Both the position numbers and the translations under genes were made by a program. The notes beneath the pieces were generated by a model. The model searched no databases and was not told where the DNA came from. It was given only the letters and a program-made list of their open reading frames with translations. Positions 1 to 64,000 of a stretch of DNA of 64,000 nt are shown here, one piece after another; position 1 is the stretch's first letter; each line of letters starts with the position of its first letter. This DNA is from Apilactobacillus kunkeei DSM 12361 = ATCC 700308 (GTDB taxonomy: Bacteria; Bacillota; Bacilli; Lactobacillales; Lactobacillaceae): positions 1 through 64,000 of the forward strand of contig NZ_JXDB01000001.1 in the NCBI RefSeq assembly GCF_001281265.1, read 5' to 3'.

Positions 1-1344
1 ATGGATAAAGACTCTTTATGGGAAGCAATCAGTAAAGCTTTTGAAAAAAATTACTCCACTACAACCTATTCAACATGGATTGCTACAGTTAAGCCCATTA
101 GCTTAGTCGGAAATGAGCTAACACTAGAACTTCCATCTCCTCTCCATCGTGATTATTGGGAAGATAAATTAGAGGACTCTTTAGTAGAGTATTCATATCA
201 AATAACTAAAAGAGATATCGTTCCAAAATTTGTTTTAGAAGGAGATCTTAGGAGTTCTAATAGGAAAGATGATGCCGTTAAAGAGAATTCAGGCAGCGCA
301 AACAACAATGAATTCTTAGAAAACAGCCATCTAAATCCTAACTATACATTTGAATCCTTCGTTATCGGTAAAGGTAACCAAATGGCGCATGCAGCGGCGC
401 TAGTTGTTTCCGAAGATCCAGGAAAAATGTATAACCCACTTCTTTTGTACGGAGGTGTCGGTTTAGGAAAAACCCACTTAATGCATGCAATTGGTAATAA
501 AATCTTAGAAGACAATCCAACTGCAAACATTATGTATGTAACTAGTGAATCATTTACCAACGATTTCATTAATGCCATTCAAAATAATGAAACAGAAGCA
601 TTCAGACAAGAATACAGAAATGTTGATGCATTACTAGTTGATGATGTTCAGTTCTTTGCTGATAAGGACGGAACTCAAGAAGAATTCTTCCATACATTTA
701 ATGATTTGTACGAAAATAAAAAACAAATTGTTTTAACTTCTGATCGTTTACCTAATGAAATTGCAAAGTTGCAAGATCGTTTAGTTTCTCGATTTGCTTG
801 GGGACTTCCAGTAGATATTACTCCTCCAGACTTAGAAACAAGAATTGCTATCTTGCGTGCAAAAGCAGAAGGAGACGGGATTCAAGTTCCCCCAGATACG
901 CTTAACTACATAGCTGGTCAATTTGATTCAAACGTTCGTGAACTAGAAGGAGCATTGTCACGTGTTCAAGCATTCGCTAAATTCAAAAAGGTTCCAATCA
1001 CAACTGATTTGGTTTCTGATGCTCTCCGCGGTCTTAACCGAGGAGATTCAAAACCAGAAATTACGGTTGAAAACATAATCAAATCAGTTTCAAATTATTA
1101 CAACGTTTCTATAGACGACTTAAAAGGGAAAAAACGAGTTAAAACAATCGTTATCCCTCGTCAAATAGCAATGTACTTAAGCCGTACCTTAACTAATAGT
1201 TCTCTTCCAAAGATTGGCAGCGCCTTTGGCGGTAAAGATCATACAACTGTCATCCATGCTTACGATAAAATAGCCGATGCAGTTCAATCTGATTCAACAA
1301 TCAAAGAACAAATCCAAGAACTAAAGGAAACATTAGAGAGATAA
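1..1344 (+). CDS. dnaA: Chromosomal replication initiator DnaA
   Basis: DnaA binds 9-bp boxes at oriC and opens the duplex so that the helicase can load. The 447-residue protein has the usual length and layout: an N-terminal interaction domain (about 1-80), a variable linker (about 80-110), an AAA+ domain with Walker A GGVGLGKTH near residue 151 and Walker B LLVDDVQFF near 212, and a C-terminal box-binding domain with the KDHTTVIHAYDKI signature near 412. The ATG at base 1 opens the window, so its promoter lies outside. oriC and dnaN follow directly. Identification is secure. Confidence 0.98.
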   Translation: MDKDSLWEAISKAFEKNYSTTTYSTWIATVKPISLVGNELTLELPSPLHRDYWEDKLEDSLVEYSYQITKRDIVPKFVLEGDLRSSNRKDDAVKENSGSANNNEFLENSHLNPNYTFESFVIGKGNQMAHAAALVVSEDPGKMYNPLLLYGGVGLGKTHLMHAIGNKILEDNPTANIMYVTSESFTNDFINAIQNNETEAFRQEYRNVDALLVDDVQFFADKDGTQEEFFHTFNDLYENKKQIVLTSDRLPNEIAKLQDRLVSRFAWGLPVDITPPDLETRIAILRAKAEGDGIQVPPDTLNYIAGQFDSNVRELEGALSRVQAFAKFKKVPITTDLVSDALRGLNRGDSKPEITVENIIKSVSNYYNVSIDDLKGKKRVKTIVIPRQIAMYLSRTLTNSSLPKIGSAFGGKDHTTVIHAYDKIADAVQSDSTIKEQIQELKETLER

Positions 1345-1511
1345 AGTCTGTGGAAAAATGTGGTGACTTATCCACAACTTATCCACATGTGCAAAACTTT
1401 GTATCCGTAAGAGTAAATAGAGTTTTCCACAGTATACACAGGCCCTACTACTACTGTTTTAACTATATATATTAATTAATATTAAATATTACATGCGAGG
1501 AGACATTCAAA
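1345..1511 (+). other. oriC: Chromosomal origin oriC (dnaA-dnaN intergenic)
   Basis: Two perfect DnaA boxes TTATCCACA lie at 1368-1376 and 1379-1387. TTTTCCACA boxes lie at 1349-1357 (reverse) and 1423-1431 (forward), and a degenerate box ends at 1440. A run of CTA/CTG triplets at 1445-1456 follows at once and looks like a DnaA-trio element. A very AT-rich stretch at 1457-1493 is the likely unwinding element. The order boxes, trio, AT-rich DNA matches the downstream half of the Bacillus subtilis origin. The dnaN ribosome site (GAGGAG) lies at the right edge. Confidence 0.9.
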
Positions 1512-2648
1512 ATGAAATTTTCAATCAAACGATCAGCATTCATTCAAGGAATAAATATGGTTTCAAGAGCTATTTCATCAAAAACCACTATTCCTATTTT
1601 GACAGGTCTAAAGTTAAGTGCATCAAACGAAGGTTTAGTATTAACTGGTAGCAATGCTGATGTTTCTATCGAAACTGTTATTGACAGAAACGATGCAGAC
1701 AACGAACTAATCATCGAAGAAGAAGGTTCCATCGTTTTACCTGCTAGATTCTTCAGTGGAATCGTTAAGAAATTACCTAGTGATAAAATGACACTTTCTG
1801 TTGCAAATGGTTTCCAAACTGAAATCACTTCAGGAACTTCATCATTCACTATCAATGGTTTAGATGCTGCAGATTACCCTCACTTACCTGAAATCGAAAA
1901 CGATAATGAAATTTCACTATCAGGTGACGTGTTCAAGGAAATTATTAACCAAACTGTTATCGCAGTATCAAACCAAGAAAGTCGCCCTATCCTAACTGGT
2001 GTTCACTTTGTGCTAAAGGACGGTACTTTATTTGCTGTCGCAACTGATTCACACCGTCTAAGTCAACGTAAAGTTGCCCTACCAGATAACCAAGGCGAAT
2101 ACGACGTTATCATTCCTGGTAGCAGTCTTTCAGAACTATCAAAGATGATCTCAGACGATACTGAAAACGTTAAGATGAAGATTACCGAAAACCAAGTGTT
2201 ATTCACTATTGGCAACACTTACTTCTACTCAAGACTTCTTGAAGGAACATACCCTGATACTTCTAGATTGATTCCAAAAGATTCCGAAACTAACGTTCAA
2301 TTCGATGCCTACGAACTACTTGGTGCGATTGAAAGAGCTTCTCTTCTATCTCACGAATCAAGAAACAACGTTGTTAAGCTAACTATCAAAGCAAATGTTA
2401 AACAAGTAACCATCTCTGGTAACTCTCCAGACGTTGGTAACGTTGAAGAAGAAGTTGAAAGCAAGGAAGTTGTCGGAAATGACTTAGAAATTTCCTTCAA
2501 CCCTGATTACATGAAGGACGCCCTACGTGCCTTTGGACACTCAATGATTAATGTGGCATTCACATCATCACTACGTCCATTCACCCTTGTTCCTTCTGAA
2601 GATGCTGAAAACTTCATCGAATTAATCACCCCAGTACGTACTTTCTAG
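1512..2648 (+). CDS. dnaN: DNA polymerase III sliding clamp (beta subunit)
   Basis: The beta clamp encircles DNA and tethers the replicative polymerase and other partners. The 378-residue length is standard, with three repeated clamp domains. Recognisable stretches include the N-terminal MKFSIKRSAFIQGINMV, the central IAVSNQESRPILTGVHF, and the C-terminal RPFTLVPSEDAENFIELITPVRTF-type ending of Gram-positive clamps. GAGGAG lies 10 bases before the ATG. It follows oriC and ends at a strong terminator at 2671-2709, so unlike many relatives it is not cotranscribed with yaaA-recF. Confidence 0.98.
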   Translation: MKFSIKRSAFIQGINMVSRAISSKTTIPILTGLKLSASNEGLVLTGSNADVSIETVIDRNDADNELIIEEEGSIVLPARFFSGIVKKLPSDKMTLSVANGFQTEITSGTSSFTINGLDAADYPHLPEIENDNEISLSGDVFKEIINQTVIAVSNQESRPILTGVHFVLKDGTLFAVATDSHRLSQRKVALPDNQGEYDVIIPGSSLSELSKMISDDTENVKMKITENQVLFTIGNTYFYSRLLEGTYPDTSRLIPKDSETNVQFDAYELLGAIERASLLSHESRNNVVKLTIKANVKQVTISGNSPDVGNVEEEVESKEVVGNDLEISFNPDYMKDALRAFGHSMINVAFTSSLRPFTLVPSEDAENFIELITPVRTF

Positions 2649-2670
2649 GGATTTTAATAATTCATCTAAT

Positions 2671-2709
2671 AAAACGCGATCCTCGTCTAATAAAGGGTCG
2701 CGTTTTTTT
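2671..2709 (+). terminator. Rho-independent terminator after dnaN
   Basis: Arms AACGCGATCC and GGGTCGCGTT (one G-U pair) enclose a short loop and are followed by a run of seven T. It closes the dnaA-dnaN unit. Confidence 0.9.
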
Positions 2710-2779
2710 AATTTACAAATTAATAATTGTTTGAAATTTTGCCATTTTAGTCTAAGATATATTAAAAGGAGGGGTTTGC

Positions 2780-3874
2780 ATGTCTAAGCTAAAGTCAATC
2801 CAGGACTGGACCTACAACAACGGATTAGATTTCACATATCTAAGTGATCCGAAAACAATTCAATACTTAACTGGATTCTACAGTGATCCAGTAGAGAGGG
2901 TATTAGCATTAATTGTATTTCCTGAAAAGGATCCGTTTATGTTTGCACCCGCATTGGAAGTAGAAGCAATTAAAGATACTGGTTTTCCATATGATGTTTA
3001 TGGGTACTTAGATCATGAAAATCCATGGAAAAAGATTGCTGCTCATATCCAACAAAGAGTGGCAACGCCAAAATCTGCAGGAATTGAAAAAGAAAATTTA
3101 ACAGTTGTTCGTCTAGAAAATTTACACAGAGAGTTGCAAGATGTAACTTTTGAAACTGACGTCACTGATTATTTGAACACAATGCGTTTGATTAAGACTC
3201 CAGACGAAATCGAAAAGCTAAAGGAAGCGGGTAAAGAGGCCGACTTTGCTTTTGAAAAAGGTTTCGCTGCTTTAAAAGCAGGGAAGTCAGAAAAATCAGT
3301 CGTAGCTGAATTGGAATACGCACTAAAACAAAAGGGTGTCATGGAAATGAGTTTTGATACCTTGGTTCAAGCAGGGGCTCATGCTGCTGAACCACATGGT
3401 GCAACCTCCGATAATTTAGTAAAAGAAAATGAAATGGTGCTATTTGATCTAGGGACAGTGCATGATGGATACATCTCAGATGCCACCAGAACTGTTGCCG
3501 TAGGTGAAATTAGCGACAAACAAAAAGAAATCTACGATGTCTGTCTAGAAGCTCAATTAGCTGCGATGGATTTTGTTAAACCAGGTGTAACAGCTGAAGA
3601 AGTCGATAAGGTCGCAAGAGACATTATTGAAAAGGCGGGATATGGTAAATACTTCATTCACCGTTTAGGTCATGGAATGGGGATGTCTGAACACGAATTC
3701 CCATCAATTATGGAAGGAAACAAGATGGTTTTAAAACCAGGAATGTGTTTCTCAATCGAACCCGGAATTTATGTTCCAGGATTCGCTGGTGTCCGTATCG
3801 AAGATTGTGTTTACGTAACTGAAGATGGATGCGAACCATTTACCCATACACCTAAAGAAATTAAATATTTATAA
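2780..3874 (+). CDS. pepQ: Xaa-Pro dipeptidase (M24 family)
   Basis: A cytoplasmic metallo-dipeptidase that cleaves Xaa-Pro dipeptides, completing casein-type peptide breakdown in lactic acid bacteria. The 364-residue protein has a creatinase-like N domain (about 1-130) and a pita-bread C domain. Metal ligands are visible: the D of LFDLGTVHDGYISDATRT (about 222 and 233), H in HRLGHGMGMSEHEFP (about 298), and E in FSIEPGIY and RIEDCV near the end. The sequence pattern closely follows lactobacillar PepQ (TGF-SDP-ER, YLD-E-PW). AAAGGAGGGG precedes the ATG. It lies between dnaN and yaaA, flanked by terminators, so it is an independent unit inserted in the origin block. Confidence 0.93.
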   Translation: MSKLKSIQDWTYNNGLDFTYLSDPKTIQYLTGFYSDPVERVLALIVFPEKDPFMFAPALEVEAIKDTGFPYDVYGYLDHENPWKKIAAHIQQRVATPKSAGIEKENLTVVRLENLHRELQDVTFETDVTDYLNTMRLIKTPDEIEKLKEAGKEADFAFEKGFAALKAGKSEKSVVAELEYALKQKGVMEMSFDTLVQAGAHAAEPHGATSDNLVKENEMVLFDLGTVHDGYISDATRTVAVGEISDKQKEIYDVCLEAQLAAMDFVKPGVTAEEVDKVARDIIEKAGYGKYFIHRLGHGMGMSEHEFPSIMEGNKMVLKPGMCFSIEPGIYVPGFAGVRIEDCVYVTEDGCEPFTHTPKEIKYL

Positions 3875-3878
3875 AATA

Positions 3879-3913
3879 AGACCCCTTAGAAAGTTATCTA
3901 AGGGGTTCTTTTT
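3879..3913 (+). terminator. Terminator after pepQ
   Basis: Arms ACCCCTTAGA and TCTAAGGGGT, loop of 6 bases, followed by a T-rich tail. Confidence 0.9.
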
Positions 3914-4076
3914 GCGTTTAAAGTGATTTTTTTAGGATATGAGCGATTTTGGCATGGATTTAACAAACTAGTAAGCACATTTATATAATTGCTTAGAAAG
4001 GCGAAAATCAGCTTATAAACTATACTTTTGACCTCCAAAAGGGTATAATAATACATAGGAAAAGGTGGGTGAAGTT

Positions 4077-4295
4077 TTGAAAAAGAATGTTTTCATCGAT
4101 ACCGAATATATAACATTAGGTCAGTTGTTGAAGGAAGAAGATATCGTGTCTTCCGGTGGTCAAGCTAAGTGGTATTTGAAGGACCATGCAGTGAAACTAA
4201 ACGACGAACCTGAAAATCGTCGTGGTAAGAAATTATACGACGGTGATAACGTTGAAGTTATTGATGTTGGTTTGTTTTTTATTCGCAAAAAGTAG
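4077..4295 (+). CDS. yaaA: S4-domain RNA-binding protein YaaA
   Basis: A small S4-like protein of about 72 residues, conserved between dnaN and recF in Firmicutes, with a suggested ribosome-linked role. The S4 signature runs through ITLGQLLKEEDIVSSGGQAK and LNDEPENRRGKKLYDGD. I chose the TTG at 4077 because AGGTGG (4063-4068) is spaced correctly before it and because the B. subtilis protein starts just before ISIDTEMITLGQ; a GTG at 4065 would overlap that ribosome site. It ends 9 bases before recF and is probably translated with it. Confidence 0.9.
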   Translation: MKKNVFIDTEYITLGQLLKEEDIVSSGGQAKWYLKDHAVKLNDEPENRRGKKLYDGDNVEVIDVGLFFIRKK

Positions 4296-4304
4296 GCTTT
4301 ATTT

Positions 4305-5420
4305 ATGAAATTAAGAGAACTCAAATTACGTAATTTTCGTAATTATAGCGATGTAGAGGTGCAGTTCTCACCTTCAATTAACGTCTTATTGGGTAATAAT
4401 GCCCAGGGAAAGACCAACATGCTAGAAGCAATCTATGTTTTGGCATTAACGCGTAGTCATCGTACCAATAACAATCGCGACTTGATAAATTGGGAAAATG
4501 AAAATGCGCAGGTCTATGGCGAGGTTGAAAAAGAACTAGGCACCACCAAATTGGAAATTGATTTGGGAAAGAAAGGCAAACGTGCAAAAGTAAATCAACT
4601 CGAACAGGCCAAGCTATCCTCATACGTGGGTGAACTAAATGTGATTTTGTTTGCTCCGGAGGACTTATCCATCGTTAAGGGAGCGCCAACGGTTCGCCGT
4701 CGCTTTATGGACATGGAATTTGGTCAAATGAGCAGCCGTTATTTATACAATAATTCTCAATATAGAAAGATTCTAAAACAACGAAATAATTATCTAAAGC
4801 AGCTACAGCTAAAAGAGGCTTCGGATAAGCTTTATCTAGATGTCTTATCTGATCAATTAGCAGCTTATGGTGCTAAGTTAATTTTTCAACGTTTGGAATT
4901 ATTGAAGAAGTTGCAGGGATGGGCTGCAAATATTCATGCCGAAATTTCTCAAGGTAAGGAAGAATTGAAGTTTAAATATGTTTGCGCATTAAAGAAAAAA
5001 CAGCAGACCAATGAAAATGACATTTACACTGGTTTAAAGGAATTGTTTGAAGAAAATAAGGACAAAGAAATCAGACAGGGTAATACGTTATATGGTCCAC
5101 ATCGTGATGATTTACAGTTTATTATCAATGGAAAAGATGTTTCGACATTTGGCTCACAGGGCCAACAAAGAACATCAGCACTTTCGGTTAAGTTAGCCGA
5201 AATTGATTTGATGAAGGAAGAAACGAATGAATATCCAATCCTATTATTGGATGATGTTTTATCCGAGTTAGACGATAATCGTCAGACTCATTTATTGAAG
5301 TCAATTCAAGATAAAGTGCAAACGTTTTTGACGACTACGAGTCTAAGCGGAATTGCTCGCGACTTAATATCTGATCCAAAGGTGTTCAATATTTCAAGTG
5401 GGCAAGTCGTAGAAGAATAG
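4305..5420 (+). CDS. recF: DNA replication and repair protein RecF
   Basis: RecF is an SMC-like ATPase that helps RecR/RecO load RecA at gaps. The 371 residues include Walker A LLGNNAQGKTNMLEAI near 29, the DLSIVKGAP stretch near 120, the ABC signature GSQGQQRTSALSVKLAE near 284 and Walker B ILLLDDVLSELD near 309. Length and motif order are standard. It follows yaaA closely and precedes gyrB by 23 bases, as in most Firmicutes. Confidence 0.97.
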   Translation: MKLRELKLRNFRNYSDVEVQFSPSINVLLGNNAQGKTNMLEAIYVLALTRSHRTNNNRDLINWENENAQVYGEVEKELGTTKLEIDLGKKGKRAKVNQLEQAKLSSYVGELNVILFAPEDLSIVKGAPTVRRRFMDMEFGQMSSRYLYNNSQYRKILKQRNNYLKQLQLKEASDKLYLDVLSDQLAAYGAKLIFQRLELLKKLQGWAANIHAEISQGKEELKFKYVCALKKKQQTNENDIYTGLKELFEENKDKEIRQGNTLYGPHRDDLQFIINGKDVSTFGSQGQQRTSALSVKLAEIDLMKEETNEYPILLLDDVLSELDDNRQTHLLKSIQDKVQTFLTTTSLSGIARDLISDPKVFNISSGQVVEE

Positions 5421-5425
5421 TCTGA

Positions 5426-7390
<1,965 letters not shown>

Positions 7391-7396
7391 CATGGA

Positions 7397-7412
7397 TGTT
7401 TCATGTGAAACA
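7397..7412. promoter_or_regulatory. parS: parS-like ParB/Noc-type site
   Basis: TGTTTCATGTGAAACA differs from the Firmicutes parS palindrome TGTTTCACGTGAAACA at one central base. It sits in the gyrB-gyrA gap, 7.4 kb from dnaA, where origin-proximal parS sites are expected. A second similar site lies at 27901. ParB binding is inferred. Confidence 0.6.
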
Positions 7413-7448
7413 TTTTAATGTAACGACCATGAATTGGAGGTAAAAACA

Positions 7449-9983
7449 TTGGCCAATAATGAAGATTTATCAAGCCATCGTATTGAAAACGTTGACTTAT
7501 CTGAAAAAATGAAAACATCATTCTTGGACTACGCAATGAGTGTTATCGTTGCGCGTGCCCTTCCTGATGTTCGAGACGGAATGAAACCAGTTCACAGAAG
7601 AATTCTATACGATATGCGTGAACTTGGTTTGACTCCTGATAAACCATTCCGTAAATCTGCCAGAATCGTAGGTGATACTCTTGGTAAGTATCACCCCCAT
7701 GGTGACGCTGCAGTTTATGGATCAATGGTTAGAATGGCCCAAACATTTAGTTATAGATATCCATTGGTTAATGGACATGGTAACTTCGGTTCTGTCGATG
7801 GAGACGGTGCCGCTGCCATGCGTTATACCGAAGCAAAACTAAGCAAAATTGGGATGGAAATGCTAAGAGACATTAACAAGGATACTGTTGATTTCCAAGA
7901 TAACTTCGATGGTAGTGAAAGAGAACCAGAAGTATTACCTTCTCGTTTCCCTAACCTACTTGTTAATGGTGCTTCCGGAATTGCCGTTGGGATGGCTACA
8001 AACATTCCTCCTCACAATTTAAGCGAAGTAATCTCAGCAATTCATATCTTAATGAACAATCCAGAAGCTACTACTGCTGACTTGATGGAAGCATTACCTG
8101 GACCTGACTTCCCAACTGGTGGTGTCGTTTTAGGTAAGTCTGGAATTAGAAGAGCCTACGAATCTGGTAAGGGTAGTATCGTGCTACGTGCCAAGACTGA
8201 AATCGAAGAACAAAAGAGTGGTAAGCAACGCATTATCGCTACTGAAATTCCATACATGGTTAATAAGGCGAAGTTGATTGAACACATCGCTAACCTTGTT
8301 CGTGACAAACGACTAGATGGAATTACAGATATCAATGATGAATCTGACCGTGATGGTATGAGAATCGTAATTGATGTTAGACGTGATGCATCTGCTCAAG
8401 TTGTTCTAAACAATCTATACAAGCTAACATTAATGCAAACTAGCTTCAGCTTTAACATGCTAGCTATCGTTGAAGGTACTCCAAAGATTTTAAGTTTGAA
8501 AGAAATCTTAAATGAATACTTGGAACACCAAGTTAACGTTATCAAACGTCGTACTGAATACGAATTAGCCAAAGCTGAAAACCGTGCGCACATCTTAGCC
8601 GGTTTAATCGTTGCTTTGGATAACATTGACCGTGTTATTACAATCATTCGTGAATCACAAACCTCAGCAATCGCCAAGGATCAATTGATGAGTGAATTCT
8701 CACTAACTGATAAGCAAGCCCAAGCTATCTTGGACATGCGTCTTGTTCGTTTGACTGGTTTGGAACGCGACAAGATTGTTAGCGAACATGCCGAACTATT
8801 AAAAGACATCGAACGTTACAAGGAAATTCTAGGTAGTCGTGAAAAGATTAATGAATTAATCTATCAAGAATTACTAGAAATCCAAGAAAAATACGGTGAC
8901 GAAAGAAAGACTGAACTACGTGTTGGAGAAGTTCTAAGTATCGAAGACGAAGATCTAATCGCTGAAGAAGATATTATGATTACATTGACTCATAACGGTT
9001 ACATCAAGCGTACTGCTACTTCAGAATTCAAGAGCCAAAACCGTGGTGGTCGTGGGGTGCAAGGAATGGGTGTCCATGATGATGACTTTATCGAACACCT
9101 ACTAGCAACTACTACCCACCATTCATTACTATTCTTTACCAACCTAGGTAAGGTTTACAGAATGAAGGGTTACGAAATCCCTGAATACGGTCGTTCCGCT
9201 AAGGGTATTCCAATCATCAACCTATTAGGAATTGATACAGATGAAAAGATTCAAGCTGTTATTCCAGTTGACGATAACGAAAGCAACGACGGTAGATTCT
9301 TATTCTTCACAACCCTAAAGGGAACTGTAAAACGTACACCAATCGATGAATTCCAAAACATCAGAAGTAATGGTCTAAAGGCTATTCACTTGAAGGATGA
9401 AGACGAATTGATGCGTGTATCAACAGTATCTGAAGACCAAAACATTATTATTGGTACTCACTTAGGGTACTGTGTCAGCTTCAAGGTTTCAGACGTTCGT
9501 TCAATGGGACGTTCTGCTACCGGGGTTCGTGGTATCCGTCTAAGAGAAAATGATTACGTAGTTGGTGGGGATGTATTAGATCCAAACGACAACGTCTTCG
9601 TTATCTCCGAAAATGGTTACGGTAAGCAAACTCCTGCTTCCGAATACCAAATTAAAGGCCGTGGTGGTAAGGGTATCAAGACAGTTAAGGTGACTGAAAA
9701 GAATGGTCCATTAGCTGGATTGACTACTGTTGCCGGGGATGAAGATATCATGCTTGTTACTGACAAGGGTGTTATGATCAGATTTAGTATTTCTGATGTT
9801 TCACAAACCGGTCGTGCTACTCTAGGGGTTCACTTAATCAAGATTGATGAAGATTCTAGAGTATCAACTGTTGCCCGTGTTCAAAAAGAAGACGAAACAG
9901 AAGATGATGCTGAAGAACAAACTGCTGAAGTAAGTTCTGACAATGCGGAATCAACTGACGAAACAAACAACAACGAAGAATAA
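7449..9983 (+). CDS. gyrA: DNA gyrase subunit A
   Basis: DNA cleavage and religation subunit of gyrase, about 844 residues. The catalytic Tyr is in [11 protein letters not shown], the GyrA box is [10 protein letters not shown] near residue 530, and six beta-pinwheel repeats follow with an acidic tail rich in E, D and N. I chose the TTG at 7449, since TTGGAGG (7434-7440) is its ribosome site; a TTG at 7434 would overlap that site. The quinolone-determining loop reads GDAAVYGS: Ala87 replaces the usual Ser (E. coli S83) and Gly91 replaces the acidic residue (E. coli D87). A terminator follows at 9993. Confidence 0.98.
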
Positions 9984-9992
9984 TCTTCAAAC

Positions 9993-10043
9993 AAAAAAGC
10001 TTTCATTTAGGGCGTAAAAGTCCTATGATGAAAGCTTTTTTAT
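9993..10043 (+). terminator. Terminator after gyrA
   Basis: Arms AAAAAAGCTTTCAT and ATGAAAGCTTTTTT with an imperfect inner stem (AGG/CCT). It is symmetrical enough to work in both directions. Confidence 0.85.
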
Positions 10044-10108
10044 TGTGGTTGTTCATCAATAAATCTATAATTAAGCCTTAATACACGTTAAAAAACGGGG
10101 GTGAGCGA

Positions 10109-11398
10109 ATGGAAAAGCAAAATCAACTAATGCAGAGCCAGTCCAACCAACAAATTATTAAGTCACTGACAAGTAATGGGTTGGGGTCCTTTAGTTATGG
10201 AATCTTTCAGTACGGAATTAGTTTCATGCTATTGCATGCCACCCATTCTCCATTGAGTTTTGGGATGAACATTGCCGTCGGTCCCTTGATTAGTTTATTG
10301 ACGTTTATTCCGATTGGAAACTTCGTCGATACCCATAATCATAAGCGCATTATCTTTTGGGGCTACGTATTAAGGATGATTGGTTTTCTCGCTTTGGCCT
10401 TAGCGCTACCATTTTTCCATGGTGGATTATTATTGATTCCAGTCGCAATCTTCATTGCGATTGATTCTATTTTGGTGAATCTGAGGAACACAGCGTACTC
10501 AGCATCAATTCGTCAATTAGTAAGAATGTCGGATGTTGCCAAACTGACTTCGCTCACCACCGCGGTGGCATCCGCTTCTAGAATATTATCGCCCGTCTTA
10601 GGGATTACACTGTATGCTTTGATTAGTGTCGAGGGATTAATTGCTTTGGAAATTCTAGCCACTTTGGTGGCGATGTTAATTATGATGTCTCTTCATTTCT
10701 ACGAGGTTAAAGCTGAAAAACAAGAACGCGTATCGCAAAGACAGCAGTTTAAACAAACCCTTCAATACGTTAAAAAACGTCCATTTATTCGTGACGGTAT
10801 CGTGGCTGAAATCGTGGTTAACTTCTTCTACACAGCTGTTGTTACTGGTAGCCCATTCATTATCGTTAACCAATTAGGTTTGCCCAATTCGGTCGTGATT
10901 TGGACCGAAACCGGGTACTCAATTGGCTATCTAACCGGTAGTTTAATCACCAGTCGATTAAGACAACAAAATCACTTTGGGCTTAAGATTATGTCGACTA
11001 TGATTTCGGTCGGAATCAGTTTAGTAGGATTAGGATTCCTATTCACTGTTACCAAGAATCAAATGATTGTTTCGGTAATCGGGATGCTATTGTCATTATT
11101 AATGGAATTATCCTTTGCCATCTTTGACTTGGCGATTGAAATTCGACTTCAAAGTACCGTTGAACATAACATCTTGGGTAGAGTTAGTTCCACACTATAT
11201 ACGGTTGGATACGCCATTATGCCATTTGGAACATTGGTATACACATGGTTATACGACATGTTCCCACGCGGTAGTTTCATTATGATGATTAGTGGATTGA
11301 TTCTAATCGTCTATACCGTATTGAGTATTTCCCAATTTGTTCGAAACATCAAAAAGGACGATTTATATGTAGAGGAACATGCGGATCAGATTAATTAA
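10109..11398 (+). CDS. MFS transporter, probable drug/metabolite exporter
   Basis: A 429-residue membrane protein with about 12 hydrophobic segments and the MFS loop motif after the second segment (GNFVDTHNHKRI). The style fits the EntS/MFS_3-type efflux group. GGGGGTGAG precedes the ATG. It stands alone between the gyrA terminator and a secreted-protein gene. No substrate can be read from the sequence, and no neighbouring regulator gives a clue. Confidence 0.82.
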   Translation: MEKQNQLMQSQSNQQIIKSLTSNGLGSFSYGIFQYGISFMLLHATHSPLSFGMNIAVGPLISLLTFIPIGNFVDTHNHKRIIFWGYVLRMIGFLALALALPFFHGGLLLIPVAIFIAIDSILVNLRNTAYSASIRQLVRMSDVAKLTSLTTAVASASRILSPVLGITLYALISVEGLIALEILATLVAMLIMMSLHFYEVKAEKQERVSQRQQFKQTLQYVKKRPFIRDGIVAEIVVNFFYTAVVTGSPFIIVNQLGLPNSVVIWTETGYSIGYLTGSLITSRLRQQNHFGLKIMSTMISVGISLVGLGFLFTVTKNQMIVSVIGMLLSLLMELSFAIFDLAIEIRLQSTVEHNILGRVSSTLYTVGYAIMPFGTLVYTWLYDMFPRGSFIMMISGLILIVYTVLSISQFVRNIKKDDLYVEEHADQIN

Positions 11399-11519
11399 GG
11401 ATAATAATACTCACAGCGACTAATTGAACTAGCAGTCTAATAATTTAATAAATTATTAATTAAAACTTTATTAAATTGATGATAGAATTAAATCATACAA
11501 AAGATGAGGGGATATTCTT

Positions 11520-12608
11520 ATGAATTTTAAGAGAGATTTAAAGGCTTTGTTGTTTGTCTTTTCATTACTCCTTTTGCTTGCTATGGGGGTTAGCGCTAAT
11601 GCCAGCGTTAAGACGTATCATCAAAAGGGATATGCTTTGAAGGGTGGCTATGCGACACACTTCGTAAACAACGGAAACTATGCATACATTCCTAAGTATA
11701 GCTATGGTGCTAGCAAGGGTTATTATGAAAACTCAACTTACCAAACATCATCATACACAATGAATGCTAAGGGCGGTAATTTCCGTCGTAACGCCAGAAC
11801 TAGTATTTACCTACCAGTCTCATATAACTGGAGCGGGGACCTTGGAAATCCACAAAGTGTCGCTATTTCTAAGTCTGGACAATATGCTTACGTAATGTAC
11901 CCATTTGCTAAAACTACTATTGTTAGATACGATTTATGGAAACTTCACAGCCTAGGTGTTGATACCAACAACATGGCAGCGCTAAGAATGGGTGTTAGAA
12001 ATCGTGATCCACAAATTATGTCAGCAATTAAATTTGGTCCTAAGTTCTATGCCGGTCACGGTCAATCACTAGCATTGAACCCAAAGACAAACATGCTTTG
12101 GTATGTAAAAATGGATGTTGTTTCAAGAGCACCTTCATTGGTTGAAGTTAGTCCAACTACTTTAAAACCAATTAAGCAAATTAAGTTTAAATTCAGTCGA
12201 TCTTATTCAATCAATAATGAGTTAGCTATTGATAAAAATGGAAACTTTTACACATATGTAAAATACCGTATGCAAGGGAAATCTGCTGGTAGAATCGTTA
12301 TCTTTAAGGGACAAGTTAAGAACAACCACGTTACTTTCCGCGCTATCAAGCAAGGTCTAGCAAATGGTCAAGGTTTCCAAACCCAAGGAATGGGATATAA
12401 CCCAGCAAGTAATCGTTTATACTTTGTTTCCGATGGCGTTATTTCATCAGTTCCTGTAAACAAACTAAACAAATTACGTCCAAGGGATGTTAGAACAACC
12501 AAGTTCAAGACTAACCTAGAATTCGAAGGAGTTGCCTTTAACCAAGCCGGTTTAGGATACATCCTAACAATTCGAGGATCACAACTATTTACTATTAATA
12601 ACTTTTAA
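11520..12608 (+). CDS. Secreted protein with propeller-like repeats, unknown function
   Basis: The 362-residue product begins with a signal peptide: basic KRDLK, a Leu-rich core, then a probable cleavage near SANA-S (about 26). The mature part has five spaced repeats of the type (V/L)A(I/L/F)-(K/N)-G---Y(V/L): near residues 114 (VAISKSGQYAYV), 184 (LALNPKTNMLWYV), 235 (LAIDKNGNFYTYV), 290 (MGYNPASNRLYFV) and 338 (VAFNQAGLGYILT). These resemble blades of an NHL/SMP30-type beta-propeller. No catalytic residues or cell-wall anchor are seen. ATGAGGGG precedes the ATG, and a strong terminator follows. The propeller fold is inference. Confidence 0.75.
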   Translation: MNFKRDLKALLFVFSLLLLLAMGVSANASVKTYHQKGYALKGGYATHFVNNGNYAYIPKYSYGASKGYYENSTYQTSSYTMNAKGGNFRRNARTSIYLPVSYNWSGDLGNPQSVAISKSGQYAYVMYPFAKTTIVRYDLWKLHSLGVDTNNMAALRMGVRNRDPQIMSAIKFGPKFYAGHGQSLALNPKTNMLWYVKMDVVSRAPSLVEVSPTTLKPIKQIKFKFSRSYSINNELAIDKNGNFYTYVKYRMQGKSAGRIVIFKGQVKNNHVTFRAIKQGLANGQGFQTQGMGYNPASNRLYFVSDGVISSVPVNKLNKLRPRDVRTTKFKTNLEFEGVAFNQAGLGYILTIRGSQLFTINNF

Positions 12609-12612
12609 AAAT

Positions 12613-12672
12613 AACGGGAAAGTTTCTTTGCGTATATATAAATGTATCGCAGAAAAACAATCCCGTTTTTTG
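12613..12672 (+). terminator. Long terminator hairpin after the secreted-protein gene
   Basis: Outer arms AACGGGA/TCCCGTT and inner arms TTTCTTTGCG/CGCAGAAA make an extended hairpin ending in TTTTTT. Confidence 0.85.
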
Positions 12673-12749
12673 TATTGAATATTTTATTTTTTAATGTTAA
12701 ACTTATTGAACGTGAGTATTGGTTATAAATAACTCGTACTCCTTACTCA

Positions 12750-12765
12750 ACCCAACAGGTTGGGT
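12750..12765 (+). promoter_or_regulatory. Hairpin in the rpsF leader
   Basis: ACCCAA-CAGG-TTGGGT forms a 6-bp stem just upstream of the rpsF ribosome site (AAGGAGG at 12777-12783). S6-S18 autoregulatory structures occur at this position in many bacteria, but I cannot confirm the specific motif here. Confidence 0.35.
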
Positions 12766-12791
12766 CTAAAGTCCACAAGGAGGTGTAATTC

Positions 12792-13082
12792 ATGGAAGAA
12801 CACAAATATGAAATTACTTACATCATTCGTCCAGATATGGAAGAAGGAGCTAAGAACGACTTAGTTACTAAGTTCGACAAGGTTCTAACTGACAATGGTG
12901 CTAAGATTATTGATTCAAAAGACTGGTCAAAGCGTCGTTTTGCTTACGAAATCGCCGGTTACAACGAAGGTGTATACCACGTCGTTAACCTAACTACTGC
13001 AGACAAGACTGCACTAGACGAATTCGACCGTCAATCAAAATTCAGTGATGACATTCTACGTCAAATGACTGTAAGAAGATAA
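12792..13082 (+). CDS. rpsF: 30S ribosomal protein S6
   Basis: A small-subunit protein of 96 residues that pairs with S18 on 16S rRNA. The typical start ([13 protein letters not shown]), the [12 protein letters not shown] core and the C-terminal [13 protein letters not shown] are all present. AAGGAGG precedes the ATG. It heads rpsF-ssb-rpsR, the standard Firmicutes order. Confidence 0.98.
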
Positions 13083-13126
13083 TTTAGAATTTAAACGTTT
13101 TAAAAAAGAGAGGAGTAATTTTCAGC

Positions 13127-13624
13127 ATGATTAATCGTACAACTTTAACTGGTAGATTAACACGGGATGTTGATTTGCGATACACTCCAAGCGGTTCAGC
13201 CGTAGGTAACTTCACTTTAGCTGTTGATCGTAGTTTTACCAACCAACAAGGTGAAAGAGAAGCAGATTTTATCAACTGTGTTATCTGGCGTAAATCCGCT
13301 GAAAACTTTGCTAACTTCACCCATAAGGGTGCTTTGGTTGGTATTGATGGACGTATTCAAACAAGAAATTACGAAAATCAACAAGGCCAAAGAGTATATG
13401 TTACTGAAGTAGTTGTAGAAAACTTTGCATTACTAGAACCTCGTTCAAGTAACCAAGGTAACAACAACGCCGGCAACAATGCTCCTCAAGCAAATGCAGG
13501 AAATAACAATCCTTTTGCTTCATCAAACAATGCTGCCCCATCTAATGGTGGTAACAACTCAGCGGATCCATTCGCTAACTCTGGTGATCAAATTGATATT
13601 TCCGATGATGATTTACCATTTTAA
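13127..13624 (+). CDS. ssb: Single-stranded DNA-binding protein
   Basis: SSB coats single-stranded DNA during replication and repair. The OB fold covers about residues 1-110 ([58 protein letters not shown]). A low-complexity linker rich in N, G, A and P follows, and the tip is the protein-interaction tail DDDLPF. Length 165 residues. It sits between rpsF and rpsR with GAGAGGAG upstream. Confidence 0.97.
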
Positions 13625-13652
13625 TGTGTAAATAAAAGAGGAGGGAAATTTA

Positions 13653-13889
13653 ATGGCTCAACAAAGAAGAGGTGGCCGTCGTCGCCGTAAGGTTGACTTC
13701 ATCGCCGCAAACCACATCGAATACATCGATTACAAAGATACTAACCTATTAAGTCGTTTCGTATCTGAAAGAGGTAAGATTTTACCACGTCGTGTTACTG
13801 GTACTAGCGCAAAGAACCAACGTAAGTTAACTCTTGCTATCAAGCGTGCACGTATCATGGGCTTAATGCCATTCGTTTCAGAAGACTAA
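13653..13889 (+). CDS. rpsR: 30S ribosomal protein S18
   Basis: A 78-residue basic protein with the S18 core ([27 protein letters not shown]) and the ending [19 protein letters not shown] precedes the ATG. It ends the rpsF operon before a strong terminator. Confidence 0.98.
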
Positions 13890-13901
13890 AAATAACTTTT
13901 G

Positions 13902-13937
13902 ACTGGGATTGATTTTTTATCAATCCCAGTTTTTTTA
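13902..13937 (+). terminator. Terminator after rpsR
   Basis: Perfect 11-bp arms ACTGGGATTGA/TCAATCCCAGT, a loop of T and A, and a run of T. Confidence 0.95.
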
Positions 13938-14052
13938 TATTTAAAATTATTGATATAAAGGGGATACAATCAATGTTTGTAGCTCCTTTTTTTGAATAAT
14001 CACTTAATGTGATAAAATAAAGATATAAAAAAATAAAAAAAGAGGAGTTACA

Positions 14053-16089
14053 ATGAAAAAATTGTTCTCGCTAACTAACCTACCTCCATTTTTAAAGAAC
14101 CAGGTTCTTAGATGGATTGCGTTAGCTTTAACCGTATTATCAATCTTTGGTTTGGTTGTATCTTTCCTATACGATTGGAAATCCGGTGTCCTTTTCTTAG
14201 TATTCGTATGTTCATTGTTATCTTACATCTTTAAGAAAATGAACGATCTAAGTGTCAGCACCGATAATTACATCTCAGACCTTTCATACCGTATGCACCG
14301 TGGTGAACAAGAAACACTCTTGGAAATGCCAGTTGGTGTATTAATGATTAGTGAAACAGGAGTGATTGAATGGGTAAACCCATATTTGACTCCTTATTTT
14401 GGTGATCAAGATTTACTTGGTAAGACCGTCGAAGAAGTAAACGAAGAATTATCCGACATCCTAGAAAATAATTGGGATAATCCTGATTACGCAACGGTAA
14501 AGTGGGAAGACCATTACTTTACAATGTTGATTCAAAAGGAATATCGCACCATCTACATGATGGATATCACTAAGTACTACCAAATCGAAAAAGACTACAA
14601 CGACGAAAAAATCGCTGTTGGTCAAGTTTTCTTGGATAACTACGATGAAATTACTCAATCAATGACCGACCAAGAAATCTCAAACCTAAATAACTACGTT
14701 ACCAATGAATTGACTATTTGGGCGCAAAAATTTGGTTTCTTCATCAAACAAGTGGATGAAGATCACTATATCATGATGGCCTACTCAAAGGTTCTAAAGG
14801 ATATCGAAGATGACAAGTTCAGCATCCTAGACGAAATCCGTGAATCAACATCTAAGCAAAACTATCCAGTTACTTTGAGTATCGGGATTGCTTATGGTGA
14901 AGACAACCTAAACGACCTATCTGAACAAGCCCAAAGTGATTTGGACTTAGCTTTGGGTCGTGGTGGAGACCAAGTTGTTGTGAAGGCCAAAGATCACGAA
15001 GCACGTTTCTATGGTGGTAAGACCAACCCAATGGAAAAACGTACCAGAGTTCGTGCTCGTATGATTTCTCAAGCATTACAAGAACTATTTAAAGAAGCAG
15101 ATACTATCTTTGTGCAAGGTCACAGCCAACCTGATATGGATTCAATTGGTGCCTGTCTTGGTATTCATCGTTTAGCTAAGATGAACAATAAGCACTGCTA
15201 CGTTGTTATCCCAGATGGAACTTTCCATTCAGATGTACAACGTTTAATTGACAAGACCAAGGAAGATGAAACCTTAGCTCCTGACATTATCACACCAGAA
15301 GAAGCTCTACAATTAGCTGACGACAACAGTCTTTTAATCATGGTTGACCACTCTAAACCATCAATGAGTGTGTCTGAAGACCTATACAACAGATTGGAAA
15401 GCAAGGTTATGATTATTGACCACCATAGACGTGGTGAAGAATTCCCTGAAAACCCAGTCTTGGTCTACATCGAACCATACGCTTCATCAACCTGTGAATT
15501 GATTACCGAAATGTTCGAATATCAATCACAAGATGCCGAACCAGTAAGCAAACTAGAAGCAACAGCAATGTTGACAGGTATCTTTGTTGATACTAAACAA
15601 TTCACTTTACGTACAGGAACTAGAACGTTTGATGCTGCATCATACCTACGATCAGCAGGTGCTGATTCAGAAGAAATGCAACAATTCATGCGTGAAAATC
15701 CTGATGCCTACATGGCAAGAATGCACCTAATTTCAATGGCCAAGGTCGTTGAAGGACACGAAAACATGATGTATGTAGCCGGTGAAGAAGACAAGGTCTA
15801 CGATCCTGTCACTGCTGCACAAGCTGCTGATTCAATGCTAAACATGTCAGGTGTAGAAGCATCTTATGTTATCTCTCATCGTCCAGATGATTTAATCGGT
15901 ATTTCTGCAAGAAGTAACGGTGAAGTCAACGTGCAAAGAGTAATGGAAGAATTAGGTGGTGGTGGTCACTTATCAAGTGGTGCTACCCAAATTGCCGACA
16001 AGACAATTGAAGAAGTGGAACACATGCTTTTGGATTCCATCAATGAAGTAAAGAGCGAAGAAGCTCCTGAAGAATCAGAAGACAATTAA
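14053..16089 (+). CDS. gdpP: Cyclic-di-AMP phosphodiesterase GdpP (DHH family)
   Basis: A membrane-bound enzyme that hydrolyses c-di-AMP to pApA and so affects osmotic and wall homeostasis. The 678 residues hold two N-terminal membrane helices (about 15-60), a PAS-like domain (about 80-175), a degenerate GGDEF domain (GLGRGGDQ near 300), and the DHH-DHHA1 phosphodiesterase with HSQPDMDSIGA near 355, MVDHSKP near 435, IDHHRRGEE near 454 and GGGGHLSSGA near 635. GAGGAG precedes the ATG. It leads gdpP-rplI-dnaB. Confidence 0.96.
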   Translation: MKKLFSLTNLPPFLKNQVLRWIALALTVLSIFGLVVSFLYDWKSGVLFLVFVCSLLSYIFKKMNDLSVSTDNYISDLSYRMHRGEQETLLEMPVGVLMISETGVIEWVNPYLTPYFGDQDLLGKTVEEVNEELSDILENNWDNPDYATVKWEDHYFTMLIQKEYRTIYMMDITKYYQIEKDYNDEKIAVGQVFLDNYDEITQSMTDQEISNLNNYVTNELTIWAQKFGFFIKQVDEDHYIMMAYSKVLKDIEDDKFSILDEIRESTSKQNYPVTLSIGIAYGEDNLNDLSEQAQSDLDLALGRGGDQVVVKAKDHEARFYGGKTNPMEKRTRVRARMISQALQELFKEADTIFVQGHSQPDMDSIGACLGIHRLAKMNNKHCYVVIPDGTFHSDVQRLIDKTKEDETLAPDIITPEEALQLADDNSLLIMVDHSKPSMSVSEDLYNRLESKVMIIDHHRRGEEFPENPVLVYIEPYASSTCELITEMFEYQSQDAEPVSKLEATAMLTGIFVDTKQFTLRTGTRTFDAASYLRSAGADSEEMQQFMRENPDAYMARMHLISMAKVVEGHENMMYVAGEEDKVYDPVTAAQAADSMLNMSGVEASYVISHRPDDLIGISARSNGEVNVQRVMEELGGGGHLSSGATQIADKTIEEVEHMLLDSINEVKSEEAPEESEDN

Positions 16090-16156
16090 TTCATTCATTT
16101 AAAAAAACACCCAGAGAGTTTATAATAATATAAAGACATTAAGAGGAGTGATTTGA

Positions 16157-16609
16157 ATGAAAGTTATATTTTTAGAAGATGTTCGCGGTAAAGGTAAACG
16201 TGGAGAAATCAAGAACGTTTCCGACGGATATGCACAAAACTTCTTAATTAAACAAGGTAAAGCTAAAGAAGCAACCAACTCAGCATTAAGCCAACTTCAA
16301 GGCGAAAAACACGCCGAAGCAAAAGAAGCTGCAGCTGAACTACAAGAAGCCAAAGATTTAAAGGCAAAACTAGAAGATGATAAGACAGTCGTTGAATTAT
16401 CTGCTAAAGTTGGTGCTGACGGCCGTTTATTCGGATCAGTATCCTCAAAACAAATCGTTGCAGAAATGCAAAAACAACATGGCTTAAAGATTGATAAGCG
16501 TAAGATTGAATTGGGTGAACCAATTAAAACTTTAGGTTACACTAACGTTCCAGTTAAACTACACAAGCAAGTTACTGCTACAATCAGAGTTCATGTAAGT
16601 GAAAAATAA
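16157..16609 (+). CDS. rplI: 50S ribosomal protein L9
   Basis: A 150-residue L9 with the N-terminal rRNA-binding domain ([35 protein letters not shown]), a long charged helix, and the C domain ([17 protein letters not shown]). AAGAGGAG precedes the ATG. It lies 24 bases before dnaB, as usual after gdpP. Confidence 0.98.
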
Positions 16610-16633
16610 TCTTAAAGGAAATCGAGGGGTAGT

Positions 16634-18022
16634 ATGAGTAACGAGTATATGAATGGTCAAACACCACCACAAGATTTAGATGGTGAAAAAGCCGTCTTGG
16701 GTGCTGTCCTATTAGACAATGAAAAATTAGCAGAAACCCAAGAATTTATTACCTCTGATGATTTTTATCGACATGCTCATCAGTTGATTTTCGCTGCTAT
16801 GGAGACCTTGGGTGACAAGGATGAACCAATTGATGCGTCGACTTTAAGAACTGAACTTGAAGGTGGCCATAATCTAGAAGACGCTGGTGGTGTGGCCTAC
16901 TTAGCTGAATTAGCAACCACAACACCAACCGCTGCCAACGCCGTTTATTACGCCAAAAACGTTCATCAAAAGGCAGTTGCTAGACGTCTAATTAAGACCG
17001 CAACTGACATCGTGACCGAAAGTTACAACAATAACGGAAACATTGATGAACTATTGGATAACGCTGAACGTTCAATCTTAAACGTTTCAGAAGATAGAAA
17101 CAGCAATGGTTTCAAGTTCATTGGGGATGTTTTAGGACAATCTCTAGACAGTATTCAAGAATTAGCTCAACAAAAATCAACAGTTACCGGTTTGTCGACT
17201 GGTTTTCCAGCACTAGATAAAATGACAACCGGTTTGCATGATGATGAATTAGTAATTCTAGCCGCTCGTCCAGCCGTTGGTAAGACTGCGTTTGCCCTAA
17301 ACTTAGCGCAAAACGTGGGTACCAAGTCTGGAAAGGCCGTCGCTATTTTCAGTTTGGAAATGAGTGCTGAATCACTAGTTAGTCGTATGATTTGTGCCGA
17401 AGGTAGTATTGATGCCAACCATTTGAGAACTGGTCAATTGACTGGGGAAGAATGGCAAAGCGTCTACATGGCAATGGGTAGTCTATCCAATGCCAGCATC
17501 TATATCGATGACACTGCCGGAACTAAGATTTCCGAAATTCGTGCCAAATCAAGACGTTTGGCCAAAGATACAAATAATCTTGGTCTAATCGTGGTCGATT
17601 ACTTGCAACTGGTTGATGGTGGTAGCCAAGAAAACCGTCAACAAGAAGTTTCATACATTTCACGTCAATTGAAGAAAATTGCCAAGGAACTAGGTGTTCC
17701 AGTTATTGCGCTATCCCAATTGTCTCGTGGAGTTGAACAACGACAAGATAAGCGTCCGGTTCTATCTGATATTCGTGAATCTGGATCCATCGAACAAGAT
17801 GCCGATATCGTTGCCTTCCTATACCGTGATGATTATTACGAAAGAGAAGACGGCGACGATGATGAAGAAGAATCAGAAGTAGAAGAAAACAACGACGTAG
17901 GTGAAGTTGAAGTAATTATCGAAAAGAACCGTTCAGGTCCTCGTGGAACTGTTAAGTTACTATTTATCAAATCACATAATAAGTTCTCATCTATCGCATA
18001 CAATCCAGATGATGAGGGTTAA
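16634..18022 (+). CDS. dnaB: Replicative DNA helicase (DnaB family)
   Basis: Hexameric 5'-3' helicase of the fork (called DnaC in B. subtilis). The 462 residues carry the N-terminal helical domain (PPQDLDGEKAVLGAVLL), the RecA-like motor with Walker A AARPAVGKTAFALNLA near 213 and Walker B GLIVVDYLQLV near 317, and the ALSQLSRGVEQRQDKRP and SDIRESGSIEQDAD motifs. A short acidic insertion (about 410-430, many D and E) precedes the last strand. GAGGGGTAGT precedes the ATG. A terminator follows. Confidence 0.97.
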   Translation: MSNEYMNGQTPPQDLDGEKAVLGAVLLDNEKLAETQEFITSDDFYRHAHQLIFAAMETLGDKDEPIDASTLRTELEGGHNLEDAGGVAYLAELATTTPTAANAVYYAKNVHQKAVARRLIKTATDIVTESYNNNGNIDELLDNAERSILNVSEDRNSNGFKFIGDVLGQSLDSIQELAQQKSTVTGLSTGFPALDKMTTGLHDDELVILAARPAVGKTAFALNLAQNVGTKSGKAVAIFSLEMSAESLVSRMICAEGSIDANHLRTGQLTGEEWQSVYMAMGSLSNASIYIDDTAGTKISEIRAKSRRLAKDTNNLGLIVVDYLQLVDGGSQENRQQEVSYISRQLKKIAKELGVPVIALSQLSRGVEQRQDKRPVLSDIRESGSIEQDADIVAFLYRDDYYEREDGDDDEEESEVEENNDVGEVEVIIEKNRSGPRGTVKLLFIKSHNKFSSIAYNPDDEG

Positions 18023-18030
18023 TTAAAACT

Positions 18031-18060
18031 AAATCCTTAGCGTTTGCTAAGGATTTTTTT
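18031..18060 (+). terminator. Terminator after dnaB
   Basis: Arms AAATCCTTAGC/GCTAAGGATTT, a short loop and seven T. Confidence 0.92.
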
Positions 18061-18082
18061 GTCAAAATTCGGGGGTGAGAGA

Positions 18083-19264
18083 ATGAATGAAATTAAACTG
18101 CACTGGTTATTCTTAGGATCATTAATCAATAACATTGCGGTAAGTACGGTCTGGCCGCTTACGACCGTCTACATGCATGATGCATTGGGCAAGTCATTGA
18201 CTGAAGTCGGTATAATTTTGTTCCTATACTCAAGTTCTAACGTTTTGGGTAATTATATATCGGGGAAACTATTTGACCGCCATAATCGCTATATTTTGAC
18301 GATAATGGGGATTATTACTTCTGTGTTAATATCGTTTGGATTAATTTTCTTCAATGGCTGGCCATACTATCCAATTGGATTGGTATTATTTGGCTTCACG
18401 ACTGGTTGGAACCTAACAATGATTAATTCCTTAGGGACTACCGTTAAAATGAAGTCAGGGCGTTATATTTTCAATATGTTATACCTAGCGCAAAACGTCG
18501 GGGTGGTGTTTGGAACGATTGCGGTTGGTTTTATCTATCCAATCGGAATTGGCTACGTATTTATGTTGACTACTGCTATATTGATGGTTTACGGAATTAG
18601 TGCCATTTTTACCTATCACAAAGAGGGTTCGATTTATCCAATTAAACGTGATTCCATTAAGAAGACAAAGGTGAAGTTACCACGTCCAAATTGGATTATT
18701 GTCACCACATTCTTTGTGACACTAGCCATCATTTGGATTGTCTATGAACAATGGGTATCCAACATGTCGGTATACATTACCGGATCAGGCATTCCATTAT
18801 CAATGTATAGTTTGTTGTGGACTTTAAATGCATTCCTTTTAGTAGTGTTCCAACTATTGATCAACTGGATTGCACAAAAACACGACAGTCTATACTTCCA
18901 AATTTATTTTGGAATTCTATTTATCGGTTTGTCATTCTTCACGCTAATCTTTACGCATACCTATACAGGATTCGTTATCTCAATGATTGTTCTAACATTG
19001 GGAGAAGCATCCGTAATTCCTTCAATTCCAGCGTTGGTCAATGAATTAACACCGGTTGAAGTAAAGGGTAAGTATCAAGGATTAACCAATGCCTGGGCCG
19101 CAATTGGTAAGGCGATTGGACCATTGGTTGGTGGAATCATCATTGATGCCACTTCGTATGGATTATTGTTCATCATTTGTACAATCACGTGCGTGGTAAT
19201 TATTTTAGGGTCAGAATTAATCGCTAGATATTCACGCAAAAAAGTAACTAAATATTCAGAATAA
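18083..19264 (+). CDS. MFS transporter
   Basis: A 393-residue multi-pass protein with about 12 membrane segments and the MFS loop SGKLFDRHNRY after segment 2. The second half has VEVKGKYQGLTNAWAAIGKAIGP-type sequence seen in MdtG/YttB-like multidrug carriers. I start it at the ATG at 18083, 3 bases after GGGGGTGAGAG; an upstream in-frame start at 18044 lies inside the preceding terminator and is unlikely. It stands alone between two terminators. Substrate unknown. Confidence 0.82.
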   Translation: MNEIKLHWLFLGSLINNIAVSTVWPLTTVYMHDALGKSLTEVGIILFLYSSSNVLGNYISGKLFDRHNRYILTIMGIITSVLISFGLIFFNGWPYYPIGLVLFGFTTGWNLTMINSLGTTVKMKSGRYIFNMLYLAQNVGVVFGTIAVGFIYPIGIGYVFMLTTAILMVYGISAIFTYHKEGSIYPIKRDSIKKTKVKLPRPNWIIVTTFFVTLAIIWIVYEQWVSNMSVYITGSGIPLSMYSLLWTLNAFLLVVFQLLINWIAQKHDSLYFQIYFGILFIGLSFFTLIFTHTYTGFVISMIVLTLGEASVIPSIPALVNELTPVEVKGKYQGLTNAWAAIGKAIGPLVGGIIIDATSYGLLFIICTITCVVIILGSELIARYSRKKVTKYSE

Positions 19265-19265
19265 T

Positions 19266-19298
19266 AGGTTCGCCATTTTTATAGCGAACCTTTTTTAT
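19266..19298 (+). terminator. Terminator after the second MFS gene
   Basis: Arms AGGTTCGC/GCGAACCT, an A/T-rich loop and six T. Confidence 0.9.
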
Positions 19299-19396
19299 TA
19301 GAATTATATTAGAACGATAAACTTTGCCATGTATCTATCATTATTTTATCTAATGTTAGCATCGAAAACGTAAATGATAAAATGGTTAGAAAATCA

Positions 19397-19425
19397 TTGA
19401 CCTTTTTGAATGGAGAGTCTAGTAT
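19397..19425 (+). promoter_or_regulatory. Promoter of the T-box leader
   Basis: TTGACC at 19397-19402 and TAGTAT at 19420-19425 are separated by 17 bases. Transcription would begin near 19432, giving a leader of about 320 bases before the amidohydrolase gene. Confidence 0.65.
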
Positions 19426-19472
19426 TTGAAATGTTCAATAAATAAAAAACAAATAACTAATAAAATATTTTT

Positions 19473-19722
19473 GATGAAGGTAATTAGATCTTTAGCCGTA
19501 CTAAGCGAGTGTCGTTGCTGAAAGGGCATTATGACTACTGATTGAAAGACTTGATTGTATAAGTTCACTTTTCTAGGTGAAATGGTTGTACCCATTATCG
19601 TACCGCGTATGAAACATTAATTTGTGTAGTACGAGCGAGAAAATATTTGTGAAAATATTTTGAATCTGGGTGGTACCACGTTACAAACGTCCCTTGGCCA
19701 ATTGGCTGAGGGACGTTTTTTT
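19473..19722 (+). promoter_or_regulatory. T-box riboswitch
   Basis: A tRNA-sensing leader. The conserved antiterminator sequence GGGTGGTACCACG is at 19668-19680, followed by a terminator with arms AACGTCCCT and AGGGACGTT and seven T (19686-19722). Upstream, a 12-bp helix (about 19482-19493 with 19545-19556) forms the base of stem I, with an AGCGAG bulge region at 19504 and a small apical loop. The specifier should lie in the 3' part of the specifier loop just before AAAGA. ATT (Ile), GAT (Asp) and ACT (Thr) can all be read there, so I do not name the amino acid. Uncharged tRNA would allow expression of the amidohydrolase and oppA genes. Confidence 0.9.
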
Positions 19723-19754
19723 AGTTATTTGTTAAAAAGTTGGGAGAGATTTAT

Positions 19755-20945
19755 ATGCATAGAAAAATTTTTAAGAACGCCAACATCTTTGATGGAGTCC
19801 ACGAAGATGTCTTTAAAGATTTTAGTTTTGCAGTCGATGTAGAAACGGGAAAGATTATTGAAATTGCTCAAGAAATTTCGCCAGCAGCAGATGATGAAGT
19901 AATTGATGTAAATCATAAGTTTGTCGCTCCGGGTTTAATCAATGCCCATACTCACATCACCAGTGATCCTAACGTTAGCACTGGAGGTGATAAGGACGTT
20001 GTAGAAACCACAGTCGATGCCATCAAGGCATTACGTGCATTCTTAAAATCTGGCTGTACATACGTCAGACAATGTGGTGCTAGATACGGAATCGATATAC
20101 CAATTAAACGTTTAATTACCGAAGGCAAAATCAACAATGTTCCACACATGATGGCTTCAGGTAAAGCTTACACAATGACTGGTGGACATGGGGATTATGC
20201 CAATGGTGGAAACGTTGTTGATTCTCCAGATGAAATGAGAAAGAAGATTCGTGAAGGATTAAAAGCTGGTGCTGATTGCATTAAAATCATGGCATCTGGA
20301 GGTGTCATGTCACCTGGTGACTTTATGGATGAAGCTCAATTAACAATTGAGGAAATGAAAGTTGCTGTTTACGAAGCACATAACAAACATAAGATTGTCG
20401 CAGCACATGCTGAAGGTAATCCAGGAATCAGAAACGCTATTGAAGCCGGTGTAGACTCTATTGAACACGGCTTTTACGTTGATGATGATGAAATTGCAAT
20501 GATGAAAGAGCGAGGTACATATATTGTTCCTACCATTATCGCTGCAGCATCTGTAACTGAAAAAGGAAAAGATACTTTGCCTGAGTGGGAGCATCAAAAG
20601 ATGGCTAACGCAATGGATGATGCATATACCAACGTTAAAAAGGCGTATGAAAATGGTGTCAACATTGCATTAGGAACTGATGCTGGAACTCCTTATAACT
20701 ACTTTGATATGACCACACCTAAAGAATTAGAAATGATGGTTGAACGCATCGGAATGAGTGAATTTGAAGCATACAGAACTTCTTATAAGGCCGCCGAGTT
20801 AATGAAAATTGATGACGAATACGGCTCGATCGAGAATGATAAATATGCGGATTTCATAATCATTGATGACAATCCAATGGAAGATATCAAAGCAGTTCAA
20901 CAAAAAGATAAAGAAGTGTATGTAAGCGGAAAAAAAGAATTTTAG
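19755..20945 (+). CDS. Amidohydrolase, prolidase/Xaa-dipeptidase-like
   Basis: A 396-residue metal-dependent hydrolase of the amidohydrolase superfamily. The HAHTHI-type N-terminal metal site reads NAHTHITSD (about 64), the bridging Lys is likely in GADCIKIMASGG (about 181), metal-binding His are in AAHAEG (about 219) and IEHGFY (about 239), and the catalytic Asp in ALGTDAGTP (about 310). This layout fits the group that includes imidazolonepropionase-like and Xaa-Pro/Xaa-Arg dipeptidases. The ATG at 19755 follows GGGAGAG. Control by a T-box and the following oppA gene suggest a role in releasing amino acids from peptides, which is inference. Confidence 0.8.
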   Translation: MHRKIFKNANIFDGVHEDVFKDFSFAVDVETGKIIEIAQEISPAADDEVIDVNHKFVAPGLINAHTHITSDPNVSTGGDKDVVETTVDAIKALRAFLKSGCTYVRQCGARYGIDIPIKRLITEGKINNVPHMMASGKAYTMTGGHGDYANGGNVVDSPDEMRKKIREGLKAGADCIKIMASGGVMSPGDFMDEAQLTIEEMKVAVYEAHNKHKIVAAHAEGNPGIRNAIEAGVDSIEHGFYVDDDEIAMMKERGTYIVPTIIAAASVTEKGKDTLPEWEHQKMANAMDDAYTNVKKAYENGVNIALGTDAGTPYNYFDMTTPKELEMMVERIGMSEFEAYRTSYKAAELMKIDDEYGSIENDKYADFIIIDDNPMEDIKAVQQKDKEVYVSGKKEF

Positions 20946-20962
20946 ATTGGGGGATGAATTTT

Positions 20963-22606
20963 ATGAAGAAAAACAAAATAATTGTTGGATCAACCATGAT
21001 TATGATGGCCATTGGCTTAGCTGCCTGTGGTAAGTCAAACTCAGCAAGTCAAACATCTAATAATGGAACAACTAAGCCAATTAATTGGATGGCATCAGCA
21101 GAAATTACAACTTTAGACCCATCAAAGATTGTTGATGCTGAAACTTCAAACACATCATTAAACTCTGAACAGGGGTTATTAACATATGGTGACAAGGGTA
21201 AATTAGAATATGGAATTGCCAAGAGTTACGATGTTTCAAAAGATGGTAAGACATACACATTCCATTTAAGAGATAACGCTAAATGGAGTGATGGTAGCAA
21301 GGTAACCGCCAATGATTTCGTTTACGGAATTCAACGCACAGTTAACCCTAAAACTGCCGCACAAAATACATATGATTTCGATCATATCGTAAATTATGAA
21401 GCTGTAAGTAAGGGCCAAATGTCATACAAGAAGTTAGGTGTTTCAGCACCAAACGACAAGACAGTAGTATTTAAACTATCTAACCCACAACCATACTTTA
21501 AGTACCTAGTAGCTGGTACAGATTTCCTACCTCAAAAACAATCATTTGTTGAATCAAAGGGTAGCAAGTATGGAACTAACTCAGAAAATCAAATTTACGA
21601 TGGACCATTTAAGGTTACCGGCTGGACCGGAACCAATGATACTTGGATGCTAGAAAAGAACGACAACTACTGGGATGCCAAAAGTACTAAGCTAGAAAAG
21701 ATTAAGATTAACGTTGAAAAAGACGCCAACACTGCCTACAATGAATATCAATCAGGTCAATTGGATGAAATGATGTTAGCTGATAAGGAACAAGTTAAAC
21801 ATTACAAGGGCACTCCTGAATTCCATCAATTATCCAGTGCTCGTAACAACTACTTAGAATTTAATGAAGACAGAATTTCTGCATTTAAGAACGTCAACAT
21901 CAGAAAAGCACTATCAATGGTTGTTAACAGAAATCAATTCGTAAACGACGTAATGGGTGATGGATCATTCCCAGCTAAGGGATTAGTTTCAACCGGAATG
22001 ATGAGTAGAAATGGTGTTGATTTTGCGGATGCTGCTTACGTTAAGGATGCTGCTACCTACAACAAGAAGAAGGCTCTATACTACTGGAACAAAGGGATGA
22101 AAGAAATTGGCAAGAAGTCACTTACATTCAACATCTTATTTGATGATACTTCTGAAGGTAAATCAATCACTGAATTCCTACAAAGTTCAGCATTTAGCCA
22201 ACTACCTGGTTTGAAGGTAACTGCTACTAATATTCCAACTAAGACACGTTTGAGCAGACAAATTGCTTACGATTACGACGCCACAGTTACTGGTTGGAGC
22301 ACAACATACCCAGACCCAATCTCATTTTTGCAATTGCTAACAAGTACCTACCCATACAACTTCGCAAGATGGAAGAATTCTGAATACGACAAGTATGTAA
22401 ATGCTGCATCAACTACTGATGCTAATAATTCAGCAAAGCGTTGGGATGACATGGTTAAGGCCGAAAAGATTCTTATGAATGAACAAGGAGCTGTGCCATT
22501 CTACCAAAGTTCAGAACCACAAGTTGTTAAGACTAATATTAAAAATGTTACTCATTCAGCTACTGGTCTAGCATGGAACTTCAGTAAAGCATATGTTGAA
22601 AAATAA
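20963..22606 (+). CDS. oppA: Oligopeptide ABC transporter substrate-binding lipoprotein
   Basis: An extracytoplasmic solute-binding protein of family 5 (about 547 residues). The lipobox LAACG lies near residue 19-23 after a hydrophobic signal, and SBP_bac_5 features follow: ITTLDPSKIVDAETS, YTFHLRDNAKWSDGSKVTANDFVYG, and C-terminal sequence ending WNFSKAYVEK. The ATG at 20963 has GGGGG 9 bases upstream; the ATG at 20954 is too close to it. It follows the amidohydrolase gene and shares its T-box. No permease or ATPase genes are nearby, so it probably uses a remote Opp transporter. Confidence 0.9.
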   Translation: MKKNKIIVGSTMIMMAIGLAACGKSNSASQTSNNGTTKPINWMASAEITTLDPSKIVDAETSNTSLNSEQGLLTYGDKGKLEYGIAKSYDVSKDGKTYTFHLRDNAKWSDGSKVTANDFVYGIQRTVNPKTAAQNTYDFDHIVNYEAVSKGQMSYKKLGVSAPNDKTVVFKLSNPQPYFKYLVAGTDFLPQKQSFVESKGSKYGTNSENQIYDGPFKVTGWTGTNDTWMLEKNDNYWDAKSTKLEKIKINVEKDANTAYNEYQSGQLDEMMLADKEQVKHYKGTPEFHQLSSARNNYLEFNEDRISAFKNVNIRKALSMVVNRNQFVNDVMGDGSFPAKGLVSTGMMSRNGVDFADAAYVKDAATYNKKKALYYWNKGMKEIGKKSLTFNILFDDTSEGKSITEFLQSSAFSQLPGLKVTATNIPTKTRLSRQIAYDYDATVTGWSTTYPDPISFLQLLTSTYPYNFARWKNSEYDKYVNAASTTDANNSAKRWDDMVKAEKILMNEQGAVPFYQSSEPQVVKTNIKNVTHSATGLAWNFSKAYVEK

Positions 22607-22612
22607 CAATAA

Positions 22613-22638
22613 AAAGAACCCATTGGAGGGTTCTTTTT
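22613..22638 (+). terminator. Terminator after oppA
   Basis: Arms AAAGAACCC/GGGTTCTTT and a T run. Confidence 0.9.
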
Positions 22639-22701
22639 TAGTTCTCCATGTTTTATTTGATGAAATATTTTCATTTTTCTAATACTAAATTAATAATTGG
22701 T

Positions 22702-22731
22702 TTGACATATTCACTCTTATTAGCATATTAT
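22702..22731 (+). promoter_or_regulatory. Promoter of the aminotransferase-dehydrogenase pair
   Basis: TTGACA at 22702-22707 and TATTAT at 22726-22731, spacing 18. It lies after the oppA terminator, so the pair has its own promoter. Confidence 0.6.
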
Positions 22732-22783
22732 GGATGAAATATTTCTAATCTTTTTCTAATATAAAACGAGGAGGTTGATTAAT

Positions 22784-23950
22784 ATGTCAAAATTAATTAA
22801 CAAAATTAGTAAACGAATGGGAAACGTTAAACCAGATGCGATTTTGTCATTTGGAGCTTCGATTTCCGATGTTGATGGATTAATTCCATTAACCATCGGA
22901 GAACCCGATTTTAATACCCCTGATCATATTAAGGAGGCAGCTATCCAAGCGATTAATGATAATCAGAGTCATTACAGTGATTCTCGCGGGATTATTGAAT
23001 TGCGTGAAGCTGCCGTTAACTTTTTAGCAGATAAATATGGGTTAAATTACGATGCTGATACTGAATTTATCGCTACAGTTGGAGTAACAGAAGCTGTATT
23101 TTTAACATTTGCAGCAATCCTAGATACAGGAGATGGCGTGATTATTCCATCTCCAGCATTTTCTCCATATTTTAATAATGTATCATTTTTTGGTGCACAT
23201 CCGATTGAAGTTGATACATCCAAAGATGATTTCGTACTAACTCCTTATAAATTAGAAGAAGCGATTAGACAGCATCCAGAAGTTAAAGCGGTTATTATTA
23301 ATACTCCTAATAATCCGACAGGTGTTTCATACACTAGAGAACAATTGAAAGAACTGGCAGATGTAATTAAGAAATACGATATTTTCTGTATTAGTGATGA
23401 AATCTACAGTGAATTAAACTACGAGCATGAACATGAATCTATTGCAGAATTTATTAGAGATCAAACGATTGTATATAATGGTTTATCAAAATCTCATGCG
23501 ATGACTGGATGGAGAGTCGGTTTGGTATATGGCCCTGCCGATATTATTAATGTTATTAAATCTATACACGAATACAACGTTAGCTCTATAACTGACAATG
23601 CTCAATTTGCTGCTGCCGAAGCGTTGAAGCATGGTAGAGATGATGGACCGGAAATGAAGAAGATTTATGAAAAACGACGTTCGTTATTACGCCAAGGCTT
23701 ATCTGATATTGATATTGAAAGCGCCAATCCAAGCGGTGCATTTTATATTTTTGCTAAAATTCCAGAACAATTTGGTGAAGATGATTTTGCCTTTTGTACG
23801 AAACTAGCGAAAGAAGCTAAAGTTGGTACAATGCCTGGAAGTGCTTTTGGAAAAGCTGGAAAAGGTTATTTCCGTTTGAGTTATGCAACTAGTGAAGATA
23901 ACTTAAATGAAGCATTGAAACGCATTGCTAAATTCGTGGAGGATAACTAG
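22784..23950 (+). CDS. Class I/II aminotransferase (PLP), AraT/PatA-like
   Basis: A fold-type I PLP enzyme of 388 residues. Visible are the N-terminal IPLTIGEPDFNTPDHIKEAA, the NTPNNPTG motif near 170, CISDEIYSEL near 198 with the PLP-binding Asp, the Schiff-base Lys in YNGLSKSHAMTGWRVG near 232, and the C-terminal GYFRLSYA with the substrate Arg. Lactobacillar relatives are annotated as aromatic-amino-acid or N-acetyl-diaminopimelate aminotransferases. The ATG at 22784 follows AGGAGG. Its stop touches the next start, so it is coupled to the dehydrogenase and probably supplies that enzyme with a 2-oxo acid. Confidence 0.85.
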   Translation: MSKLINKISKRMGNVKPDAILSFGASISDVDGLIPLTIGEPDFNTPDHIKEAAIQAINDNQSHYSDSRGIIELREAAVNFLADKYGLNYDADTEFIATVGVTEAVFLTFAAILDTGDGVIIPSPAFSPYFNNVSFFGAHPIEVDTSKDDFVLTPYKLEEAIRQHPEVKAVIINTPNNPTGVSYTREQLKELADVIKKYDIFCISDEIYSELNYEHEHESIAEFIRDQTIVYNGLSKSHAMTGWRVGLVYGPADIINVIKSIHEYNVSSITDNAQFAAAEALKHGRDDGPEMKKIYEKRRSLLRQGLSDIDIESANPSGAFYIFAKIPEQFGEDDFAFCTKLAKEAKVGTMPGSAFGKAGKGYFRLSYATSEDNLNEALKRIAKFVEDN

Positions 23951-24940
23951 ATGAAAATATTAATGTTTAATACCCAACCATACGAGATAGAAGATTTTGA
24001 AGCCATTGCTGATGAGTTGAATGTGCAAATTGATCACATAAATGAAGCATTAACATTGGATAACGTTGATAAAACCAAGGACTATGATGCTATTACCATT
24101 CAACAACATGGTGCTCTTTCTGGTGATAGTTTATACAAACGTTTGGCTGAAAATGGAATCAAACAAATATCATTACGTAGTACTGGATACGAAATTATCG
24201 ATTTAAATTTAGCCAACAAATACAATTTAAAAGTAACCAACGTACCTGGATACTCCCCTCGTTCGGTCAGTGAATTAGTATTAGCTGATACGATGGCGTT
24301 ATTACGACGATTAAAAGACTACAGTAAACGTGAGGAGAGAAACGACTTTAGTTGGACTGGCGGACAAGCCCGTGAGATTCATAACTTAACTGTTGGGGTA
24401 ATCGGTGCTGGAACCATCGGAAGTGCATCCGCACGCATTTTTAAAGCGCTAGGAGCACGCGTACTAGCGTATGATCCCGTGCAAAGAACTGATTTGGCTG
24501 ATACGGTAGAATATGTTGATGTAAACTACCTATTATCCGAATCAGATGTCGTAACTATGCACACACCTTTAACTCCTGAAATGGATCATTTTATGAATTT
24601 TGAGCGATTCAAGAAAATGAAAAATGACGCTATTTTCATTAATGCTTCCCGTGGTGGAGTCGTTGATACTGATGCGCTAGTTGCTGCTCTAGAAGCAGGT
24701 GAAATCGGTGCAGCAGGAATCGATGTTGTCGATGGTGAAGCTGGAATTACCAGTGTTGATCTTGGCGACAAGGGATACGACAATGACAACTTAAAAGCTT
24801 TAATTGCGATGGATAATGTAATTGTTACTCCACATATTGCTTTCTTTACCGATGTTGCGGTTCACAATATGGCTTTATTCTCGGTGAGAGATGCTATCAA
24901 GATTGCTAGCGGACAAAAGGCCTTATATCAAATTAATTAA
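23951..24940 (+). CDS. D-2-hydroxyacid dehydrogenase (D-LDH family)
   Basis: An NAD-dependent enzyme of 329 residues that reduces 2-oxo acids to D-2-hydroxy acids. The Rossmann motif is VGVIGAGTIGSASARIF near 148, the catalytic Arg is in INASRGGVVDT near 232, and the catalytic His is in VTPHIAFFT near 294, with a Glu between them. The pattern resembles D-lactate and D-2-hydroxyisocaproate dehydrogenases. It starts one base after the aminotransferase stop, so the two probably convert an amino acid to its D-hydroxy acid. The substrate (lactate, phenyllactate or branched) cannot be read. A 30-bp terminator follows. Confidence 0.87.
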   Translation: MKILMFNTQPYEIEDFEAIADELNVQIDHINEALTLDNVDKTKDYDAITIQQHGALSGDSLYKRLAENGIKQISLRSTGYEIIDLNLANKYNLKVTNVPGYSPRSVSELVLADTMALLRRLKDYSKREERNDFSWTGGQAREIHNLTVGVIGAGTIGSASARIFKALGARVLAYDPVQRTDLADTVEYVDVNYLLSESDVVTMHTPLTPEMDHFMNFERFKKMKNDAIFINASRGGVVDTDALVAALEAGEIGAAGIDVVDGEAGITSVDLGDKGYDNDNLKALIAMDNVIVTPHIAFFTDVAVHNMALFSVRDAIKIASGQKALYQIN

Positions 24941-24943
24941 ATA

Positions 24944-24973
24944 AAAAAAGAACTCATTTTGAGTTCTTTTTTA
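24944..24973 (+). terminator. Terminator, identical to the one at 26009
   Basis: Arms AAAAAAGAACTCA/TGAGTTCTTTTTT around a short loop. The same 30 bases occur again at 26009-26038, so the two copies flank marR-paiA as direct repeats. Confidence 0.92.
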
Positions 24974-24974
24974 T

Positions 24975-25014
24975 TTGACAGTTTTAACATTTGTGATATA
25001 GTTGCATTTGCAAC
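24975..25014 (+). promoter_or_regulatory. marR promoter with palindromic operator
   Basis: TTGACA at 24975-24980 and TATAGT at 24997-25002 (spacing 16). The palindrome GTTGCATTTGCAAC (25001-25014) overlaps the end of the -10 box and the start site, which is ideal for autorepression by the MarR protein encoded 24 bases downstream. Confidence 0.7.
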
Positions 25015-25037
25015 AAAAATAAAAGGTGTGATATTTT

Positions 25038-25487
25038 ATGGATTCGTTGAAGAAGATAGGTGTTATCGCTAGGTCGTTGGATTCGATTAGTAATATCGAG
25101 TTTAAAGAGTACTCATTATCTAAAGGCCAATATCTTTATTTAGTTCGTATTGGTGAAAATCCAGGAATTATATTGCAAGATTTATGTGAACTCATTTGTG
25201 TTGATAAGACAACTGGTAGCAGAGCAGTTAATAACTTGGTAAAAGCTAGTCTTGTTGTCAAGAAGACGGAAAAGACAAACAAGAAAAATCAACTTCTATA
25301 CTTAACTACAAAAGGTGAAGAGCTTTATAAAGTAGTGGCGAGAGAAAATGAATATTCCAACAATGTTGCTCTAAAAGGTTTTACGGAAGAAGAAAAAACA
25401 ATATTTAATAGACTGCTAGATAAGGCTAAAGACAATATTTATAAGGATTGGCAAGAAGTTAAAAATGGTGGAAAAAGAAAATATTAG
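25038..25487 (+). CDS. MarR family transcriptional regulator
   Basis: A 149-residue winged-helix regulator. The DNA-binding region is LQDLCELICVDKTTGSRAVNNLVKASLVVKK (about 50-80) with the wing near KNQLLYLTTKGEELY. MarR proteins bind palindromes as dimers and are usually released by small ligands. The palindrome at 25001 is the likely operator. It ends 10 bases before paiA, so the two form an operon. Local A+T is higher than in the flanking genes, which fits acquisition. Confidence 0.9.
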   Translation: MDSLKKIGVIARSLDSISNIEFKEYSLSKGQYLYLVRIGENPGIILQDLCELICVDKTTGSRAVNNLVKASLVVKKTEKTNKKNQLLYLTTKGEELYKVVARENEYSNNVALKGFTEEEKTIFNRLLDKAKDNIYKDWQEVKNGGKRKY

Positions 25488-25497
25488 GAGTAATTAT

Positions 25498-26010
25498 ATG
25501 ATTGATTTAAAAAGAATAAAAATTTCTGACGTGTTAGAACTACAAAAAATAAGCATTGAAACTTTTAATGATACTTTTGGCGAATATAATAGTTTAGAAG
25601 ACTTAAATGAAATGTTTGAGAATAATTATAATTCTGAACAATTAAAATCTGAAATAAATAATCAAAGTACGGATTTTGAATTTATCTATGTAGATGGACA
25701 AATAGCAGGGTACCTCAAAATAAATTGGGGATCGGCTCAATCTGAAGATATGGGTAATTCATTTCTTGAAGTAGAAAGAATCTACATAAGAAAAGCATTC
25801 AAACGACAAGGATTAGGAACTAAATTAATGGATTATGCCATTGAAAAAGCTAAAAAGCTAGGTAGACAATACATTTGGTTAGGTGTTTGGGAAAATAATT
25901 CTAATGCGATTGGTTTTTATCAATCCAAGAAATTTATTCCTTTCTCAGATCATATTTTCATGGTCGGTGAGGATAAACAAAGAGATATATTGATGAAAAA
26001 GAAGATATAA
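25498..26010 (+). CDS. paiA: Spermidine/spermine N-acetyltransferase PaiA-like (GNAT)
   Basis: A GNAT enzyme of 170 residues that transfers acetyl from acetyl-CoA to an amine. The sequence follows B. subtilis PaiA closely: SIETFNDTFGEYNS near 16, FIYVDGQIAGYLKIN near 62, SAQSEDMGNSFLEVERIYI near 79, the acetyl-CoA loop RQGLGTKLMDYA near 103, and IWLGVWENNSNAIGFYQ near 126. The ATG at 25498 has TTAGGAG upstream; an earlier in-frame start would overlap marR. Polyamine acetylation is the family role; the true substrate is inferred. It ends inside the repeated terminator. Confidence 0.85.
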   Translation: MIDLKRIKISDVLELQKISIETFNDTFGEYNSLEDLNEMFENNYNSEQLKSEINNQSTDFEFIYVDGQIAGYLKINWGSAQSEDMGNSFLEVERIYIRKAFKRQGLGTKLMDYAIEKAKKLGRQYIWLGVWENNSNAIGFYQSKKFIPFSDHIFMVGEDKQRDILMKKKI

Positions 26011-26038
26011 AAAAGAACTCATTTTGAGTTCTTTTTTA
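26009..26038 (+). terminator. Terminator after paiA (second copy)
   Basis: The same 30 bases as 24944-24973. It overlaps the paiA stop and also closes the convergent minus-strand membrane gene. Confidence 0.92.
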
Positions 26039-26356
26039 GTTATATAAACTATATACGCTTAATAGGACTGAAATGATTAAATTAATCAAGATGATGGTAA
26101 AACCAAGTGTCCCGTTTACAACTAGAATAATTCCTAAAATGAAAACAATGATTCCAATCACAGCGTTGATTAACCAATCCTTTTTCCAGAAAAATAGCAC
26201 GATTTCAATCAGGGTTAAAATGGTAATTAACCATAATACTGTTAGTGAAAAGTCAGTCACGTACAAGTCTGAAATATCTTTGATGGTGATAATTAGCATG
26301 TAGACGGTCATCAAAAGACTGATGGCAGCTAGCACACCTTTTGTAGTTTTTTGCAT
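26036..26356 (-). CDS. Small membrane protein, unknown
   Basis: 106 residues with four hydrophobic segments (about 10-27, 38-55, 62-82, 84-104) and very few charges. On its strand AGGAG precedes the ATG. It is convergent with paiA and separated from aspA by a terminator. I do not recognise the family. Confidence 0.6.
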   Translation of the reverse strand: MQKTTKGVLAAISLLMTVYMLIITIKDISDLYVTDFSLTVLWLITILTLIEIVLFFWKKDWLINAVIGIIVFILGIILVVNGTLGFTIILINLIISVLLSVYSLYN

Positions 26357-26411
26357 TTGTATTCAACTCCTGCCTTTATTTTAAAGGTCGAAGGGATGCT
26401 TGTAAAACTAA

Positions 26412-26446
26412 AATAAAAAAGAGCTCTATGCGAGCTCTTTTTTATT
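26412..26446 (-). terminator. Terminator after aspA
   Basis: Arms AAAAAAGAGCTC/GAGCTCTTTTTT; symmetrical and able to work in both directions. It lies just past the aspA stop. Confidence 0.9.
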
Positions 26447-27812
26447 AGCTTTCACCGTTAACAAGATATTCTGGTGAGAATAGTTGTTTAACTTTTTCAG
26501 GAGATAAAATATGGTTTTGGATTAATAGGTTTGGAACAGTTTCGTGTTTCTTGGTGGCTGTCTTGATAATTTCGGTGGTCTTGTTGTAACCCAAGATAGG
26601 AGATAGAACTGTGGCGGTTACAGCTGATTTACGAACGTCATCTAGACATTGTTTAACATTGACGTCGATACCGTCTAGGCAGTGGTCTACTAATGTCTCG
26701 ATTGCGCGTGCTAAGTGAACTTCGGCGGTTAGGATTCTCTTGAACATGATTGGTTCAAAGGCATTTAGTTCCAATTGACCGGCTTCTGAAGCGGCAGTGA
26801 CTGTGGCGTCAAAACCGATTACTTCAAAGGCGACCTGGTTCACGACTTCTGGGATAACAGGGTTAATCTTGTTAGGCATGATGGATGAACCGGCTTGGCG
26901 TTTTGGTAGAATTAATTCATTCAAACCCGATTGAGGGCCGCTACCAAGTAGACGTAAGTCGTTACTGAACTTGGATAAGTCAACGGCCAATGTTTTTAAA
27001 CTAGAGGAGAATGCGACGAAGTGATCTGTGTTTTGAACAGCGTCGATTAAATCTTCATCCTGTTTTAGGTCGAGACCGGTAATCTTGTTGATTTCATCAA
27101 CAATGTGATCACGGTAGTACTTAGTGGTGTTGGTTCCAGTACCGATGGCAGTTCCACCCATGCTGACAGTCTTTAGTTCGTTTTCAGCGCTGTTGATTCG
27201 TTTTAAATCACGACGGAATAATGAAGCGTAAGCATGGAATGTCTTGCCGTAGGTAGTAGGAACGGCATCTTGAAGCTGGGTTCGACCTAGTTTAATAGTG
27301 AACTGGAATTTCTTTGATAGTTCATCTAGGATTTCGATTAGTCGATTAATTTCGCTGGTTAACTTTGGTAAACGTTTAATCATTGCTAGTTTACCAGCGG
27401 TTGGGTAGGTATCATTAGTAGATTGTGCCTGGTTAACATCATCGTTTGGATGAATGAAGACATCAGGGTGTAATTTCATTGCGACATTGGCAATTACTTC
27501 ATTTACGTTCATATTTGTGGAAGTTCCGGCACCACCTTGGATGGCTGGAGTGATAAAACTCTCTGGTGATGGGTGCTCAAGCAAGTAGTCACAAGCATCT
27601 ACAACTGTGTTATATTTTATAACATCTGTCGCTTTGGCACCATAATTTGCGGTAATTGAAGCTTTTTTGATTTGAATGTAGCTTTCAATCAAAAGCGGGT
27701 CAACTTTCTCTTTTGTAATCGGGAAATTCCTTGCGGCTCTAAGGGAATGAATTCCATATAAAGCATCATCAGGAACTTCTAGTTTACCAACACAATCTTT
27801 TTCGATACGCAT
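26445..27812 (-). CDS. aspA: Aspartate ammonia-lyase
   Basis: Converts L-aspartate to fumarate and ammonia. The 455-residue protein has the start MRIEKDCVGKLEVPDDALYG, which is closer to AspA than to fumarase, the SS-loop signature GSSIMPNKINPV near 319, TNDTYPT near 132 and GTGTNT near 215. Length is normal for the fumarase/aspartase superfamily. On its strand TAGGAG precedes the ATG. In lactobacilli it can feed aspartate into fumarate, malate and succinate. Class II fumarase remains possible but less likely. Confidence 0.85.
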   Translation of the reverse strand: MRIEKDCVGKLEVPDDALYGIHSLRAARNFPITKEKVDPLLIESYIQIKKASITANYGAKATDVIKYNTVVDACDYLLEHPSPESFITPAIQGGAGTSTNMNVNEVIANVAMKLHPDVFIHPNDDVNQAQSTNDTYPTAGKLAMIKRLPKLTSEINRLIEILDELSKKFQFTIKLGRTQLQDAVPTTYGKTFHAYASLFRRDLKRINSAENELKTVSMGGTAIGTGTNTTKYYRDHIVDEINKITGLDLKQDEDLIDAVQNTDHFVAFSSSLKTLAVDLSKFSNDLRLLGSGPQSGLNELILPKRQAGSSIMPNKINPVIPEVVNQVAFEVIGFDATVTAASEAGQLELNAFEPIMFKRILTAEVHLARAIETLVDHCLDGIDVNVKQCLDDVRKSAVTATVLSPILGYNKTTEIIKTATKKHETVPNLLIQNHILSPEKVKQLFSPEYLVNGES

Positions 27813-27900
27813 AAAAACATCTCCTAAATAGTTATATGTTATAAAATGTTACATTAAGTATAAACTAAATATTTAATTAGTCAAATGAAACATATAAGAT

Positions 27901-27916
27901 TGTTTCACATGAAATA
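27901..27916. promoter_or_regulatory. parS: Second parS-like site
   Basis: TGTTTCACATGAAATA differs from TGTTTCACGTGAAACA at two positions, and from the reverse complement of the 7397 site at one. It lies between aspA and sufB, 27.9 kb from dnaA. Confidence 0.45.
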
Positions 27917-27950
27917 AAACGCCCCTAGAAAAGCTCTAGGGACGTTAGTT
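27915..27950 (-). terminator. Terminator of the suf operon
   Basis: Read on the minus strand: ACGTCCCTAGA and TCTAGGGGCGT arms, followed by TTTT. It lies directly after the sufB stop. Confidence 0.88.
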
Positions 27951-29360
27951 TTAACCAACGGAATCTTCCATTTGGTAATCAATTAATTTATTTAATTCCA
28001 TTGCGTATTCCATTGGAAGTTGATTTGAGAAGGGTTCAATGAATCCCATGATAATCATCTTAGTTGCCTGAGCTTCGGATAAGCCGCGGCTCATTAAGTA
28101 GTATAGGTCAGTTTCTGAAATCTTTGAAACCTTGGCTTCGTGTTCGATTTCGGAATCACCATTGTAAATATCATTGTGCGGAATGGTGTCACTCATTGAA
28201 TCATCATCCATGATGATCGTGTCACATTCGATATGTGATTTGGAGTAGTGAGCATCTTCAATCATGCGAATTGTTCCACGGTAGTTACAAGTTCCACCGT
28301 CTTTACAGATTGATTTTGATACCACGTTGGATGAGGTGTGAGGAGCATGGTGCCTCATGATGCATCCGGTATCTTGGTAAATATCACCGCTTGCAAATGC
28401 GATTGATAGCATTGTTCCGTTGGCGTAGGGGCCATTCAAATCGATACTTGGGTACTTCATTGTGACCTTGGATCCAAGGTTTCCGTCTACCCATTCCATT
28501 GTCGCATTTTCATCTGCGGAAGCACGCTTGGTTTCTAGACTGTAAACATTGTCTGACCAATTCTGAATGGTGGTGTAACGACAAAAGGCGTTCTTCTTCA
28601 CGAAGACTTCGACGTCGGCTGCATGCAAACTATCTTCTGAATAGTTAGGTGCGGTACAACCTTCGACGTAGTTTACACTGGCATCTTCATCAACGATGAT
28701 TAAAGTCCTTTCGAATTGACCGGTTCTACCGGCGTTGATTCTAAAGAATGCCTGGATTGGAATCTTGGCATGGACACCCTTTGGAACGTACAAGAAGACA
28801 CCACCAGACCAAACCGCTGTGTTTAGTGCAGCGAATTTGTTCATTTGAGGCGTAACTAGTTTACCGAAATATTCCTTCACTAAATCAGGGTGTTCTTTTA
28901 ATGCCGTATCAGTATCTGAAAAGATGATTCCCATGTCGGCGAATTCTTTTTTGATGTTGGCATAGACAGCTTCTGATTCGTATTGAGCTTCGGCACCCGC
29001 TAGATATTTACGTTCTGCTTCGGGAACCCCAATTTTTTCAAAGGTATTCTTAATATTTTCTGGAACATCGTCCCAACTACGTGATACTGAATCGGTCGCT
29101 CTTTGGAAATATCTTATTTTGCTTAAGTCGAGATCAGATAGGTCGGGACCAAATTCAGGCATGGGTAGTTTTTGGAAGATTTTAAAAGCATTCAAACGAA
29201 TATCTAACATCCATTCTGGTTCATGTTTTTGTGCTGAGATTTCGCGGACGATATCTTCAGTTAAGCCATCACCGGTTGAAAAGACGGGTTTGACGTCGTC
29301 TTTAAAGCCGTATTGATAATCATCATTTAAGTGTTGGATTGATTTATCGATTGATATCAT
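27951..29360 (-). CDS. sufB: Fe-S cluster assembly scaffold SufB
   Basis: Core of the SufBC2D scaffold on which Fe-S clusters are built. The 469-residue protein has the SufB sequence DYQYGFKDDVKPVFSTGDGL near 14, WSGGVFLYVPKGVHAKIP near 184, and the C-terminal beta-helix region with CDTIIMDDDSMSDTIPHNDI and EHEAKVSKISE. The ATG overlaps the sufU end by 17 bases and stands right next to GGAG, so translation is probably coupled to sufU. Last gene of sufCDSUB. Confidence 0.95.
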   Translation of the reverse strand: MISIDKSIQHLNDDYQYGFKDDVKPVFSTGDGLTEDIVREISAQKHEPEWMLDIRLNAFKIFQKLPMPEFGPDLSDLDLSKIRYFQRATDSVSRSWDDVPENIKNTFEKIGVPEAERKYLAGAEAQYESEAVYANIKKEFADMGIIFSDTDTALKEHPDLVKEYFGKLVTPQMNKFAALNTAVWSGGVFLYVPKGVHAKIPIQAFFRINAGRTGQFERTLIIVDEDASVNYVEGCTAPNYSEDSLHAADVEVFVKKNAFCRYTTIQNWSDNVYSLETKRASADENATMEWVDGNLGSKVTMKYPSIDLNGPYANGTMLSIAFASGDIYQDTGCIMRHHAPHTSSNVVSKSICKDGGTCNYRGTIRMIEDAHYSKSHIECDTIIMDDDSMSDTIPHNDIYNGDSEIEHEAKVSKISETDLYYLMSRGLSEAQATKMIIMGFIEPFSNQLPMEYAMELNKLIDYQMEDSVG

Positions 29361-29766
29361 CTCCGTTAATTAATTGATAAATTGCTTTGAATGGAAGCAT
29401 GGCACATTTAATTCTGATGGGTAAGTGCACGACGGATTTAAAAGCGACTAAATCACCTAACAGTTCTTCGTTGTAATGCTCGTGTGTCATCATTTTGGAC
29501 ATGTTTAAAACGAGTTCATTGATTTGATCAGCGGATTTATCTTGAATTGCTTCTAGCATCATCTGAGTGGCACCCTTACAGATAATGCAGCCGTCGCATG
29601 ATACTTGTAGGTTCTCTATGTTGGGGTTCTTTTCATCAGCTGCCATCGAAATATTATCACCACATGTGGGATTAGTTAGATGGACGTCTGAATCAAACTG
29701 ATTATTGTTAGGGCACTCACTAGCTTTTTGCATGATGATGCGTTGATAAATGTTACTTAGATCCAT
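29344..29766 (-). CDS. sufU: Fe-S assembly protein SufU
   Basis: A zinc-dependent sulfurtransferase that takes persulfide from SufS and passes it to SufB in Gram-positives. The 140 residues hold the three ligand regions: NPTCGD near 33, the CDGCIICKGATQMM stretch near 57, and RIKCAMLPF near 119. The second motif has a Cys where many SufU proteins have Ser (GC-IS). It overlaps sufS by 14 bases and sufB by 17 bases, typical of a coupled operon. Confidence 0.93.
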   Translation of the reverse strand: MDLSNIYQRIIMQKASECPNNNQFDSDVHLTNPTCGDNISMAADEKNPNIENLQVSCDGCIICKGATQMMLEAIQDKSADQINELVLNMSKMMTHEHYNEELLGDLVAFKSVVHLPIRIKCAMLPFKAIYQLINGDDINR

Positions 29767-30967
29767 TGAAAAATTCCTTCATTTCGTTAATACAGTCGAC
29801 TAGTCGATTGCATTCTTCAATCGTGTTGTAAATGTAGAGACTAGCGCGTAAAGTCGCGTTGACTCCCAGCTTGTGGGTTAGTGGTTCGGCACAGTGTTGA
29901 CCAGCTCTAACGTCGATATTCTTAGAGTCCAGGAAGGTTGCAGCGTCGTGTGGGTGAATATTGTCGACGTTAAAAGAGACGATTCCAGTTTGACGCTTAG
30001 TTGGTCCATATACTGAAACGCCGTCTAAAACATTAAGTTGGTCATATAGGTATTGACCTAGTTTCTCACATTGTTTCTGAACGTTAGTCATTTTAAGTTC
30101 TTTTAGATAAGAAATTGCAGCGTCTAAACCGATGACTCCCTCGATGTTGGGAGTGCCGGCTTCTAGACGGTATGGAATATCTTTGACCTTGTGGTCGGTA
30201 GTTGAGACTGATTCAATCATCTCGCCGCCGACGCGGGGGATATCCATGTTTTCTAGTAAATCTTGTTTACCGTATAAAACACCGATGCCGGTTGGTGCCA
30301 TCATCTTGTGTCCGGAAAAGGCTAACCAGTCAATTGGTGTTTTTTGCACATCGATTGGTAATTCGGGAGCAGCTTGCGCACCGTCGACTAGAATGTCAGC
30401 ACCGTGTTCATGAGCCAATGTCGTTAGTTGATCAATGGGATTGATGTTTCCTAAGACGTTGGAGACGGCGGTGACTGCCACTAGTTTGGTTTTGTCTGAA
30501 ATGATTTGGCTAGCGGCATTTAAGTCGAGGTTAGCATCTTCATTTAGCGGAATGAATTTTAAAGTTGCGCCGTTATTTTTCGCAATCTTTTGCCAAGGAA
30601 GGAGGTTACTGTGGTGTTCTGCGATTGAAACCACAATCTCGTCACCTGCTTTGATGTGCTTTGCATAATATCCGTTAGCGATTAAGTTGATGCTATCGGT
30701 GGTACCAGCAGAAAAGACGATTTCTTTTGCGCTGCCGGCATTAATGAATGAGGCAATGTTTTTTCTGGATTGTTCAAACATTTCAGTCGTTTCCCCGGCA
30801 TGAGTGTAGACGCTTCGGTGCACGTTGAAATTGTGATGAGTGTAAAAGTTGCTGATTGCGTCAATGACGTACTTTGGCTTTTGAGTCGTTGCAGCGTTGT
30901 CAAAATAAATCATATCTGAGTGCTCTTTGAAGATGGGAAAGTGATGACGAATGTTTAGACTATCCAT
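29753..30967 (-). CDS. sufS: Cysteine desulfurase SufS
   Basis: A PLP enzyme that releases sulfur from cysteine as an enzyme-bound persulfide. The 404-residue protein starts with IRHHFPIF and IYFDNAATTQKP, has VSIAEHHSNLLPW near 118, the PLP Lys in FSGHKMMAPTGIGVLYG near 218, and the catalytic Cys in VRAGQHCAEPL near 356. It overlaps sufD by 8 bases. Works with SufU encoded next. Confidence 0.95.
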   Translation of the reverse strand: MDSLNIRHHFPIFKEHSDMIYFDNAATTQKPKYVIDAISNFYTHHNFNVHRSVYTHAGETTEMFEQSRKNIASFINAGSAKEIVFSAGTTDSINLIANGYYAKHIKAGDEIVVSIAEHHSNLLPWQKIAKNNGATLKFIPLNEDANLDLNAASQIISDKTKLVAVTAVSNVLGNINPIDQLTTLAHEHGADILVDGAQAAPELPIDVQKTPIDWLAFSGHKMMAPTGIGVLYGKQDLLENMDIPRVGGEMIESVSTTDHKVKDIPYRLEAGTPNIEGVIGLDAAISYLKELKMTNVQKQCEKLGQYLYDQLNVLDGVSVYGPTKRQTGIVSFNVDNIHPHDAATFLDSKNIDVRAGQHCAEPLTHKLGVNATLRASLYIYNTIEECNRLVDCINEMKEFFNGSK

Positions 30968-32117
30968 GAATACGCTCCTCTAGGTTATTTAATAGGTGTT
31001 CTTGAACTGATTTATCGGGGAATTTCTCAATTAAAGGTGTCAAGAATCCGCGGGTTAATAGGAAACGAGCGGTTTTGGCGTCAATTCCCCTTGTTTTTAA
31101 ATAGTATAGCTGTTCGGGGTTAACTTTACCAACACTCGCAGCGTGACCGGCAACCACATCGTGATTGTCAATCAAAAGAATTGGGTCAATTTTCCCCTTA
31201 CTTTCGGGACTTAAAGTTAATAGTCTACTGATTTGATCTGAATCAGAATCGCTAGCTTCCAGCTTAATTTGACCGGTAGTATCGTAGACAGTCTTGGATT
31301 TATCGGCGACGATACCACGTTGTGATATTAAGCCACTCGTATTGGGACTTTTATTGATAATTTTGGTTTGAACTACTTGGTTTTGGTTTTGATCGGATAG
31401 ACTCACTAGGTTAATTCTAGCGGAACTGCCCATACCATCGAGGTCAATATTGCTGTAGTAGCGACTGTCACCATGATTAAATAGACCGACGTAAGTCTTT
31501 AAGTTGGCGTTTTGTGCTAAGTAAGCATTTAAAACGCGGTGAGATTTTTCGCTATTAGTCATTGCAGCGTCATAGAAGGAGACGTTGGCGTGATCGCCTA
31601 GTAATACTTCAATCATTAGGCGGTCGTTTTTAGGTTGTTGTTTTGAATCCTTGTAGGTAAATGAAACTTCACTTCCTGAAGCAGCGATAATTAGGAGGTG
31701 TTTTTCCTGCATGTTGTGATCGACTAAGTCGGAGATGTCGATTGATTCATCAACGCAGACATCTTTAGGGATGAAAACAAACCCACCACTTTGTAGATAC
31801 GCAAGATGGTTCGCATTTAATGCGTTATCACGCCAATAAATTGCTTTTTCCATCAGGTTTTCTTGGATTAGTTCTGGAAACTCGTTTGCAGCGGCGAATA
31901 AGTCCATCATGATAATTCCTAAATCTTGTAAGTTTTTAGGTGCTAAGTTTTGCGTATCTATTGAACGGGGGTTAAGTTCTGGGGATTCAAAGTGAAACTT
32001 GCGAAGTGGTGCGGGGACCCTCATCGTATTCTTCATGTCGTTTGCGACAATGCGTTTAACGGTTAACCATTGTGGTTCGTTATGAGATAGGGCAAATTCT
32101 TGAACTGACATACTCAT
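30960..32117 (-). CDS. sufD: Fe-S cluster assembly protein SufD
   Basis: Partner of SufB in the scaffold complex. The 385 residues have a variable helical N half and a beta-helix C half with the family ending LLTLSPESKGKIDPILLIDNHDV, AGHAASVGKVNPEQLYYLKTRG. Its start overlaps the sufC stop (TAATG). Length is usual for the family. Confidence 0.93.
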   Translation of the reverse strand: MSMSVQEFALSHNEPQWLTVKRIVANDMKNTMRVPAPLRKFHFESPELNPRSIDTQNLAPKNLQDLGIIMMDLFAAANEFPELIQENLMEKAIYWRDNALNANHLAYLQSGGFVFIPKDVCVDESIDISDLVDHNMQEKHLLIIAASGSEVSFTYKDSKQQPKNDRLMIEVLLGDHANVSFYDAAMTNSEKSHRVLNAYLAQNANLKTYVGLFNHGDSRYYSNIDLDGMGSSARINLVSLSDQNQNQVVQTKIINKSPNTSGLISQRGIVADKSKTVYDTTGQIKLEASDSDSDQISRLLTLSPESKGKIDPILLIDNHDVVAGHAASVGKVNPEQLYYLKTRGIDAKTARFLLTRGFLTPLIEKFPDKSVQEHLLNNLEERIHG

Positions 32118-32884
32118 TATTCATCCACCAGCTTTACGTCGATGCCTAATTGATCACGCAATTGGGCGTAACCGTTTTGTTCTAGTTGTTCAGCTAGGTG
32201 ATAGTCACCGCTGGTAACTACGCGACCACCCATCATAACGTGAACGACATCTGGTTTAACGTAACGTAAGATACGGTTATAGTGGGTGATGATAAGTGAA
32301 GAGAAGTGATTGTCTCGCATGTGATTGATTCCCTTTGAAACAACTTTTAAGGCGTCGATATCTAGCCCAGAATCGATTTCATCTAGGATTGCTAGGTTGG
32401 GTTGAATCATCATCATTTGCAGGATTTCGTTTCGCTTCTTTTCACCACCGGAGAAACCTTCGTTAAGGTATCTATCGGTGTATGATTCGTCGATATCCAA
32501 GAAGTTCATGACGTAGTCTAGGCGCTTCATGAAGTCTAAAACAGATACTGGTTTGTCAGCCACCGCATTCATTGCGGCATGAATGAAGTCGACATTTTTA
32601 ATCCCGCTGATTTCGGTAGGGTATTGCATACCAATGAAGAGACCCAAACGGGCACGTTCATCGGTTGCCATGTTGTTTAATTCTTTGCCATCAAATGAAA
32701 TGGTTCCCTCAGTAATTGAATACTTGGGAGAACCCATGATGGTTTGAGAAAGAGTCGACTTACCGGTTCCGTTGGGGCCCATGATGACATGGACTTCACC
32801 GTCGGGGATGGTTAAGTTTAGTCCCTTGATGACTTCTTCATCGGTTTCGTTGATTTTAACGTGTAGGTTTTCAATTTTTAACAC
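32117..32884 (-). CDS. sufC: Fe-S assembly ATPase SufC
   Basis: An ABC-type ATPase that drives the SufBD scaffold. The 255 residues carry Walker A GPNGTGKST near 36, the signature FSGGEKKRNEI near 145 and Walker B LAILDEIDSGLD near 165, plus the SufC-specific ITHYNRIL. It begins only 10 bases after the nrdG stop, with TAGGAGGAT as ribosome site inside that gap and no terminator. The suf genes are therefore likely read through from nrdD. Confidence 0.96.
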   Translation of the reverse strand: MLKIENLHVKINETDEEVIKGLNLTIPDGEVHVIMGPNGTGKSTLSQTIMGSPKYSITEGTISFDGKELNNMATDERARLGLFIGMQYPTEISGIKNVDFIHAAMNAVADKPVSVLDFMKRLDYVMNFLDIDESYTDRYLNEGFSGGEKKRNEILQMMMIQPNLAILDEIDSGLDIDALKVVSKGINHMRDNHFSSLIITHYNRILRYVKPDVVHVMMGGRVVTSGDYHLAEQLEQNGYAQLRDQLGIDVKLVDE

Positions 32885-32894
32885 AATAATCCTC

Positions 32895-33467
32895 CTAGTG
32901 AACTAACTTGTCCCAAAGTACGACCTTCTTTTCTTCAAGGGACTTTGGAACATTGATAATTCTTTGGTTAGCACTACCGCGGAATTGAAGAGTTAAATCT
33001 TTTTGGTCTTCCATGAAACGACCATCAACTAGGATGTCAATCATTGAAAGTAGTTTTAATTTGTCATATGAATCTTTTAGTAGTTCATCGAATGTGTAAC
33101 CTGACCATGACCAGATGTCCTTGGTGTGGCCGAATTCTTCTCTAACTCTTTTGCATAAACGAAGGCAAACTTGAGTATTCAAGAATGGTTCTCCACCCAA
33201 TAGGGTAAGACCTTGAACGTAATCTTTTTTCATATCTTCGATGATTTGGTCCTCTAAATCTTGTGAGTAAGGTTGTCCGTAATGGAAGTTTTGTGAGGCG
33301 ACATTATAACAGCCGGGGCATAAGAACTTGCAACCAGAAACATAGATACTGCAACGGATTCCCTCACCATCAACGAAGTTAAATGGCTTATAGTCAGCAA
33401 TATATTGTTGGCTTAAGTCTTTTGCAAGCCATTCCTTAGGCTTTGGATTGTTTGGCTGTCTCTTCAT
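32895..33467 (-). CDS. nrdG: Anaerobic ribonucleotide reductase activating protein NrdG
   Basis: A radical-SAM activase that installs the glycyl radical on NrdD. The [4Fe-4S] motif is SGCKFLCPGCYN (C-x3-C-x2-C) near 49, followed by LLGGEPFLN near 93 and DIWSWSGYT. About 190 residues from the ATG at 33467; a GTG at 33476 is also possible. It overlaps the nrdD 3' end. It needs an Fe-S cluster, which gives functional sense to the sufC start 10 bases downstream. Confidence 0.93.
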   Translation of the reverse strand: MKRQPNNPKPKEWLAKDLSQQYIADYKPFNFVDGEGIRCSIYVSGCKFLCPGCYNVASQNFHYGQPYSQDLEDQIIEDMKKDYVQGLTLLGGEPFLNTQVCLRLCKRVREEFGHTKDIWSWSGYTFDELLKDSYDKLKLLSMIDILVDGRFMEDQKDLTLQFRGSANQRIINVPKSLEEKKVVLWDKLVH

Positions 33468-35610
33468 GTGCGACACTTTCTACCATTCCTTTCGACATAT
33501 TCTTTTGACGTGATGAAATTTCAACGTGACGACCGTGAACCATTGGACGTGCTTGAGGGTTACCTAAGTAACCACAAGTTCTCTTAACAACGTCACAGTA
33601 CTTAGGATCGTGGTTACCACATTGAGGACATTTGAAACCACGGGCGGTAGCTTCAAATTCACCCTTGAAACCACACTTGAAGCACTTATCGATTGAAGTG
33701 TTGGTACCTAGGTAGCCAACGTGGTCGTATGCCCAATCCCAAACGGCTTCTAGTGCCTTAGGATTTTGCTTTAGGTTAGGGTATTCACAGTAGTGAATGA
33801 ATCCTGCTGAGGCGAAGTGAGGATATGCTTCTTCAAATGTTAGTTTTTCAAATGGGTTAGGACGTTTTCTAACGTCGTAGTGGAAACTGTTAGTGTAGTA
33901 TTCCTTATCGGTGATGTCTTTAACCTTACCGAATTTTTCGATATCATCTTGAGCAAATGTATCGGTTAATGATTCGGCTGGAGTTGAGTATAGACTGTAG
34001 TGGTATCCACTTTCCTTACTCCATACACGGCATAGACGGTTTAGTTCAGCAACGACGCTGACAGTGAAGTCATGGGCTTCTTGATTTGCTTCCCAATCTG
34101 GACCAAAGAAGGCGGTACCGACTTCGTATAGTCCAATGTAACCAAGTGATACTGTAGCACGTTCGTTTCTGAATAGTTCGTCAACGCTGTCAGTTGATTT
34201 TAGACGTTTACCAAATGCACCATACTTGTATAGTAGTGGGGCGTTATCTGGTTTAGCTTCCTTAGTTCTTTCGATACGGTATGCCATGGCTTGGTGAACG
34301 ATATCTAGCTTTTCTTCAAAGATGTGCCAGAATAAGTCCATGTCCCCCTTGGCCAATAGTGCGATACGTGGAAGGTTAACGGTCACAACACCTAGGTTCA
34401 TACGACCAGCGTTTACGGCCTTACCGTTTTCGTCAGTCCATTTAGGTAGAAATGATCGACAACCCATAGGTGCCTTGAAGTCACCGGTGATTTCACAAAG
34501 CTTGTCGTACATCAAAATATCAGGGTACATACGCTTGGTAGCACATTCGATGGCTAATTCTTTAACGTCATAGTTTACGTCGTTAGGGTTTAAATTTAAG
34601 CCTTTCTTCAATACATAGATTAGCTTAGGGAAGATGGCAGTACGACGTTCTTTACCAAGTCCTTTAATACGAATTCTTAGGATGTCCTTTTGAATTTCTT
34701 TTTCAATCCAGTTAGTACCTAGACCGAAACTAACAGTGGTGAAGGGCGTTTGACCTTGTGATGAGTAAAGGGTGTTAATTTCGTATTCTAGTGATTGCAT
34801 AGCATCGAAGATATCCTTCTTAGTACGATCTTTAGCGTATTCTTCGCGCTTGTCTTCTTCGACCCATTTAGAAGCGGTCTTTAGGTGCTTCTCGTAATTA
34901 ATTTCGGCAAATGGTGCTAGTACTTGATCGGCACGGTCGAATGATAGACCACCATATTGTAGGGATGCAACGTTGGCGATGATTTGAGAAACTTGAGCAG
35001 TCGCAGTTTGGATTGAGCGAGGTGATTTGACTTCGGCGTTACCAATCTTAAAACCGTTATTCAACATTTCTGCAAAATCAACTAAGCAACAGTTGGTTTC
35101 AGGAGTTGCTGGTGAGTAGTCTAAATCGTGCCAGTGAATGTCACCTCTAAGGTGAGCTTTGGCAACTAGTGGAGGTAGCATTTGAAGACCGATGGCCTTG
35201 CTGGCAGCCCCCGCTTCTAGGTCTCTTTGGGTGTTAAAGACGTTACTATCTTTGTTGGCATTTTCGTGAACAACACGGTCGTAACGGTTGAATAGTTGGT
35301 CGATTCGAGCCTTTACATCGGTTGCTTTCTTGAATTTTTCAATGTCTTTTTGTTCATATTTTAAGTATTGCTCTTTAGCATCTAAGAAATCATTTTCTTC
35401 CAGAAATTGAATGATGAAGTCATGAATATGACTTGAGGTAATTTCTTCTTGATCCTTAGTAAATAGGTTCAAACGTTCAAAGAAACGCTTGTTATCTTCC
35501 TTACTAATACCCAGTTGATTTAGTACAAAATCAATCTTGTATTTATAGAATTTGGTCTTGTCACCAGAATTCTTTATAACGTTTAAATGGGCAAAAGTTT
35601 TATCAAACAT
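33436..35610 (-). CDS. nrdD: Anaerobic (class III) ribonucleoside-triphosphate reductase
   Basis: Makes dNTPs without oxygen using a glycyl radical. From the ATG at 35610 the protein has about 724 residues; TAGGAC is upstream, and a start at 35673 would place a NrdR box inside the gene. The catalytic domain contains HWHDLDYSP and PETNCCLVDF. The C-terminus has a Zn site (CFKCGFKGEF, CPQCGNHD) and the radical loop RTCGYLGNPQARPMVHG. The N-terminal ATP-cone is present in outline but its usual KRDGR is replaced by KNSGDK, so allosteric ATP/dATP sensing may be altered. Confidence 0.94.
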   Translation of the reverse strand: MFDKTFAHLNVIKNSGDKTKFYKYKIDFVLNQLGISKEDNKRFFERLNLFTKDQEEITSSHIHDFIIQFLEENDFLDAKEQYLKYEQKDIEKFKKATDVKARIDQLFNRYDRVVHENANKDSNVFNTQRDLEAGAASKAIGLQMLPPLVAKAHLRGDIHWHDLDYSPATPETNCCLVDFAEMLNNGFKIGNAEVKSPRSIQTATAQVSQIIANVASLQYGGLSFDRADQVLAPFAEINYEKHLKTASKWVEEDKREEYAKDRTKKDIFDAMQSLEYEINTLYSSQGQTPFTTVSFGLGTNWIEKEIQKDILRIRIKGLGKERRTAIFPKLIYVLKKGLNLNPNDVNYDVKELAIECATKRMYPDILMYDKLCEITGDFKAPMGCRSFLPKWTDENGKAVNAGRMNLGVVTVNLPRIALLAKGDMDLFWHIFEEKLDIVHQAMAYRIERTKEAKPDNAPLLYKYGAFGKRLKSTDSVDELFRNERATVSLGYIGLYEVGTAFFGPDWEANQEAHDFTVSVVAELNRLCRVWSKESGYHYSLYSTPAESLTDTFAQDDIEKFGKVKDITDKEYYTNSFHYDVRKRPNPFEKLTFEEAYPHFASAGFIHYCEYPNLKQNPKALEAVWDWAYDHVGYLGTNTSIDKCFKCGFKGEFEATARGFKCPQCGNHDPKYCDVVKRTCGYLGNPQARPMVHGRHVEISSRQKNMSKGMVESVAHEETAKQSKA

Positions 35611-35635
35611 TATATCAGTCCTATCCTTAAAATAT

Positions 35636-35682
35636 ACACTATAACTTGTGTCTAAAATAATGTTAACACGCATATATAGTGT
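35636..35682 (-). promoter_or_regulatory. Paired NrdR boxes upstream of nrdD
   Basis: ACACTATAACTTGTGT (35636-35651) matches the NrdR-box pattern. A second, less regular copy covers 35666-35682 and ends ATATATAGTGT. Their centres are about 31 bp apart, near three helical turns, as expected for cooperative NrdR binding. The second copy overlaps the likely -10 region (TATATA on the minus strand). Confidence 0.72.
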
Positions 35683-35785
35683 AAAAACATTCTTGAATGT
35701 AAATTTGAATAGTGCGTACTGAATGATTATAATAATTTAATTTTCTCATAATACGTAGTGATGAGTGATTTCGCATTTTTTTGTC

Positions 35786-35817
35786 GAACATTTTTGGAAT
35801 TTTGTCTAAAAATGTTC
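35786..35817. repeat. Inverted repeat upstream of nrdD
   Basis: Perfect 10-bp arms GAACATTTTT (35786-35795) and AAAAATGTTC (35808-35817) with a 12-base loop and no T run. It could be a regulator site or a hairpin in a 5' leader. The rest of 35683-35898 is AT-rich and shows nothing else clear. Confidence 0.4.
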
Positions 35818-35883
35818 AAATTGAATACTTACATATCGTGCCCAAAGTATTGATATACTAACGTTTAATAAGTAAAATCCGAA

Positions 35884-35917
35884 TAAAAAAGAACTTCTTT
35901 ATTGAAGTTCTTTTTTA
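35884..35917 (-). terminator. Terminator after the YoaK-family gene
   Basis: Arms AAAAAAGAACTTC/GAAGTTCTTTTTT, symmetrical. It overlaps the 3' end of the membrane gene. Confidence 0.88.
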
Positions 35918-36600
35918 TTATCTTTTTTATAGATCAAGATAAATTTAAACTGGAATAGCAAAATTATGATTAATTCAACGCTAACCACCCAAATAGTCTT
36001 GGTATGTAGGAATATCGATAATATACTTGCTTCGAACGCTCCACATAAGAAACTAAATACTAAGCCACTATAATAAATTAATTTAGTTTTAAATTCATCA
36101 TCTTTGGTTTTTAAATATAAGAATAAATTATTCATTGTCTTTTGCAGGTTTCCAGTACTAAACATGTTGGAATAACCCAATCCTGACATTGTATTAAATG
36201 TTGAAAGTTGAAGAGCGGTTGTTAGAGACATGGAAGTGGTAATGACTAGTTGGGGAACGTTATGTTTTAAAAAACCAACTATAATGCTCAGAGTTATTTC
36301 AATTATTAGAATGTAAACTTTCCAATAGTTTAATTTATATTTATCGAGATTATGATGAATCCAGTTAGCTAATAAAATACCAAATGAAAAAGCGATAACT
36401 GGCAAAATACGTTCTAAAAAGTGACCAAAGTTGAATTGTGTTAACGCTAAAGCAGATAAAATTAAATTACCGGTTTGGGTACTAGCGAATATCCCACCGT
36501 GTTCTATGTAAGTGTAGGCATCTAGGCATCCTCCAATTGAAGTAAGAAAGAATGCAGTGGAAATTTTTTCGCCAAAATGAGCGGGATGAGGCGCATCCAT
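35899..36600 (-). CDS. YoaK/DUF1275 family membrane protein
   Basis: 233 residues with six or so membrane segments and the family start (TSIGGCLDAYTYIEHGGIFASTQTGNLI split over the first helices), where the G-x-x-D-A-Y and Q-T-G-N patterns are diagnostic of DUF1275. AGGGAG precedes the ATG on its strand. Function of the family is unclear; transport is assumed. It is divergent from the antiporter gene at 36703. Confidence 0.83.
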   Translation of the reverse strand: MDAPHPAHFGEKISTAFFLTSIGGCLDAYTYIEHGGIFASTQTGNLILSALALTQFNFGHFLERILPVIAFSFGILLANWIHHNLDKYKLNYWKVYILIIEITLSIIVGFLKHNVPQLVITTSMSLTTALQLSTFNTMSGLGYSNMFSTGNLQKTMNNLFLYLKTKDDEFKTKLIYYSGLVFSFLCGAFEASILSIFLHTKTIWVVSVELIIILLFQFKFILIYKKDNKKELQ

Positions 36601-36702
36601 AATGTTGACTCCCTTTCATTAAAGTAATAACTTATACATAAATGTTACTACTTTATTATTTTTTAATAAACAAGATTGTTTCATCGGGGGAGAATGATTT
36701 AT

Positions 36703-37854
36703 TTGAATTATTTAATTGCATTGTTTTTGATGATTGCATTTGCGAAAATTTTCGGACTAATTGCATCAAAAATACATATTCCAGAAGTAGTCGGACAGAT
36801 TTTCGGGGGAATCATCTTAGGACCTTCATTTTTAGGATTAATTCATCGTCAGGATGTAGTCGTCTCATTAGCGGGACTTGGCGCTGTTCTTTTGATGTTT
36901 GTAGCTGGACTCACTTGTGACGTGGACAGGTTAAAAAAGTATTTCGGCCCTGGATTGGTTGTTGCTTTCATGGGAGTCATATTCCCGGTAGCTTCAATTT
37001 ACTTTGTATGTCGATACCTTCAAGTTTCATTAATAGAAAGTGCTTTTATTGGTATTGTATTTGCAGCAACATCTGTTTCAATTTCGGTTGCTGTGCTAGA
37101 AGAGATGAATGAATTAAAATCTTCAGCTGGAACCACAATTTTAGCGGCAGCCGTTGCTGATGATATTATTTCTATCGTTTTACTGAGTGTGGCAATTCCA
37201 CTTCTAGGAATTGGAAGAGGGCATGGTAATTCCGATGCACTATTATTAATTGTTTTACAAGTTATATTTTTTGTATTTCTATGGTTATGCTATAAAGTAG
37301 TCACCTTATTGATCGATGTCTTAGATTTAAGTCCACAAAAGATTGGATTATATTCATTTTTATTATGCTTATTCCTATCTGGAACCGCCGAAATGGTTAA
37401 GTTAAGCGCAGTAACCGGGGCATTTTTTGCTGGTTTGATATTTAGCAAAACAGAATTCCAAAAACCACTTACATCAAGGTTAAAAGGGATGGGAGGACTG
37501 CTAGCAGTTCCAATCTTCTTCGTCAGCATTGGTGTGGAAATGCAGGTGACAGGAATATTAAAAAATGGTTGGTTGTTTGTAATTTTAACTTTGTTAGCAG
37601 TAGTCACTAAATTCGTAGGTGCATTTATCGGTGCGAGAATTAGTAGAATTGACAAGTTTAATTCCGCAGAAATTGGTGCAGGAATGATTAGTCGAGGAGA
37701 AGTTGGAATCGTTATTGCTCAAGCAGGATTAGCCAGCCACTTTATTTCTACTAGCTATTATTCGACTTTGATTGCAGTGATTGTAATGACAACCATCATA
37801 GCTCCTTTAATCTTAAAACCCGTTGTATTGTTAAAACGAAAGTATAAAAATTAA
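36703..37854 (+). CDS. CPA2 cation:proton antiporter (KefB/NapA-like)
   Basis: A 383-residue membrane protein with about 12 helices: IPEVVGQIFGGIILGPSFLG near 28, LLMFVAGLTCDVDRLKK near 66, the conserved Asp in AAAVADDIISIVLL near 152, and AGMISRGEVGIVIAQAGL near 335. These are CPA2 exchanger marks. There is no C-terminal TrkA domain. I favour the TTG at 36703, since the paralogue at 41156-42295 also starts MNY; the ATG at 36694 lies only 3 bases from the GGGGGAG ribosome site. Exports cations such as Na+ or K+ in exchange for protons (family knowledge). Confidence 0.87.
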   Translation: MNYLIALFLMIAFAKIFGLIASKIHIPEVVGQIFGGIILGPSFLGLIHRQDVVVSLAGLGAVLLMFVAGLTCDVDRLKKYFGPGLVVAFMGVIFPVASIYFVCRYLQVSLIESAFIGIVFAATSVSISVAVLEEMNELKSSAGTTILAAAVADDIISIVLLSVAIPLLGIGRGHGNSDALLLIVLQVIFFVFLWLCYKVVTLLIDVLDLSPQKIGLYSFLLCLFLSGTAEMVKLSAVTGAFFAGLIFSKTEFQKPLTSRLKGMGGLLAVPIFFVSIGVEMQVTGILKNGWLFVILTLLAVVTKFVGAFIGARISRIDKFNSAEIGAGMISRGEVGIVIAQAGLASHFISTSYYSTLIAVIVMTTIIAPLILKPVVLLKRKYKN

Positions 37855-37855
37855 T

Positions 37856-37878
37856 GTCGGCTTGAGCCGACTTTTTTA
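37856..37878 (+). terminator. Terminator after the first antiporter
   Basis: GTCGGCT-TG-AGCCGAC followed by TTTTTT. It lies against the stop of the convergent zinc-ribbon gene. Confidence 0.88.
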
Positions 37879-38139
37879 TGGTAGATATGAAAGTAACACT
37901 ATAACTAAATCAATGACCAATGCCGTTAATATCGCAAAAATTAATGCATATAAAGGCAGACTTTTATCGTCACCGAAAAAATTCATGTGTTTTATTCTCT
38001 TATCAAAAGAATTTGTTAATCGTATGCATGATTTTTTTAAATCTACTTTTAATTGATTGTCGATCATTCTGCAGTATTTGCATTTTAGCTGATTGAAAAA
38101 TAAATTTCCGCAGATTGGGCATTTTAAATGGACGATTAT
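37876..38139 (-). CDS. Zinc-ribbon membrane protein with non-standard start
   Basis: The reading frame encodes a zinc ribbon, CPIC and CKYC spaced by 12 residues, then a charged stretch and one C-terminal membrane helix (YALIFAILTALVIDLVIVLL). The first ATG (38067) lies after all four Cys and has no good ribosome site. Upstream the open frame runs to a stop at about 38175, with no ATG, GTG or TTG. A near-perfect ribosome site AAGGGGG (38145-38151) points to ATA at 38139 or ATC at 38136 as start, or to a start lost by mutation. Coordinates assume 38139. Function unknown. Confidence 0.45.
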   Translation of the reverse strand: MIVHLKCPICGNLFFNQLKCKYCRMIDNQLKVDLKKSCIRLTNSFDKRIKHMNFFGDDKSLPLYALIFAILTALVIDLVIVLLSYLP

Positions 38140-38606
38140 TAAAGCCCCCTTACTAATTTTTAACTTATTGTATCAGGGGTTTTAATCGATTTAAATTTAG
38201 TGAAAAATTTAGAAATAAACAACGTATTCACTAATAAATGCCTTTTAGGCGATATGGATAAATTATTGAACAGATAGTGAAAATAAAAAAATTACAGATT
38301 CATAACAAGTTATTAAAATCACAATTGAATTTATGCAATCACTCCATAAAAATTTAAATAGTTAGCTTTGTTTAATATTGACATTTTGTATACTAAATAT
38401 AAAAAAGGTGATAAAAATTCATATGTATACTGATCAAATAGCGTCAATAATCTTATAAAATATAGATTTGAAGGTAAAAATATCACTATTGACTTATTGG
38501 TTTATTTTTATTGGGTAATAGACTTTATATAAATATTATAATAATATTAAAGATGTTAAAGAGTTTTTTAATATTATTACATATATATTTCGGGGGGGAT
38601 TTTGAT
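38140..38606. other. AT-rich intergenic region
   Basis: 467 bases between the divergent zinc-ribbon and Lys-rich protein genes. It holds a small hairpin (TGCCTTTTAGGCG near 38239), TTGACA at 38378 and TTGACT at 38489 without well-spaced -10 partners, and the GGGGGGG ribosome site at 38592-38598. I see no gene here. Confidence 0.5.
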
Positions 38607-39389
38607 ATGAAAATCAAAAAGTCATTTTTTGCCATTATGGCAGTATTAACACTTTTTGCTGCGAGTGCATCAACTTCGATTAGTTCATTTACTTCAGTTG
38701 AAGCGAATGCGGCTACTCATCATAAGAATGAAAAAAAGCACAAGAAAGCAAAGAAATCTTCAAAGAAACACAAGAAGACAACAAAGAAGAGTAAGAAGAA
38801 GGCTACTAAGAAGCATTCAAAGAAAAAGGTAGCTAAGAAAAAGAAGAAATCTACTAAGAAACATGTAGCTAAGAAAAAAGTGGTAAAACATGTTGCTAAG
38901 ACTCCTGCGGGACCTACTCCAATTACTTACAGTAATCCAACAATCACTATCAATCCAGATGGTAATAATCCAATTAAGGTTGAATACACTAATAAGCAGT
39001 ACAAATCGTACAATGATCAACTTGTTAAAGATGACAGTACTGATGAATACAACCCAAATAAGCTAATACTAAAAGGTATTACCTACTATAATTTAACAAA
39101 TAGTCAGTACCATACGGCAATGACATTTACTTTCTTGGTTCAAAATCCTGATGGTTATTCTCATGATTACTTCTCAGGTGATAATGAGGACACTTATATT
39201 TCATCAAACAATGTTGATAAGAAACTATACCCAGCATGGAGTGGATCTGCGATGAATGTTCCAGGAAACAGTCAACAAGTAATCGACCTAACATTTGTTG
39301 GAAATGATGATTCAACTCCTGCGGACTTTAGTTCGTTTACGTTTAACTACACACCTGATTATACAATCGCTGTTAATCTTAACCTTTAA
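38607..39389 (+). CDS. Secreted Lys/His-rich protein
   Basis: About 260 residues. A signal peptide (KIKKSFFAIMAVLTLFAASAS) ends near VEANAA-T (about 37). Residues about 38-95 are a low-complexity block of K with H, S, T and A in repeats like KKHKK, TKKS and KKVAKK. A beta-rich C domain follows, with IKVEYTNKQYKSYND, ITYYNLTNSQYHTAMTFTFLVQN, and a proposed Ig-like fold. The ATG at 38607 is 8 bases from GGGGGGG. The basic block may hold the protein on anionic wall polymers; this is inference. No anchor motif is present. A terminator follows. Confidence 0.75.
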   Translation: MKIKKSFFAIMAVLTLFAASASTSISSFTSVEANAATHHKNEKKHKKAKKSSKKHKKTTKKSKKKATKKHSKKKVAKKKKKSTKKHVAKKKVVKHVAKTPAGPTPITYSNPTITINPDGNNPIKVEYTNKQYKSYNDQLVKDDSTDEYNPNKLILKGITYYNLTNSQYHTAMTFTFLVQNPDGYSHDYFSGDNEDTYISSNNVDKKLYPAWSGSAMNVPGNSQQVIDLTFVGNDDSTPADFSSFTFNYTPDYTIAVNLNL

Positions 39390-39394
39390 CATCT

Positions 39395-39426
39395 AAAAAA
39401 GCCCACCGTTTCGGTAGGCTTTTTTA
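39395..39426 (+). terminator. Terminator after the Lys-rich protein
   Basis: Arms AAAAAAGCC-ACCG/CGGT-GGCTTTTTT with one mismatch and a TTT loop. It may also serve the convergent GNAT gene. Confidence 0.88.
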
Positions 39427-39471
39427 TTTTGCTTTTTAAGAAAATTGGATTTCATTATCAGCAATTACTAA

Positions 39472-39897
39472 TTAGTGTTGCATTTTAATATGATTAATGC
39501 CGGCTTCTATAAATGGTTCACTGGCAACTTTGAACCCACTTTTTTCGTAGTATCCAACCGCGTATGCTTGAGCATCGATTTCGATTCTGGTATTAGGGAA
39601 ATATTGATTTATTACATTTAAAATTTTTTCTAGTAGTTCTTTTCCTTTTCCGGTTCCACGAACTTTTTTAGTCGTTAAAACTCGACCAAAAGTAACGTGA
39701 TCATGATCTTTAAAAATTCTAGCGTAAGCAGTGATATTCCTGCCATCTGTTTCGAAAATGTGGAGTGCTTTTTTATCGTTCTCATCTGGATCAGCATAGA
39801 CGATATGTTGTTCCTCGACGAATACCTCTGATCTGACACGGTAAATTTCGAAAAGTTCTTCTAAAGTTAATTCTGTAAATTTTTTAGTTTTCCACAT
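39472..39897 (-). CDS. ElaA-like GNAT acetyltransferase
   Basis: 141 residues beginning MWKTKKFTELTLEELFEIYRVR, then VFVEEQHIVYADPDENDKKALH, the acetyl-CoA loop VRGTGKGKELLEKIL near 81, and YAVGYYEKSGFK near 118. This is the ElaA/PhnO-type pattern. The ATG at 39897 has AAAGGTGG 8 bases upstream, inside the end of the marR gene, so expression is coupled. Substrate unknown. Confidence 0.82.
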   Translation of the reverse strand: MWKTKKFTELTLEELFEIYRVRSEVFVEEQHIVYADPDENDKKALHIFETDGRNITAYARIFKDHDHVTFGRVLTTKKVRGTGKGKELLEKILNVINQYFPNTRIEIDAQAYAVGYYEKSGFKVASEPFIEAGINHIKMQH

Positions 39898-40333
39898 GAT
39901 TGATACCACCTTTTTCTAGTAGCTGATTCAATGTATTAATTGATTGATAAAAGGACTCTTGTTCTTCGTTGCTGAGATTATCTATTATTAATTGAATTTG
40001 TTTATCGGAATTAATATTTAGTTGTTCAACAACTTGCTTTCCAGTATTTGTTAAATATAGTAATTTTGTTCTTTTATCTTTTTTTGTATCTTTCTTTTCA
40101 ATGTATTTTAAATTATTTAACTTGTTGATGACACGACTGACGTAGCTTTTATCAAGATCTAAGTTGATTGCAATTTTCATTGGTGTAGGATTTTTCATGT
40201 ACCCAACATCCATTAGAATTCGAGCTTCAGCCCAACTTATTTCGCTATTAAAGACGTTTTTCTGCAATATTCCTAATTGTTGTGTATATTTACGGTTAAA
40301 GTGTCTGATAGTTTCGATTTGTTTATTGTTCAT
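39884..40333 (-). CDS. MarR family transcriptional regulator
   Basis: 149 residues with a winged helix: SWAEARILMDVGYMKNPT near 33, MKIAINLDLDKSYVSRVINKL near 50 as HTH, and DKRTKLLYLTNTGKQVVEQL as wing. It overlaps the GNAT gene by 14 bases. Fused MarR-GNAT proteins are known, and here the two parts are separate, coupled genes. An inverted repeat over its own -35 box suggests autoregulation. Confidence 0.88.
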   Translation of the reverse strand: MNNKQIETIRHFNRKYTQQLGILQKNVFNSEISWAEARILMDVGYMKNPTPMKIAINLDLDKSYVSRVINKLNNLKYIEKKDTKKDKRTKLLYLTNTGKQVVEQLNINSDKQIQLIIDNLSNEEQESFYQSINTLNQLLEKGGINHVEN

Positions 40334-40354
40334 ATAATTACTTCCTTTTAAATG

Positions 40355-40385
40355 ATTATATCAAAGTAGTGGCTTTTGTCCACTA
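40355..40385 (-). promoter_or_regulatory. marR promoter with inverted-repeat operator
   Basis: Minus strand: TGGACA (40382-40377), 16-base spacer, TATAAT (40360-40355). The inverted repeat TAGTGG-N7-CCACTA (40367-40385) covers the -35 box and most of the spacer. Confidence 0.65.
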
Positions 40386-40392
40386 ATTAATT

Positions 40393-40421
40393 TTGACTAT
40401 TTCATAGAACTAATGTATTAT
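40393..40421 (+). promoter_or_regulatory. Promoter of the TPP riboswitch
   Basis: TTGACT at 40393-40398, 17-base spacer, TATTAT at 40416-40421. The riboswitch begins 16 bases later. Confidence 0.7.
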
Positions 40422-40436
40422 CTTAAACATACAAAC

Positions 40437-40555
40437 ATTAATGGGGTGCCCTAAAAGGCTGAGATTATACCCAAGAACCTGATCCAGATAATGCTGGCGC
40501 TAGGGAAGATAACGCACTTGGACTGTCCCTATCTATCAAAGATAGGGACTTTTTT
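40437..40555 (+). promoter_or_regulatory. TPP (THI-box) riboswitch with terminator
   Basis: Conserved blocks GGGGTGCCC, GGCTGAGA, ACCC-AGAACCTGATC and TAATGCTGGCGCTAGGGAA (40443-40506) form the thiamine pyrophosphate aptamer. A terminator with arms GTCCCTATCT/AGATAGGGAC and six T follows (40525-40555). TPP should cause termination and switch thiW off. Confidence 0.96.
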
Positions 40556-40617
40556 AATAAGGTACTGTATGGGTGCATCCATTGATGAAGTATACATATT
40601 TGAGAGGGGCTTTATTA

Positions 40618-41127
40618 ATGGATTCAAAAGTTAGCATCAAGAAAATAACAATTTTAGCAATTATGATTGCACTAGATTTTGTTTTATCACCAATTTTTAG
40701 AATTGAAGGAATGGCACCCATGTCATCGGTACTAAATGTTACTGCTGCAGTTTTGATGGGACCATGGTATGCACTAGTTATGGCTATAGTCTGTGCTTGT
40801 TTTAGAATGTTACTGTTAGGGATTCCACCACTAGCATTCACTGGAGCAGTTTTCGGTGCTTTTTTAGCGGGATTACTATATCTTATCTACCGTAAAAACT
40901 GGATGGCGGTCATTGGCGAAATCGTTGGAACCGGGGTATTAGGATCACTTGCTTCATATCCTGTGATGGTTTGGTACACCGGAAGTTCTAACCAACTATT
41001 CTGGTTCGTGTTCACTCCTAAATTCTTTGGTGGTGCAATTTCAGGATCCATCATTGCATACATTATCTTGTTGAGACTTTCCAAAACTCGTCAGTTTAAA
41101 GACATTCAAAAGTTATTTTTTAAGTAA
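40618..41127 (+). CDS. thiW: ECF transporter S component ThiW (thiazole uptake)
   Basis: A 169-residue integral membrane S component with five or six helices. KITILAIMIALDFVLSPIFRIEGMAPMSS and LGSLASYPVMVWYTGSS (in part near 105-121) fit ThiW, the predicted importer of hydroxyethylthiazole, which pairs with a shared EcfAA'T module encoded elsewhere. The ATG at 40618 follows GAGAGGGG. The TPP riboswitch supports a thiamin-precursor role. A terminator follows. Confidence 0.85.
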   Translation: MDSKVSIKKITILAIMIALDFVLSPIFRIEGMAPMSSVLNVTAAVLMGPWYALVMAIVCACFRMLLLGIPPLAFTGAVFGAFLAGLLYLIYRKNWMAVIGEIVGTGVLGSLASYPVMVWYTGSSNQLFWFVFTPKFFGGAISGSIIAYIILLRLSKTRQFKDIQKLFFK

Positions 41128-41129
41128 AC

Positions 41130-41158
41130 AAAAAAGACACCCATTGGGTGTCTTTTTA
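41130..41158 (+). terminator. Terminator between thiW and the second antiporter
   Basis: Arms AAAAAGACACCC/GGGTGTCTTTTT; serves both convergent genes. Confidence 0.9.
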
Positions 41159-42295
41159 TATATTTTTGATTTTGAGTACGATTGGTTTTAATAGTATTGG
41201 TGCCAAAATAGTAGTGAATATGATTACGGCGATTATTGTTGAGTAGTAATTATCTGAAATTATATTATTTTTTAAACCAATCTCAGCAATAATTAAACCA
41301 ACTTCGCCACGACTAATCATTCCAACACCAATTTCAGTTGCTGATAAACGACTGAATTTAAAGAAACGTGATCCTAAATATGCTCCTAAAAACTTAGTAA
41401 TTACCGCAATAATGGATAATGATAGGAATAATGATATATTTTCTATAATTCCTTTTATATTCATGTTAAGTCCAACGTTAACAAAGAAAACAGGGATGAA
41501 TAACAAATTACTAAATTGATTCATATGTTGGTTAATTGATTCTTTGTATTTAGTTTTTCCCACTAATATTCCAGCAAAGAATGCACCGGTAATGGCACTG
41601 ATTTGAACATGTTCAGCTAGAGAGGATAATAATAAACAAAGAATTAATCCGAGTGTTGGTGCCAATTTAGTATTAATAGCAATTTTAATTTTTTTGACTA
41701 AGATGAATAAAAACCAAATCAAAATAAAGAATCCAATTTGCATTAATATCAAAATGATAATGTTAGAACTGCCTTGTGACGAATCAATACCCGTAAACGT
41801 AATAACGATACTTAATAACAGGATTGAGATGATATCATCCGCAACTGCTGCCCCTAAGATGGTAATTCCCGATTCCGTATTTAGGGCCTTCATCGACTTT
41901 AGTACCGCAACCGAAATTGAAACGGATGTTGCTGCAAAAATGACCCCGATAAAGAGACTTTCTGCATTTGATAGGTGAAATAATTTACTGGTATAAAAAA
42001 TACCAATAACCGGAAAGACAATCCCTAGTATCGCAACAATAATACTTGGTTTGAAGTATTTTTTGAGTAGATTTAAATCACTTTCTAACCCAGCGATAAA
42101 CATTAATAAAATTACACCTAATTCAGCTAACGATGAAATTAAACTTGTAGGTTTAACGATATTTAAAATTGCTGGTCCAATTATTATTCCAGCTACTAAT
42201 TGTCCAACTACTGATGGCAGATTTATTTTTGCAAAAAGTGTTCCCATAATTAATGCGGACAACAAAATGATGGGAATTGATAAGATATAATTCAC
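41156..42295 (-). CDS. CPA2 cation:proton antiporter (second copy)
   Basis: 379 residues, GTG start with GGAAG upstream. The motifs parallel the protein at 36703: LPSVVGQLVAGIIIGPAIL near 27, LLMFIAGLESDLNLLKK near 61, GAAVADDIISILLL near 146, and GVGMISRGEVGLIIAEIGL near 326. No regulatory C domain is present. The two are clear paralogues in opposite orientation about 3.3 kb apart. Ion unknown. Confidence 0.88.
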   Translation of the reverse strand: MNYILSIPIILLSALIMGTLFAKINLPSVVGQLVAGIIIGPAILNIVKPTSLISSLAELGVILLMFIAGLESDLNLLKKYFKPSIIVAILGIVFPVIGIFYTSKLFHLSNAESLFIGVIFAATSVSISVAVLKSMKALNTESGITILGAAVADDIISILLLSIVITFTGIDSSQGSSNIIILILMQIGFFILIWFLFILVKKIKIAINTKLAPTLGLILCLLLSSLAEHVQISAITGAFFAGILVGKTKYKESINQHMNQFSNLLFIPVFFVNVGLNMNIKGIIENISLFLSLSIIAVITKFLGAYLGSRFFKFSRLSATEIGVGMISRGEVGLIIAEIGLKNNIISDNYYSTIIAVIIFTTILAPILLKPIVLKIKNI

Positions 42296-42411
42296 TAAAT
42301 CTTCCTTTCAAGACTATTTAAAATGATTATAGTGGTTGCTCCTAATTGTGTAAATGTCATTAAAATCATGCTTATAAATATGAAGGGATGCAAGGAGATA
42401 CTTTGCAAAAA

Positions 42412-42454
42412 TAAAGCAGGATCCTCGCTATCAAAGCGAAGTCCTGCTTTTTTT
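42412..42454 (+). terminator. Strong hairpin terminator, plus orientation
   Basis: AGCAGGA/TCCTGCT arms with an inner TCGCT/AGCGA stem, then seven T on the plus strand. On the minus strand the tail is weaker (TTTATTTT). No plus-strand gene precedes it, so it could end a short RNA or serve the minus-strand small ORF. Confidence 0.75.
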
Positions 42455-42472
42455 AAATATTTATTGTAAGTT

Positions 42473-42691
42473 TTACGTTTTATTTTTGATTAATTTATTA
42501 ATTAGCTTATATGCAGATACCCAAATAAGCATAAATAAAGTTAAAATAGCGATTCTTTCAATTGAATTTAAGTTATCAAGTTTAATACTGGATAAACCAT
42601 TCGGTATTTTGTCACTGATTAGTGAATAGGGTGAATATTGCGGAAAAATTTTTGAAAACAAAAAACTGATGTAATAGGTCATTAAAACCAT
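42473..42691 (-). CDS. Doubtful small membrane ORF
   Basis: Up to 72 residues with one hydrophobic segment near the C-terminus (RIAILTLFMLIWVSAYKLI). The ATG at 42691 falls inside the hairpin that serves as terminator for the ancestral tRNA-Lys, and no clear ribosome site is seen. It may be a remnant or not a gene. Confidence 0.25.
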   Translation of the reverse strand: MVLMTYYISFLFSKIFPQYSPYSLISDKIPNGLSSIKLDNLNSIERIAILTLFMLIWVSAYKLINKLIKNKT

Positions 42692-42700
42692 TACATCAGT
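42656..42700 (-). terminator. Ancestral tRNA-Lys terminator, now separated from its tRNA
   Basis: Perfect 11-bp arms ACTGATGTAAT (42665-42675) and ATTACATCAGT (42690-42700); on the minus strand TTTTTG-type T runs follow. Before insertion it would have lain directly downstream of the tRNA 3' end. Confidence 0.75.
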
Positions 42701-42702
42701 TT

Positions 42703-42724
42703 TATCAGTTATGGGCAGTCAGGG
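42703..42724. repeat. attL: attL-type site (direct repeat, left)
   Basis: 22 bases identical to 57731-57752, covering the last 13 bases of the tRNA plus 9 bases beyond. After it the two sequences diverge. Confidence 0.9.
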
Positions 42725-42799
42725 TTTTGAACCTTATATTTACATAAATGCCGTAATATCAGTAATAGTAAGACTTTAGGGTGCTTCAAAATGGTTAAT

Positions 42800-42822
42800 T
42801 GAATGCCAAAATGAATGCCATT
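42800..42822 (+). repeat. Integrase arm-type sites, left
   Basis: Two direct AATGCCA heptads (42802-42808 and 42814-42820) within 23 bases that recur exactly at 57618-57640 next to the right end. Such repeats are typical binding sites for the N-terminal domain of tyrosine integrases. Confidence 0.7.
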
Positions 42823-42825
42823 TGC

Positions 42826-43986
42826 CTAAAAATTAAGATAATTTACTAATTTATCTACAGCATCTTTATTCTGTTGATCAGTAACATGAGTATATACATT
42901 CATAGTAGTTTGAACATCTTCATGTCCTAAACGCTCTTGAACTTCTTTGATTGAAGCACCTGATGCGAATAGTGCGGATGCATGAGTATGCCTAAAACCG
43001 TGAACCGTTATCTTGGTTAATCCATTTTCCTTGATAATCTTGTGTAGCCATTTAGCAGGTGTATTCAAACACTTGTGAGTGTTATGGACCGTAGCGAAGA
43101 TTAATTGACTATTCTTGAACGTATTGAAGCCTAGCATTAAATAACGTTGTTTCTGTTGAGTCCGCCACCTTTTTAGATAATTCAAGGTGGAAGTATCTAA
43201 CAGGATTGTACGTCTACCTTTTTTAGTCTTAGGGGCTTGAACAATTTGTTTACCCTTAATGCCTTGTGTTAGCGTCTTATTGATGCGGATAGTACCATTA
43301 GCAAAATCAACGTCATCCCACGTTAGAGCTAAGCATTCGCCCCGTCTTAATCCCGCAAATGCCAATACTCTGAACAGGGTAAATTTTTCTAATTCCTTAT
43401 TAGCATCAATACAGTTGAAGAACTGAATTAATTGTTGCTTATTCCAGAAGTTAGCGAATTTATCGCCTTGCTCTTCTTGTTTTTTAGGGATGCTTACCAA
43501 CTTACAAGGATTAGCATTACCACTATTCTCTATATAGCCTTCTTTAATGGCGTAATCAAATACCATTGATGTGTAGTGATACCACTTTGTAAATGTAGCA
43601 GGGGCAATCTTGAACCACTTATTGACCGCCTTTTGAACATCATTAATCTTGATTGTGCGGATGCGTTTATTACCAAATTCTACTAGAATATGATTTTTGA
43701 ACATCCCCGCTGTCCTTGCAAATGTAGACTCACGAACGGTATTGATATAGGCTTGATACCATTGTTTATATACATCTTCAAACTTAATATTATTTTCTTC
43801 CTTAATGCCACCTTGTGCAATTTCTAGCTCTAATCTAGATGCTTCAAGAGTGGCTTTTTTCTTTGTTGTGAACCCACGTCTAGTAGTCTTGATAGGTTTA
43901 CCAGTTTGGGCATCAGTGCCCGCATATAGCTGAAATTTATATAATTTCTCGCCATTTGCATTGGTGTAACTCTTGATACTTGCCAT
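42826..43986 (-). CDS. int: Phage-type tyrosine integrase
   Basis: Catalyses site-specific recombination between attP and the tRNA-Lys attB. 386 residues: an N-terminal arm-binding AP2-like domain (about 1-60, MASIKSYTNANGEKLYKFQL), a core-binding domain (about 65-165), and a catalytic domain with Arg in FAGLRRGECLALTW (about 211), HGFRHTHASALF (about 326), LGHEDVQTT (about 351) and the nucleophile Tyr in MNVYTHV (about 364). AAAGGGATGA precedes the ATG. The gene stop lies next to the arm sites and about 100 bases from attL. Confidence 0.96.
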   Translation of the reverse strand: MASIKSYTNANGEKLYKFQLYAGTDAQTGKPIKTTRRGFTTKKKATLEASRLELEIAQGGIKEENNIKFEDVYKQWYQAYINTVRESTFARTAGMFKNHILVEFGNKRIRTIKINDVQKAVNKWFKIAPATFTKWYHYTSMVFDYAIKEGYIENSGNANPCKLVSIPKKQEEQGDKFANFWNKQQLIQFFNCIDANKELEKFTLFRVLAFAGLRRGECLALTWDDVDFANGTIRINKTLTQGIKGKQIVQAPKTKKGRRTILLDTSTLNYLKRWRTQQKQRYLMLGFNTFKNSQLIFATVHNTHKCLNTPAKWLHKIIKENGLTKITVHGFRHTHASALFASGASIKEVQERLGHEDVQTTMNVYTHVTDQQNKDAVDKLVNYLNF

Positions 43987-44006
43987 AAAATCATCCCTTT
44001 AATACC

Positions 44007-44024
44007 GTTGGGGAATGGTATGTA
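44007..44024 (+). repeat. Dispersed motif GTTGGGGAATGGTATGTA, copy 1
   Basis: Present between int and the repressor gene. Near copies are at 45502-45523 (with an AA insertion) and, inverted, at 57559-57577. Confidence 0.5.
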
Positions 44025-44037
44025 TTGGGGGATGTAG

Positions 44038-44862
44038 TTAATCTTTGATGTTGAATTCTTTATATAATTTATCAATCTTCTTTTCTGTATCATACAAAAT
44101 ATTATTTATTTGTTTTTCAAGGCTTGGATTAATATTTTTTGCTACTCGTACACTTCTATGTTCTCTATTCACTACATATATGAGTTTATATATTTTGTCT
44201 GCATATATATCTTCTATACTGTTTCTAACTAAGTTAAGCAATCCTTTATTGTCGGGTGTATATTCAGCAAAATGATTTTCTACAACGTCACGTATTATAA
44301 ACATTAAAATATTTCTATCTTTAGGAGATACACCAGCACCTTTTGCCCTTTCTAAAGACAATTTTAAGTAATATTTCTCAGCTTCTTCTATATTTTGAGA
44401 AAAATAATTAGACAGAACTTCATTTTCTTTTTGAGTTAAATTGTTAAAATCTTTAACCCGAAATCCTTTAGGGTATCTAACAAAAGAGTCATTTAAAAAT
44501 AATGAATTAATCTCACTAGCAGCCCTTAAAAAACTTTTGTCTTCATACGACATTTCTTTTTTTAAATCACTATTATATTTATCTGCTGAATATGATAATG
44601 CAAATGATATTAAACTTTGTATTTTATCTTTTAAAGATCCATTTAATAGCTCTTCTTTTGAATAGCCACTTAGTTTACTTATTTCATCTAATCTTTCATC
44701 ACTCGGTATAGATTTTCCCTTTTCCCACTTTGATATATTTCCCTTATTTGCTTTTGGATGAAATAAATTACCAAATTCTTCTTGGGTTTTCCCTAGATTT
44801 TTTCTCGTTTGTAGAATGGTATTTGATAAAAAGCTAACATTTATACTATTATCTCTTTCCAT
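44038..44862 (-). CDS. XRE-family repressor of the element (Stl/CI-like)
   Basis: 274 residues. The N-terminal HTH_3 reads LQTRKNLGKTQEEFGNLFHP, then ANKGNISKWEKGKSIP (about 17-53). The rest is helical with no peptidase motif, so it lacks CI-type self-cleavage and would need an inducer protein, as SaPI Stl does. It is divergent from the xis-like gene, and three 18-bp repeats in between are its probable operators. GGGGGGT precedes the ATG. Confidence 0.85.
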   Translation of the reverse strand: MERDNSINVSFLSNTILQTRKNLGKTQEEFGNLFHPKANKGNISKWEKGKSIPSDERLDEISKLSGYSKEELLNGSLKDKIQSLISFALSYSADKYNSDLKKEMSYEDKSFLRAASEINSLFLNDSFVRYPKGFRVKDFNNLTQKENEVLSNYFSQNIEEAEKYYLKLSLERAKGAGVSPKDRNILMFIIRDVVENHFAEYTPDNKGLLNLVRNSIEDIYADKIYKLIYVVNREHRSVRVAKNINPSLEKQINNILYDTEKKIDKLYKEFNIKD

Positions 44863-44896
44863 TTTTACCCCCCTTTTTATATTTGGTTTTATATAA

Positions 44897-45005
44897 AGTT
44901 GTTCAATGTTGCTTGACTTTATTTTATGCTATGGTTATTATTTAGTCAATGAGTTGCTTAATGTTTCTCTTTTTATTTTTCATAATAAGTTGCTCGATGT
45001 TTCTT
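44897..45005. promoter_or_regulatory. Three operator repeats between repressor and xis
   Basis: AGTTGCTTAATGTTTCTC (44952-44969) and AGTTGCTCGATGTTTCTT (44988-45005) are near identical, and AGTTGTTCAATGTTGCTT (44897-44914) is a weaker third copy. They lie in the divergent promoter region, so the XRE repressor is the likely ligand. Confidence 0.7.
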
Positions 45006-45024
45006 AAAGAAAGGAGATGACAAA

Positions 45025-45201
45025 ATGAATAACCAATATTTAACTTATAAGGAAGCTATGAATTATATGAACATCCATAGCTATATTACATTAAATAAGA
45101 TGATTGATGATGGCTTACCAGCTTTGAAAATTGGTAATGTTAAGCGAATTAGCAAGGATGAACTAGATAAATACCTTGCTTCTAAAACTGTTAGGGGATG
45201 A
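45025..45201 (+). CDS. Excisionase-like small DNA-binding protein
   Basis: 58 residues: YLTYKEAMNYMNIHSYITLN then KMIDDGLPALKIGNVKRISKDELDKYL, the helix-turn-helix and wing pattern of the Xis/MerR-like helix_turn_helix_17 family. AAAGGAGATG precedes the ATG. It is the first plus-strand gene after the operators, as expected for xis or an early regulator. Confidence 0.75.
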   Translation: MNNQYLTYKEAMNYMNIHSYITLNKMIDDGLPALKIGNVKRISKDELDKYLASKTVRG

Positions 45202-45205
45202 AGTT

Positions 45206-45475
45206 ATGGAAGTAAAGCTACCAAGTGCCCAAGAGCAAGAATTATATAGCAGTATTCAAGGATTGCTATTAAAAGCAGTTGATGATGCCCAGAAGCTAAC
45301 AGGCATTAATAATGATTGGATTAAGGGTAGGAAGAACGCTTGTAAGTATCTTCAAATATCAGACCAAACATTAACTAAATTTATTGATAGGGGGCTTAAA
45401 TACCACCTTATTGATGATATGAATATTACTTTCTTTAGTAAGAAAGAGATTTCAGAATTCTTGAGAGCACAATAA
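45206..45475 (+). CDS. Small HTH protein, excisionase/phage regulator-like
   Basis: 89 residues. The C half, NACKYLQISDQTLTKFIDRG followed by FFSKKEISEFL, looks like an excisionase-type winged helix; the N half is a charged helix. The ATG at 45206 has AGGGG 8 bases upstream and lies 4 bases after the previous stop, so the genes are coupled. Function unknown beyond DNA binding. Confidence 0.65.
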   Translation: MEVKLPSAQEQELYSSIQGLLLKAVDDAQKLTGINNDWIKGRKNACKYLQISDQTLTKFIDRGLKYHLIDDMNITFFSKKEISEFLRAQ

Positions 45476-45501
45476 AAAAGCATGACTACTAAATAATAAA
45501 T

Positions 45502-45523
45502 CCGTTGGGGAAAATGGTATGTA
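45502..45523 (+). repeat. Dispersed motif, copy 2
   Basis: CCGTTGGGG-AAA-ATGGTATGTA, matching 44005-44024 apart from an AA insertion, in the leader of the Rha-like gene. Confidence 0.5.
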
Positions 45524-45581
45524 GTTAGGATGATGTTTGTGTTGATGATTTAATTCTTTATAGATTGGAGATGCTTAATAT

Positions 45582-46283
45582 ATGAAAAACATTAATAAAG
45601 TTGACGATTCATTAGGATTGGATTTATTGGGAAATGGAATTGTATTTGCGAGTGATTTAAGTGAGAACGCAAAAATATATACTACCAATAAATCAATTTC
45701 AGATTTTGCACATATTGGAATGAAAGCTATAAATCAACTTATTGATAAGTATGATAATGAGTTAAATGCTAAAGAAATTTCCCCATTTGAAATGGATAAA
45801 TTAAATAGTCATAAAGTTGGTAGACCTAATAGAATTATTGGGCTAAATGAAGAAGATGCTATTTTTATTATTTCTCTTTTAAAAAATACTAAACAAGTTG
45901 TTAAGTTTAAACGTGCTTTATCAAAAGCATTTACTAGTATAAAAAAAGAATTATTAAAAAGACAAATTATTCATGTTCAAAGTAAACCTATTACCAAATC
46001 ATTAGGGGATGCGATAAAAGATAATTCAAATATGAATGGCAGTCATGATTATTTAAATTTGAATAAGCTGATATATAAAACAGCATTAGGAATTGATACT
46101 AGTAATTTAAGAAGGCAAAGAAACATCCCTAAAAATAATTCTATATCTAATTATTTAAGTACTGATGAGCAAGATATAGTTAATAAAGTTAAGAATGCGG
46201 TTATTGCTCTAAATATTTTGAATAAGGACTATGAAGAAATTAAATTATCTATTTCTAATCAAAAGTCAAAAGAAAGTGATTAG
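45582..46283 (+). CDS. Rha-family phage regulatory protein
   Basis: 233 residues. The N domain (about 32-125) has YTTNKSISDFAHIGMKAINQLIDKY, HKVGRPNRIIGLNEEDAIFIISL and KFKRALSKAFTSIKKEL, the Rha pattern. A helical C domain (about 150-230) ends with charged sequence, similar to antirepressor-type C domains. TTGGAGATG lies upstream. Rha proteins affect lysogeny and growth of phages; its job in a satellite is unknown. Confidence 0.7.
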   Translation: MKNINKVDDSLGLDLLGNGIVFASDLSENAKIYTTNKSISDFAHIGMKAINQLIDKYDNELNAKEISPFEMDKLNSHKVGRPNRIIGLNEEDAIFIISLLKNTKQVVKFKRALSKAFTSIKKELLKRQIIHVQSKPITKSLGDAIKDNSNMNGSHDYLNLNKLIYKTALGIDTSNLRRQRNIPKNNSISNYLSTDEQDIVNKVKNAVIALNILNKDYEEIKLSISNQKSKESD

Positions 46284-46285
46284 TG

Positions 46286-46426
46286 ATGCTTGAATATATT
46301 GTGAACCATATCTATTTAAATTCATTTGGTTTAATGATTTTAGTGCCAAGTATTTATTATTTAGGTAAATCAGTAGAAAAGCACGGATCATTGAAGGAAT
46401 TCTTGAAGGATATTGAAGAAGATTAG
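46286..46426 (+). CDS. Small membrane-anchored peptide
   Basis: 46 residues: a hydrophobic segment FGLMILVPSIYYLG (about 14-27) then a charged tail KEFLKDIEED. It starts 3 bases after the Rha stop with a weak ribosome site (AAAGTG) and ends just before the next AGGAG. Unknown. Confidence 0.5.
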   Translation: MLEYIVNHIYLNSFGLMILVPSIYYLGKSVEKHGSLKEFLKDIEED

Positions 46427-46437
46427 GAGATGTAATA

Positions 46438-46839
46438 ATGAAAACAGCTAAAGAAATTAGACAAATGCCGTTAGTAATGCAAATGTATGAAATGGCAAAA
46501 GAAAGCGGAGTCAAAATTAGCATTGGAGTCAAGATTAGCATTAAAGAAGCTTATAACACAGCAGTAGCATCTAATCTAGTAGATGAGCAAGGAGAAGCAA
46601 CTAAATGGGCTATAGATAATGGAATGGTAGCAGAGGTGAAGACTAGTGATTTTGTACATTTAGACTATCCAAATTTTATTGGTAATTTATATGATGATTA
46701 TGTAGAAGAAACTTCTTTAACTGATGAACCTATTATGAGTAATCGTGAATTCTACGAAATGATGTTGAGTGCTAACCTAGTTTATCCAGAAGGACTACCA
46801 ACACCAAAGGCAACCAAAATGGATAAGGCAACGCTTTAA
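46438..46839 (+). CDS. Unknown element protein, probably truncated by TAA
   Basis: 133 residues, acidic, no recognised domain. TAGGAGATG precedes the ATG. An internal duplication gives VKISIGVKISI (near 25-35). The frame stays open after the TAA at 46837-46839 and runs straight into the next open frame (46873) with coding-like sequence DWITSDELQAKMTVTEF, so one longer gene may have been split by a nonsense change. Confidence 0.55.
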   Translation: MKTAKEIRQMPLVMQMYEMAKESGVKISIGVKISIKEAYNTAVASNLVDEQGEATKWAIDNGMVAEVKTSDFVHLDYPNFIGNLYDDYVEETSLTDEPIMSNREFYEMMLSANLVYPEGLPTPKATKMDKATL

Positions 46840-46872
46840 GACTGGATAACGTCAGATGAATTACAGGCTAAG

Positions 46873-47091
46873 ATGACTGTTACTGAATTTATTGATGCTT
46901 GTGAACCATTGAAAAAATATGATGCTAAACACATTCAGAAAGTTGGAAATGGCTTTGGCTTTGATATGTCATTAGCATATGATCTGGCTAAGCGGGTTGT
47001 AAATGGGGAATTAGATGGTGATGTGGAAGCATCTAAAGCCATGATGAAGCGACTTGAAGAGCAGTTTGGCAATGATATTGAACCTCTTTAA
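46873..47091 (+). CDS. Unknown protein, possible 3' part of the preceding gene
   Basis: 72 residues, MTVTEFIDACEPL then VEASKAMMKRLEEQFGNDIEPL. It is in the same frame as the gene ending at 46839 and has no good ribosome site (ACAGG only). Either a separate small protein or the continuation of an interrupted gene. Confidence 0.45.
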   Translation: MTVTEFIDACEPLKKYDAKHIQKVGNGFGFDMSLAYDLAKRVVNGELDGDVEASKAMMKRLEEQFGNDIEPL

Positions 47092-47107
47092 GAATAGGAG
47101 CATGAAC

Positions 47108-47239
47108 ATGAATACATTAGGGCATACAAAAAGAGCTACTATACTTTGGACGGTGGTCAGTAGCTCTAATATTAAAAGGCTTGTCTATACAGCTTTTTAC
47201 ATCCCTATTGTAGCAAATTTAGGGGGGAACTTTGAATAA
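47108..47239 (+). CDS. Small hypothetical peptide
   Basis: 43 residues, MNTLGHTKRATILWTVVSSS and a hydrophobic region VYTAFYIPIVANLGG. TAGGAG lies 8 bases before the ATG. A 9-bp inverted repeat AGAGCTACT/AGTAGCTCT (47132-47140, 47159-47167) runs through it, so the region may act as RNA rather than protein. Confidence 0.35.
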   Translation: MNTLGHTKRATILWTVVSSSNIKRLVYTAFYIPIVANLGGNFE

Positions 47240-47514
47240 TGAAAGATAATAAACAATCAATAGAAATGCAATCAGATGATTTTAAATCTGAAATGATTAA
47301 GAAAAAACTATCACAAAGCTATTCAGCTATTAGAGATTATCTAAGCGTAATTGAGTTGAATTACAGAAATAAGTATGAGCAGATGAATTTAAGCAATCTA
47401 AGTGCTTTACTATTTGAAGATGGGGCATTCATACATTTAGATTAGCTATTAGAGACATCATCAGAATCAATAGATGATGCACTGATAAGCATGATTGAAG
47501 CTAAGAACAATTAA
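47239..47514 (+). pseudogene. Small element gene with in-frame TAG
   Basis: ATG at 47239 with GGGGGAA upstream encodes 68 residues (EMIKKKLSQSYSAIRDYLSV) and stops at TAG 47443-47445. The same frame continues with coding-like LLETSSESIDDALISMIEAK to TAA at 47512-47514. A nonsense change of CAG to TAG would explain it. The 68-residue form may still work. Unknown function. Confidence 0.5.
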
Positions 47515-47592
47515 GATTAGATAACTAAATTAGCACTAAAGACGGGACAGTTGATTTTGGTGCTTTTATTATTTTGGAAAGGTGGGACTGTT

Positions 47593-49851
47593 ATGAAATC
47601 CGATTTAGTTAAAGATACAACGCCATTAGAACAGCTTAATCCATGGGATTATATTAAAGTGTTATCAAGTAACCATATTTTTATGTATCCACTTAAAAAA
47701 GGGACTAAAGAGCCCGCAATTAAGGCATGGAACGAGAATGCCACTTATGATATTGGACAATTAGAAACATGGCTAAAACCAGACCAAAACGGCAATATTT
47801 CATATGATGTAGCTATGATACCATTGAAGAGCGGATTAATCACGATTGATATTGATGATCCAAGTGAGCATGCTAATAGTACAGGCATGGAATGGATTAA
47901 AGAAAATGAACGAAATGGAAATAGATTGCATGAAAATAAAGTAGCTATTGAAAGAACTAAGAATAACGGACTTCACTATATCTATAGATATGATTTACCA
48001 AACGAAAGCATACCAACAGATTTAAAAATATCAGGTGTTGAAGTTAAAACTAATTCTACAATTATTTATCCAAGTGATAGTTATAAATTAATTACTAATA
48101 GCTTTTTAGACAATGTTTGTGTGCTTGCTAGTGATGAAATGGATGTAATGCCTAAATGGCTTAAATCATCCGTAAATGATGCGATTTTAAAGCATGAACA
48201 AAACAAGCGAGCGAAATCAGAACATAATAAAGGTAAGAGCATTAATCAAAAAGCTATGCAGTGGGTAATTAATTTTAATGAAATGTTATTAAATGGAATC
48301 CCAGAACATGAACGTAACGAGAGACTAACTAGCGTTACTGGTAGTTTGTTTCATACTGGTGCGGATAACAAAACAGTTTGGCAACAATTACAGTTGATCA
48401 ATGATAAATTTGTATTTCCACCATTACCGAATAAAGAATTAAAGGGTATTTTCAACAGCATTGCTAAGAGAAATCATAGCATTATTAAAGCAACGGAATT
48501 AGATGATAAAGCTGAACAGAACCAACGGAATGCCCAATTAGCATTTAATAATAACGGCAATCCTAGAACCAATTTTGCCACTAATTTTACTAATATTTGT
48601 GAATATGATGAGCATTTTAAATCATCAATCAAATATAACGAATTTATTAACTCAGTAGTTATTAAACATGGCGATACATGGAAACGGTGGGGAGATCTAG
48701 ATGAAACCAGGATAAGGATTTACATTGAGCGTAAATACAATATGACCGCAAATGTTCCTAGAACCATGTATCAAGGAATTGAAGAATACGCTTTAAAAAA
48801 CACCTTTAATCCAGTTAAAGATTTAATCAACATTCAACAGTGGGACGGTAAAAAGCGAGTTGATAGCCTATTTATTGATTATTTAGGTGCAGAAGATAAT
48901 AATTACAATAGATTAGTTGCTCGTAAATTTATGGTTGGTGCGGTATCAAGAGTATTTCATCCCGGCATTAAGTTTGATTTAATGCCTATTCTAACTGGAA
49001 AGCAGGGAATTGGTAAAAGTACGCTTGTTAGTAAACTAGCTAGTGGTTATTTTTTAGATAATCTAAGTAAAATGGATAGTAGTAACAAGGATGATACTAT
49101 GAAATTGCAAGATAGTTGGATCATTGAAGTGGGCGAATTAGCACCTTTTAAGAACTCAAAAACGGACAATGTAAAATCATTTGTCAGTGCTACTACAGAT
49201 ATTTACCGTAAACCATTTGGGCAGGCCAATAGCATTTATAAACGGCATAATGTATTTATCGGAACGACTAATGAACAACAATTCTTATCTGATAAAACTG
49301 GTAACCGTAGATATTTAACAGTTGAATGCGGAGTTAATGAAATAAAGAATAAACCAATAGATATTAGCAATAACACTTTATATCAAATATATGCAGAAGC
49401 TAAGCATCTTATGGAACAAGGTGAATTACTATATTTAACACCAGATGAAGAAAAGACAGCTAACGAACAGCGAACTAAAAATGAAACCTATGAACCAGAA
49501 GATGAAGCAATCAAGGAATATCTAAACATGAAAGTACCTATTAATTGGGATGATTATGATTTATTCCAAAGATCTAGTTATTATGAACGTGTATTTCAGA
49601 GTAATAGATATTCTAGTAATGAAGAAGATACGACCCCACTAAGTCAAGATGAATTAGTACCAATAACCGCAGTAGCAACTAGGGAACTATTGAGCATTCC
49701 ATTAAACAAATTGAAAAATCCAAGCATCCAAGGAACGCAACAATCATTAACTAAGAAGATTAGCTACACAATGAGTGGATTAGATGAATGGAAGCAGTCT
49801 AATAAAGTTAAATTGTTTGGAAGGTATGTTAGGGGATATAAGAAAAAGTAG
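47593..49851 (+). CDS. Primase-polymerase/VapE-type helicase (pri-rep)
   Basis: Replication protein of the element, about 752 residues from the ATG at 47593 (GGTGGG upstream). The N domain is a prim-pol fold with LITIDIDDPSEHA near 89 and HYIYRYDLP near 128. A PriCT-like segment (LKGIFNSIAKR) is near 288. The C half is a VirE/VapE SF3-like helicase with Walker A LTGKQGIGKSTLVSKLA near 468, WIIEVGELAPF near 511 and GTTNEQQFLSDKTGNRRYL near 557. Iterons begin directly after the stop, as in SaPI/PICI rep-ori modules. Confidence 0.9.
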   Translation: MKSDLVKDTTPLEQLNPWDYIKVLSSNHIFMYPLKKGTKEPAIKAWNENATYDIGQLETWLKPDQNGNISYDVAMIPLKSGLITIDIDDPSEHANSTGMEWIKENERNGNRLHENKVAIERTKNNGLHYIYRYDLPNESIPTDLKISGVEVKTNSTIIYPSDSYKLITNSFLDNVCVLASDEMDVMPKWLKSSVNDAILKHEQNKRAKSEHNKGKSINQKAMQWVINFNEMLLNGIPEHERNERLTSVTGSLFHTGADNKTVWQQLQLINDKFVFPPLPNKELKGIFNSIAKRNHSIIKATELDDKAEQNQRNAQLAFNNNGNPRTNFATNFTNICEYDEHFKSSIKYNEFINSVVIKHGDTWKRWGDLDETRIRIYIERKYNMTANVPRTMYQGIEEYALKNTFNPVKDLINIQQWDGKKRVDSLFIDYLGAEDNNYNRLVARKFMVGAVSRVFHPGIKFDLMPILTGKQGIGKSTLVSKLASGYFLDNLSKMDSSNKDDTMKLQDSWIIEVGELAPFKNSKTDNVKSFVSATTDIYRKPFGQANSIYKRHNVFIGTTNEQQFLSDKTGNRRYLTVECGVNEIKNKPIDISNNTLYQIYAEAKHLMEQGELLYLTPDEEKTANEQRTKNETYEPEDEAIKEYLNMKVPINWDDYDLFQRSSYYERVFQSNRYSSNEEDTTPLSQDELVPITAVATRELLSIPLNKLKNPSIQGTQQSLTKKISYTMSGLDEWKQSNKVKLFGRYVRGYKKK

Positions 49852-49854
49852 TTT

Positions 49855-50134
49855 GGATACACTAGGTACACTAAGGGTACGCTTGATTTAAGCTAAGTGT
49901 ACCCTTTATAAATGTTGATATAATATCTATGAGTTGCTGTTGGGTACACTAGGTACACTAAATTACTTAAGTGTATAGAAAAAAGTTATTATATTTGTTC
50001 GTAACTATAATATATTGTTTAGTGCTATTTCAGCGTACCAAGTGTACCTATAGCTTATAACGGTTGTTATTATAACAATTACAGGCAGTACGATATGTTA
50101 TTTATAAGTGTACCTTAGCGTACAAAGCGTACCC
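49855..50134. other. Iteron-type replication origin of the element
   Basis: GGTACACTA-type repeats: GGATACACTA (49855), GGTACACTA (49865 and 49952), GGGTACACTA (49942) on the left; inverted AAGTGTACC at 49895, 50040 and 50106, and variants with AGCGTACC at 50032, 50117 and 50126, mostly on the right. An AT-rich core (49977-50031) lies between. Iterons around an AT-rich core directly after the primase-helicase gene match the SaPI-type origin. Confidence 0.75.
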
Positions 50135-50158
50135 AAAAGATTGATAGGAGATTAAAGA

Positions 50159-50514
50159 ATGCAAAATAATTTAGATAAATTAAATAAACAGTATCTTATA
50201 AATACTGATTTATATAACGTCTTAAAGTATATGACTATTGATTTTATGGCAGACACTAATGACATCAACCCAGAATGTGTTGAACGTAAAATGTAAATTG
50301 ATGAATTATTAATGATATTGATAGCACTAAACAAGATTATGAGTTAGTAAGAGATCATGCTAGTGCTATAGTTTTGAATAGTGAAAATGAACGTTTTTAA
50401 ATTGAATTTACACGCTATCAAAAAGTTAATTTCATGGGATACTATAAATAATTTAATGGTGATATGGATTTAATTGAGCGTGAAATGTACCGAGACTTTA
50501 AACAAATGTTTTAA
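50159..50514 (+). pseudogene. Decayed small element gene
   Basis: AGGAG and an ATG at 50159 open 45 residues (LDKLNKQYLINTDLYNVLKY) ending at TAA 50294. Coding-like sequence goes on as IDELL, then in another frame as NDIDSTKQDYELVRDHASA to TAA 50398, IEFTRYQKVNFMGYYK to TAA 50449, and FNGDMDLIEREMYRDFKQMF to TAA 50512. That is three internal stops and one frameshift. Original function unknown. Confidence 0.65.
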
Positions 50515-50700
50515 CAGAAGAATATTTAGAGATTAGGGGTAACTCTATCAATTAGGGATGCCTTTTAATGTCTCTTAAACGTTGATACAATGCGGTTCAT
50601 AGATGATTTATAACGTTAATTATGATATAATATAGTCATTGGATATATCTTGATAATTGTTATATCATCACACGAAATAACTTCAAAGATAACGAAATAA

Positions 50701-50725
50701 GAGCAGTGATGACTCACTGCTTTTT
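50701..50725 (+). terminator. Terminator before the terS-like gene
   Basis: AGCAGTGA-TGAC-TCACTGCT followed by TTTTT. It separates the replication genes from the packaging-type gene. Confidence 0.8.
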
Positions 50726-50762
50726 ATACATAATGCTCTGATGTTAGGGGGGAATCTTTTAA

Positions 50763-51320
50763 ATGAGGACTAGCGTATTTGATGTTGAAGCAATTAGATA
50801 TGAGTTTAGATATACAAGCGGTACGATCAAACAAATAGCAGAACGCAATGGAATTAACTTTAATACGTTGCGTAGCTATGCATATCGCCATAATTGGAAT
50901 AAACGTAAAAGAAGAATTAAAAAGCTAGACCGTGTATATAATCAGAGCGATTACAGCGACATTCCTTATAGAGCAATTGTATTTGCTATTATGATTGGTT
51001 ACTATGGTTGGAAGCAAGATTTTGCTTATTATCATTGTTATTGTACAAAGCCAGAAACTTCTAGAGTTAATGCTTATCGTTTATTAAGACGTGATGATAT
51101 TAAAGAGTTGATAGCTAAGTGCAATGATATTAAATTGAATGGTGGTAATCTATTAAAAGAATTGCCATTTAATTGTGGATTACCAGTTTTGGATGCTGAA
51201 ATGTTAAATGATAGTTTTGAGTTCTGGAACAGTAAATTTGGATATTCTAGATACTGCTTTGGGGGCTCTAGTTTACATCAAAAGGGAATGGCATTTCGTA
51301 GCATGTGTGGTTTCAAGTGA
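50763..51320 (+). CDS. Small terminase subunit-like protein
   Basis: 185 residues. The N-terminal HTH reads SGTIKQIAERNGINFNTLRSY then RHNWNKRKRR (about 20-55), a terminase-small-type DNA-binding start. The middle has YCTKPETSRVNAYRLLRRDDIKELI (about 95-120), matching the VNA-RLLR pattern of phage TerS proteins. The C-terminal 50 residues (GGSSLHQKGMAFRSMCGFK) are unusual. GGGGGGAA precedes the ATG. In PICIs a private TerS redirects helper-phage packaging to satellite DNA. No large terminase is present. Confidence 0.65.
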   Translation: MRTSVFDVEAIRYEFRYTSGTIKQIAERNGINFNTLRSYAYRHNWNKRKRRIKKLDRVYNQSDYSDIPYRAIVFAIMIGYYGWKQDFAYYHCYCTKPETSRVNAYRLLRRDDIKELIAKCNDIKLNGGNLLKELPFNCGLPVLDAEMLNDSFEFWNSKFGYSRYCFGGSSLHQKGMAFRSMCGFK

Positions 51321-52395
51321 TACATGGTTATGTAACAAAACACAGTAAATCCTAGTTGTATCAAGGGATGAGCATGTAACGATTTTTGTCCATTTCTTGT
51401 AACAAGCGTTACATTTAAAAGAGATACAAAACGACTATAAAAGCATATGTAGCAAGGGTTTAGGGTTGTAACGTTTTGTCCATTTTGGTTACAAGTAGGT
51501 ATATGAACATAATCTATCGTAACTATTAGTTTAACAAGTGTTTTGATGCTATTAGTGAGTAGTGTTCAATGCATCTAAAATACTTGAAAATGCTAGTATT
51601 TTTATGATTATGTATTCATTTGGATTGCATCAAAAATGATGATAAATGATAACTTTTCAAGAGTTTATAAATGTGATTAATTAGTTATATTATGCATCAC
51701 TGATCGTGGCATTTTAGGGCATTTAAGGCGGTGTACATTATAGATATTTCAGGTTAGGCAAAAAGATTGAGCAAGTTAGGAACCATCATACATATTTCTC
51801 CTATCTGAATATTATTATGCCATAAACCGTCCAGGTTTATCTGTGCCAATATTCAGTATAGGAGCAAATTGAAAACTCAAATGAATCTCCATCTAACATA
51901 CTTAGTAAAGGTGCTACATGGGCTAGATCTTTTAATGCAAAATCAATAATGGATGCACTAAGATAATTTCAAAATTTAATAATTAAAAAACAGTTTTGAC
52001 GAACTAAGTATTCGTTTTAACCATTTTTTCTATGCATTAAACTAAGAAACTTTATAAATTTGTTTATTCACTGTTATTGACTTATTATGCTGTGACTGGA
52101 ATATGGACAGTCACCAGAAGTTCTTTAATTATATTAATTCTGATCAATATAACACTTAAACCACTTAATAATCTCGTTATTAAAATAAAATACGAGTACT
52201 TTCGTGAAATTTACGTATCTATTATTATCAAACGGATTGAAATGGGCTGTATAGACTCTGTTGAATCCACATATCGATTCATTAACCATCCAAATTAACC
52301 AATTGCTAACAGCAACTACAGAACCAATAATACAATTGACTAGTTCATTTACGATTTTAGATTTATAATCGTCTCAAAAAGGGCGAGGCGATTTT
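51321..52395. other. Non-coding stretch with repeats and a long hairpin
   Basis: No convincing gene. Two copies of a motif GTAACG-TTTTGTCCATTT ending in TTACAAG or TTGTAACAAG lie at 51376-51406 and 51468-51495. A long inverted repeat (arms 51798-51813 and 51848-51864) encloses an inner TAAACC/GGTTTA stem. Just after it an open fragment (about 51862-51965, KGATWARSFNAKSIMDALR) looks like the 3' remnant of a gene. GTGACTG/CAGTCAC arms occur at 52092-52114. Possible packaging site or degraded cargo. Confidence 0.45.
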
Positions 52396-52643
52396 ATGAG
52401 TAAGACGATTCAAAAACTAGCTACCGAGCTGCACATCACCAAACAAGCTATATGGACGCTATCGAATTATTAAAACGTCAATTAGAGGTTAAAGATGCTC
52501 AAATTGAAAAACTTCTAGATGAACTAACGAAACAGCAGGACTTGTATTAGGATTTGTTAAACGAAAACAAATTGCTGAGAGGCCAGACTGATCAATCAAT
52601 TAGCAAACAGGAACGACATCGACACTGGGGGGTGTGGCGGTGA
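52396..52643 (+). pseudogene. Remnant of a DUF536-type plasmid replication-associated gene
   Basis: ATG at 52396 gives SKTIQKLATELHITKQAIW, the HTH start of DUF536/RepB-accessory proteins of lactobacillar plasmids, then the frame is lost. In another frame coiled-coil sequence follows (IELLKRQLEVKDAQIEKLL, DELTKQQDLY), a TAG near 52548, then DLLNENKLLRGQTDQSISKQ to TGA 52643. The middle is deleted. It suggests past contact with a plasmid. Confidence 0.65.
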
Positions 52644-52733
52644 TTATGTTCAATAAATTAAAATAATATCTTACATGTTATAATCACACGCAAAGGGGAG
52701 TCCCCCTTGAATTAATTAATCTCTTTTAAGTGA

Positions 52734-52763
52734 CCAGTTAGCAGCATTAAGTCTGTTAACTGG
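52734..52763 (+). terminator. Terminator-like hairpin
   Basis: CCAGTTAGCAG/CTGTTAACTGG arms, loop of 8, followed by TTATTTT. It probably ended the decayed gene upstream. Confidence 0.6.
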
Positions 52764-52836
52764 TTATTTTACTAGGCTAAGAAACGCTAGATTTTCGTTT
52801 ATTCACAGTTACTGATTAAGTAGGATATATAATTAA

Positions 52837-52876
52837 AAAATACGTTGCTACTAAATTAATAGTTACAACGTATTTT
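52837..52876 (-). terminator. Terminator of the restriction-modification operon
   Basis: Perfect 11-bp arms AAAATACGTTG and CAACGTATTTT. On the minus strand a T run follows (TTTTTT including the arm). It lies 52 bases past the last methyltransferase stop. Confidence 0.8.
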
Positions 52877-52927
52877 GTATTCATGAATTAATGAAAATTA
52901 AACGTTAGAATCTATGTTAAATTAATA

Positions 52928-54232
52928 CTAATTATTTTTTTTAAAAATTAACATATGATCAATCTTTATCTTTCCACCGTGATTTTTTCTATCAAATCCC
53001 ATAAAATGATTTTTTATTACATAACTCCATCTATTTTCTAAAGTAAATCCGGCATCATTAGCTATTGATATTAAAATATCAGCAGTAGGAATTTCAACAT
53101 TGCTTACTTTACTATTTCCAATAGCCATAACATAATGTCCTTCATCATTTAGAACTTTTTCCGAAGCATTAAAATGTTCTTTCATAAATGAAAAATATTT
53201 ATAAATAATATAGGCATGCTTTTCTCCATTTTTATTATCTTTTAACACTTCAGTTATACTATTATCTAATAACGGTATATTAAAATTATCTTTTTTACTT
53301 AAGAAGCCACTATACTCTTTTTTAGGTATTAAAGTAGTACCAGTATACTTTCTTCTCTTTTTATTCTGATTAGTTTGAGTGTTCATATCAAATAAATCAC
53401 CTATCCAAAATAATTCAACCATTTGATTATACACATAATCTATTGATTTTATATACGGTGGAGAGGTTACTATTAAATCCACTTTAGTTGGAAGAATTTT
53501 AGAAAAATCAGGATTTCCATCTGATTTTATAATAATAGATTTTGATTTCTTATTCCAACGATCATTTAATTCTTTAAATCCATTTACAAATAGATTTAAT
53601 TGCTTTTGAAATAGTGAATAAACTTCAGCTGGCTTCTTTACTTTAGTCCCGGATACATAGGTCTTTTGTGATTGATTATCAGCATTAGAGACTCTTCTTA
53701 TTATCCCTGAAAATGCTATTATAAATGCATCATAATAGTCATCTATATTATCAATACTAGAAAATTTATTTGGTATATCATCAATTAGTGTTCTTAATTT
53801 ACTTAACTTAATAATTGCTTCATTAGTAAACCAATGATTTAAATTATCGGTTTTAGGATTAAAAAGTGGCTTAGCATTTTCTACATTATCCATTATCCAA
53901 TGGCTTATATTTGAAAATATTGTTTGATCAATAGGTGTAGATTTTACTTTTGAGATTAAACACGATAGTGGATCTATATCAATTCCATATGAATTATATC
54001 CATTTGAAATTCCCTCTACAACAGTTGTTCCACTGCCTACAAAAGGATCCAATACTATTTTATTTTCACCCCTAAGATACGATTTAATAGCCCACTCTGG
54101 TATTTGAGGTATGAATTTTCCGGGATATTTATGAAATCCATGTGTTGATGCAGTTACTTTATTATTATCAATACTTACCTCAGTACCATTAGTAATATTT
54201 TTAGGAAGGTTTTTATAATGTATTATTGTCAT
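52928..54232 (-). CDS. DNA methyltransferase 2 (N4-C/N6-A type)
   Basis: 434-residue amino-methyltransferase. Motif I (SAM binding) is VLDPFVGSGTTVVEGISNGY near 60, preceded by a HGFHKYPGKFIPQIP stretch; motif IV is TSPPYIKSIDYVYNQ near 254. The long gap between motifs I and IV gives an alpha-like order, and TSPPY is common among N4-cytosine enzymes. The C-terminal HYVMAIGNSKVSNVEIPTAD block is shared with the next gene upstream. AAGGAG precedes the ATG, one base after the neighbour's stop. Last gene of the operon; protects DNA from the HNH nuclease (inferred). Confidence 0.85.
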   Translation of the reverse strand: MTIIHYKNLPKNITNGTEVSIDNNKVTASTHGFHKYPGKFIPQIPEWAIKSYLRGENKIVLDPFVGSGTTVVEGISNGYNSYGIDIDPLSCLISKVKSTPIDQTIFSNISHWIMDNVENAKPLFNPKTDNLNHWFTNEAIIKLSKLRTLIDDIPNKFSSIDNIDDYYDAFIIAFSGIIRRVSNADNQSQKTYVSGTKVKKPAEVYSLFQKQLNLFVNGFKELNDRWNKKSKSIIIKSDGNPDFSKILPTKVDLIVTSPPYIKSIDYVYNQMVELFWIGDLFDMNTQTNQNKKRRKYTGTTLIPKKEYSGFLSKKDNFNIPLLDNSITEVLKDNKNGEKHAYIIYKYFSFMKEHFNASEKVLNDEGHYVMAIGNSKVSNVEIPTADILISIANDAGFTLENRWSYVIKNHFMGFDRKNHGGKIKIDHMLIFKKNN

Positions 54233-54233
54233 T

Positions 54234-55562
54234 TTACTCCTTTTTAAGAATCACAATAGATTCTCTCATATAATTCATTACATCAGTTAGATATTTTCTT
54301 TGTTGTGAACTAGTAGTTAGATGTCTAGTAACGATGATGTTTTCAACTTTATAGCCAATTTTTTCAGCAATTTCAGCAACTAATAAATCTGAAGGTACTA
54401 TTATACCTCCATAAGCTGAGTTACCAATTACTATTGCTACTCTTCCATTTTTATCAGTTTTTATGAATAGATTTCTTAATAACGTTTCCATATCATCAAA
54501 ATAACCTTTAATGACATCAGGTATTTTTTTGCTCCATAATTTCTTTTTGGCCAGTATATTTGTTATATGATTTACATATTCATCATGATTATTTATTTCT
54601 TTAGATACGGTTGCACTAGCGTTAGATCTCATACCAGTTCTTTTAAGTTTTCTTAATTCTTCATGGCTATTAATAAATTGTCCAAGCCATAATTCTACCT
54701 TATGAATTTCAAAATAATCAAAAAAATTGACATAAGGTGGAGAAAACACTGTTAATTCCACTTTATCCGGAACTTTAAGGACATCATCCATTGCTGAACC
54801 CAAATAAAAATTAGGTTCAGGTGATTGAATTCGATTGTCTTTTAAGTCTTTAAAAATTATGTTTATGTGACTAAGTATTTGATCTTTTACAAACTTAAAC
54901 TTATTTTCAGGAAAATGTTCATCTTCCCATTCTTTTATTGGTATATTTATATATCCGCTTTTTAATCTTTTTCTATTTTTATATTTCAAACCATTCCCTT
55001 CTTTTTTTACGTTAGAAACTGATTCTATTACAGATAACCATGATAGAAAAAAAACATCTCTTATTTTTTCGTCACTAATATCATTTATAAAATCTCTTAT
55101 TTGAAGTAACGATTGCAAAATATCATCATTAAAGTATTTATCTGCTAAGTTAAACTCTGTAGTTCGATGTCTATAATCTGGTTTTATATTGCTTAATTTA
55201 TATATTTCTTCATTAATATACTCTACATCTGTTGATTTATAATTTCTGTTTTCTACTTTAGCTATAAATATAGATATTGGATTAACGTCAATTCCATATG
55301 ACTTTAAGTTGTTATATCTAGCAGCTAGTACAGAAGATCCGCTACCAACAAATGGGTCCAATATTGAACCAGTAATATTAAACTTCTTAATTAGTTTATC
55401 TACTAATTCATATGAATATCCTTCCCTATACGGGTACCATCTTTGAAATGGGATATCATTAGTAGTTTGAAAATGAACTAGCTTAGAATATTCCTCATCT
55501 GATACTATATTGTATTTAGACTCTAAATTATCTAAGTATTGTTTATCTATATAATTTGACAA
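54234..55562 (-). CDS. DNA methyltransferase 1 (N4-C/N6-A type)
   Basis: 442 residues, TTG start with AGGAG upstream. It has the same plan as its downstream neighbour: RWYPYREGYS, motif I ILDPFVGSGSSVLAARYNN near 71, motif IV VFSPPYVNFFDYFEIHKVELW near 271, and VAIVIGNSAYGGIIVPSDLL near 385. The two differ most between motifs I and IV, where target recognition is expected. Two enzymes suggest that each modifies one strand of an asymmetric site, as in type IIS systems (inference). Two bases separate it from the nuclease gene. Confidence 0.85.
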   Translation of the reverse strand: MSNYIDKQYLDNLESKYNIVSDEEYSKLVHFQTTNDIPFQRWYPYREGYSYELVDKLIKKFNITGSILDPFVGSGSSVLAARYNNLKSYGIDVNPISIFIAKVENRNYKSTDVEYINEEIYKLSNIKPDYRHRTTEFNLADKYFNDDILQSLLQIRDFINDISDEKIRDVFFLSWLSVIESVSNVKKEGNGLKYKNRKRLKSGYINIPIKEWEDEHFPENKFKFVKDQILSHINIIFKDLKDNRIQSPEPNFYLGSAMDDVLKVPDKVELTVFSPPYVNFFDYFEIHKVELWLGQFINSHEELRKLKRTGMRSNASATVSKEINNHDEYVNHITNILAKKKLWSKKIPDVIKGYFDDMETLLRNLFIKTDKNGRVAIVIGNSAYGGIIVPSDLLVAEIAEKIGYKVENIIVTRHLTTSSQQRKYLTDVMNYMRESIVILKKE

Positions 55563-55564
55563 CG

Positions 55565-56836
55565 CTATTCTCCTAAAAATATATTTTCTTCATGATAATA
55601 AATATATTCCTCATTTAAATCCATATTTTCTGGTATTTTTACACTTTTATTTCTGCTATTTAGCACTCTCATAATATTAACTTGATTAAATGTACCAGTT
55701 ACATCATCATTGGAATATATAAATTTTGATGGTATAACCGCTCCATTTTTATCAAATGTAAATAATCCAGCATCAAATAATTTATGACATGATAAACATA
55801 GTGCAATTCCATTATTTACATCGTTTCGATGATAATTAATAGAATCATGCTTATCAATACTAAATGGCATTATATGTGCAGCTTGAATAAAAAGCTTTCC
55901 TTCTGAATCACAACCAGGAATTGCACATTTATAACTGTAGTTATCCTTAACTGACTCGGACCATTTTGGGGATCTTTTAATTTGTTTCCTAGATATTACA
56001 TTATTACCAATTGATTTATCATTATTACTAGACTTGCTATGAGATATTGTTAATACTGCATCAATTAGTTCTGGAGATCCATATTTTTTAAATTCTTGAA
56101 TTAATGCATTCCTAAAAGGTGCACCATTTGATAGTGGGTTATTTTTTATTGATTCTGTTGTTAATGAATCAGATGGAATATAATTTTCTACCGAAATAAT
56201 CATATCATTAAAATAATTATTAATAACTAGGTTACTACTATCTTCTTTAAACAATCCAGAATTAATTAAATCGGTTTTCCAGTAAGTATAATTTTTACTA
56301 GTTTTTCTTTCTGTATCACCATCAATCAAATATTTTAAATTTTCTTCACTAATATAACCATCATGACTTTTTATTATCTTTATTAAGTTTTTAATTATAA
56401 GGCCATCTTCATTAGGTATATCATCAAATCCCTTTTTACCTGGTGTAAAGGAAAATGTAGATAATGCATTAGCAATTATAAGCCTGTAAATAATATTAGT
56501 ATCCATCCCATTACCTTGATTAATAGAGTTAAACCATAATAATCCTAATTGAGTCCACTTTAATGGAAGTTGAGAACCATCTTTTATAAATCCTAATCTA
56601 ATCCAATTCCTAATTTTAGTTTGCATTGTAGATGGTTGTATAGACTCATCACCAACTTTAGCTTGAGCAGAAAAATCGTATATCCATTTATTTTTAGGAT
56701 TTCTTCTATCTGCTCCCCAATTTTTACCAATAAATTTAAATTTATTACTTGCTTCCACAAGTTTTTTTATAGCTGCCAATTCAGATAGTTGACTACCTGT
56801 TCTAGAATGAAACCAGTCTCCATAAAAATTAGGCAT
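55565..56836 (-). CDS. HNH endonuclease, probable type II restriction enzyme
   Basis: 423 residues. The C part (about 298-355) is an HNH nuclease: YKCAIPGCDSEGKL, QAAHIMPFSID, then NGIALCLSCHKLFDAGLFTF, with His/Asn/His and two zinc-type Cys pairs. The N part (about 1-250) is helical with winged-helix-like pieces (MQTKIRNWIRLGFIKDGSQ), likely for DNA recognition. It is first in an operon with two methyltransferases 1-2 bases apart, so a restriction role fits. GGGGTGAT precedes the ATG. The very high A+T of all three genes suggests recent transfer. Confidence 0.8.
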   Translation of the reverse strand: MPNFYGDWFHSRTGSQLSELAAIKKLVEASNKFKFIGKNWGADRRNPKNKWIYDFSAQAKVGDESIQPSTMQTKIRNWIRLGFIKDGSQLPLKWTQLGLLWFNSINQGNGMDTNIIYRLIIANALSTFSFTPGKKGFDDIPNEDGLIIKNLIKIIKSHDGYISEENLKYLIDGDTERKTSKNYTYWKTDLINSGLFKEDSSNLVINNYFNDMIISVENYIPSDSLTTESIKNNPLSNGAPFRNALIQEFKKYGSPELIDAVLTISHSKSSNNDKSIGNNVISRKQIKRSPKWSESVKDNYSYKCAIPGCDSEGKLFIQAAHIMPFSIDKHDSINYHRNDVNNGIALCLSCHKLFDAGLFTFDKNGAVIPSKFIYSNDDVTGTFNQVNIMRVLNSRNKSVKIPENMDLNEEYIYYHEENIFLGE

Positions 56837-57682
56837 ATTTTTATCACCCCAATGTTTAAATATATCATTACTATTTTAACGCTTAAGGGATTGTTAAAAC
56901 CATCAATATTTGAATTTAATAGTGATATATGAAGGTATTATTTTGTTTTATGAGCCTATGTCAATAATCTCACTAAAGATGAGAATAGTTTTTTGTTTTA
57001 GCAATATTTATTATAGCCGTTGTAACTGTTCCTATGTCAAATTTTGGCACAGTTTTACCTATATGTTAACCCGAATCCGATCTGTGTTGTACCAATGAAT
57101 GTAATTCTCTACTTTTCAAATTAAATCGCTTTGATAGTTGAATACCGTAACGAAATGGAATGCTATTACTTTGAGCATCCATAATTGGATTGTCGGAATA
57201 CCGACCTAAATTGGGGTGGTATTATAAATACATGTATCAAATCACGACATGTTAGGCAGTTATTTTATTTGGTGGCGTAATTTTACGCCGTGAGATTTAT
57301 ATAACTGGTGTGTATTTTTACGCAGTAGTATCTCGTAGCCGAAAATCCGTCCATGAGATTTATATACTGGTGCTGAAAATTAAGCTACAGCCGAAAATTA
57401 GTCCGCAGTGCTATTAACAGTGAGGGATGCTTAAAAATCAGCTAACCTAATTCATTTAGTTAGTACAATCATACATATATACTAATGAACTAGTTAAATG
57501 AGAGCGTACGGGTTTATATGATGCGAAATAAAAAGCTACCTATTTATATAGATAGCCTTACATCCCATTCCCCACGATTAAAATATTTAATTATGATGCT
57601 AAATTCTAATTAATATGTGAATGCCAAAATGAATGCCATTGAATGCCAATTAATCATTTTAAATGGATGCCTAGAGAAACAA
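56837..57682. other. Non-coding right end with palindromes and degenerate repeats
   Basis: No convincing gene. It holds the likely promoter region of the HNH operon (56840-56930), a GTCGG-AATA-CCGAC palindrome (57192-57205), GGCGTAA-TT-TTACGCC (57274-57289), and two degenerate copies of a 52-63 bp unit, with GAGATTTATATA at 57292 and 57355 and AGCCGAAAAT at 57337 and 57389. An inverted copy of the dispersed GGGGAATGG motif lies at 57559-57577. Confidence 0.5.
57618..57648 (+). repeat. Integrase arm-type sites, right
   Basis: Three AATGCCA heptads (57620, 57632, 57642). The first 23 bases are identical to the left arm sites at 42800-42822, in the same orientation. Confidence 0.7.
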
Positions 57683-57729
57683 AAAAGCTATCATAGTAAG
57701 GTTTTTAACGCCTTATCATGATAGCTTTT
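57683..57729 (-). terminator. Element-borne terminator for tRNA-Lys
   Basis: Arms AAAAGCTATCAT and ATGATAGCTTTT with an inner GTAAGG/CCTTAT stem. On the minus strand TTTTTT follows. It lies just downstream of the tRNA 3' end but inside the element, and so replaces the ancestral terminator moved to 42656-42700. Confidence 0.8.
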
Positions 57730-57730
57730 A

Positions 57731-57752
57731 TATCAGTTATGGGCAGTCAGGG
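57731..57752. repeat. attR: attR-type site (direct repeat, tRNA side)
   Basis: 22 bases identical to 42703-42724. Bases 57740-57752 are the 3' end of the intact tRNA-Lys. Confidence 0.9.
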
Positions 57753-57812
57753 GATCGAACCCTGGACCCACGGATTAAGAGTCCGTTGCTCTGCCAGCTG
57801 AGCTAACTGCCC
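57740..57812 (-). tRNA. tRNA-Lys (anticodon CTT)
   Basis: Minus strand, 73 bases: acceptor GGGCAGT pairs with ACTGCCC plus discriminator A; D arm AGCTCAGCTGGCAGAGC; anticodon loop CTCTTAA with anticodon CTT; T loop GGTTCGATCC. CCA is not encoded. Its 3' end is the attachment site of the element. It lies upstream of walR, divergently. Confidence 0.96.
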
Positions 57813-58173
57813 AAAATATTTATCTGTTGGCTATCAACCAACAAAAACTATAATACCATGTTGGAGTAAGGATTGCAACACTTTTTTTAAAATTAATTAA
57901 CAAGTTGTTTATCAATCCTTGCCTCAAATCAACGATATTTATAATAGCATGATAATTATTATTTTGACAACCCCTATTTTTGGAAAAAAGTCATATTTTA
58001 AATCTTCATTGCAAGAACATTACGTTTAGAAAACAAAAGTCCAAGCGTGTTATAATGTAGTAAGTTAACGATTTAAAAATAGATAAAAGTATAAATATCC
58101 TTGAAGTGATAGCTTTTCGTTAACGTTAAAATAAACAAAAACAAATCAATTCCTGTTAAGGAGATAGAATATT
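57813..58173 (+). promoter_or_regulatory. tRNA-Lys/walR intergenic with walR promoter
   Basis: 361 AT-rich bases. TATAAT at 58051-58056 in the context GTGTTATAATG looks like the walR -10 box; the -35 match is weak. AAGGAG lies 10 bases before the walR ATG. Next to the tRNA, a TTGGCTATCAACCAA repeat (57827-57841) may belong to the tRNA promoter side. No gene seen. Confidence 0.5.
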
Positions 58174-58881
58174 ATGGCAAAAATTTTAGTAGTAGATGAT
58201 GAAAAACCGATCACAGATATTGAAAAATTCAATTTAGAAAAAGAAGGATATGACGTTGTAGTTGCATATGATGGGGAAGAAGCACTTCAAAAAGTTGAAG
58301 AAGAATCCCCAGATTTGATTATCCTAGATTTAATGTTGCCTAAGGTTGATGGACTAGAAGTGGCTAGAGAAGTCAGAAAGACTCGCGATATGCCAATTAT
58401 CATGGTAACAGCTAAAGATTCTGAATTGGATAAGGTCTTAGGCCTTGAATTGGGTGCTGATGACTATGTTACTAAACCATTCTCAAACCGAGAATTAGTT
58501 GCTCGTGTTAAGGCTAATTTGCGTCGTCAATCAAGCAACGACAATGGACAAGTTTCTGATAATGAAAACAAGGATATCAAGATTGGTGACTTAGTAATTC
58601 ATCCAGAAGCTTACACTGTTACAAAACGTGGTGAAAATATCGAATTAACTCACCGTGAATTCGAATTGCTACATTACTTAGCTCAACATATTGGTCAAGT
58701 AATGACTAGAGAACATTTGCTACAAACGGTTTGGGGTTACGACTACTTTGGTGATGTTCGTACAGTTGATGTTACTGTTCGTCGTCTAAGAGAAAAGGTT
58801 GAAGACAACCCAAGTCACCCAATCTGGCTAATCACAAGACGTGGGGTAGGGTACTACCTACGTAACTCAGAACAAGAATAA
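58174..58881 (+). CDS. walR: Response regulator WalR (YycF)
   Basis: OmpR-family regulator of cell-wall hydrolysis genes, essential in many Firmicutes. The 235 residues have a receiver domain ([20 protein letters not shown] near 5, phospho-acceptor Asp in [13 protein letters not shown] near 53, Lys in [15 protein letters not shown] near 102) and a C-terminal winged helix ([14 protein letters not shown] near 155, [21 protein letters not shown] near 190). It starts walRKHIJ-htrA. Confidence 0.97.
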
Positions 58882-58907
58882 TCGACAGAACTAAGGAGTA
58901 GTTTGCG

Positions 58908-60764
58908 GTGAATAGTAAGATTAAGTATTTTCAATCAATTCATTTTAAAATTGCGCTTGTGCTTGCGCTAATCTTATTGGTGACCCTAGAAATTGTTGGG
59001 GCCGTTTTTGTTAACCAATTGGAAAACAAGAATATGGCTTCATTTAAAAAACAAGTTCAGGTTCCTACTTACGTAAACACAACCTTAACGAATGAGCTTT
59101 CTAGCTCTAATATTGCCAATGCCAACGTAAAAATTAAGTCATTATTATCTAATATTGACAGTAACAACTACACCGAAATTAAGGTTGTTGATGCTAAGAA
59201 CACCATTCGTGGAACCAACGAAGTCGGTGATCAAAGCTCTGTTGGCCAAAAAAACTTCAGAACCGATATTAAAAACGCGATTATCAACCGTCGTTCATCT
59301 AGTTCAATCACTAGTAACCCGGGCGATAGTTCGCGTTATTATACTGTCATCACACCGCTAATCAAGAGTAGTAATAACGAATTAGTCGGTGTTGTTTACG
59401 TGCACGCTAATTTAAATACTGTTTATAACGAAATTAACCAAATCACGGTTATTTACGTTGTTGCCGCTGTTGTCGCCATCCTATCTGGTTTATTAATTTC
59501 CATCGTTATTTCAAAGGCGATTACTAAACCAATTGATGAAATGAAGAAACAAACATTACAAATTGCGCGAGGGGACTACTCCGGTCAAGTTCACGTTTAT
59601 GGACGTGATGAATTAGGACAACTTGCCAATGCTGTTAATAACCTTTCAGTTAAGGTTGAGGAGTCCCAAGAATCAACTGAATCAGAACGTCAAAGACTGG
59701 ATTCCGTTCTAACCAACATGACTGATGGTGTTATTGCGACCGACCGTCGTGGATACGTCATCATCATGAATGATGAGGCGGCAAGTTTCTTAGAAACGAC
59801 TGAACAAGATGCATTAGGTAATTCAATCCTAGACATTTTGGATATTAGAAAAGAATATAGTCTACGTGACTTAATCGAAAACCCGGATGAAACAATCATT
59901 GATCGTTCGGATAAAGATCATGATTTAATCTTACACGCACACTTCTCATTAATTCAAAGAGACTCTGGTTTTGTATCAGGACTAGTATGTGTGCTACATG
60001 ATGTTACCGAACAACAAAAGATTGATAACGACCGTAAGGAATTCGTTTCCAACGTTTCCCACGAATTAAGAACACCGCTAACCAGTGTTCACTCATACAT
60101 TGAAGCATTACAAGATGGTGCCTGGAAGGATCCAGAGATTGCACCTAACTTCTTGAAGGTTACCCAAGAAGAAACCGACCGTATGATTAGAATGATTAAC
60201 GACCTGTTAACCTTGTCTAGAATGGATTCTGGAACCCAAAAGATTGATAAGGAACTAGTTAACATCACCGAATTGTTCAACTATATCTTGAATCGATTCG
60301 ACATGATTATTAAGTCGGATGACAACAATAGCGAAAAGCCTAATAAGCACTACCGCATTGAACGTCGTTTCACTAAACAAGACCTATGGGTAGAAGTTGA
60401 TACCGATAGATTTACTCAAGTAATCGATAATCTAATGAACAACGCCATCAAGTATTCTCCTGATGGGGGAGTGATTACTTGTTCACTATACAAGACCAAA
60501 CACAGCGTTATCTTGAGCGTTAGAGACCAAGGATTGGGAATTCCTAGAAGTTCCATTCCACACATTTTCGATCGTTTCTACCGTGTTGATAAGGCGCGTT
60601 CTAGAGCCCAAGGTGGAACTGGTCTTGGATTAGCAATTTCCAAAGAAGTGGTTGAAGCACTTGGTGGTAAGATTTGGGTAGAAAGTACCGAAAATAGAGG
60701 TTCTACTTTCTACATCTCACTACCATACGAACCAATCGAGGAGGATTTATGGGATGAAGATTAA
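58908..60764 (+). CDS. walK: Sensor histidine kinase WalK (YycG)
   Basis: Membrane kinase partner of WalR. 618 residues, GTG start with AAGGAG upstream. Two membrane helices (about 14-32 and 182-202) bracket an extracellular sensor domain; then HAMP (SKAITKPIDEMKKQ), PAS (DSVLTNMTDGVIATDRRGYV near 264), the H box FVSNVSHELRTPLTSV near 380, and ATP-binding motifs NNAIKYSPDGG, DQGLGIP and GGTGLGLAISKEV. Its 3' end overlaps walH by 11 bases. Confidence 0.97.
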   Translation: MNSKIKYFQSIHFKIALVLALILLVTLEIVGAVFVNQLENKNMASFKKQVQVPTYVNTTLTNELSSSNIANANVKIKSLLSNIDSNNYTEIKVVDAKNTIRGTNEVGDQSSVGQKNFRTDIKNAIINRRSSSSITSNPGDSSRYYTVITPLIKSSNNELVGVVYVHANLNTVYNEINQITVIYVVAAVVAILSGLLISIVISKAITKPIDEMKKQTLQIARGDYSGQVHVYGRDELGQLANAVNNLSVKVEESQESTESERQRLDSVLTNMTDGVIATDRRGYVIIMNDEAASFLETTEQDALGNSILDILDIRKEYSLRDLIENPDETIIDRSDKDHDLILHAHFSLIQRDSGFVSGLVCVLHDVTEQQKIDNDRKEFVSNVSHELRTPLTSVHSYIEALQDGAWKDPEIAPNFLKVTQEETDRMIRMINDLLTLSRMDSGTQKIDKELVNITELFNYILNRFDMIIKSDDNNSEKPNKHYRIERRFTKQDLWVEVDTDRFTQVIDNLMNNAIKYSPDGGVITCSLYKTKHSVILSVRDQGLGIPRSSIPHIFDRFYRVDKARSRAQGGTGLGLAISKEVVEALGGKIWVESTENRGSTFYISLPYEPIEEDLWDED

Positions 60765-62052
60765 ATATTTTATACTACCGGCATTATTGACAATCGCGGT
60801 TGTAGTTAGTTTTGCCCTTTCTGCCTCCATTTTGATTAATCCGGCTCACTACGACCGTTCAAGTCAGAAGGTTTCTACGCAAAGTAGTCAGATTGATGCT
60901 AAACCAATGTCGACCATCTATTCACCAACTCAGGTGATTAGAACCAAGGACTCTGGTAAGCAATACGTTCTAACCAACCAATCTGTTAACTTAACCACCG
61001 AAATTGGCCAACAAATGAACAACTATAAGGATCCCAAGTTTACAGAGGTAAAGAGTAATGAAAAAAATTACCTTAAGTATCTAAATACAGACGATTCTGT
61101 CATGCTAAACTATCCGGATGCTTTGAACCTAAAGATTGTTAGCCAGTACATTAGTAAGAGTTTTAAATCATTACCAAACGTTTCAATCAATCGAATTGTG
61201 ATTCCGTTTGACGACAGTAATGATATTTACCTATTTTCAGACCACAACTACAAGGTCTACAAGATTCACGTCTCAGATACTAACGTTAAGGGAATTCAAA
61301 AGGTTATCGAGGATAATGTCAGAGCAATTCCCGTTAAGATGAAGATGATTAACCACACACCATTTATTGATTTTTATAAGTCATTTACCATGCCTCAATA
61401 TGGCTACTTGATTAATCGAACTTCACAAAATTACTACGTGACAAGACTGCTATCAGACTCACAAGATATCAGTGTAAAACGTCACCGTAGCTCGACTGTT
61501 TACAATGACGAAAATTCTCGTCAGTTGTCGTTTTCAAACGATGGCGAGGTCAATTACTACGATAGTCATCCGGGCAATATTTCTACCAATATGACCCAGT
61601 TCTTGAAGGCTTCATATCAAAATATTTCCCAGCTATTAGTTAGCGATACATTGGCCAACATTCGTTTCTTCAATTACGATTCTAAGAATTCTAAAGTTGT
61701 CTACAGAAACTACGTTGAAGGTTTCCCAATCTTTGACCAAACTAATTACGGGGCAATCGAAATGAGATTAGTTGATAATACTTCCTTGAAGTACAACTTC
61801 TCACTAAATACCCTTCAAATCCCGGTACCAACCGGACGTAAGGATACTAAACTAATTACTACCGACGACCTATTGAACAGTCTACGTAATCACGGATACA
61901 ATGCCAACAAGATTACAGACATCGAGTTGGCTTACCAATGGAGTAATACCAAGTCATCTGACATCTTGATTACTCTCCAACCAACATGGTTCGTTAAATA
62001 TAACGGTAAGTACATGAATTACACCCAAATGCTATCAAGAGGACCACAATAA
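60754..62052 (+). CDS. walH: WalK regulator WalH (YycH)
   Basis: 432 residues with one N-terminal membrane helix (YFILPALLTIAVVVSFALSA) and a large extracytoplasmic domain with YycH pattern (GKQYVLTNQSV, LLVSDTLANIRFFNYDSKNSKVVYRNYVEGFPIF). It modulates WalK activity at the membrane together with WalI. The ATG lies inside the walK end with GAGGATT upstream, so it is coupled. Confidence 0.93.
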   Translation: MKIKYFILPALLTIAVVVSFALSASILINPAHYDRSSQKVSTQSSQIDAKPMSTIYSPTQVIRTKDSGKQYVLTNQSVNLTTEIGQQMNNYKDPKFTEVKSNEKNYLKYLNTDDSVMLNYPDALNLKIVSQYISKSFKSLPNVSINRIVIPFDDSNDIYLFSDHNYKVYKIHVSDTNVKGIQKVIEDNVRAIPVKMKMINHTPFIDFYKSFTMPQYGYLINRTSQNYYVTRLLSDSQDISVKRHRSSTVYNDENSRQLSFSNDGEVNYYDSHPGNISTNMTQFLKASYQNISQLLVSDTLANIRFFNYDSKNSKVVYRNYVEGFPIFDQTNYGAIEMRLVDNTSLKYNFSLNTLQIPVPTGRKDTKLITTDDLLNSLRNHGYNANKITDIELAYQWSNTKSSDILITLQPTWFVKYNGKYMNYTQMLSRGPQ

Positions 62053-62069
62053 GATAGGAGGAAAGCTAC

Positions 62070-62891
62070 ATGGACTTTAAAAAGATACAAATCATCTTCT
62101 TGATTATCTTCGTGATGATTGATGTTTTCTTATTCTCTTTATTCAGAGAAAACTCACATCTTCAAACCGAAAACAGTAATCAAGGTAGTGATACCGAAAT
62201 CATTAAGCAAATGCAAAATGATCAAATCACTGTAGCACCTAAACTATCTACAAGTGGTCAAACTGGATACTACCTATCCGCAGTCAACGATGACACTTTA
62301 AATAACGACGTCAATAAGTTATCTAATCAAAAGGTGACTTACGCCAATCACATTTTAAGAAGTACTTTCAAACGACCAATCGGTCTATATTCCGGCGACT
62401 ATCGCGACATCCTAGATAAGTTGATGAAGAAGTCTAGCTTCATTTCACATGGCACGGAATATGAGTACAATTCTGACTTATCTACCAAGAACAGTGTTGT
62501 GTATTCACAAAAAACATCTGACGGATTATTATATGGTACAAAACATGGTCAGGTTACCTTCAACATTAGTAATGATCATCTATTAGAAGGATATACACAG
62601 AGTTATATGAATGATGTTAGTATTTTGCGTGAAAAAACTGATATCATTTCACCAGCAAAGGCTTTAGTCTGGCTATACCAATACAACGAAATTCCGGATA
62701 ATTCAAAAATTAAATGGGTTCGTTTATACTACACCCAACTACTATCAATTAAGAACAATATTGTTTTAATTCCGACCTGGGTAATTGGATATACCACTTC
62801 AGATTCCTCTTCAGTAGTAGTTAAGAGAATCAATGCCTTTAACGGTGCTATCTTGGATAGCAGTAGTGCGACTCAATCGACTACTAATTAG
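62070..62891 (+). CDS. walI: WalK regulator WalI (YycI)
   Basis: 273 residues, bitopic: an N-terminal helix (IQIIFLIIFVMIDVFLFSLF) then an extracytoplasmic domain ending IPTWVIGYTTSDSSSVVVKRINAFNGAIL, the usual YycI C-terminal PepSY-like end. TAGGAGGAAAG precedes the ATG. It acts with WalH on WalK. Confidence 0.93.
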   Translation: MDFKKIQIIFLIIFVMIDVFLFSLFRENSHLQTENSNQGSDTEIIKQMQNDQITVAPKLSTSGQTGYYLSAVNDDTLNNDVNKLSNQKVTYANHILRSTFKRPIGLYSGDYRDILDKLMKKSSFISHGTEYEYNSDLSTKNSVVYSQKTSDGLLYGTKHGQVTFNISNDHLLEGYTQSYMNDVSILREKTDIISPAKALVWLYQYNEIPDNSKIKWVRLYYTQLLSIKNNIVLIPTWVIGYTTSDSSSVVVKRINAFNGAILDSSSATQSTTN

Positions 62892-62912
62892 AATTTTAGA
62901 AAGAGGATTAAA

Positions 62913-63725
62913 ATGAACAACGAGACAGACGATATGAAAGTTAGTGTTTTATCTAGTGGAAGTGGGGGAAATGTAACCTACATTGAAACTAATCAACATA
63001 AAATACTATTAGACGCTGGTTTGAGCGGTGTCAGAATTGAAAAATTGATGCAATCAATCAATCGTTCAATGAAGGATGTCGACATGTTGTTGGTTTCCCA
63101 TGAACATACCGACCATAGTAAGGCGGTCGGTGTTTTGGCTAGACGTTACCCACAAATTAACGTCTACGCGAACCAACCAACATGGGATGCAATGCATGAA
63201 ACCATTGGAGAGATTCCAAACGAACAAAAGAATATCTTCCCACCAAATATGGTAATGAACTTTGGTGATATCGATATCGAAAGTTTTGCGGTTTCTCATG
63301 ATGCTGCTCAAGCGCAATTCTACGATTTTCATCATCACAATAAAAGTTTCGTTGTTCTAACAGATACTGGATATATCTCAGATCACATCTTCGGTGTTAT
63401 CAATAATGCCAATGCATATGTTTTAGAATGTAACCATGACGTTGAAATGCTTAGAAGTGGGGAATACCCATGGTCATTGAAGCAGCGTATTATGAGTGAC
63501 GAGGGCCATTTATCTAACGAAGATGGCGCTAACTCATTGATGGAATGTATCGGATATGATACTAAACGCATATTTATTGGGCATAGAAGCCATCACAATA
63601 ACGTGAAGGAGTTAGCTCATCTAACGGTAGCATCAATGTTAGAAGAAAATGATTTTGGGGTAGGCACCGATTTTGATTTATTAGATACCGATGTTGAAAA
63701 GGCATCTAAATTATTTACACTTTAG
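62913..63725 (+). CDS. walJ: MBL-fold hydrolase WalJ (YycJ)
   Basis: A metallo-beta-lactamase-fold, probable nuclease-type hydrolase linked to replication and wall control. 270 residues with SSGSGGNVTYIE near 15, the metal motif LVSHEHTDHSKAV near 59, VLTDTGYIS near 149, and LECNHDVEMLRSG near 171. AAAGAGGATT precedes the ATG; a second ATG at 62934 is possible. It follows walI closely. Confidence 0.94.
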   Translation: MNNETDDMKVSVLSSGSGGNVTYIETNQHKILLDAGLSGVRIEKLMQSINRSMKDVDMLLVSHEHTDHSKAVGVLARRYPQINVYANQPTWDAMHETIGEIPNEQKNIFPPNMVMNFGDIDIESFAVSHDAAQAQFYDFHHHNKSFVVLTDTGYISDHIFGVINNANAYVLECNHDVEMLRSGEYPWSLKQRIMSDEGHLSNEDGANSLMECIGYDTKRIFIGHRSHHNNVKELAHLTVASMLEENDFGVGTDFDLLDTDVEKASKLFTL

Positions 63726-63783
63726 TTTGATTTAAGATTATTTAATATAATAAGATTAATAAAATTGATAGGGGGAAAACCTT

Positions 63784-64000
63784 ATGAAAAAAAGTGACCG
63801 ATTTGTTTTAAAAACAGGATTAATTGCTTTAGTGGCTGGACTATTGGGTGGTGGAATCGCCTATGGTGGTGCGAGCTTGTTACAAAGCACTGGCGTCGAT
63901 GTTGCCGTACCAACTGGTTCTAACGCCGGTGGAACAGCTTCAACATCTAATTTAAAAGTTAACGTGCAATCACAATCAGAAAAGGCATATCAAGCTGTTA
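63784..64000 (+). CDS. htrA: HtrA/DegP-like serine protease, 5' part
   Basis: Runs off the window end; 72 residues visible. A short basic start (KKSDRFVLK), a membrane helix (TGLIALVAGLLGGGIAYGGAS), a flexible S/T/G/A region, then VQSQSEKAYQAV, which leads into the trypsin-like domain in HtrA proteins. AGGGGGAA precedes the ATG. Position after walJ is conserved for htrA. The catalytic triad lies outside. Confidence 0.85.
   Translation, partial: MKKSDRFVLKTGLIALVAGLLGGGIAYGGASLLQSTGVDVAVPTGSNAGGTASTSNLKVNVQSQSEKAYQAV

Follow-up and report, generated by a model that had tools for sequence, protein, structure and literature searches.

A probable PICI-type phage satellite with restriction-modification cargo at a tRNA-Lys gene of Apilactobacillus kunkeei

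Background

Gram-positive PICIs, that is, the SaPI-like elements and the Javan satellites of Streptococcus, are phage satellites of about 15 kb that carry cargo at the far end and have no structural genes. Capsid-forming PICIs carry their own capsid and packaging genes. In the gene order outlined in PMC6092414, int and the repressor gene of Gram-positive PICIs read leftward, xis and pri/rep read rightward and the accessory genes are at the far end; for packaging the same outline gives either TerS, which only some PICIs have, or a helper pac/cos, and it describes the origin as two iteron sets flanking an AT-rich region directly 3' of the rep gene. Further features in that outline are genes exclusive to PICIs and a dependence on phage for induction, with interference and with packaging in phage-like particles. 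The chromosomal islands of S. thermophilus (StCI), as they are described in PMC13376191, likewise belong to a lactic acid bacterium, of a different genus, and are satellites of the PICI type. Satellites with restriction cargo have already been published and the biology itself is not surprising, and among the matches listed in a literature search there was no description of a satellite in Apilactobacillus.

The window, which is the whole stretch of 64,000 nucleotides of A. kunkeei DSM 12361 that was analysed, contains an element at 42703-57752 that a sequence-only reading had taken for a PICI-like satellite in tRNA-Lys. We conclude, with a probability of about 0.8, that it is an Apilactobacillus phage satellite of the PICI type with tRNA-Lys(CTT) as its integration site. 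The term satellite fits the kind of element better than its current activity, and it is possibly immobile: its present-day mobility is uncertain because its TerS has probably decayed, the stretch that follows is degraded and no helper prophage is evident in the host genome.

Results and discussion

Boundaries and target site

42703..42724, plus strand: 22-bp attachment-site copy on the integrase side, exact repeat of 57731-57752
57731..57752, plus strand: 22-bp attachment-site copy on the tRNA side, exact repeat of 42703-42724
57739..57813, minus strand: tRNA-Lys (CTT), intact, the integration target (ARAGORN; Rfam RF00005, 69.8 bits)

The two copies are spaced 15,028 bp apart and the second lies inside the 3' end of tRNA-Lys; their identity bears out the exact 22-bp ends that had been described. 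When related genomes were searched for empty tRNA-Lys sites, a relative (G005) was found with exactly this attachment site unoccupied, and the joined flanks of the element form one alignment of 669 nt with it at 93.4% identity. Integration of the element at tRNA-Lys is confirmed because this relative carries the site empty. An insertion that adjoins the site in G005 was rejected as a satellite since it contains ABC-transporter genes.

The tRNA-Lys(CTT) site was surveyed in 13 out of 16 Apilactobacillus genomes (that of the window included), which is a small sample. It is occupied in two of the 13, each time by a satellite-like element, and in 10 of the 13 the fetched stretch holds a single att copy; among these 10, the copy of G001 is mismatched, that of G010 is across a contig break, and G011 and G013 are represented by 2-4 kb upstream only. 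No att copy was recognised at tRNA-Lys(CTT) in G003. A full prophage was not seen at this site in any of the 13 genomes, and within this sample the site is the kind listed among PICI features in PMC6092414, a specific attachment site unused by temperate prophages.

Gene order and early genes

42826..43986, minus strand: tyrosine integrase, 386 aa (Phage_integrase, E 3.2e-29)
44038..44862, minus strand: Stl/CI-like HTH repressor, 274 aa (HTH_3, E 4.2e-6; phage repressor PHROGs)
44897..45003, plus strand: three operator-like repeats AGTTG(C/T)T(C/T)(A/G)ATGTT(T/G)C at 44897, 44952 and 44988 (motif match)
45025..45201, plus strand: HTH_17/excisionase-like protein, 58 aa (HTH_17, E 2.6e-6; Tn916-Xis, E 0.087, below the Pfam cut-off)
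45206..45475, plus strand: second small HTH protein, 89 aa (HTH_17, E 3e-4, below cut-off)
45582..46283, plus strand: Rha-like regulator (phrog_2657), 233 aa (PHROG, E 6.5e-27; Pfam Phage_pRha, E 6e-5, below cut-off)
46283-46426, 46438-46839, 46873-47091 and 47239-47445, plus strand: small ORFs, no Pfam family above cut-off

As in Gram-positive PICIs, the integrase and repressor genes read leftward and the xis-like gene, the primase-helicase and the origin rightward, the cargo is at the far end, the length is about 15 kb and structural genes are absent. The full order, integrase and repressor on one side and xis-like gene, Rha, pri-rep, origin, TerS remnant and cargo on the other, is the PICI order given in PMC6092414. 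The element differs from these PICIs in that its TerS appears decayed. The Rha-like gene is homologous to that of the Javan satellites, and the integrases of the satellites listed are only about 37% identical to that of the element.

The integrase, present as had been claimed, has relatives in A. micheneri (80% identity), A. timberlakei (75%), A. ozensis (74%) and Lc. rhamnosus JB1P3 (51%). The repressor has relatives for its HTH part only, and the name Stl as that of a proven homologue was rejected because the match is limited to the HTH. The operator-like repeats sit in the gap between the repressor and xis-like genes. The motif, which was derived from the three copies themselves, has three exact matches in 64 kb on both strands, all of them in this gap, and with two mismatches allowed there is one extra site at 17037; the repeats may well function as operators. 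The repressor and operator-like copies that had been described are present, and the proposed xis gene has an HTH_17 match, its Tn916-Xis match being below cut-off. The second HTH gene, whose mechanical ORF start is at 45176, has copies at 45-49% identity in four Apilactobacillus elements or prophages.

The Rha assignment is upheld by phrog_2657. The best 20 of 177 phage-collection records that match this protein are all Streptococcus satellite phages. An even sample of 60 drawn from the 177 contains 51 records with a satellite label; the remaining nine are one unlabelled 12.9-kb Streptococcus phage record and eight full-length Salmonella/Acinetobacter phages. Judged by these matches, the gene is satellite-typical and not exclusive to satellites. 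Among the small ORFs, 46438-46839 matches phrog_25006, of unknown function.

Primase-helicase and presumed origin

47593..49851, plus strand: pri-rep, a primase-polymerase fused to a VapE helicase, 752 aa (Prim-Pol, PriCT_1, VapE, E 1.8e-72)
49866..50132, plus strand: presumed origin of replication, with two sets of GTAC(A/G)CT repeats (10 in all) that flank an AT-rich stretch at about 49962-50030
50159..50296, plus strand: small ORF conserved beside the origin, 45 aa (52-55% identical in the A. timberlakei G012 and A. micheneri G006 elements)
51331..51493, plus strand: another cluster of repeats, with six GTTACA sites over both strands

The predicted pri-rep gene indeed has its Prim-Pol, PriCT_1 and VapE domains in one protein. 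The integrase matches 2,104 phage records and the primase-VapE 1,104, many of them full-length, and on this count neither is satellite-specific. GTAC(A/G)CT occurs at 10 sites within 280 bp, compared to at most two in 300 Markov-shuffled copies of the element, and the two repeat sets with their AT-rich core directly 3' of pri-rep have the PICI layout. The iteron origin that had been proposed is confirmed in its layout, and we presume that this cluster is the replication origin. Repeats of the same type are in the same place in G012, and different repeats are at the equivalent place in G006 and JB1P3. For GTTACA the count is six in 170 bp versus at most three in 300 shuffles.

Packaging genes and helper

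50763..51320, plus strand: truncated or decayed terminase small subunit (TerS), 185 aa (phrog_51, E 8e-8)
51321..52927, plus strand: degraded, largely non-coding stretch

The claimed TerS-like gene does have a small-terminase match, a weak one: the PHROG small terminase covers residues 17-54, and Pfam Terminase_5 gives E 0.086, below cut-off. The alignment with six relatives of 254-309 aa ends at residue 47 in one and at 115-134 in five, and when the lost C-terminal part was sought with these six, only fragments at E 0.1 or worse were found outside the gene. The A. quenuiae prophage also has a short small terminase of 183 aa, yet this covers the part that is absent from the TerS of the element. 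The gene is probably decayed and defunct, and the stretch behind it is degraded; 49851-52927 had no match in plasmids, and 50300-52927 had just two stray matches of 38-40 bp in 15 other Apilactobacillus genomes.

Apart from the small-terminase matches, no capsid, portal, tail, large-terminase or lysis family was found at E 0.1 in the 16 element ORFs scanned with Pfam and the 10 scanned with PHROGs, a scan that left out shorter overlapping ORFs. Hidden packaging genes were sought in the element and three sister elements with TerS, TerL, portal, capsid, connector and closure proteins of JB1P3. In the window element TerL and capsid had no match up to E 1, and portal and head-closure had short matches only, at E 0.03-0.06. 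Thus, the reported absence of structural, large-terminase and lysis genes holds for the ORFs scanned, and no credible capsid or portal homologue came to light among the unknown genes. The element has neither the capsid and packaging genes of a capsid-forming PICI nor the head, tail, large-terminase and lysis genes of a temperate prophage.

The host genome has no genuine TerL, the best candidate being an 18-bit match in an 857-aa ORF, and 10 other Apilactobacillus genomes have comparable weak matches, of 17-20 bits in ORFs of 817-857 aa. Since a genuine TerL is missing, no resident helper prophage is evident. Comparison of the element with 12 prophage-region loci from six Apilactobacillus genomes, a set that does not include the TerL contig of G011, gave no convincing cos/pac-like DNA common to both. 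Besides the integrase and helicase matches there were short matches only, and the one that is largely non-coding (56835-56866, 32 bp, E 0.001) was taken as chance and rejected as a shared cos/pac.

Restriction-modification cargo

52928..54232, minus strand: DNA methyltransferase M2 (DPFVGSG and SPPY motifs), 434 aa (PADLOC MTase_II, E 3e-65; Pfam N6_N4_Mtase)
54234..55562, minus strand: DNA methyltransferase M1 (DPFVGSG and SPPY motifs), 442 aa (PADLOC MTase_II, E 1e-81; Pfam N6_N4_Mtase)
55565..56836, minus strand: HNH endonuclease, presumed restriction enzyme, 423 aa (HNH_2, E 3.9e-13; PADLOC HNH, E 4e-14)

These genes share one strand with gaps of 1-2 bp, and the HNH plus two-methyltransferase operon noted earlier is real by its PADLOC and Pfam matches. 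Methyltransferases and an endonuclease in one operon are the gene content of type II restriction-modification, and the cargo is most likely such a system, which might exclude competing phages. PT-DNA restriction was rejected, since the NCBIfam match involves the HNH part only and is far below cut-off. The Pseudanabaena plasmid ABRG53a has the same M1-M2-HNH order with methyltransferases that are 35% and 33% identical, whereas the HNH protein of the window has no match there at E 0.01. In G229 and in Cryobacterium the same methyltransferase pair adjoins other genes.

Sister elements and wider relatives

The A. micheneri sister (G006) occupies the same tRNA-Lys; its att copies, of which one has a mismatch, are spaced by 12,612 bp. 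The sisters in A. timberlakei (G012) and A. ozensis (G008) are at tmRNA, with repeats of 19 and 37 bp. The sisters have the integrase (74-80%), the second HTH (45-47%) and the primase domain in common with the window element, and none has structural genes. A. micheneri and A. ozensis have a D5-type helicase where the window element has VapE. The cargo is a Panacea-domain gene in A. micheneri, an intact 281-aa TerS in A. timberlakei and a methyltransferase/ResIII pair in A. ozensis; in A. timberlakei the integrase and pri-rep are each split by a frame change.

The best phage-collection match for both integrase and pri-rep is JB1P3 (PV668529), a Lacticaseibacillus phage of 14 kb. JB1P3 and the circular L. 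rhamnosus pAF20 (NZ_CP094953) have an integrase of 51% identity, a repressor and a pair of HTH genes at corresponding positions, a primase and VapE helicase, and a repeat-rich origin directly after the helicase, as in the element. They differ from it in having separate primase and helicase genes, which are fused in the element. They also encode TerS, TerL, portal and capsid in the place that the element gives to a decayed TerS and a restriction system. We take this plan to be like that of capsid-forming PICIs. In the induction experiments described in PMC8583084, filtrates contained DNase-protected DNA of a prophage of about 15 kb that had been predicted from the strain GG genome. From its name and size we infer that this prophage, from the host strain of JB1P3, is JB1P3.

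A genome scan with pri-rep alone gave no confirmed relative, and relatives were collected by integrase alignment instead. Out of 336 integrase relatives 80 were kept, and pri-rep was in the fetched flank in 20 of these, six with a JB1P3-like TerL and 14 without; in two of the 14 (L059, L118) the sequence beyond the primase is too short to judge. There were 63 ORFs of at least 90 aa beyond the primase, and 43, from the 12 other loci, were scanned, leaving out 18 primase-helicase ORFs and two restriction-modification ORFs of L051, which were scanned under L017; the 43 still include one VapE piece, apparently L055:4007-5137. The families listed, the first 25 of 55 and the first 25 of 37, comprise one TerS and no portal, capsid or tail. 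In viral contigs pri-rep accompanied 41 of the 80 integrase relatives kept (of 386) and TerL was in 39 of the 41, a capsid-bearing majority that we tentatively take as collection bias.

Alternative explanations

A sub-case of the satellite reading is that a former PICI has been fixed as an island that is kept for its restriction system, and we rate this only slightly short of even odds. The truncated TerS, the degraded 51321-52927, the absence of TerL from the host genome and the frame-split integrase and pri-rep of the A. timberlakei sister are what such decay would leave. However, the integrase, repressor and pri-rep genes and the origin are uninterrupted, the att copies have not diverged from each other, and a helper may be non-resident, since a 35-50 kb prophage is reported for most A. 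kunkeei genomes of one study (PMC9648514).

It is unlikely that the element is instead what the loss of head, tail and lysis genes by deletion left of an ordinary temperate prophage. The nearest full prophage seen, that of A. quenuiae (G009), has its integrase adjoining tRNA-Ser; it carries TerL, portal and capsid and shares the integrase (67%), the second HTH (49%) and VapE (37%), but 37% is a low identity for the helicase, its primase is separate and it has no match to the Rha-like gene. Integrase fragments of 69-78% identity lie within 5 kb of TerL in G001, and some integrase relatives (L063, L133) are without pri-rep and have portal and capsid matches. Against this, the Rha-like protein is satellite-typical and related elements have the same short plan (12 loci, 43 ORFs), and among the prophages seen there is none of which the element is a plain deletion product. 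An integrative plasmid that moves without phage, with pri-rep and origin as its replicon, is equally improbable. Circular 14.8-kb A. kunkeei replicons do have a primase-helicase of 31% identity, the one examined being without an integrase match, and a circular 14,130-bp L. rhamnosus 'plasmid' has the JB1P3 plan, but that circle encodes capsid and terminase, the Rha-like gene again points to satellites and no relaxase or mobilisation family was found in the element ORFs scanned. A conjugative element was rejected, as no such family was found in these ORFs. The comparison supports the phage-satellite reading by the empty site, the satellite-typical Rha-like gene, the PICI-type origin layout and the sister elements without structural genes.

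Proposed cycle of the satellite

At rest the Stl-like repressor would hold the divergent early operon via the three operator-like repeats, and derepression would come from a helper-phage product or, less likely, from the SOS response. The integrase and the xis-like protein would excise the DNA between the 22-bp sites as a circle of 15,028 bp, and the fused primase-helicase would start replication at the repeat-flanked AT-rich origin behind its own gene. Because there are no head or tail genes, the satellite would require packaging in helper particles, and because its TerS looks decayed, this copy would either rely on a pac/cos-like sequence and the helper terminase or be no longer efficiently mobilised. 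The cargo would protect both host and satellite from incoming phage DNA.

Conclusions

We tentatively suggest, at rather less than even confidence, that this integrase and primase mark one Lactobacillales satellite lineage whose two forms are exchangeable: the JB1P3 type has a capsid, and the other has none and carries a swappable defence cassette in the packaging slot behind the origin. Across this lineage the helicase would be swapped as a unit with its origin repeats behind a conserved primase, VapE going with GTAC(A/G)CT or TGGGACA-type repeats and the D5-type helicase with GTTACG repeats. If this is the case, TerS would have been lost in a trade of self-packaging against defence cargo and not by mere decay. 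The finding adds satellites to a bee- and flower-associated genus of lactic acid bacteria. The sister set varies in integration site, in helicase and origin repeats, and in defence cargo, and therefore makes the trade of packaging for defence genes by satellites testable.

Ends and target site of the element

The exact 22-bp ends at tRNA-Lys claimed in the sequence-only reading were recovered, and the main landmarks of the element are as follows.

42703-42724, left 22-bp copy
47593-49851, plus strand, pri-rep, the fused primase-VapE helicase gene
51321-52927, degraded stretch
51331-51493, immediately after the TerS-like gene, a cluster of GTTACA sites (six, counting both strands)
57731-57752, right 22-bp copy, inside the 3' part of tRNA-Lys(CTT)

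The G+C content of the element is 30.3% as against 37.3% for the remainder of the window. That reading had proposed looking for empty tRNA-Lys sites in relatives, and one was found in G005, the closest relative of the window on the tRNA side (98%), to which the two window flanks, once joined (300 + 370 bases), align in one piece over 669 nt at 93.4%. In the stretches fetched, a single att copy lies at the tRNA in nine other genomes (with a mismatch in G001 and spanning a contig break in G010), two copies lie there in G006 (A. micheneri), and none was recognised in G003; this survey left out G008, G012 and G014. In G005 a 5.3-kb stretch with ABC-transporter genes (L039 961-6134) adjoins the tRNA-Lys site and separates sequences that are contiguous in the window. 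A TPP riboswitch (RF00059, 55.2 bits) was seen at 40433-40524, upstream of a membrane-protein-like gene (40573-41127).

Gene order, putative origin and TerS-like gene

The integrase, HTH repressor, xis-like, Rha-like and pri-rep genes are all present as claimed. The integrase and the HTH repressor are leftward, and the xis-like gene, a second HTH gene, the Rha-like gene, small unknown ORFs and pri-rep are rightward. Directly behind pri-rep there are ten GTAC(A/G)CT sites on both sides of an AT-rich stretch, plus in 4/5 to its left and minus in 5/5 to its right, whereas 300 Markov shuffles gave at most two per 280 bp. According to the available text of PMC6092414, the origin of Gram-positive PICIs is directly 3' of the rep gene, with an AT-rich region between two iteron sets, and the element shows this layout. 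The iteron origin is borne out as an arrangement and is putative in function.

The primase half of pri-rep is common to the five Apilactobacillus copies compared, but the helicase half differs: the window and G012 (A. timberlakei) have VapE, and G006, G008 (A. ozensis) and G014 have a D5-type helicase. Behind the helicase, GTACACT-type repeats follow in both VapE copies (window and G012), the GTTACG type follows in G006 and the TGGGACA type in the Lacticaseibacillus phage JB1P3 (VapE); by a simple word count none were evident in G008 and G014. Helicase and origin repeats may be exchanged together, as these few cases suggest.

The TerS-like gene stood as a terminase-like ORF (185 aa) and is probably decayed, as its alignment to six relatives of 254-309 aa ends by residue 134. 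Short small terminases exist, because an A. quenuiae prophage has one of 183 aa, yet that one covers the part absent from the window ORF. The GTTACA sites in the degraded stretch, within 170 bp, are above chance and are possibly left over from a second origin (D5-type), or else mark a packaging site.

Relatives of the element

The A. micheneri sister is in the same tRNA-Lys, with att copies 12,612 bp apart, and carries a Panacea-domain gene alongside an unknown partner. The interval also contains a Na/H antiporter gene (L020 17663-18793), which may be cargo there or a sign of a rearranged site. This antiporter is 45% identical to an antiporter that lies on the left of the element in the window. 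The A. timberlakei and A. ozensis sisters are at tmRNA, flanked by 19- and 37-bp repeats; the former carries an intact 281-aa TerS and the latter a methyltransferase/ResIII pair, type III-like RM.

Among 80 integrase relatives kept of 336, pri-rep was near the integrase in 20, with a JB1P3-like TerL in 6 and none in 14. In 43 ORFs from 12 of these 14 loci, some of which may belong to host flank, one TerS was the sole packaging or structural family among the families listed, and there were matches to Abi_2, GmrSD, Panacea and MqsRA. Viral contigs show the opposite, as TerL was also in 39 of the 41 with pri-rep (among 80 kept of 386). A circular 14.8-kb A. kunkeei replicon (L009, OX335342; locus tags "TOXIN2") has a primase-helicase 31% identical and no match to the window integrase.

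Many full phages share the integrase and primase-helicase; by contrast, the Rha-like protein is satellite-typical. The 20 best of its 177 matching phage-collection records all come from Streptococcus satellite phages. Sampling 60 of the 177 evenly gave 51 labelled satellite phages, the rest being one unlabelled 12.9-kb Streptococcus phage and full-length phages of Salmonella (six) and Acinetobacter (two).

Probable restriction-modification cargo and nature of the element

The claimed cargo of an HNH gene and two methyltransferase genes is there, with M2, M1 and HNH as neighbours on one strand. M1 and M2 each have DPFVGSG and SPPY, which we take to be DNA methyltransferase motifs, and from sequence M1-M2-HNH is likely a type II RM system. 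A Pseudanabaena plasmid has two methyltransferases and an HNH gene in the same order, whereas the methyltransferase pair of Cryobacterium and of G229 has other neighbour genes, one of them annotated as an AAA ATPase in Cryobacterium. This arrangement, with other genes in place of HNH, is at L250 2124-7786 and L252 5007-11241. It is as if the nuclease part next to the pair were exchangeable. Satellites carrying restriction systems are already published, by the available text of PMC13376191.

No genuine TerL was found in the host genome; by the available text of PMC9648514, one study found a prophage in the majority of its A. kunkeei genomes. The PICI-like reading is supported, and judged by its anatomy and its relatives the element is a PICI-type satellite with a probably decayed TerS.
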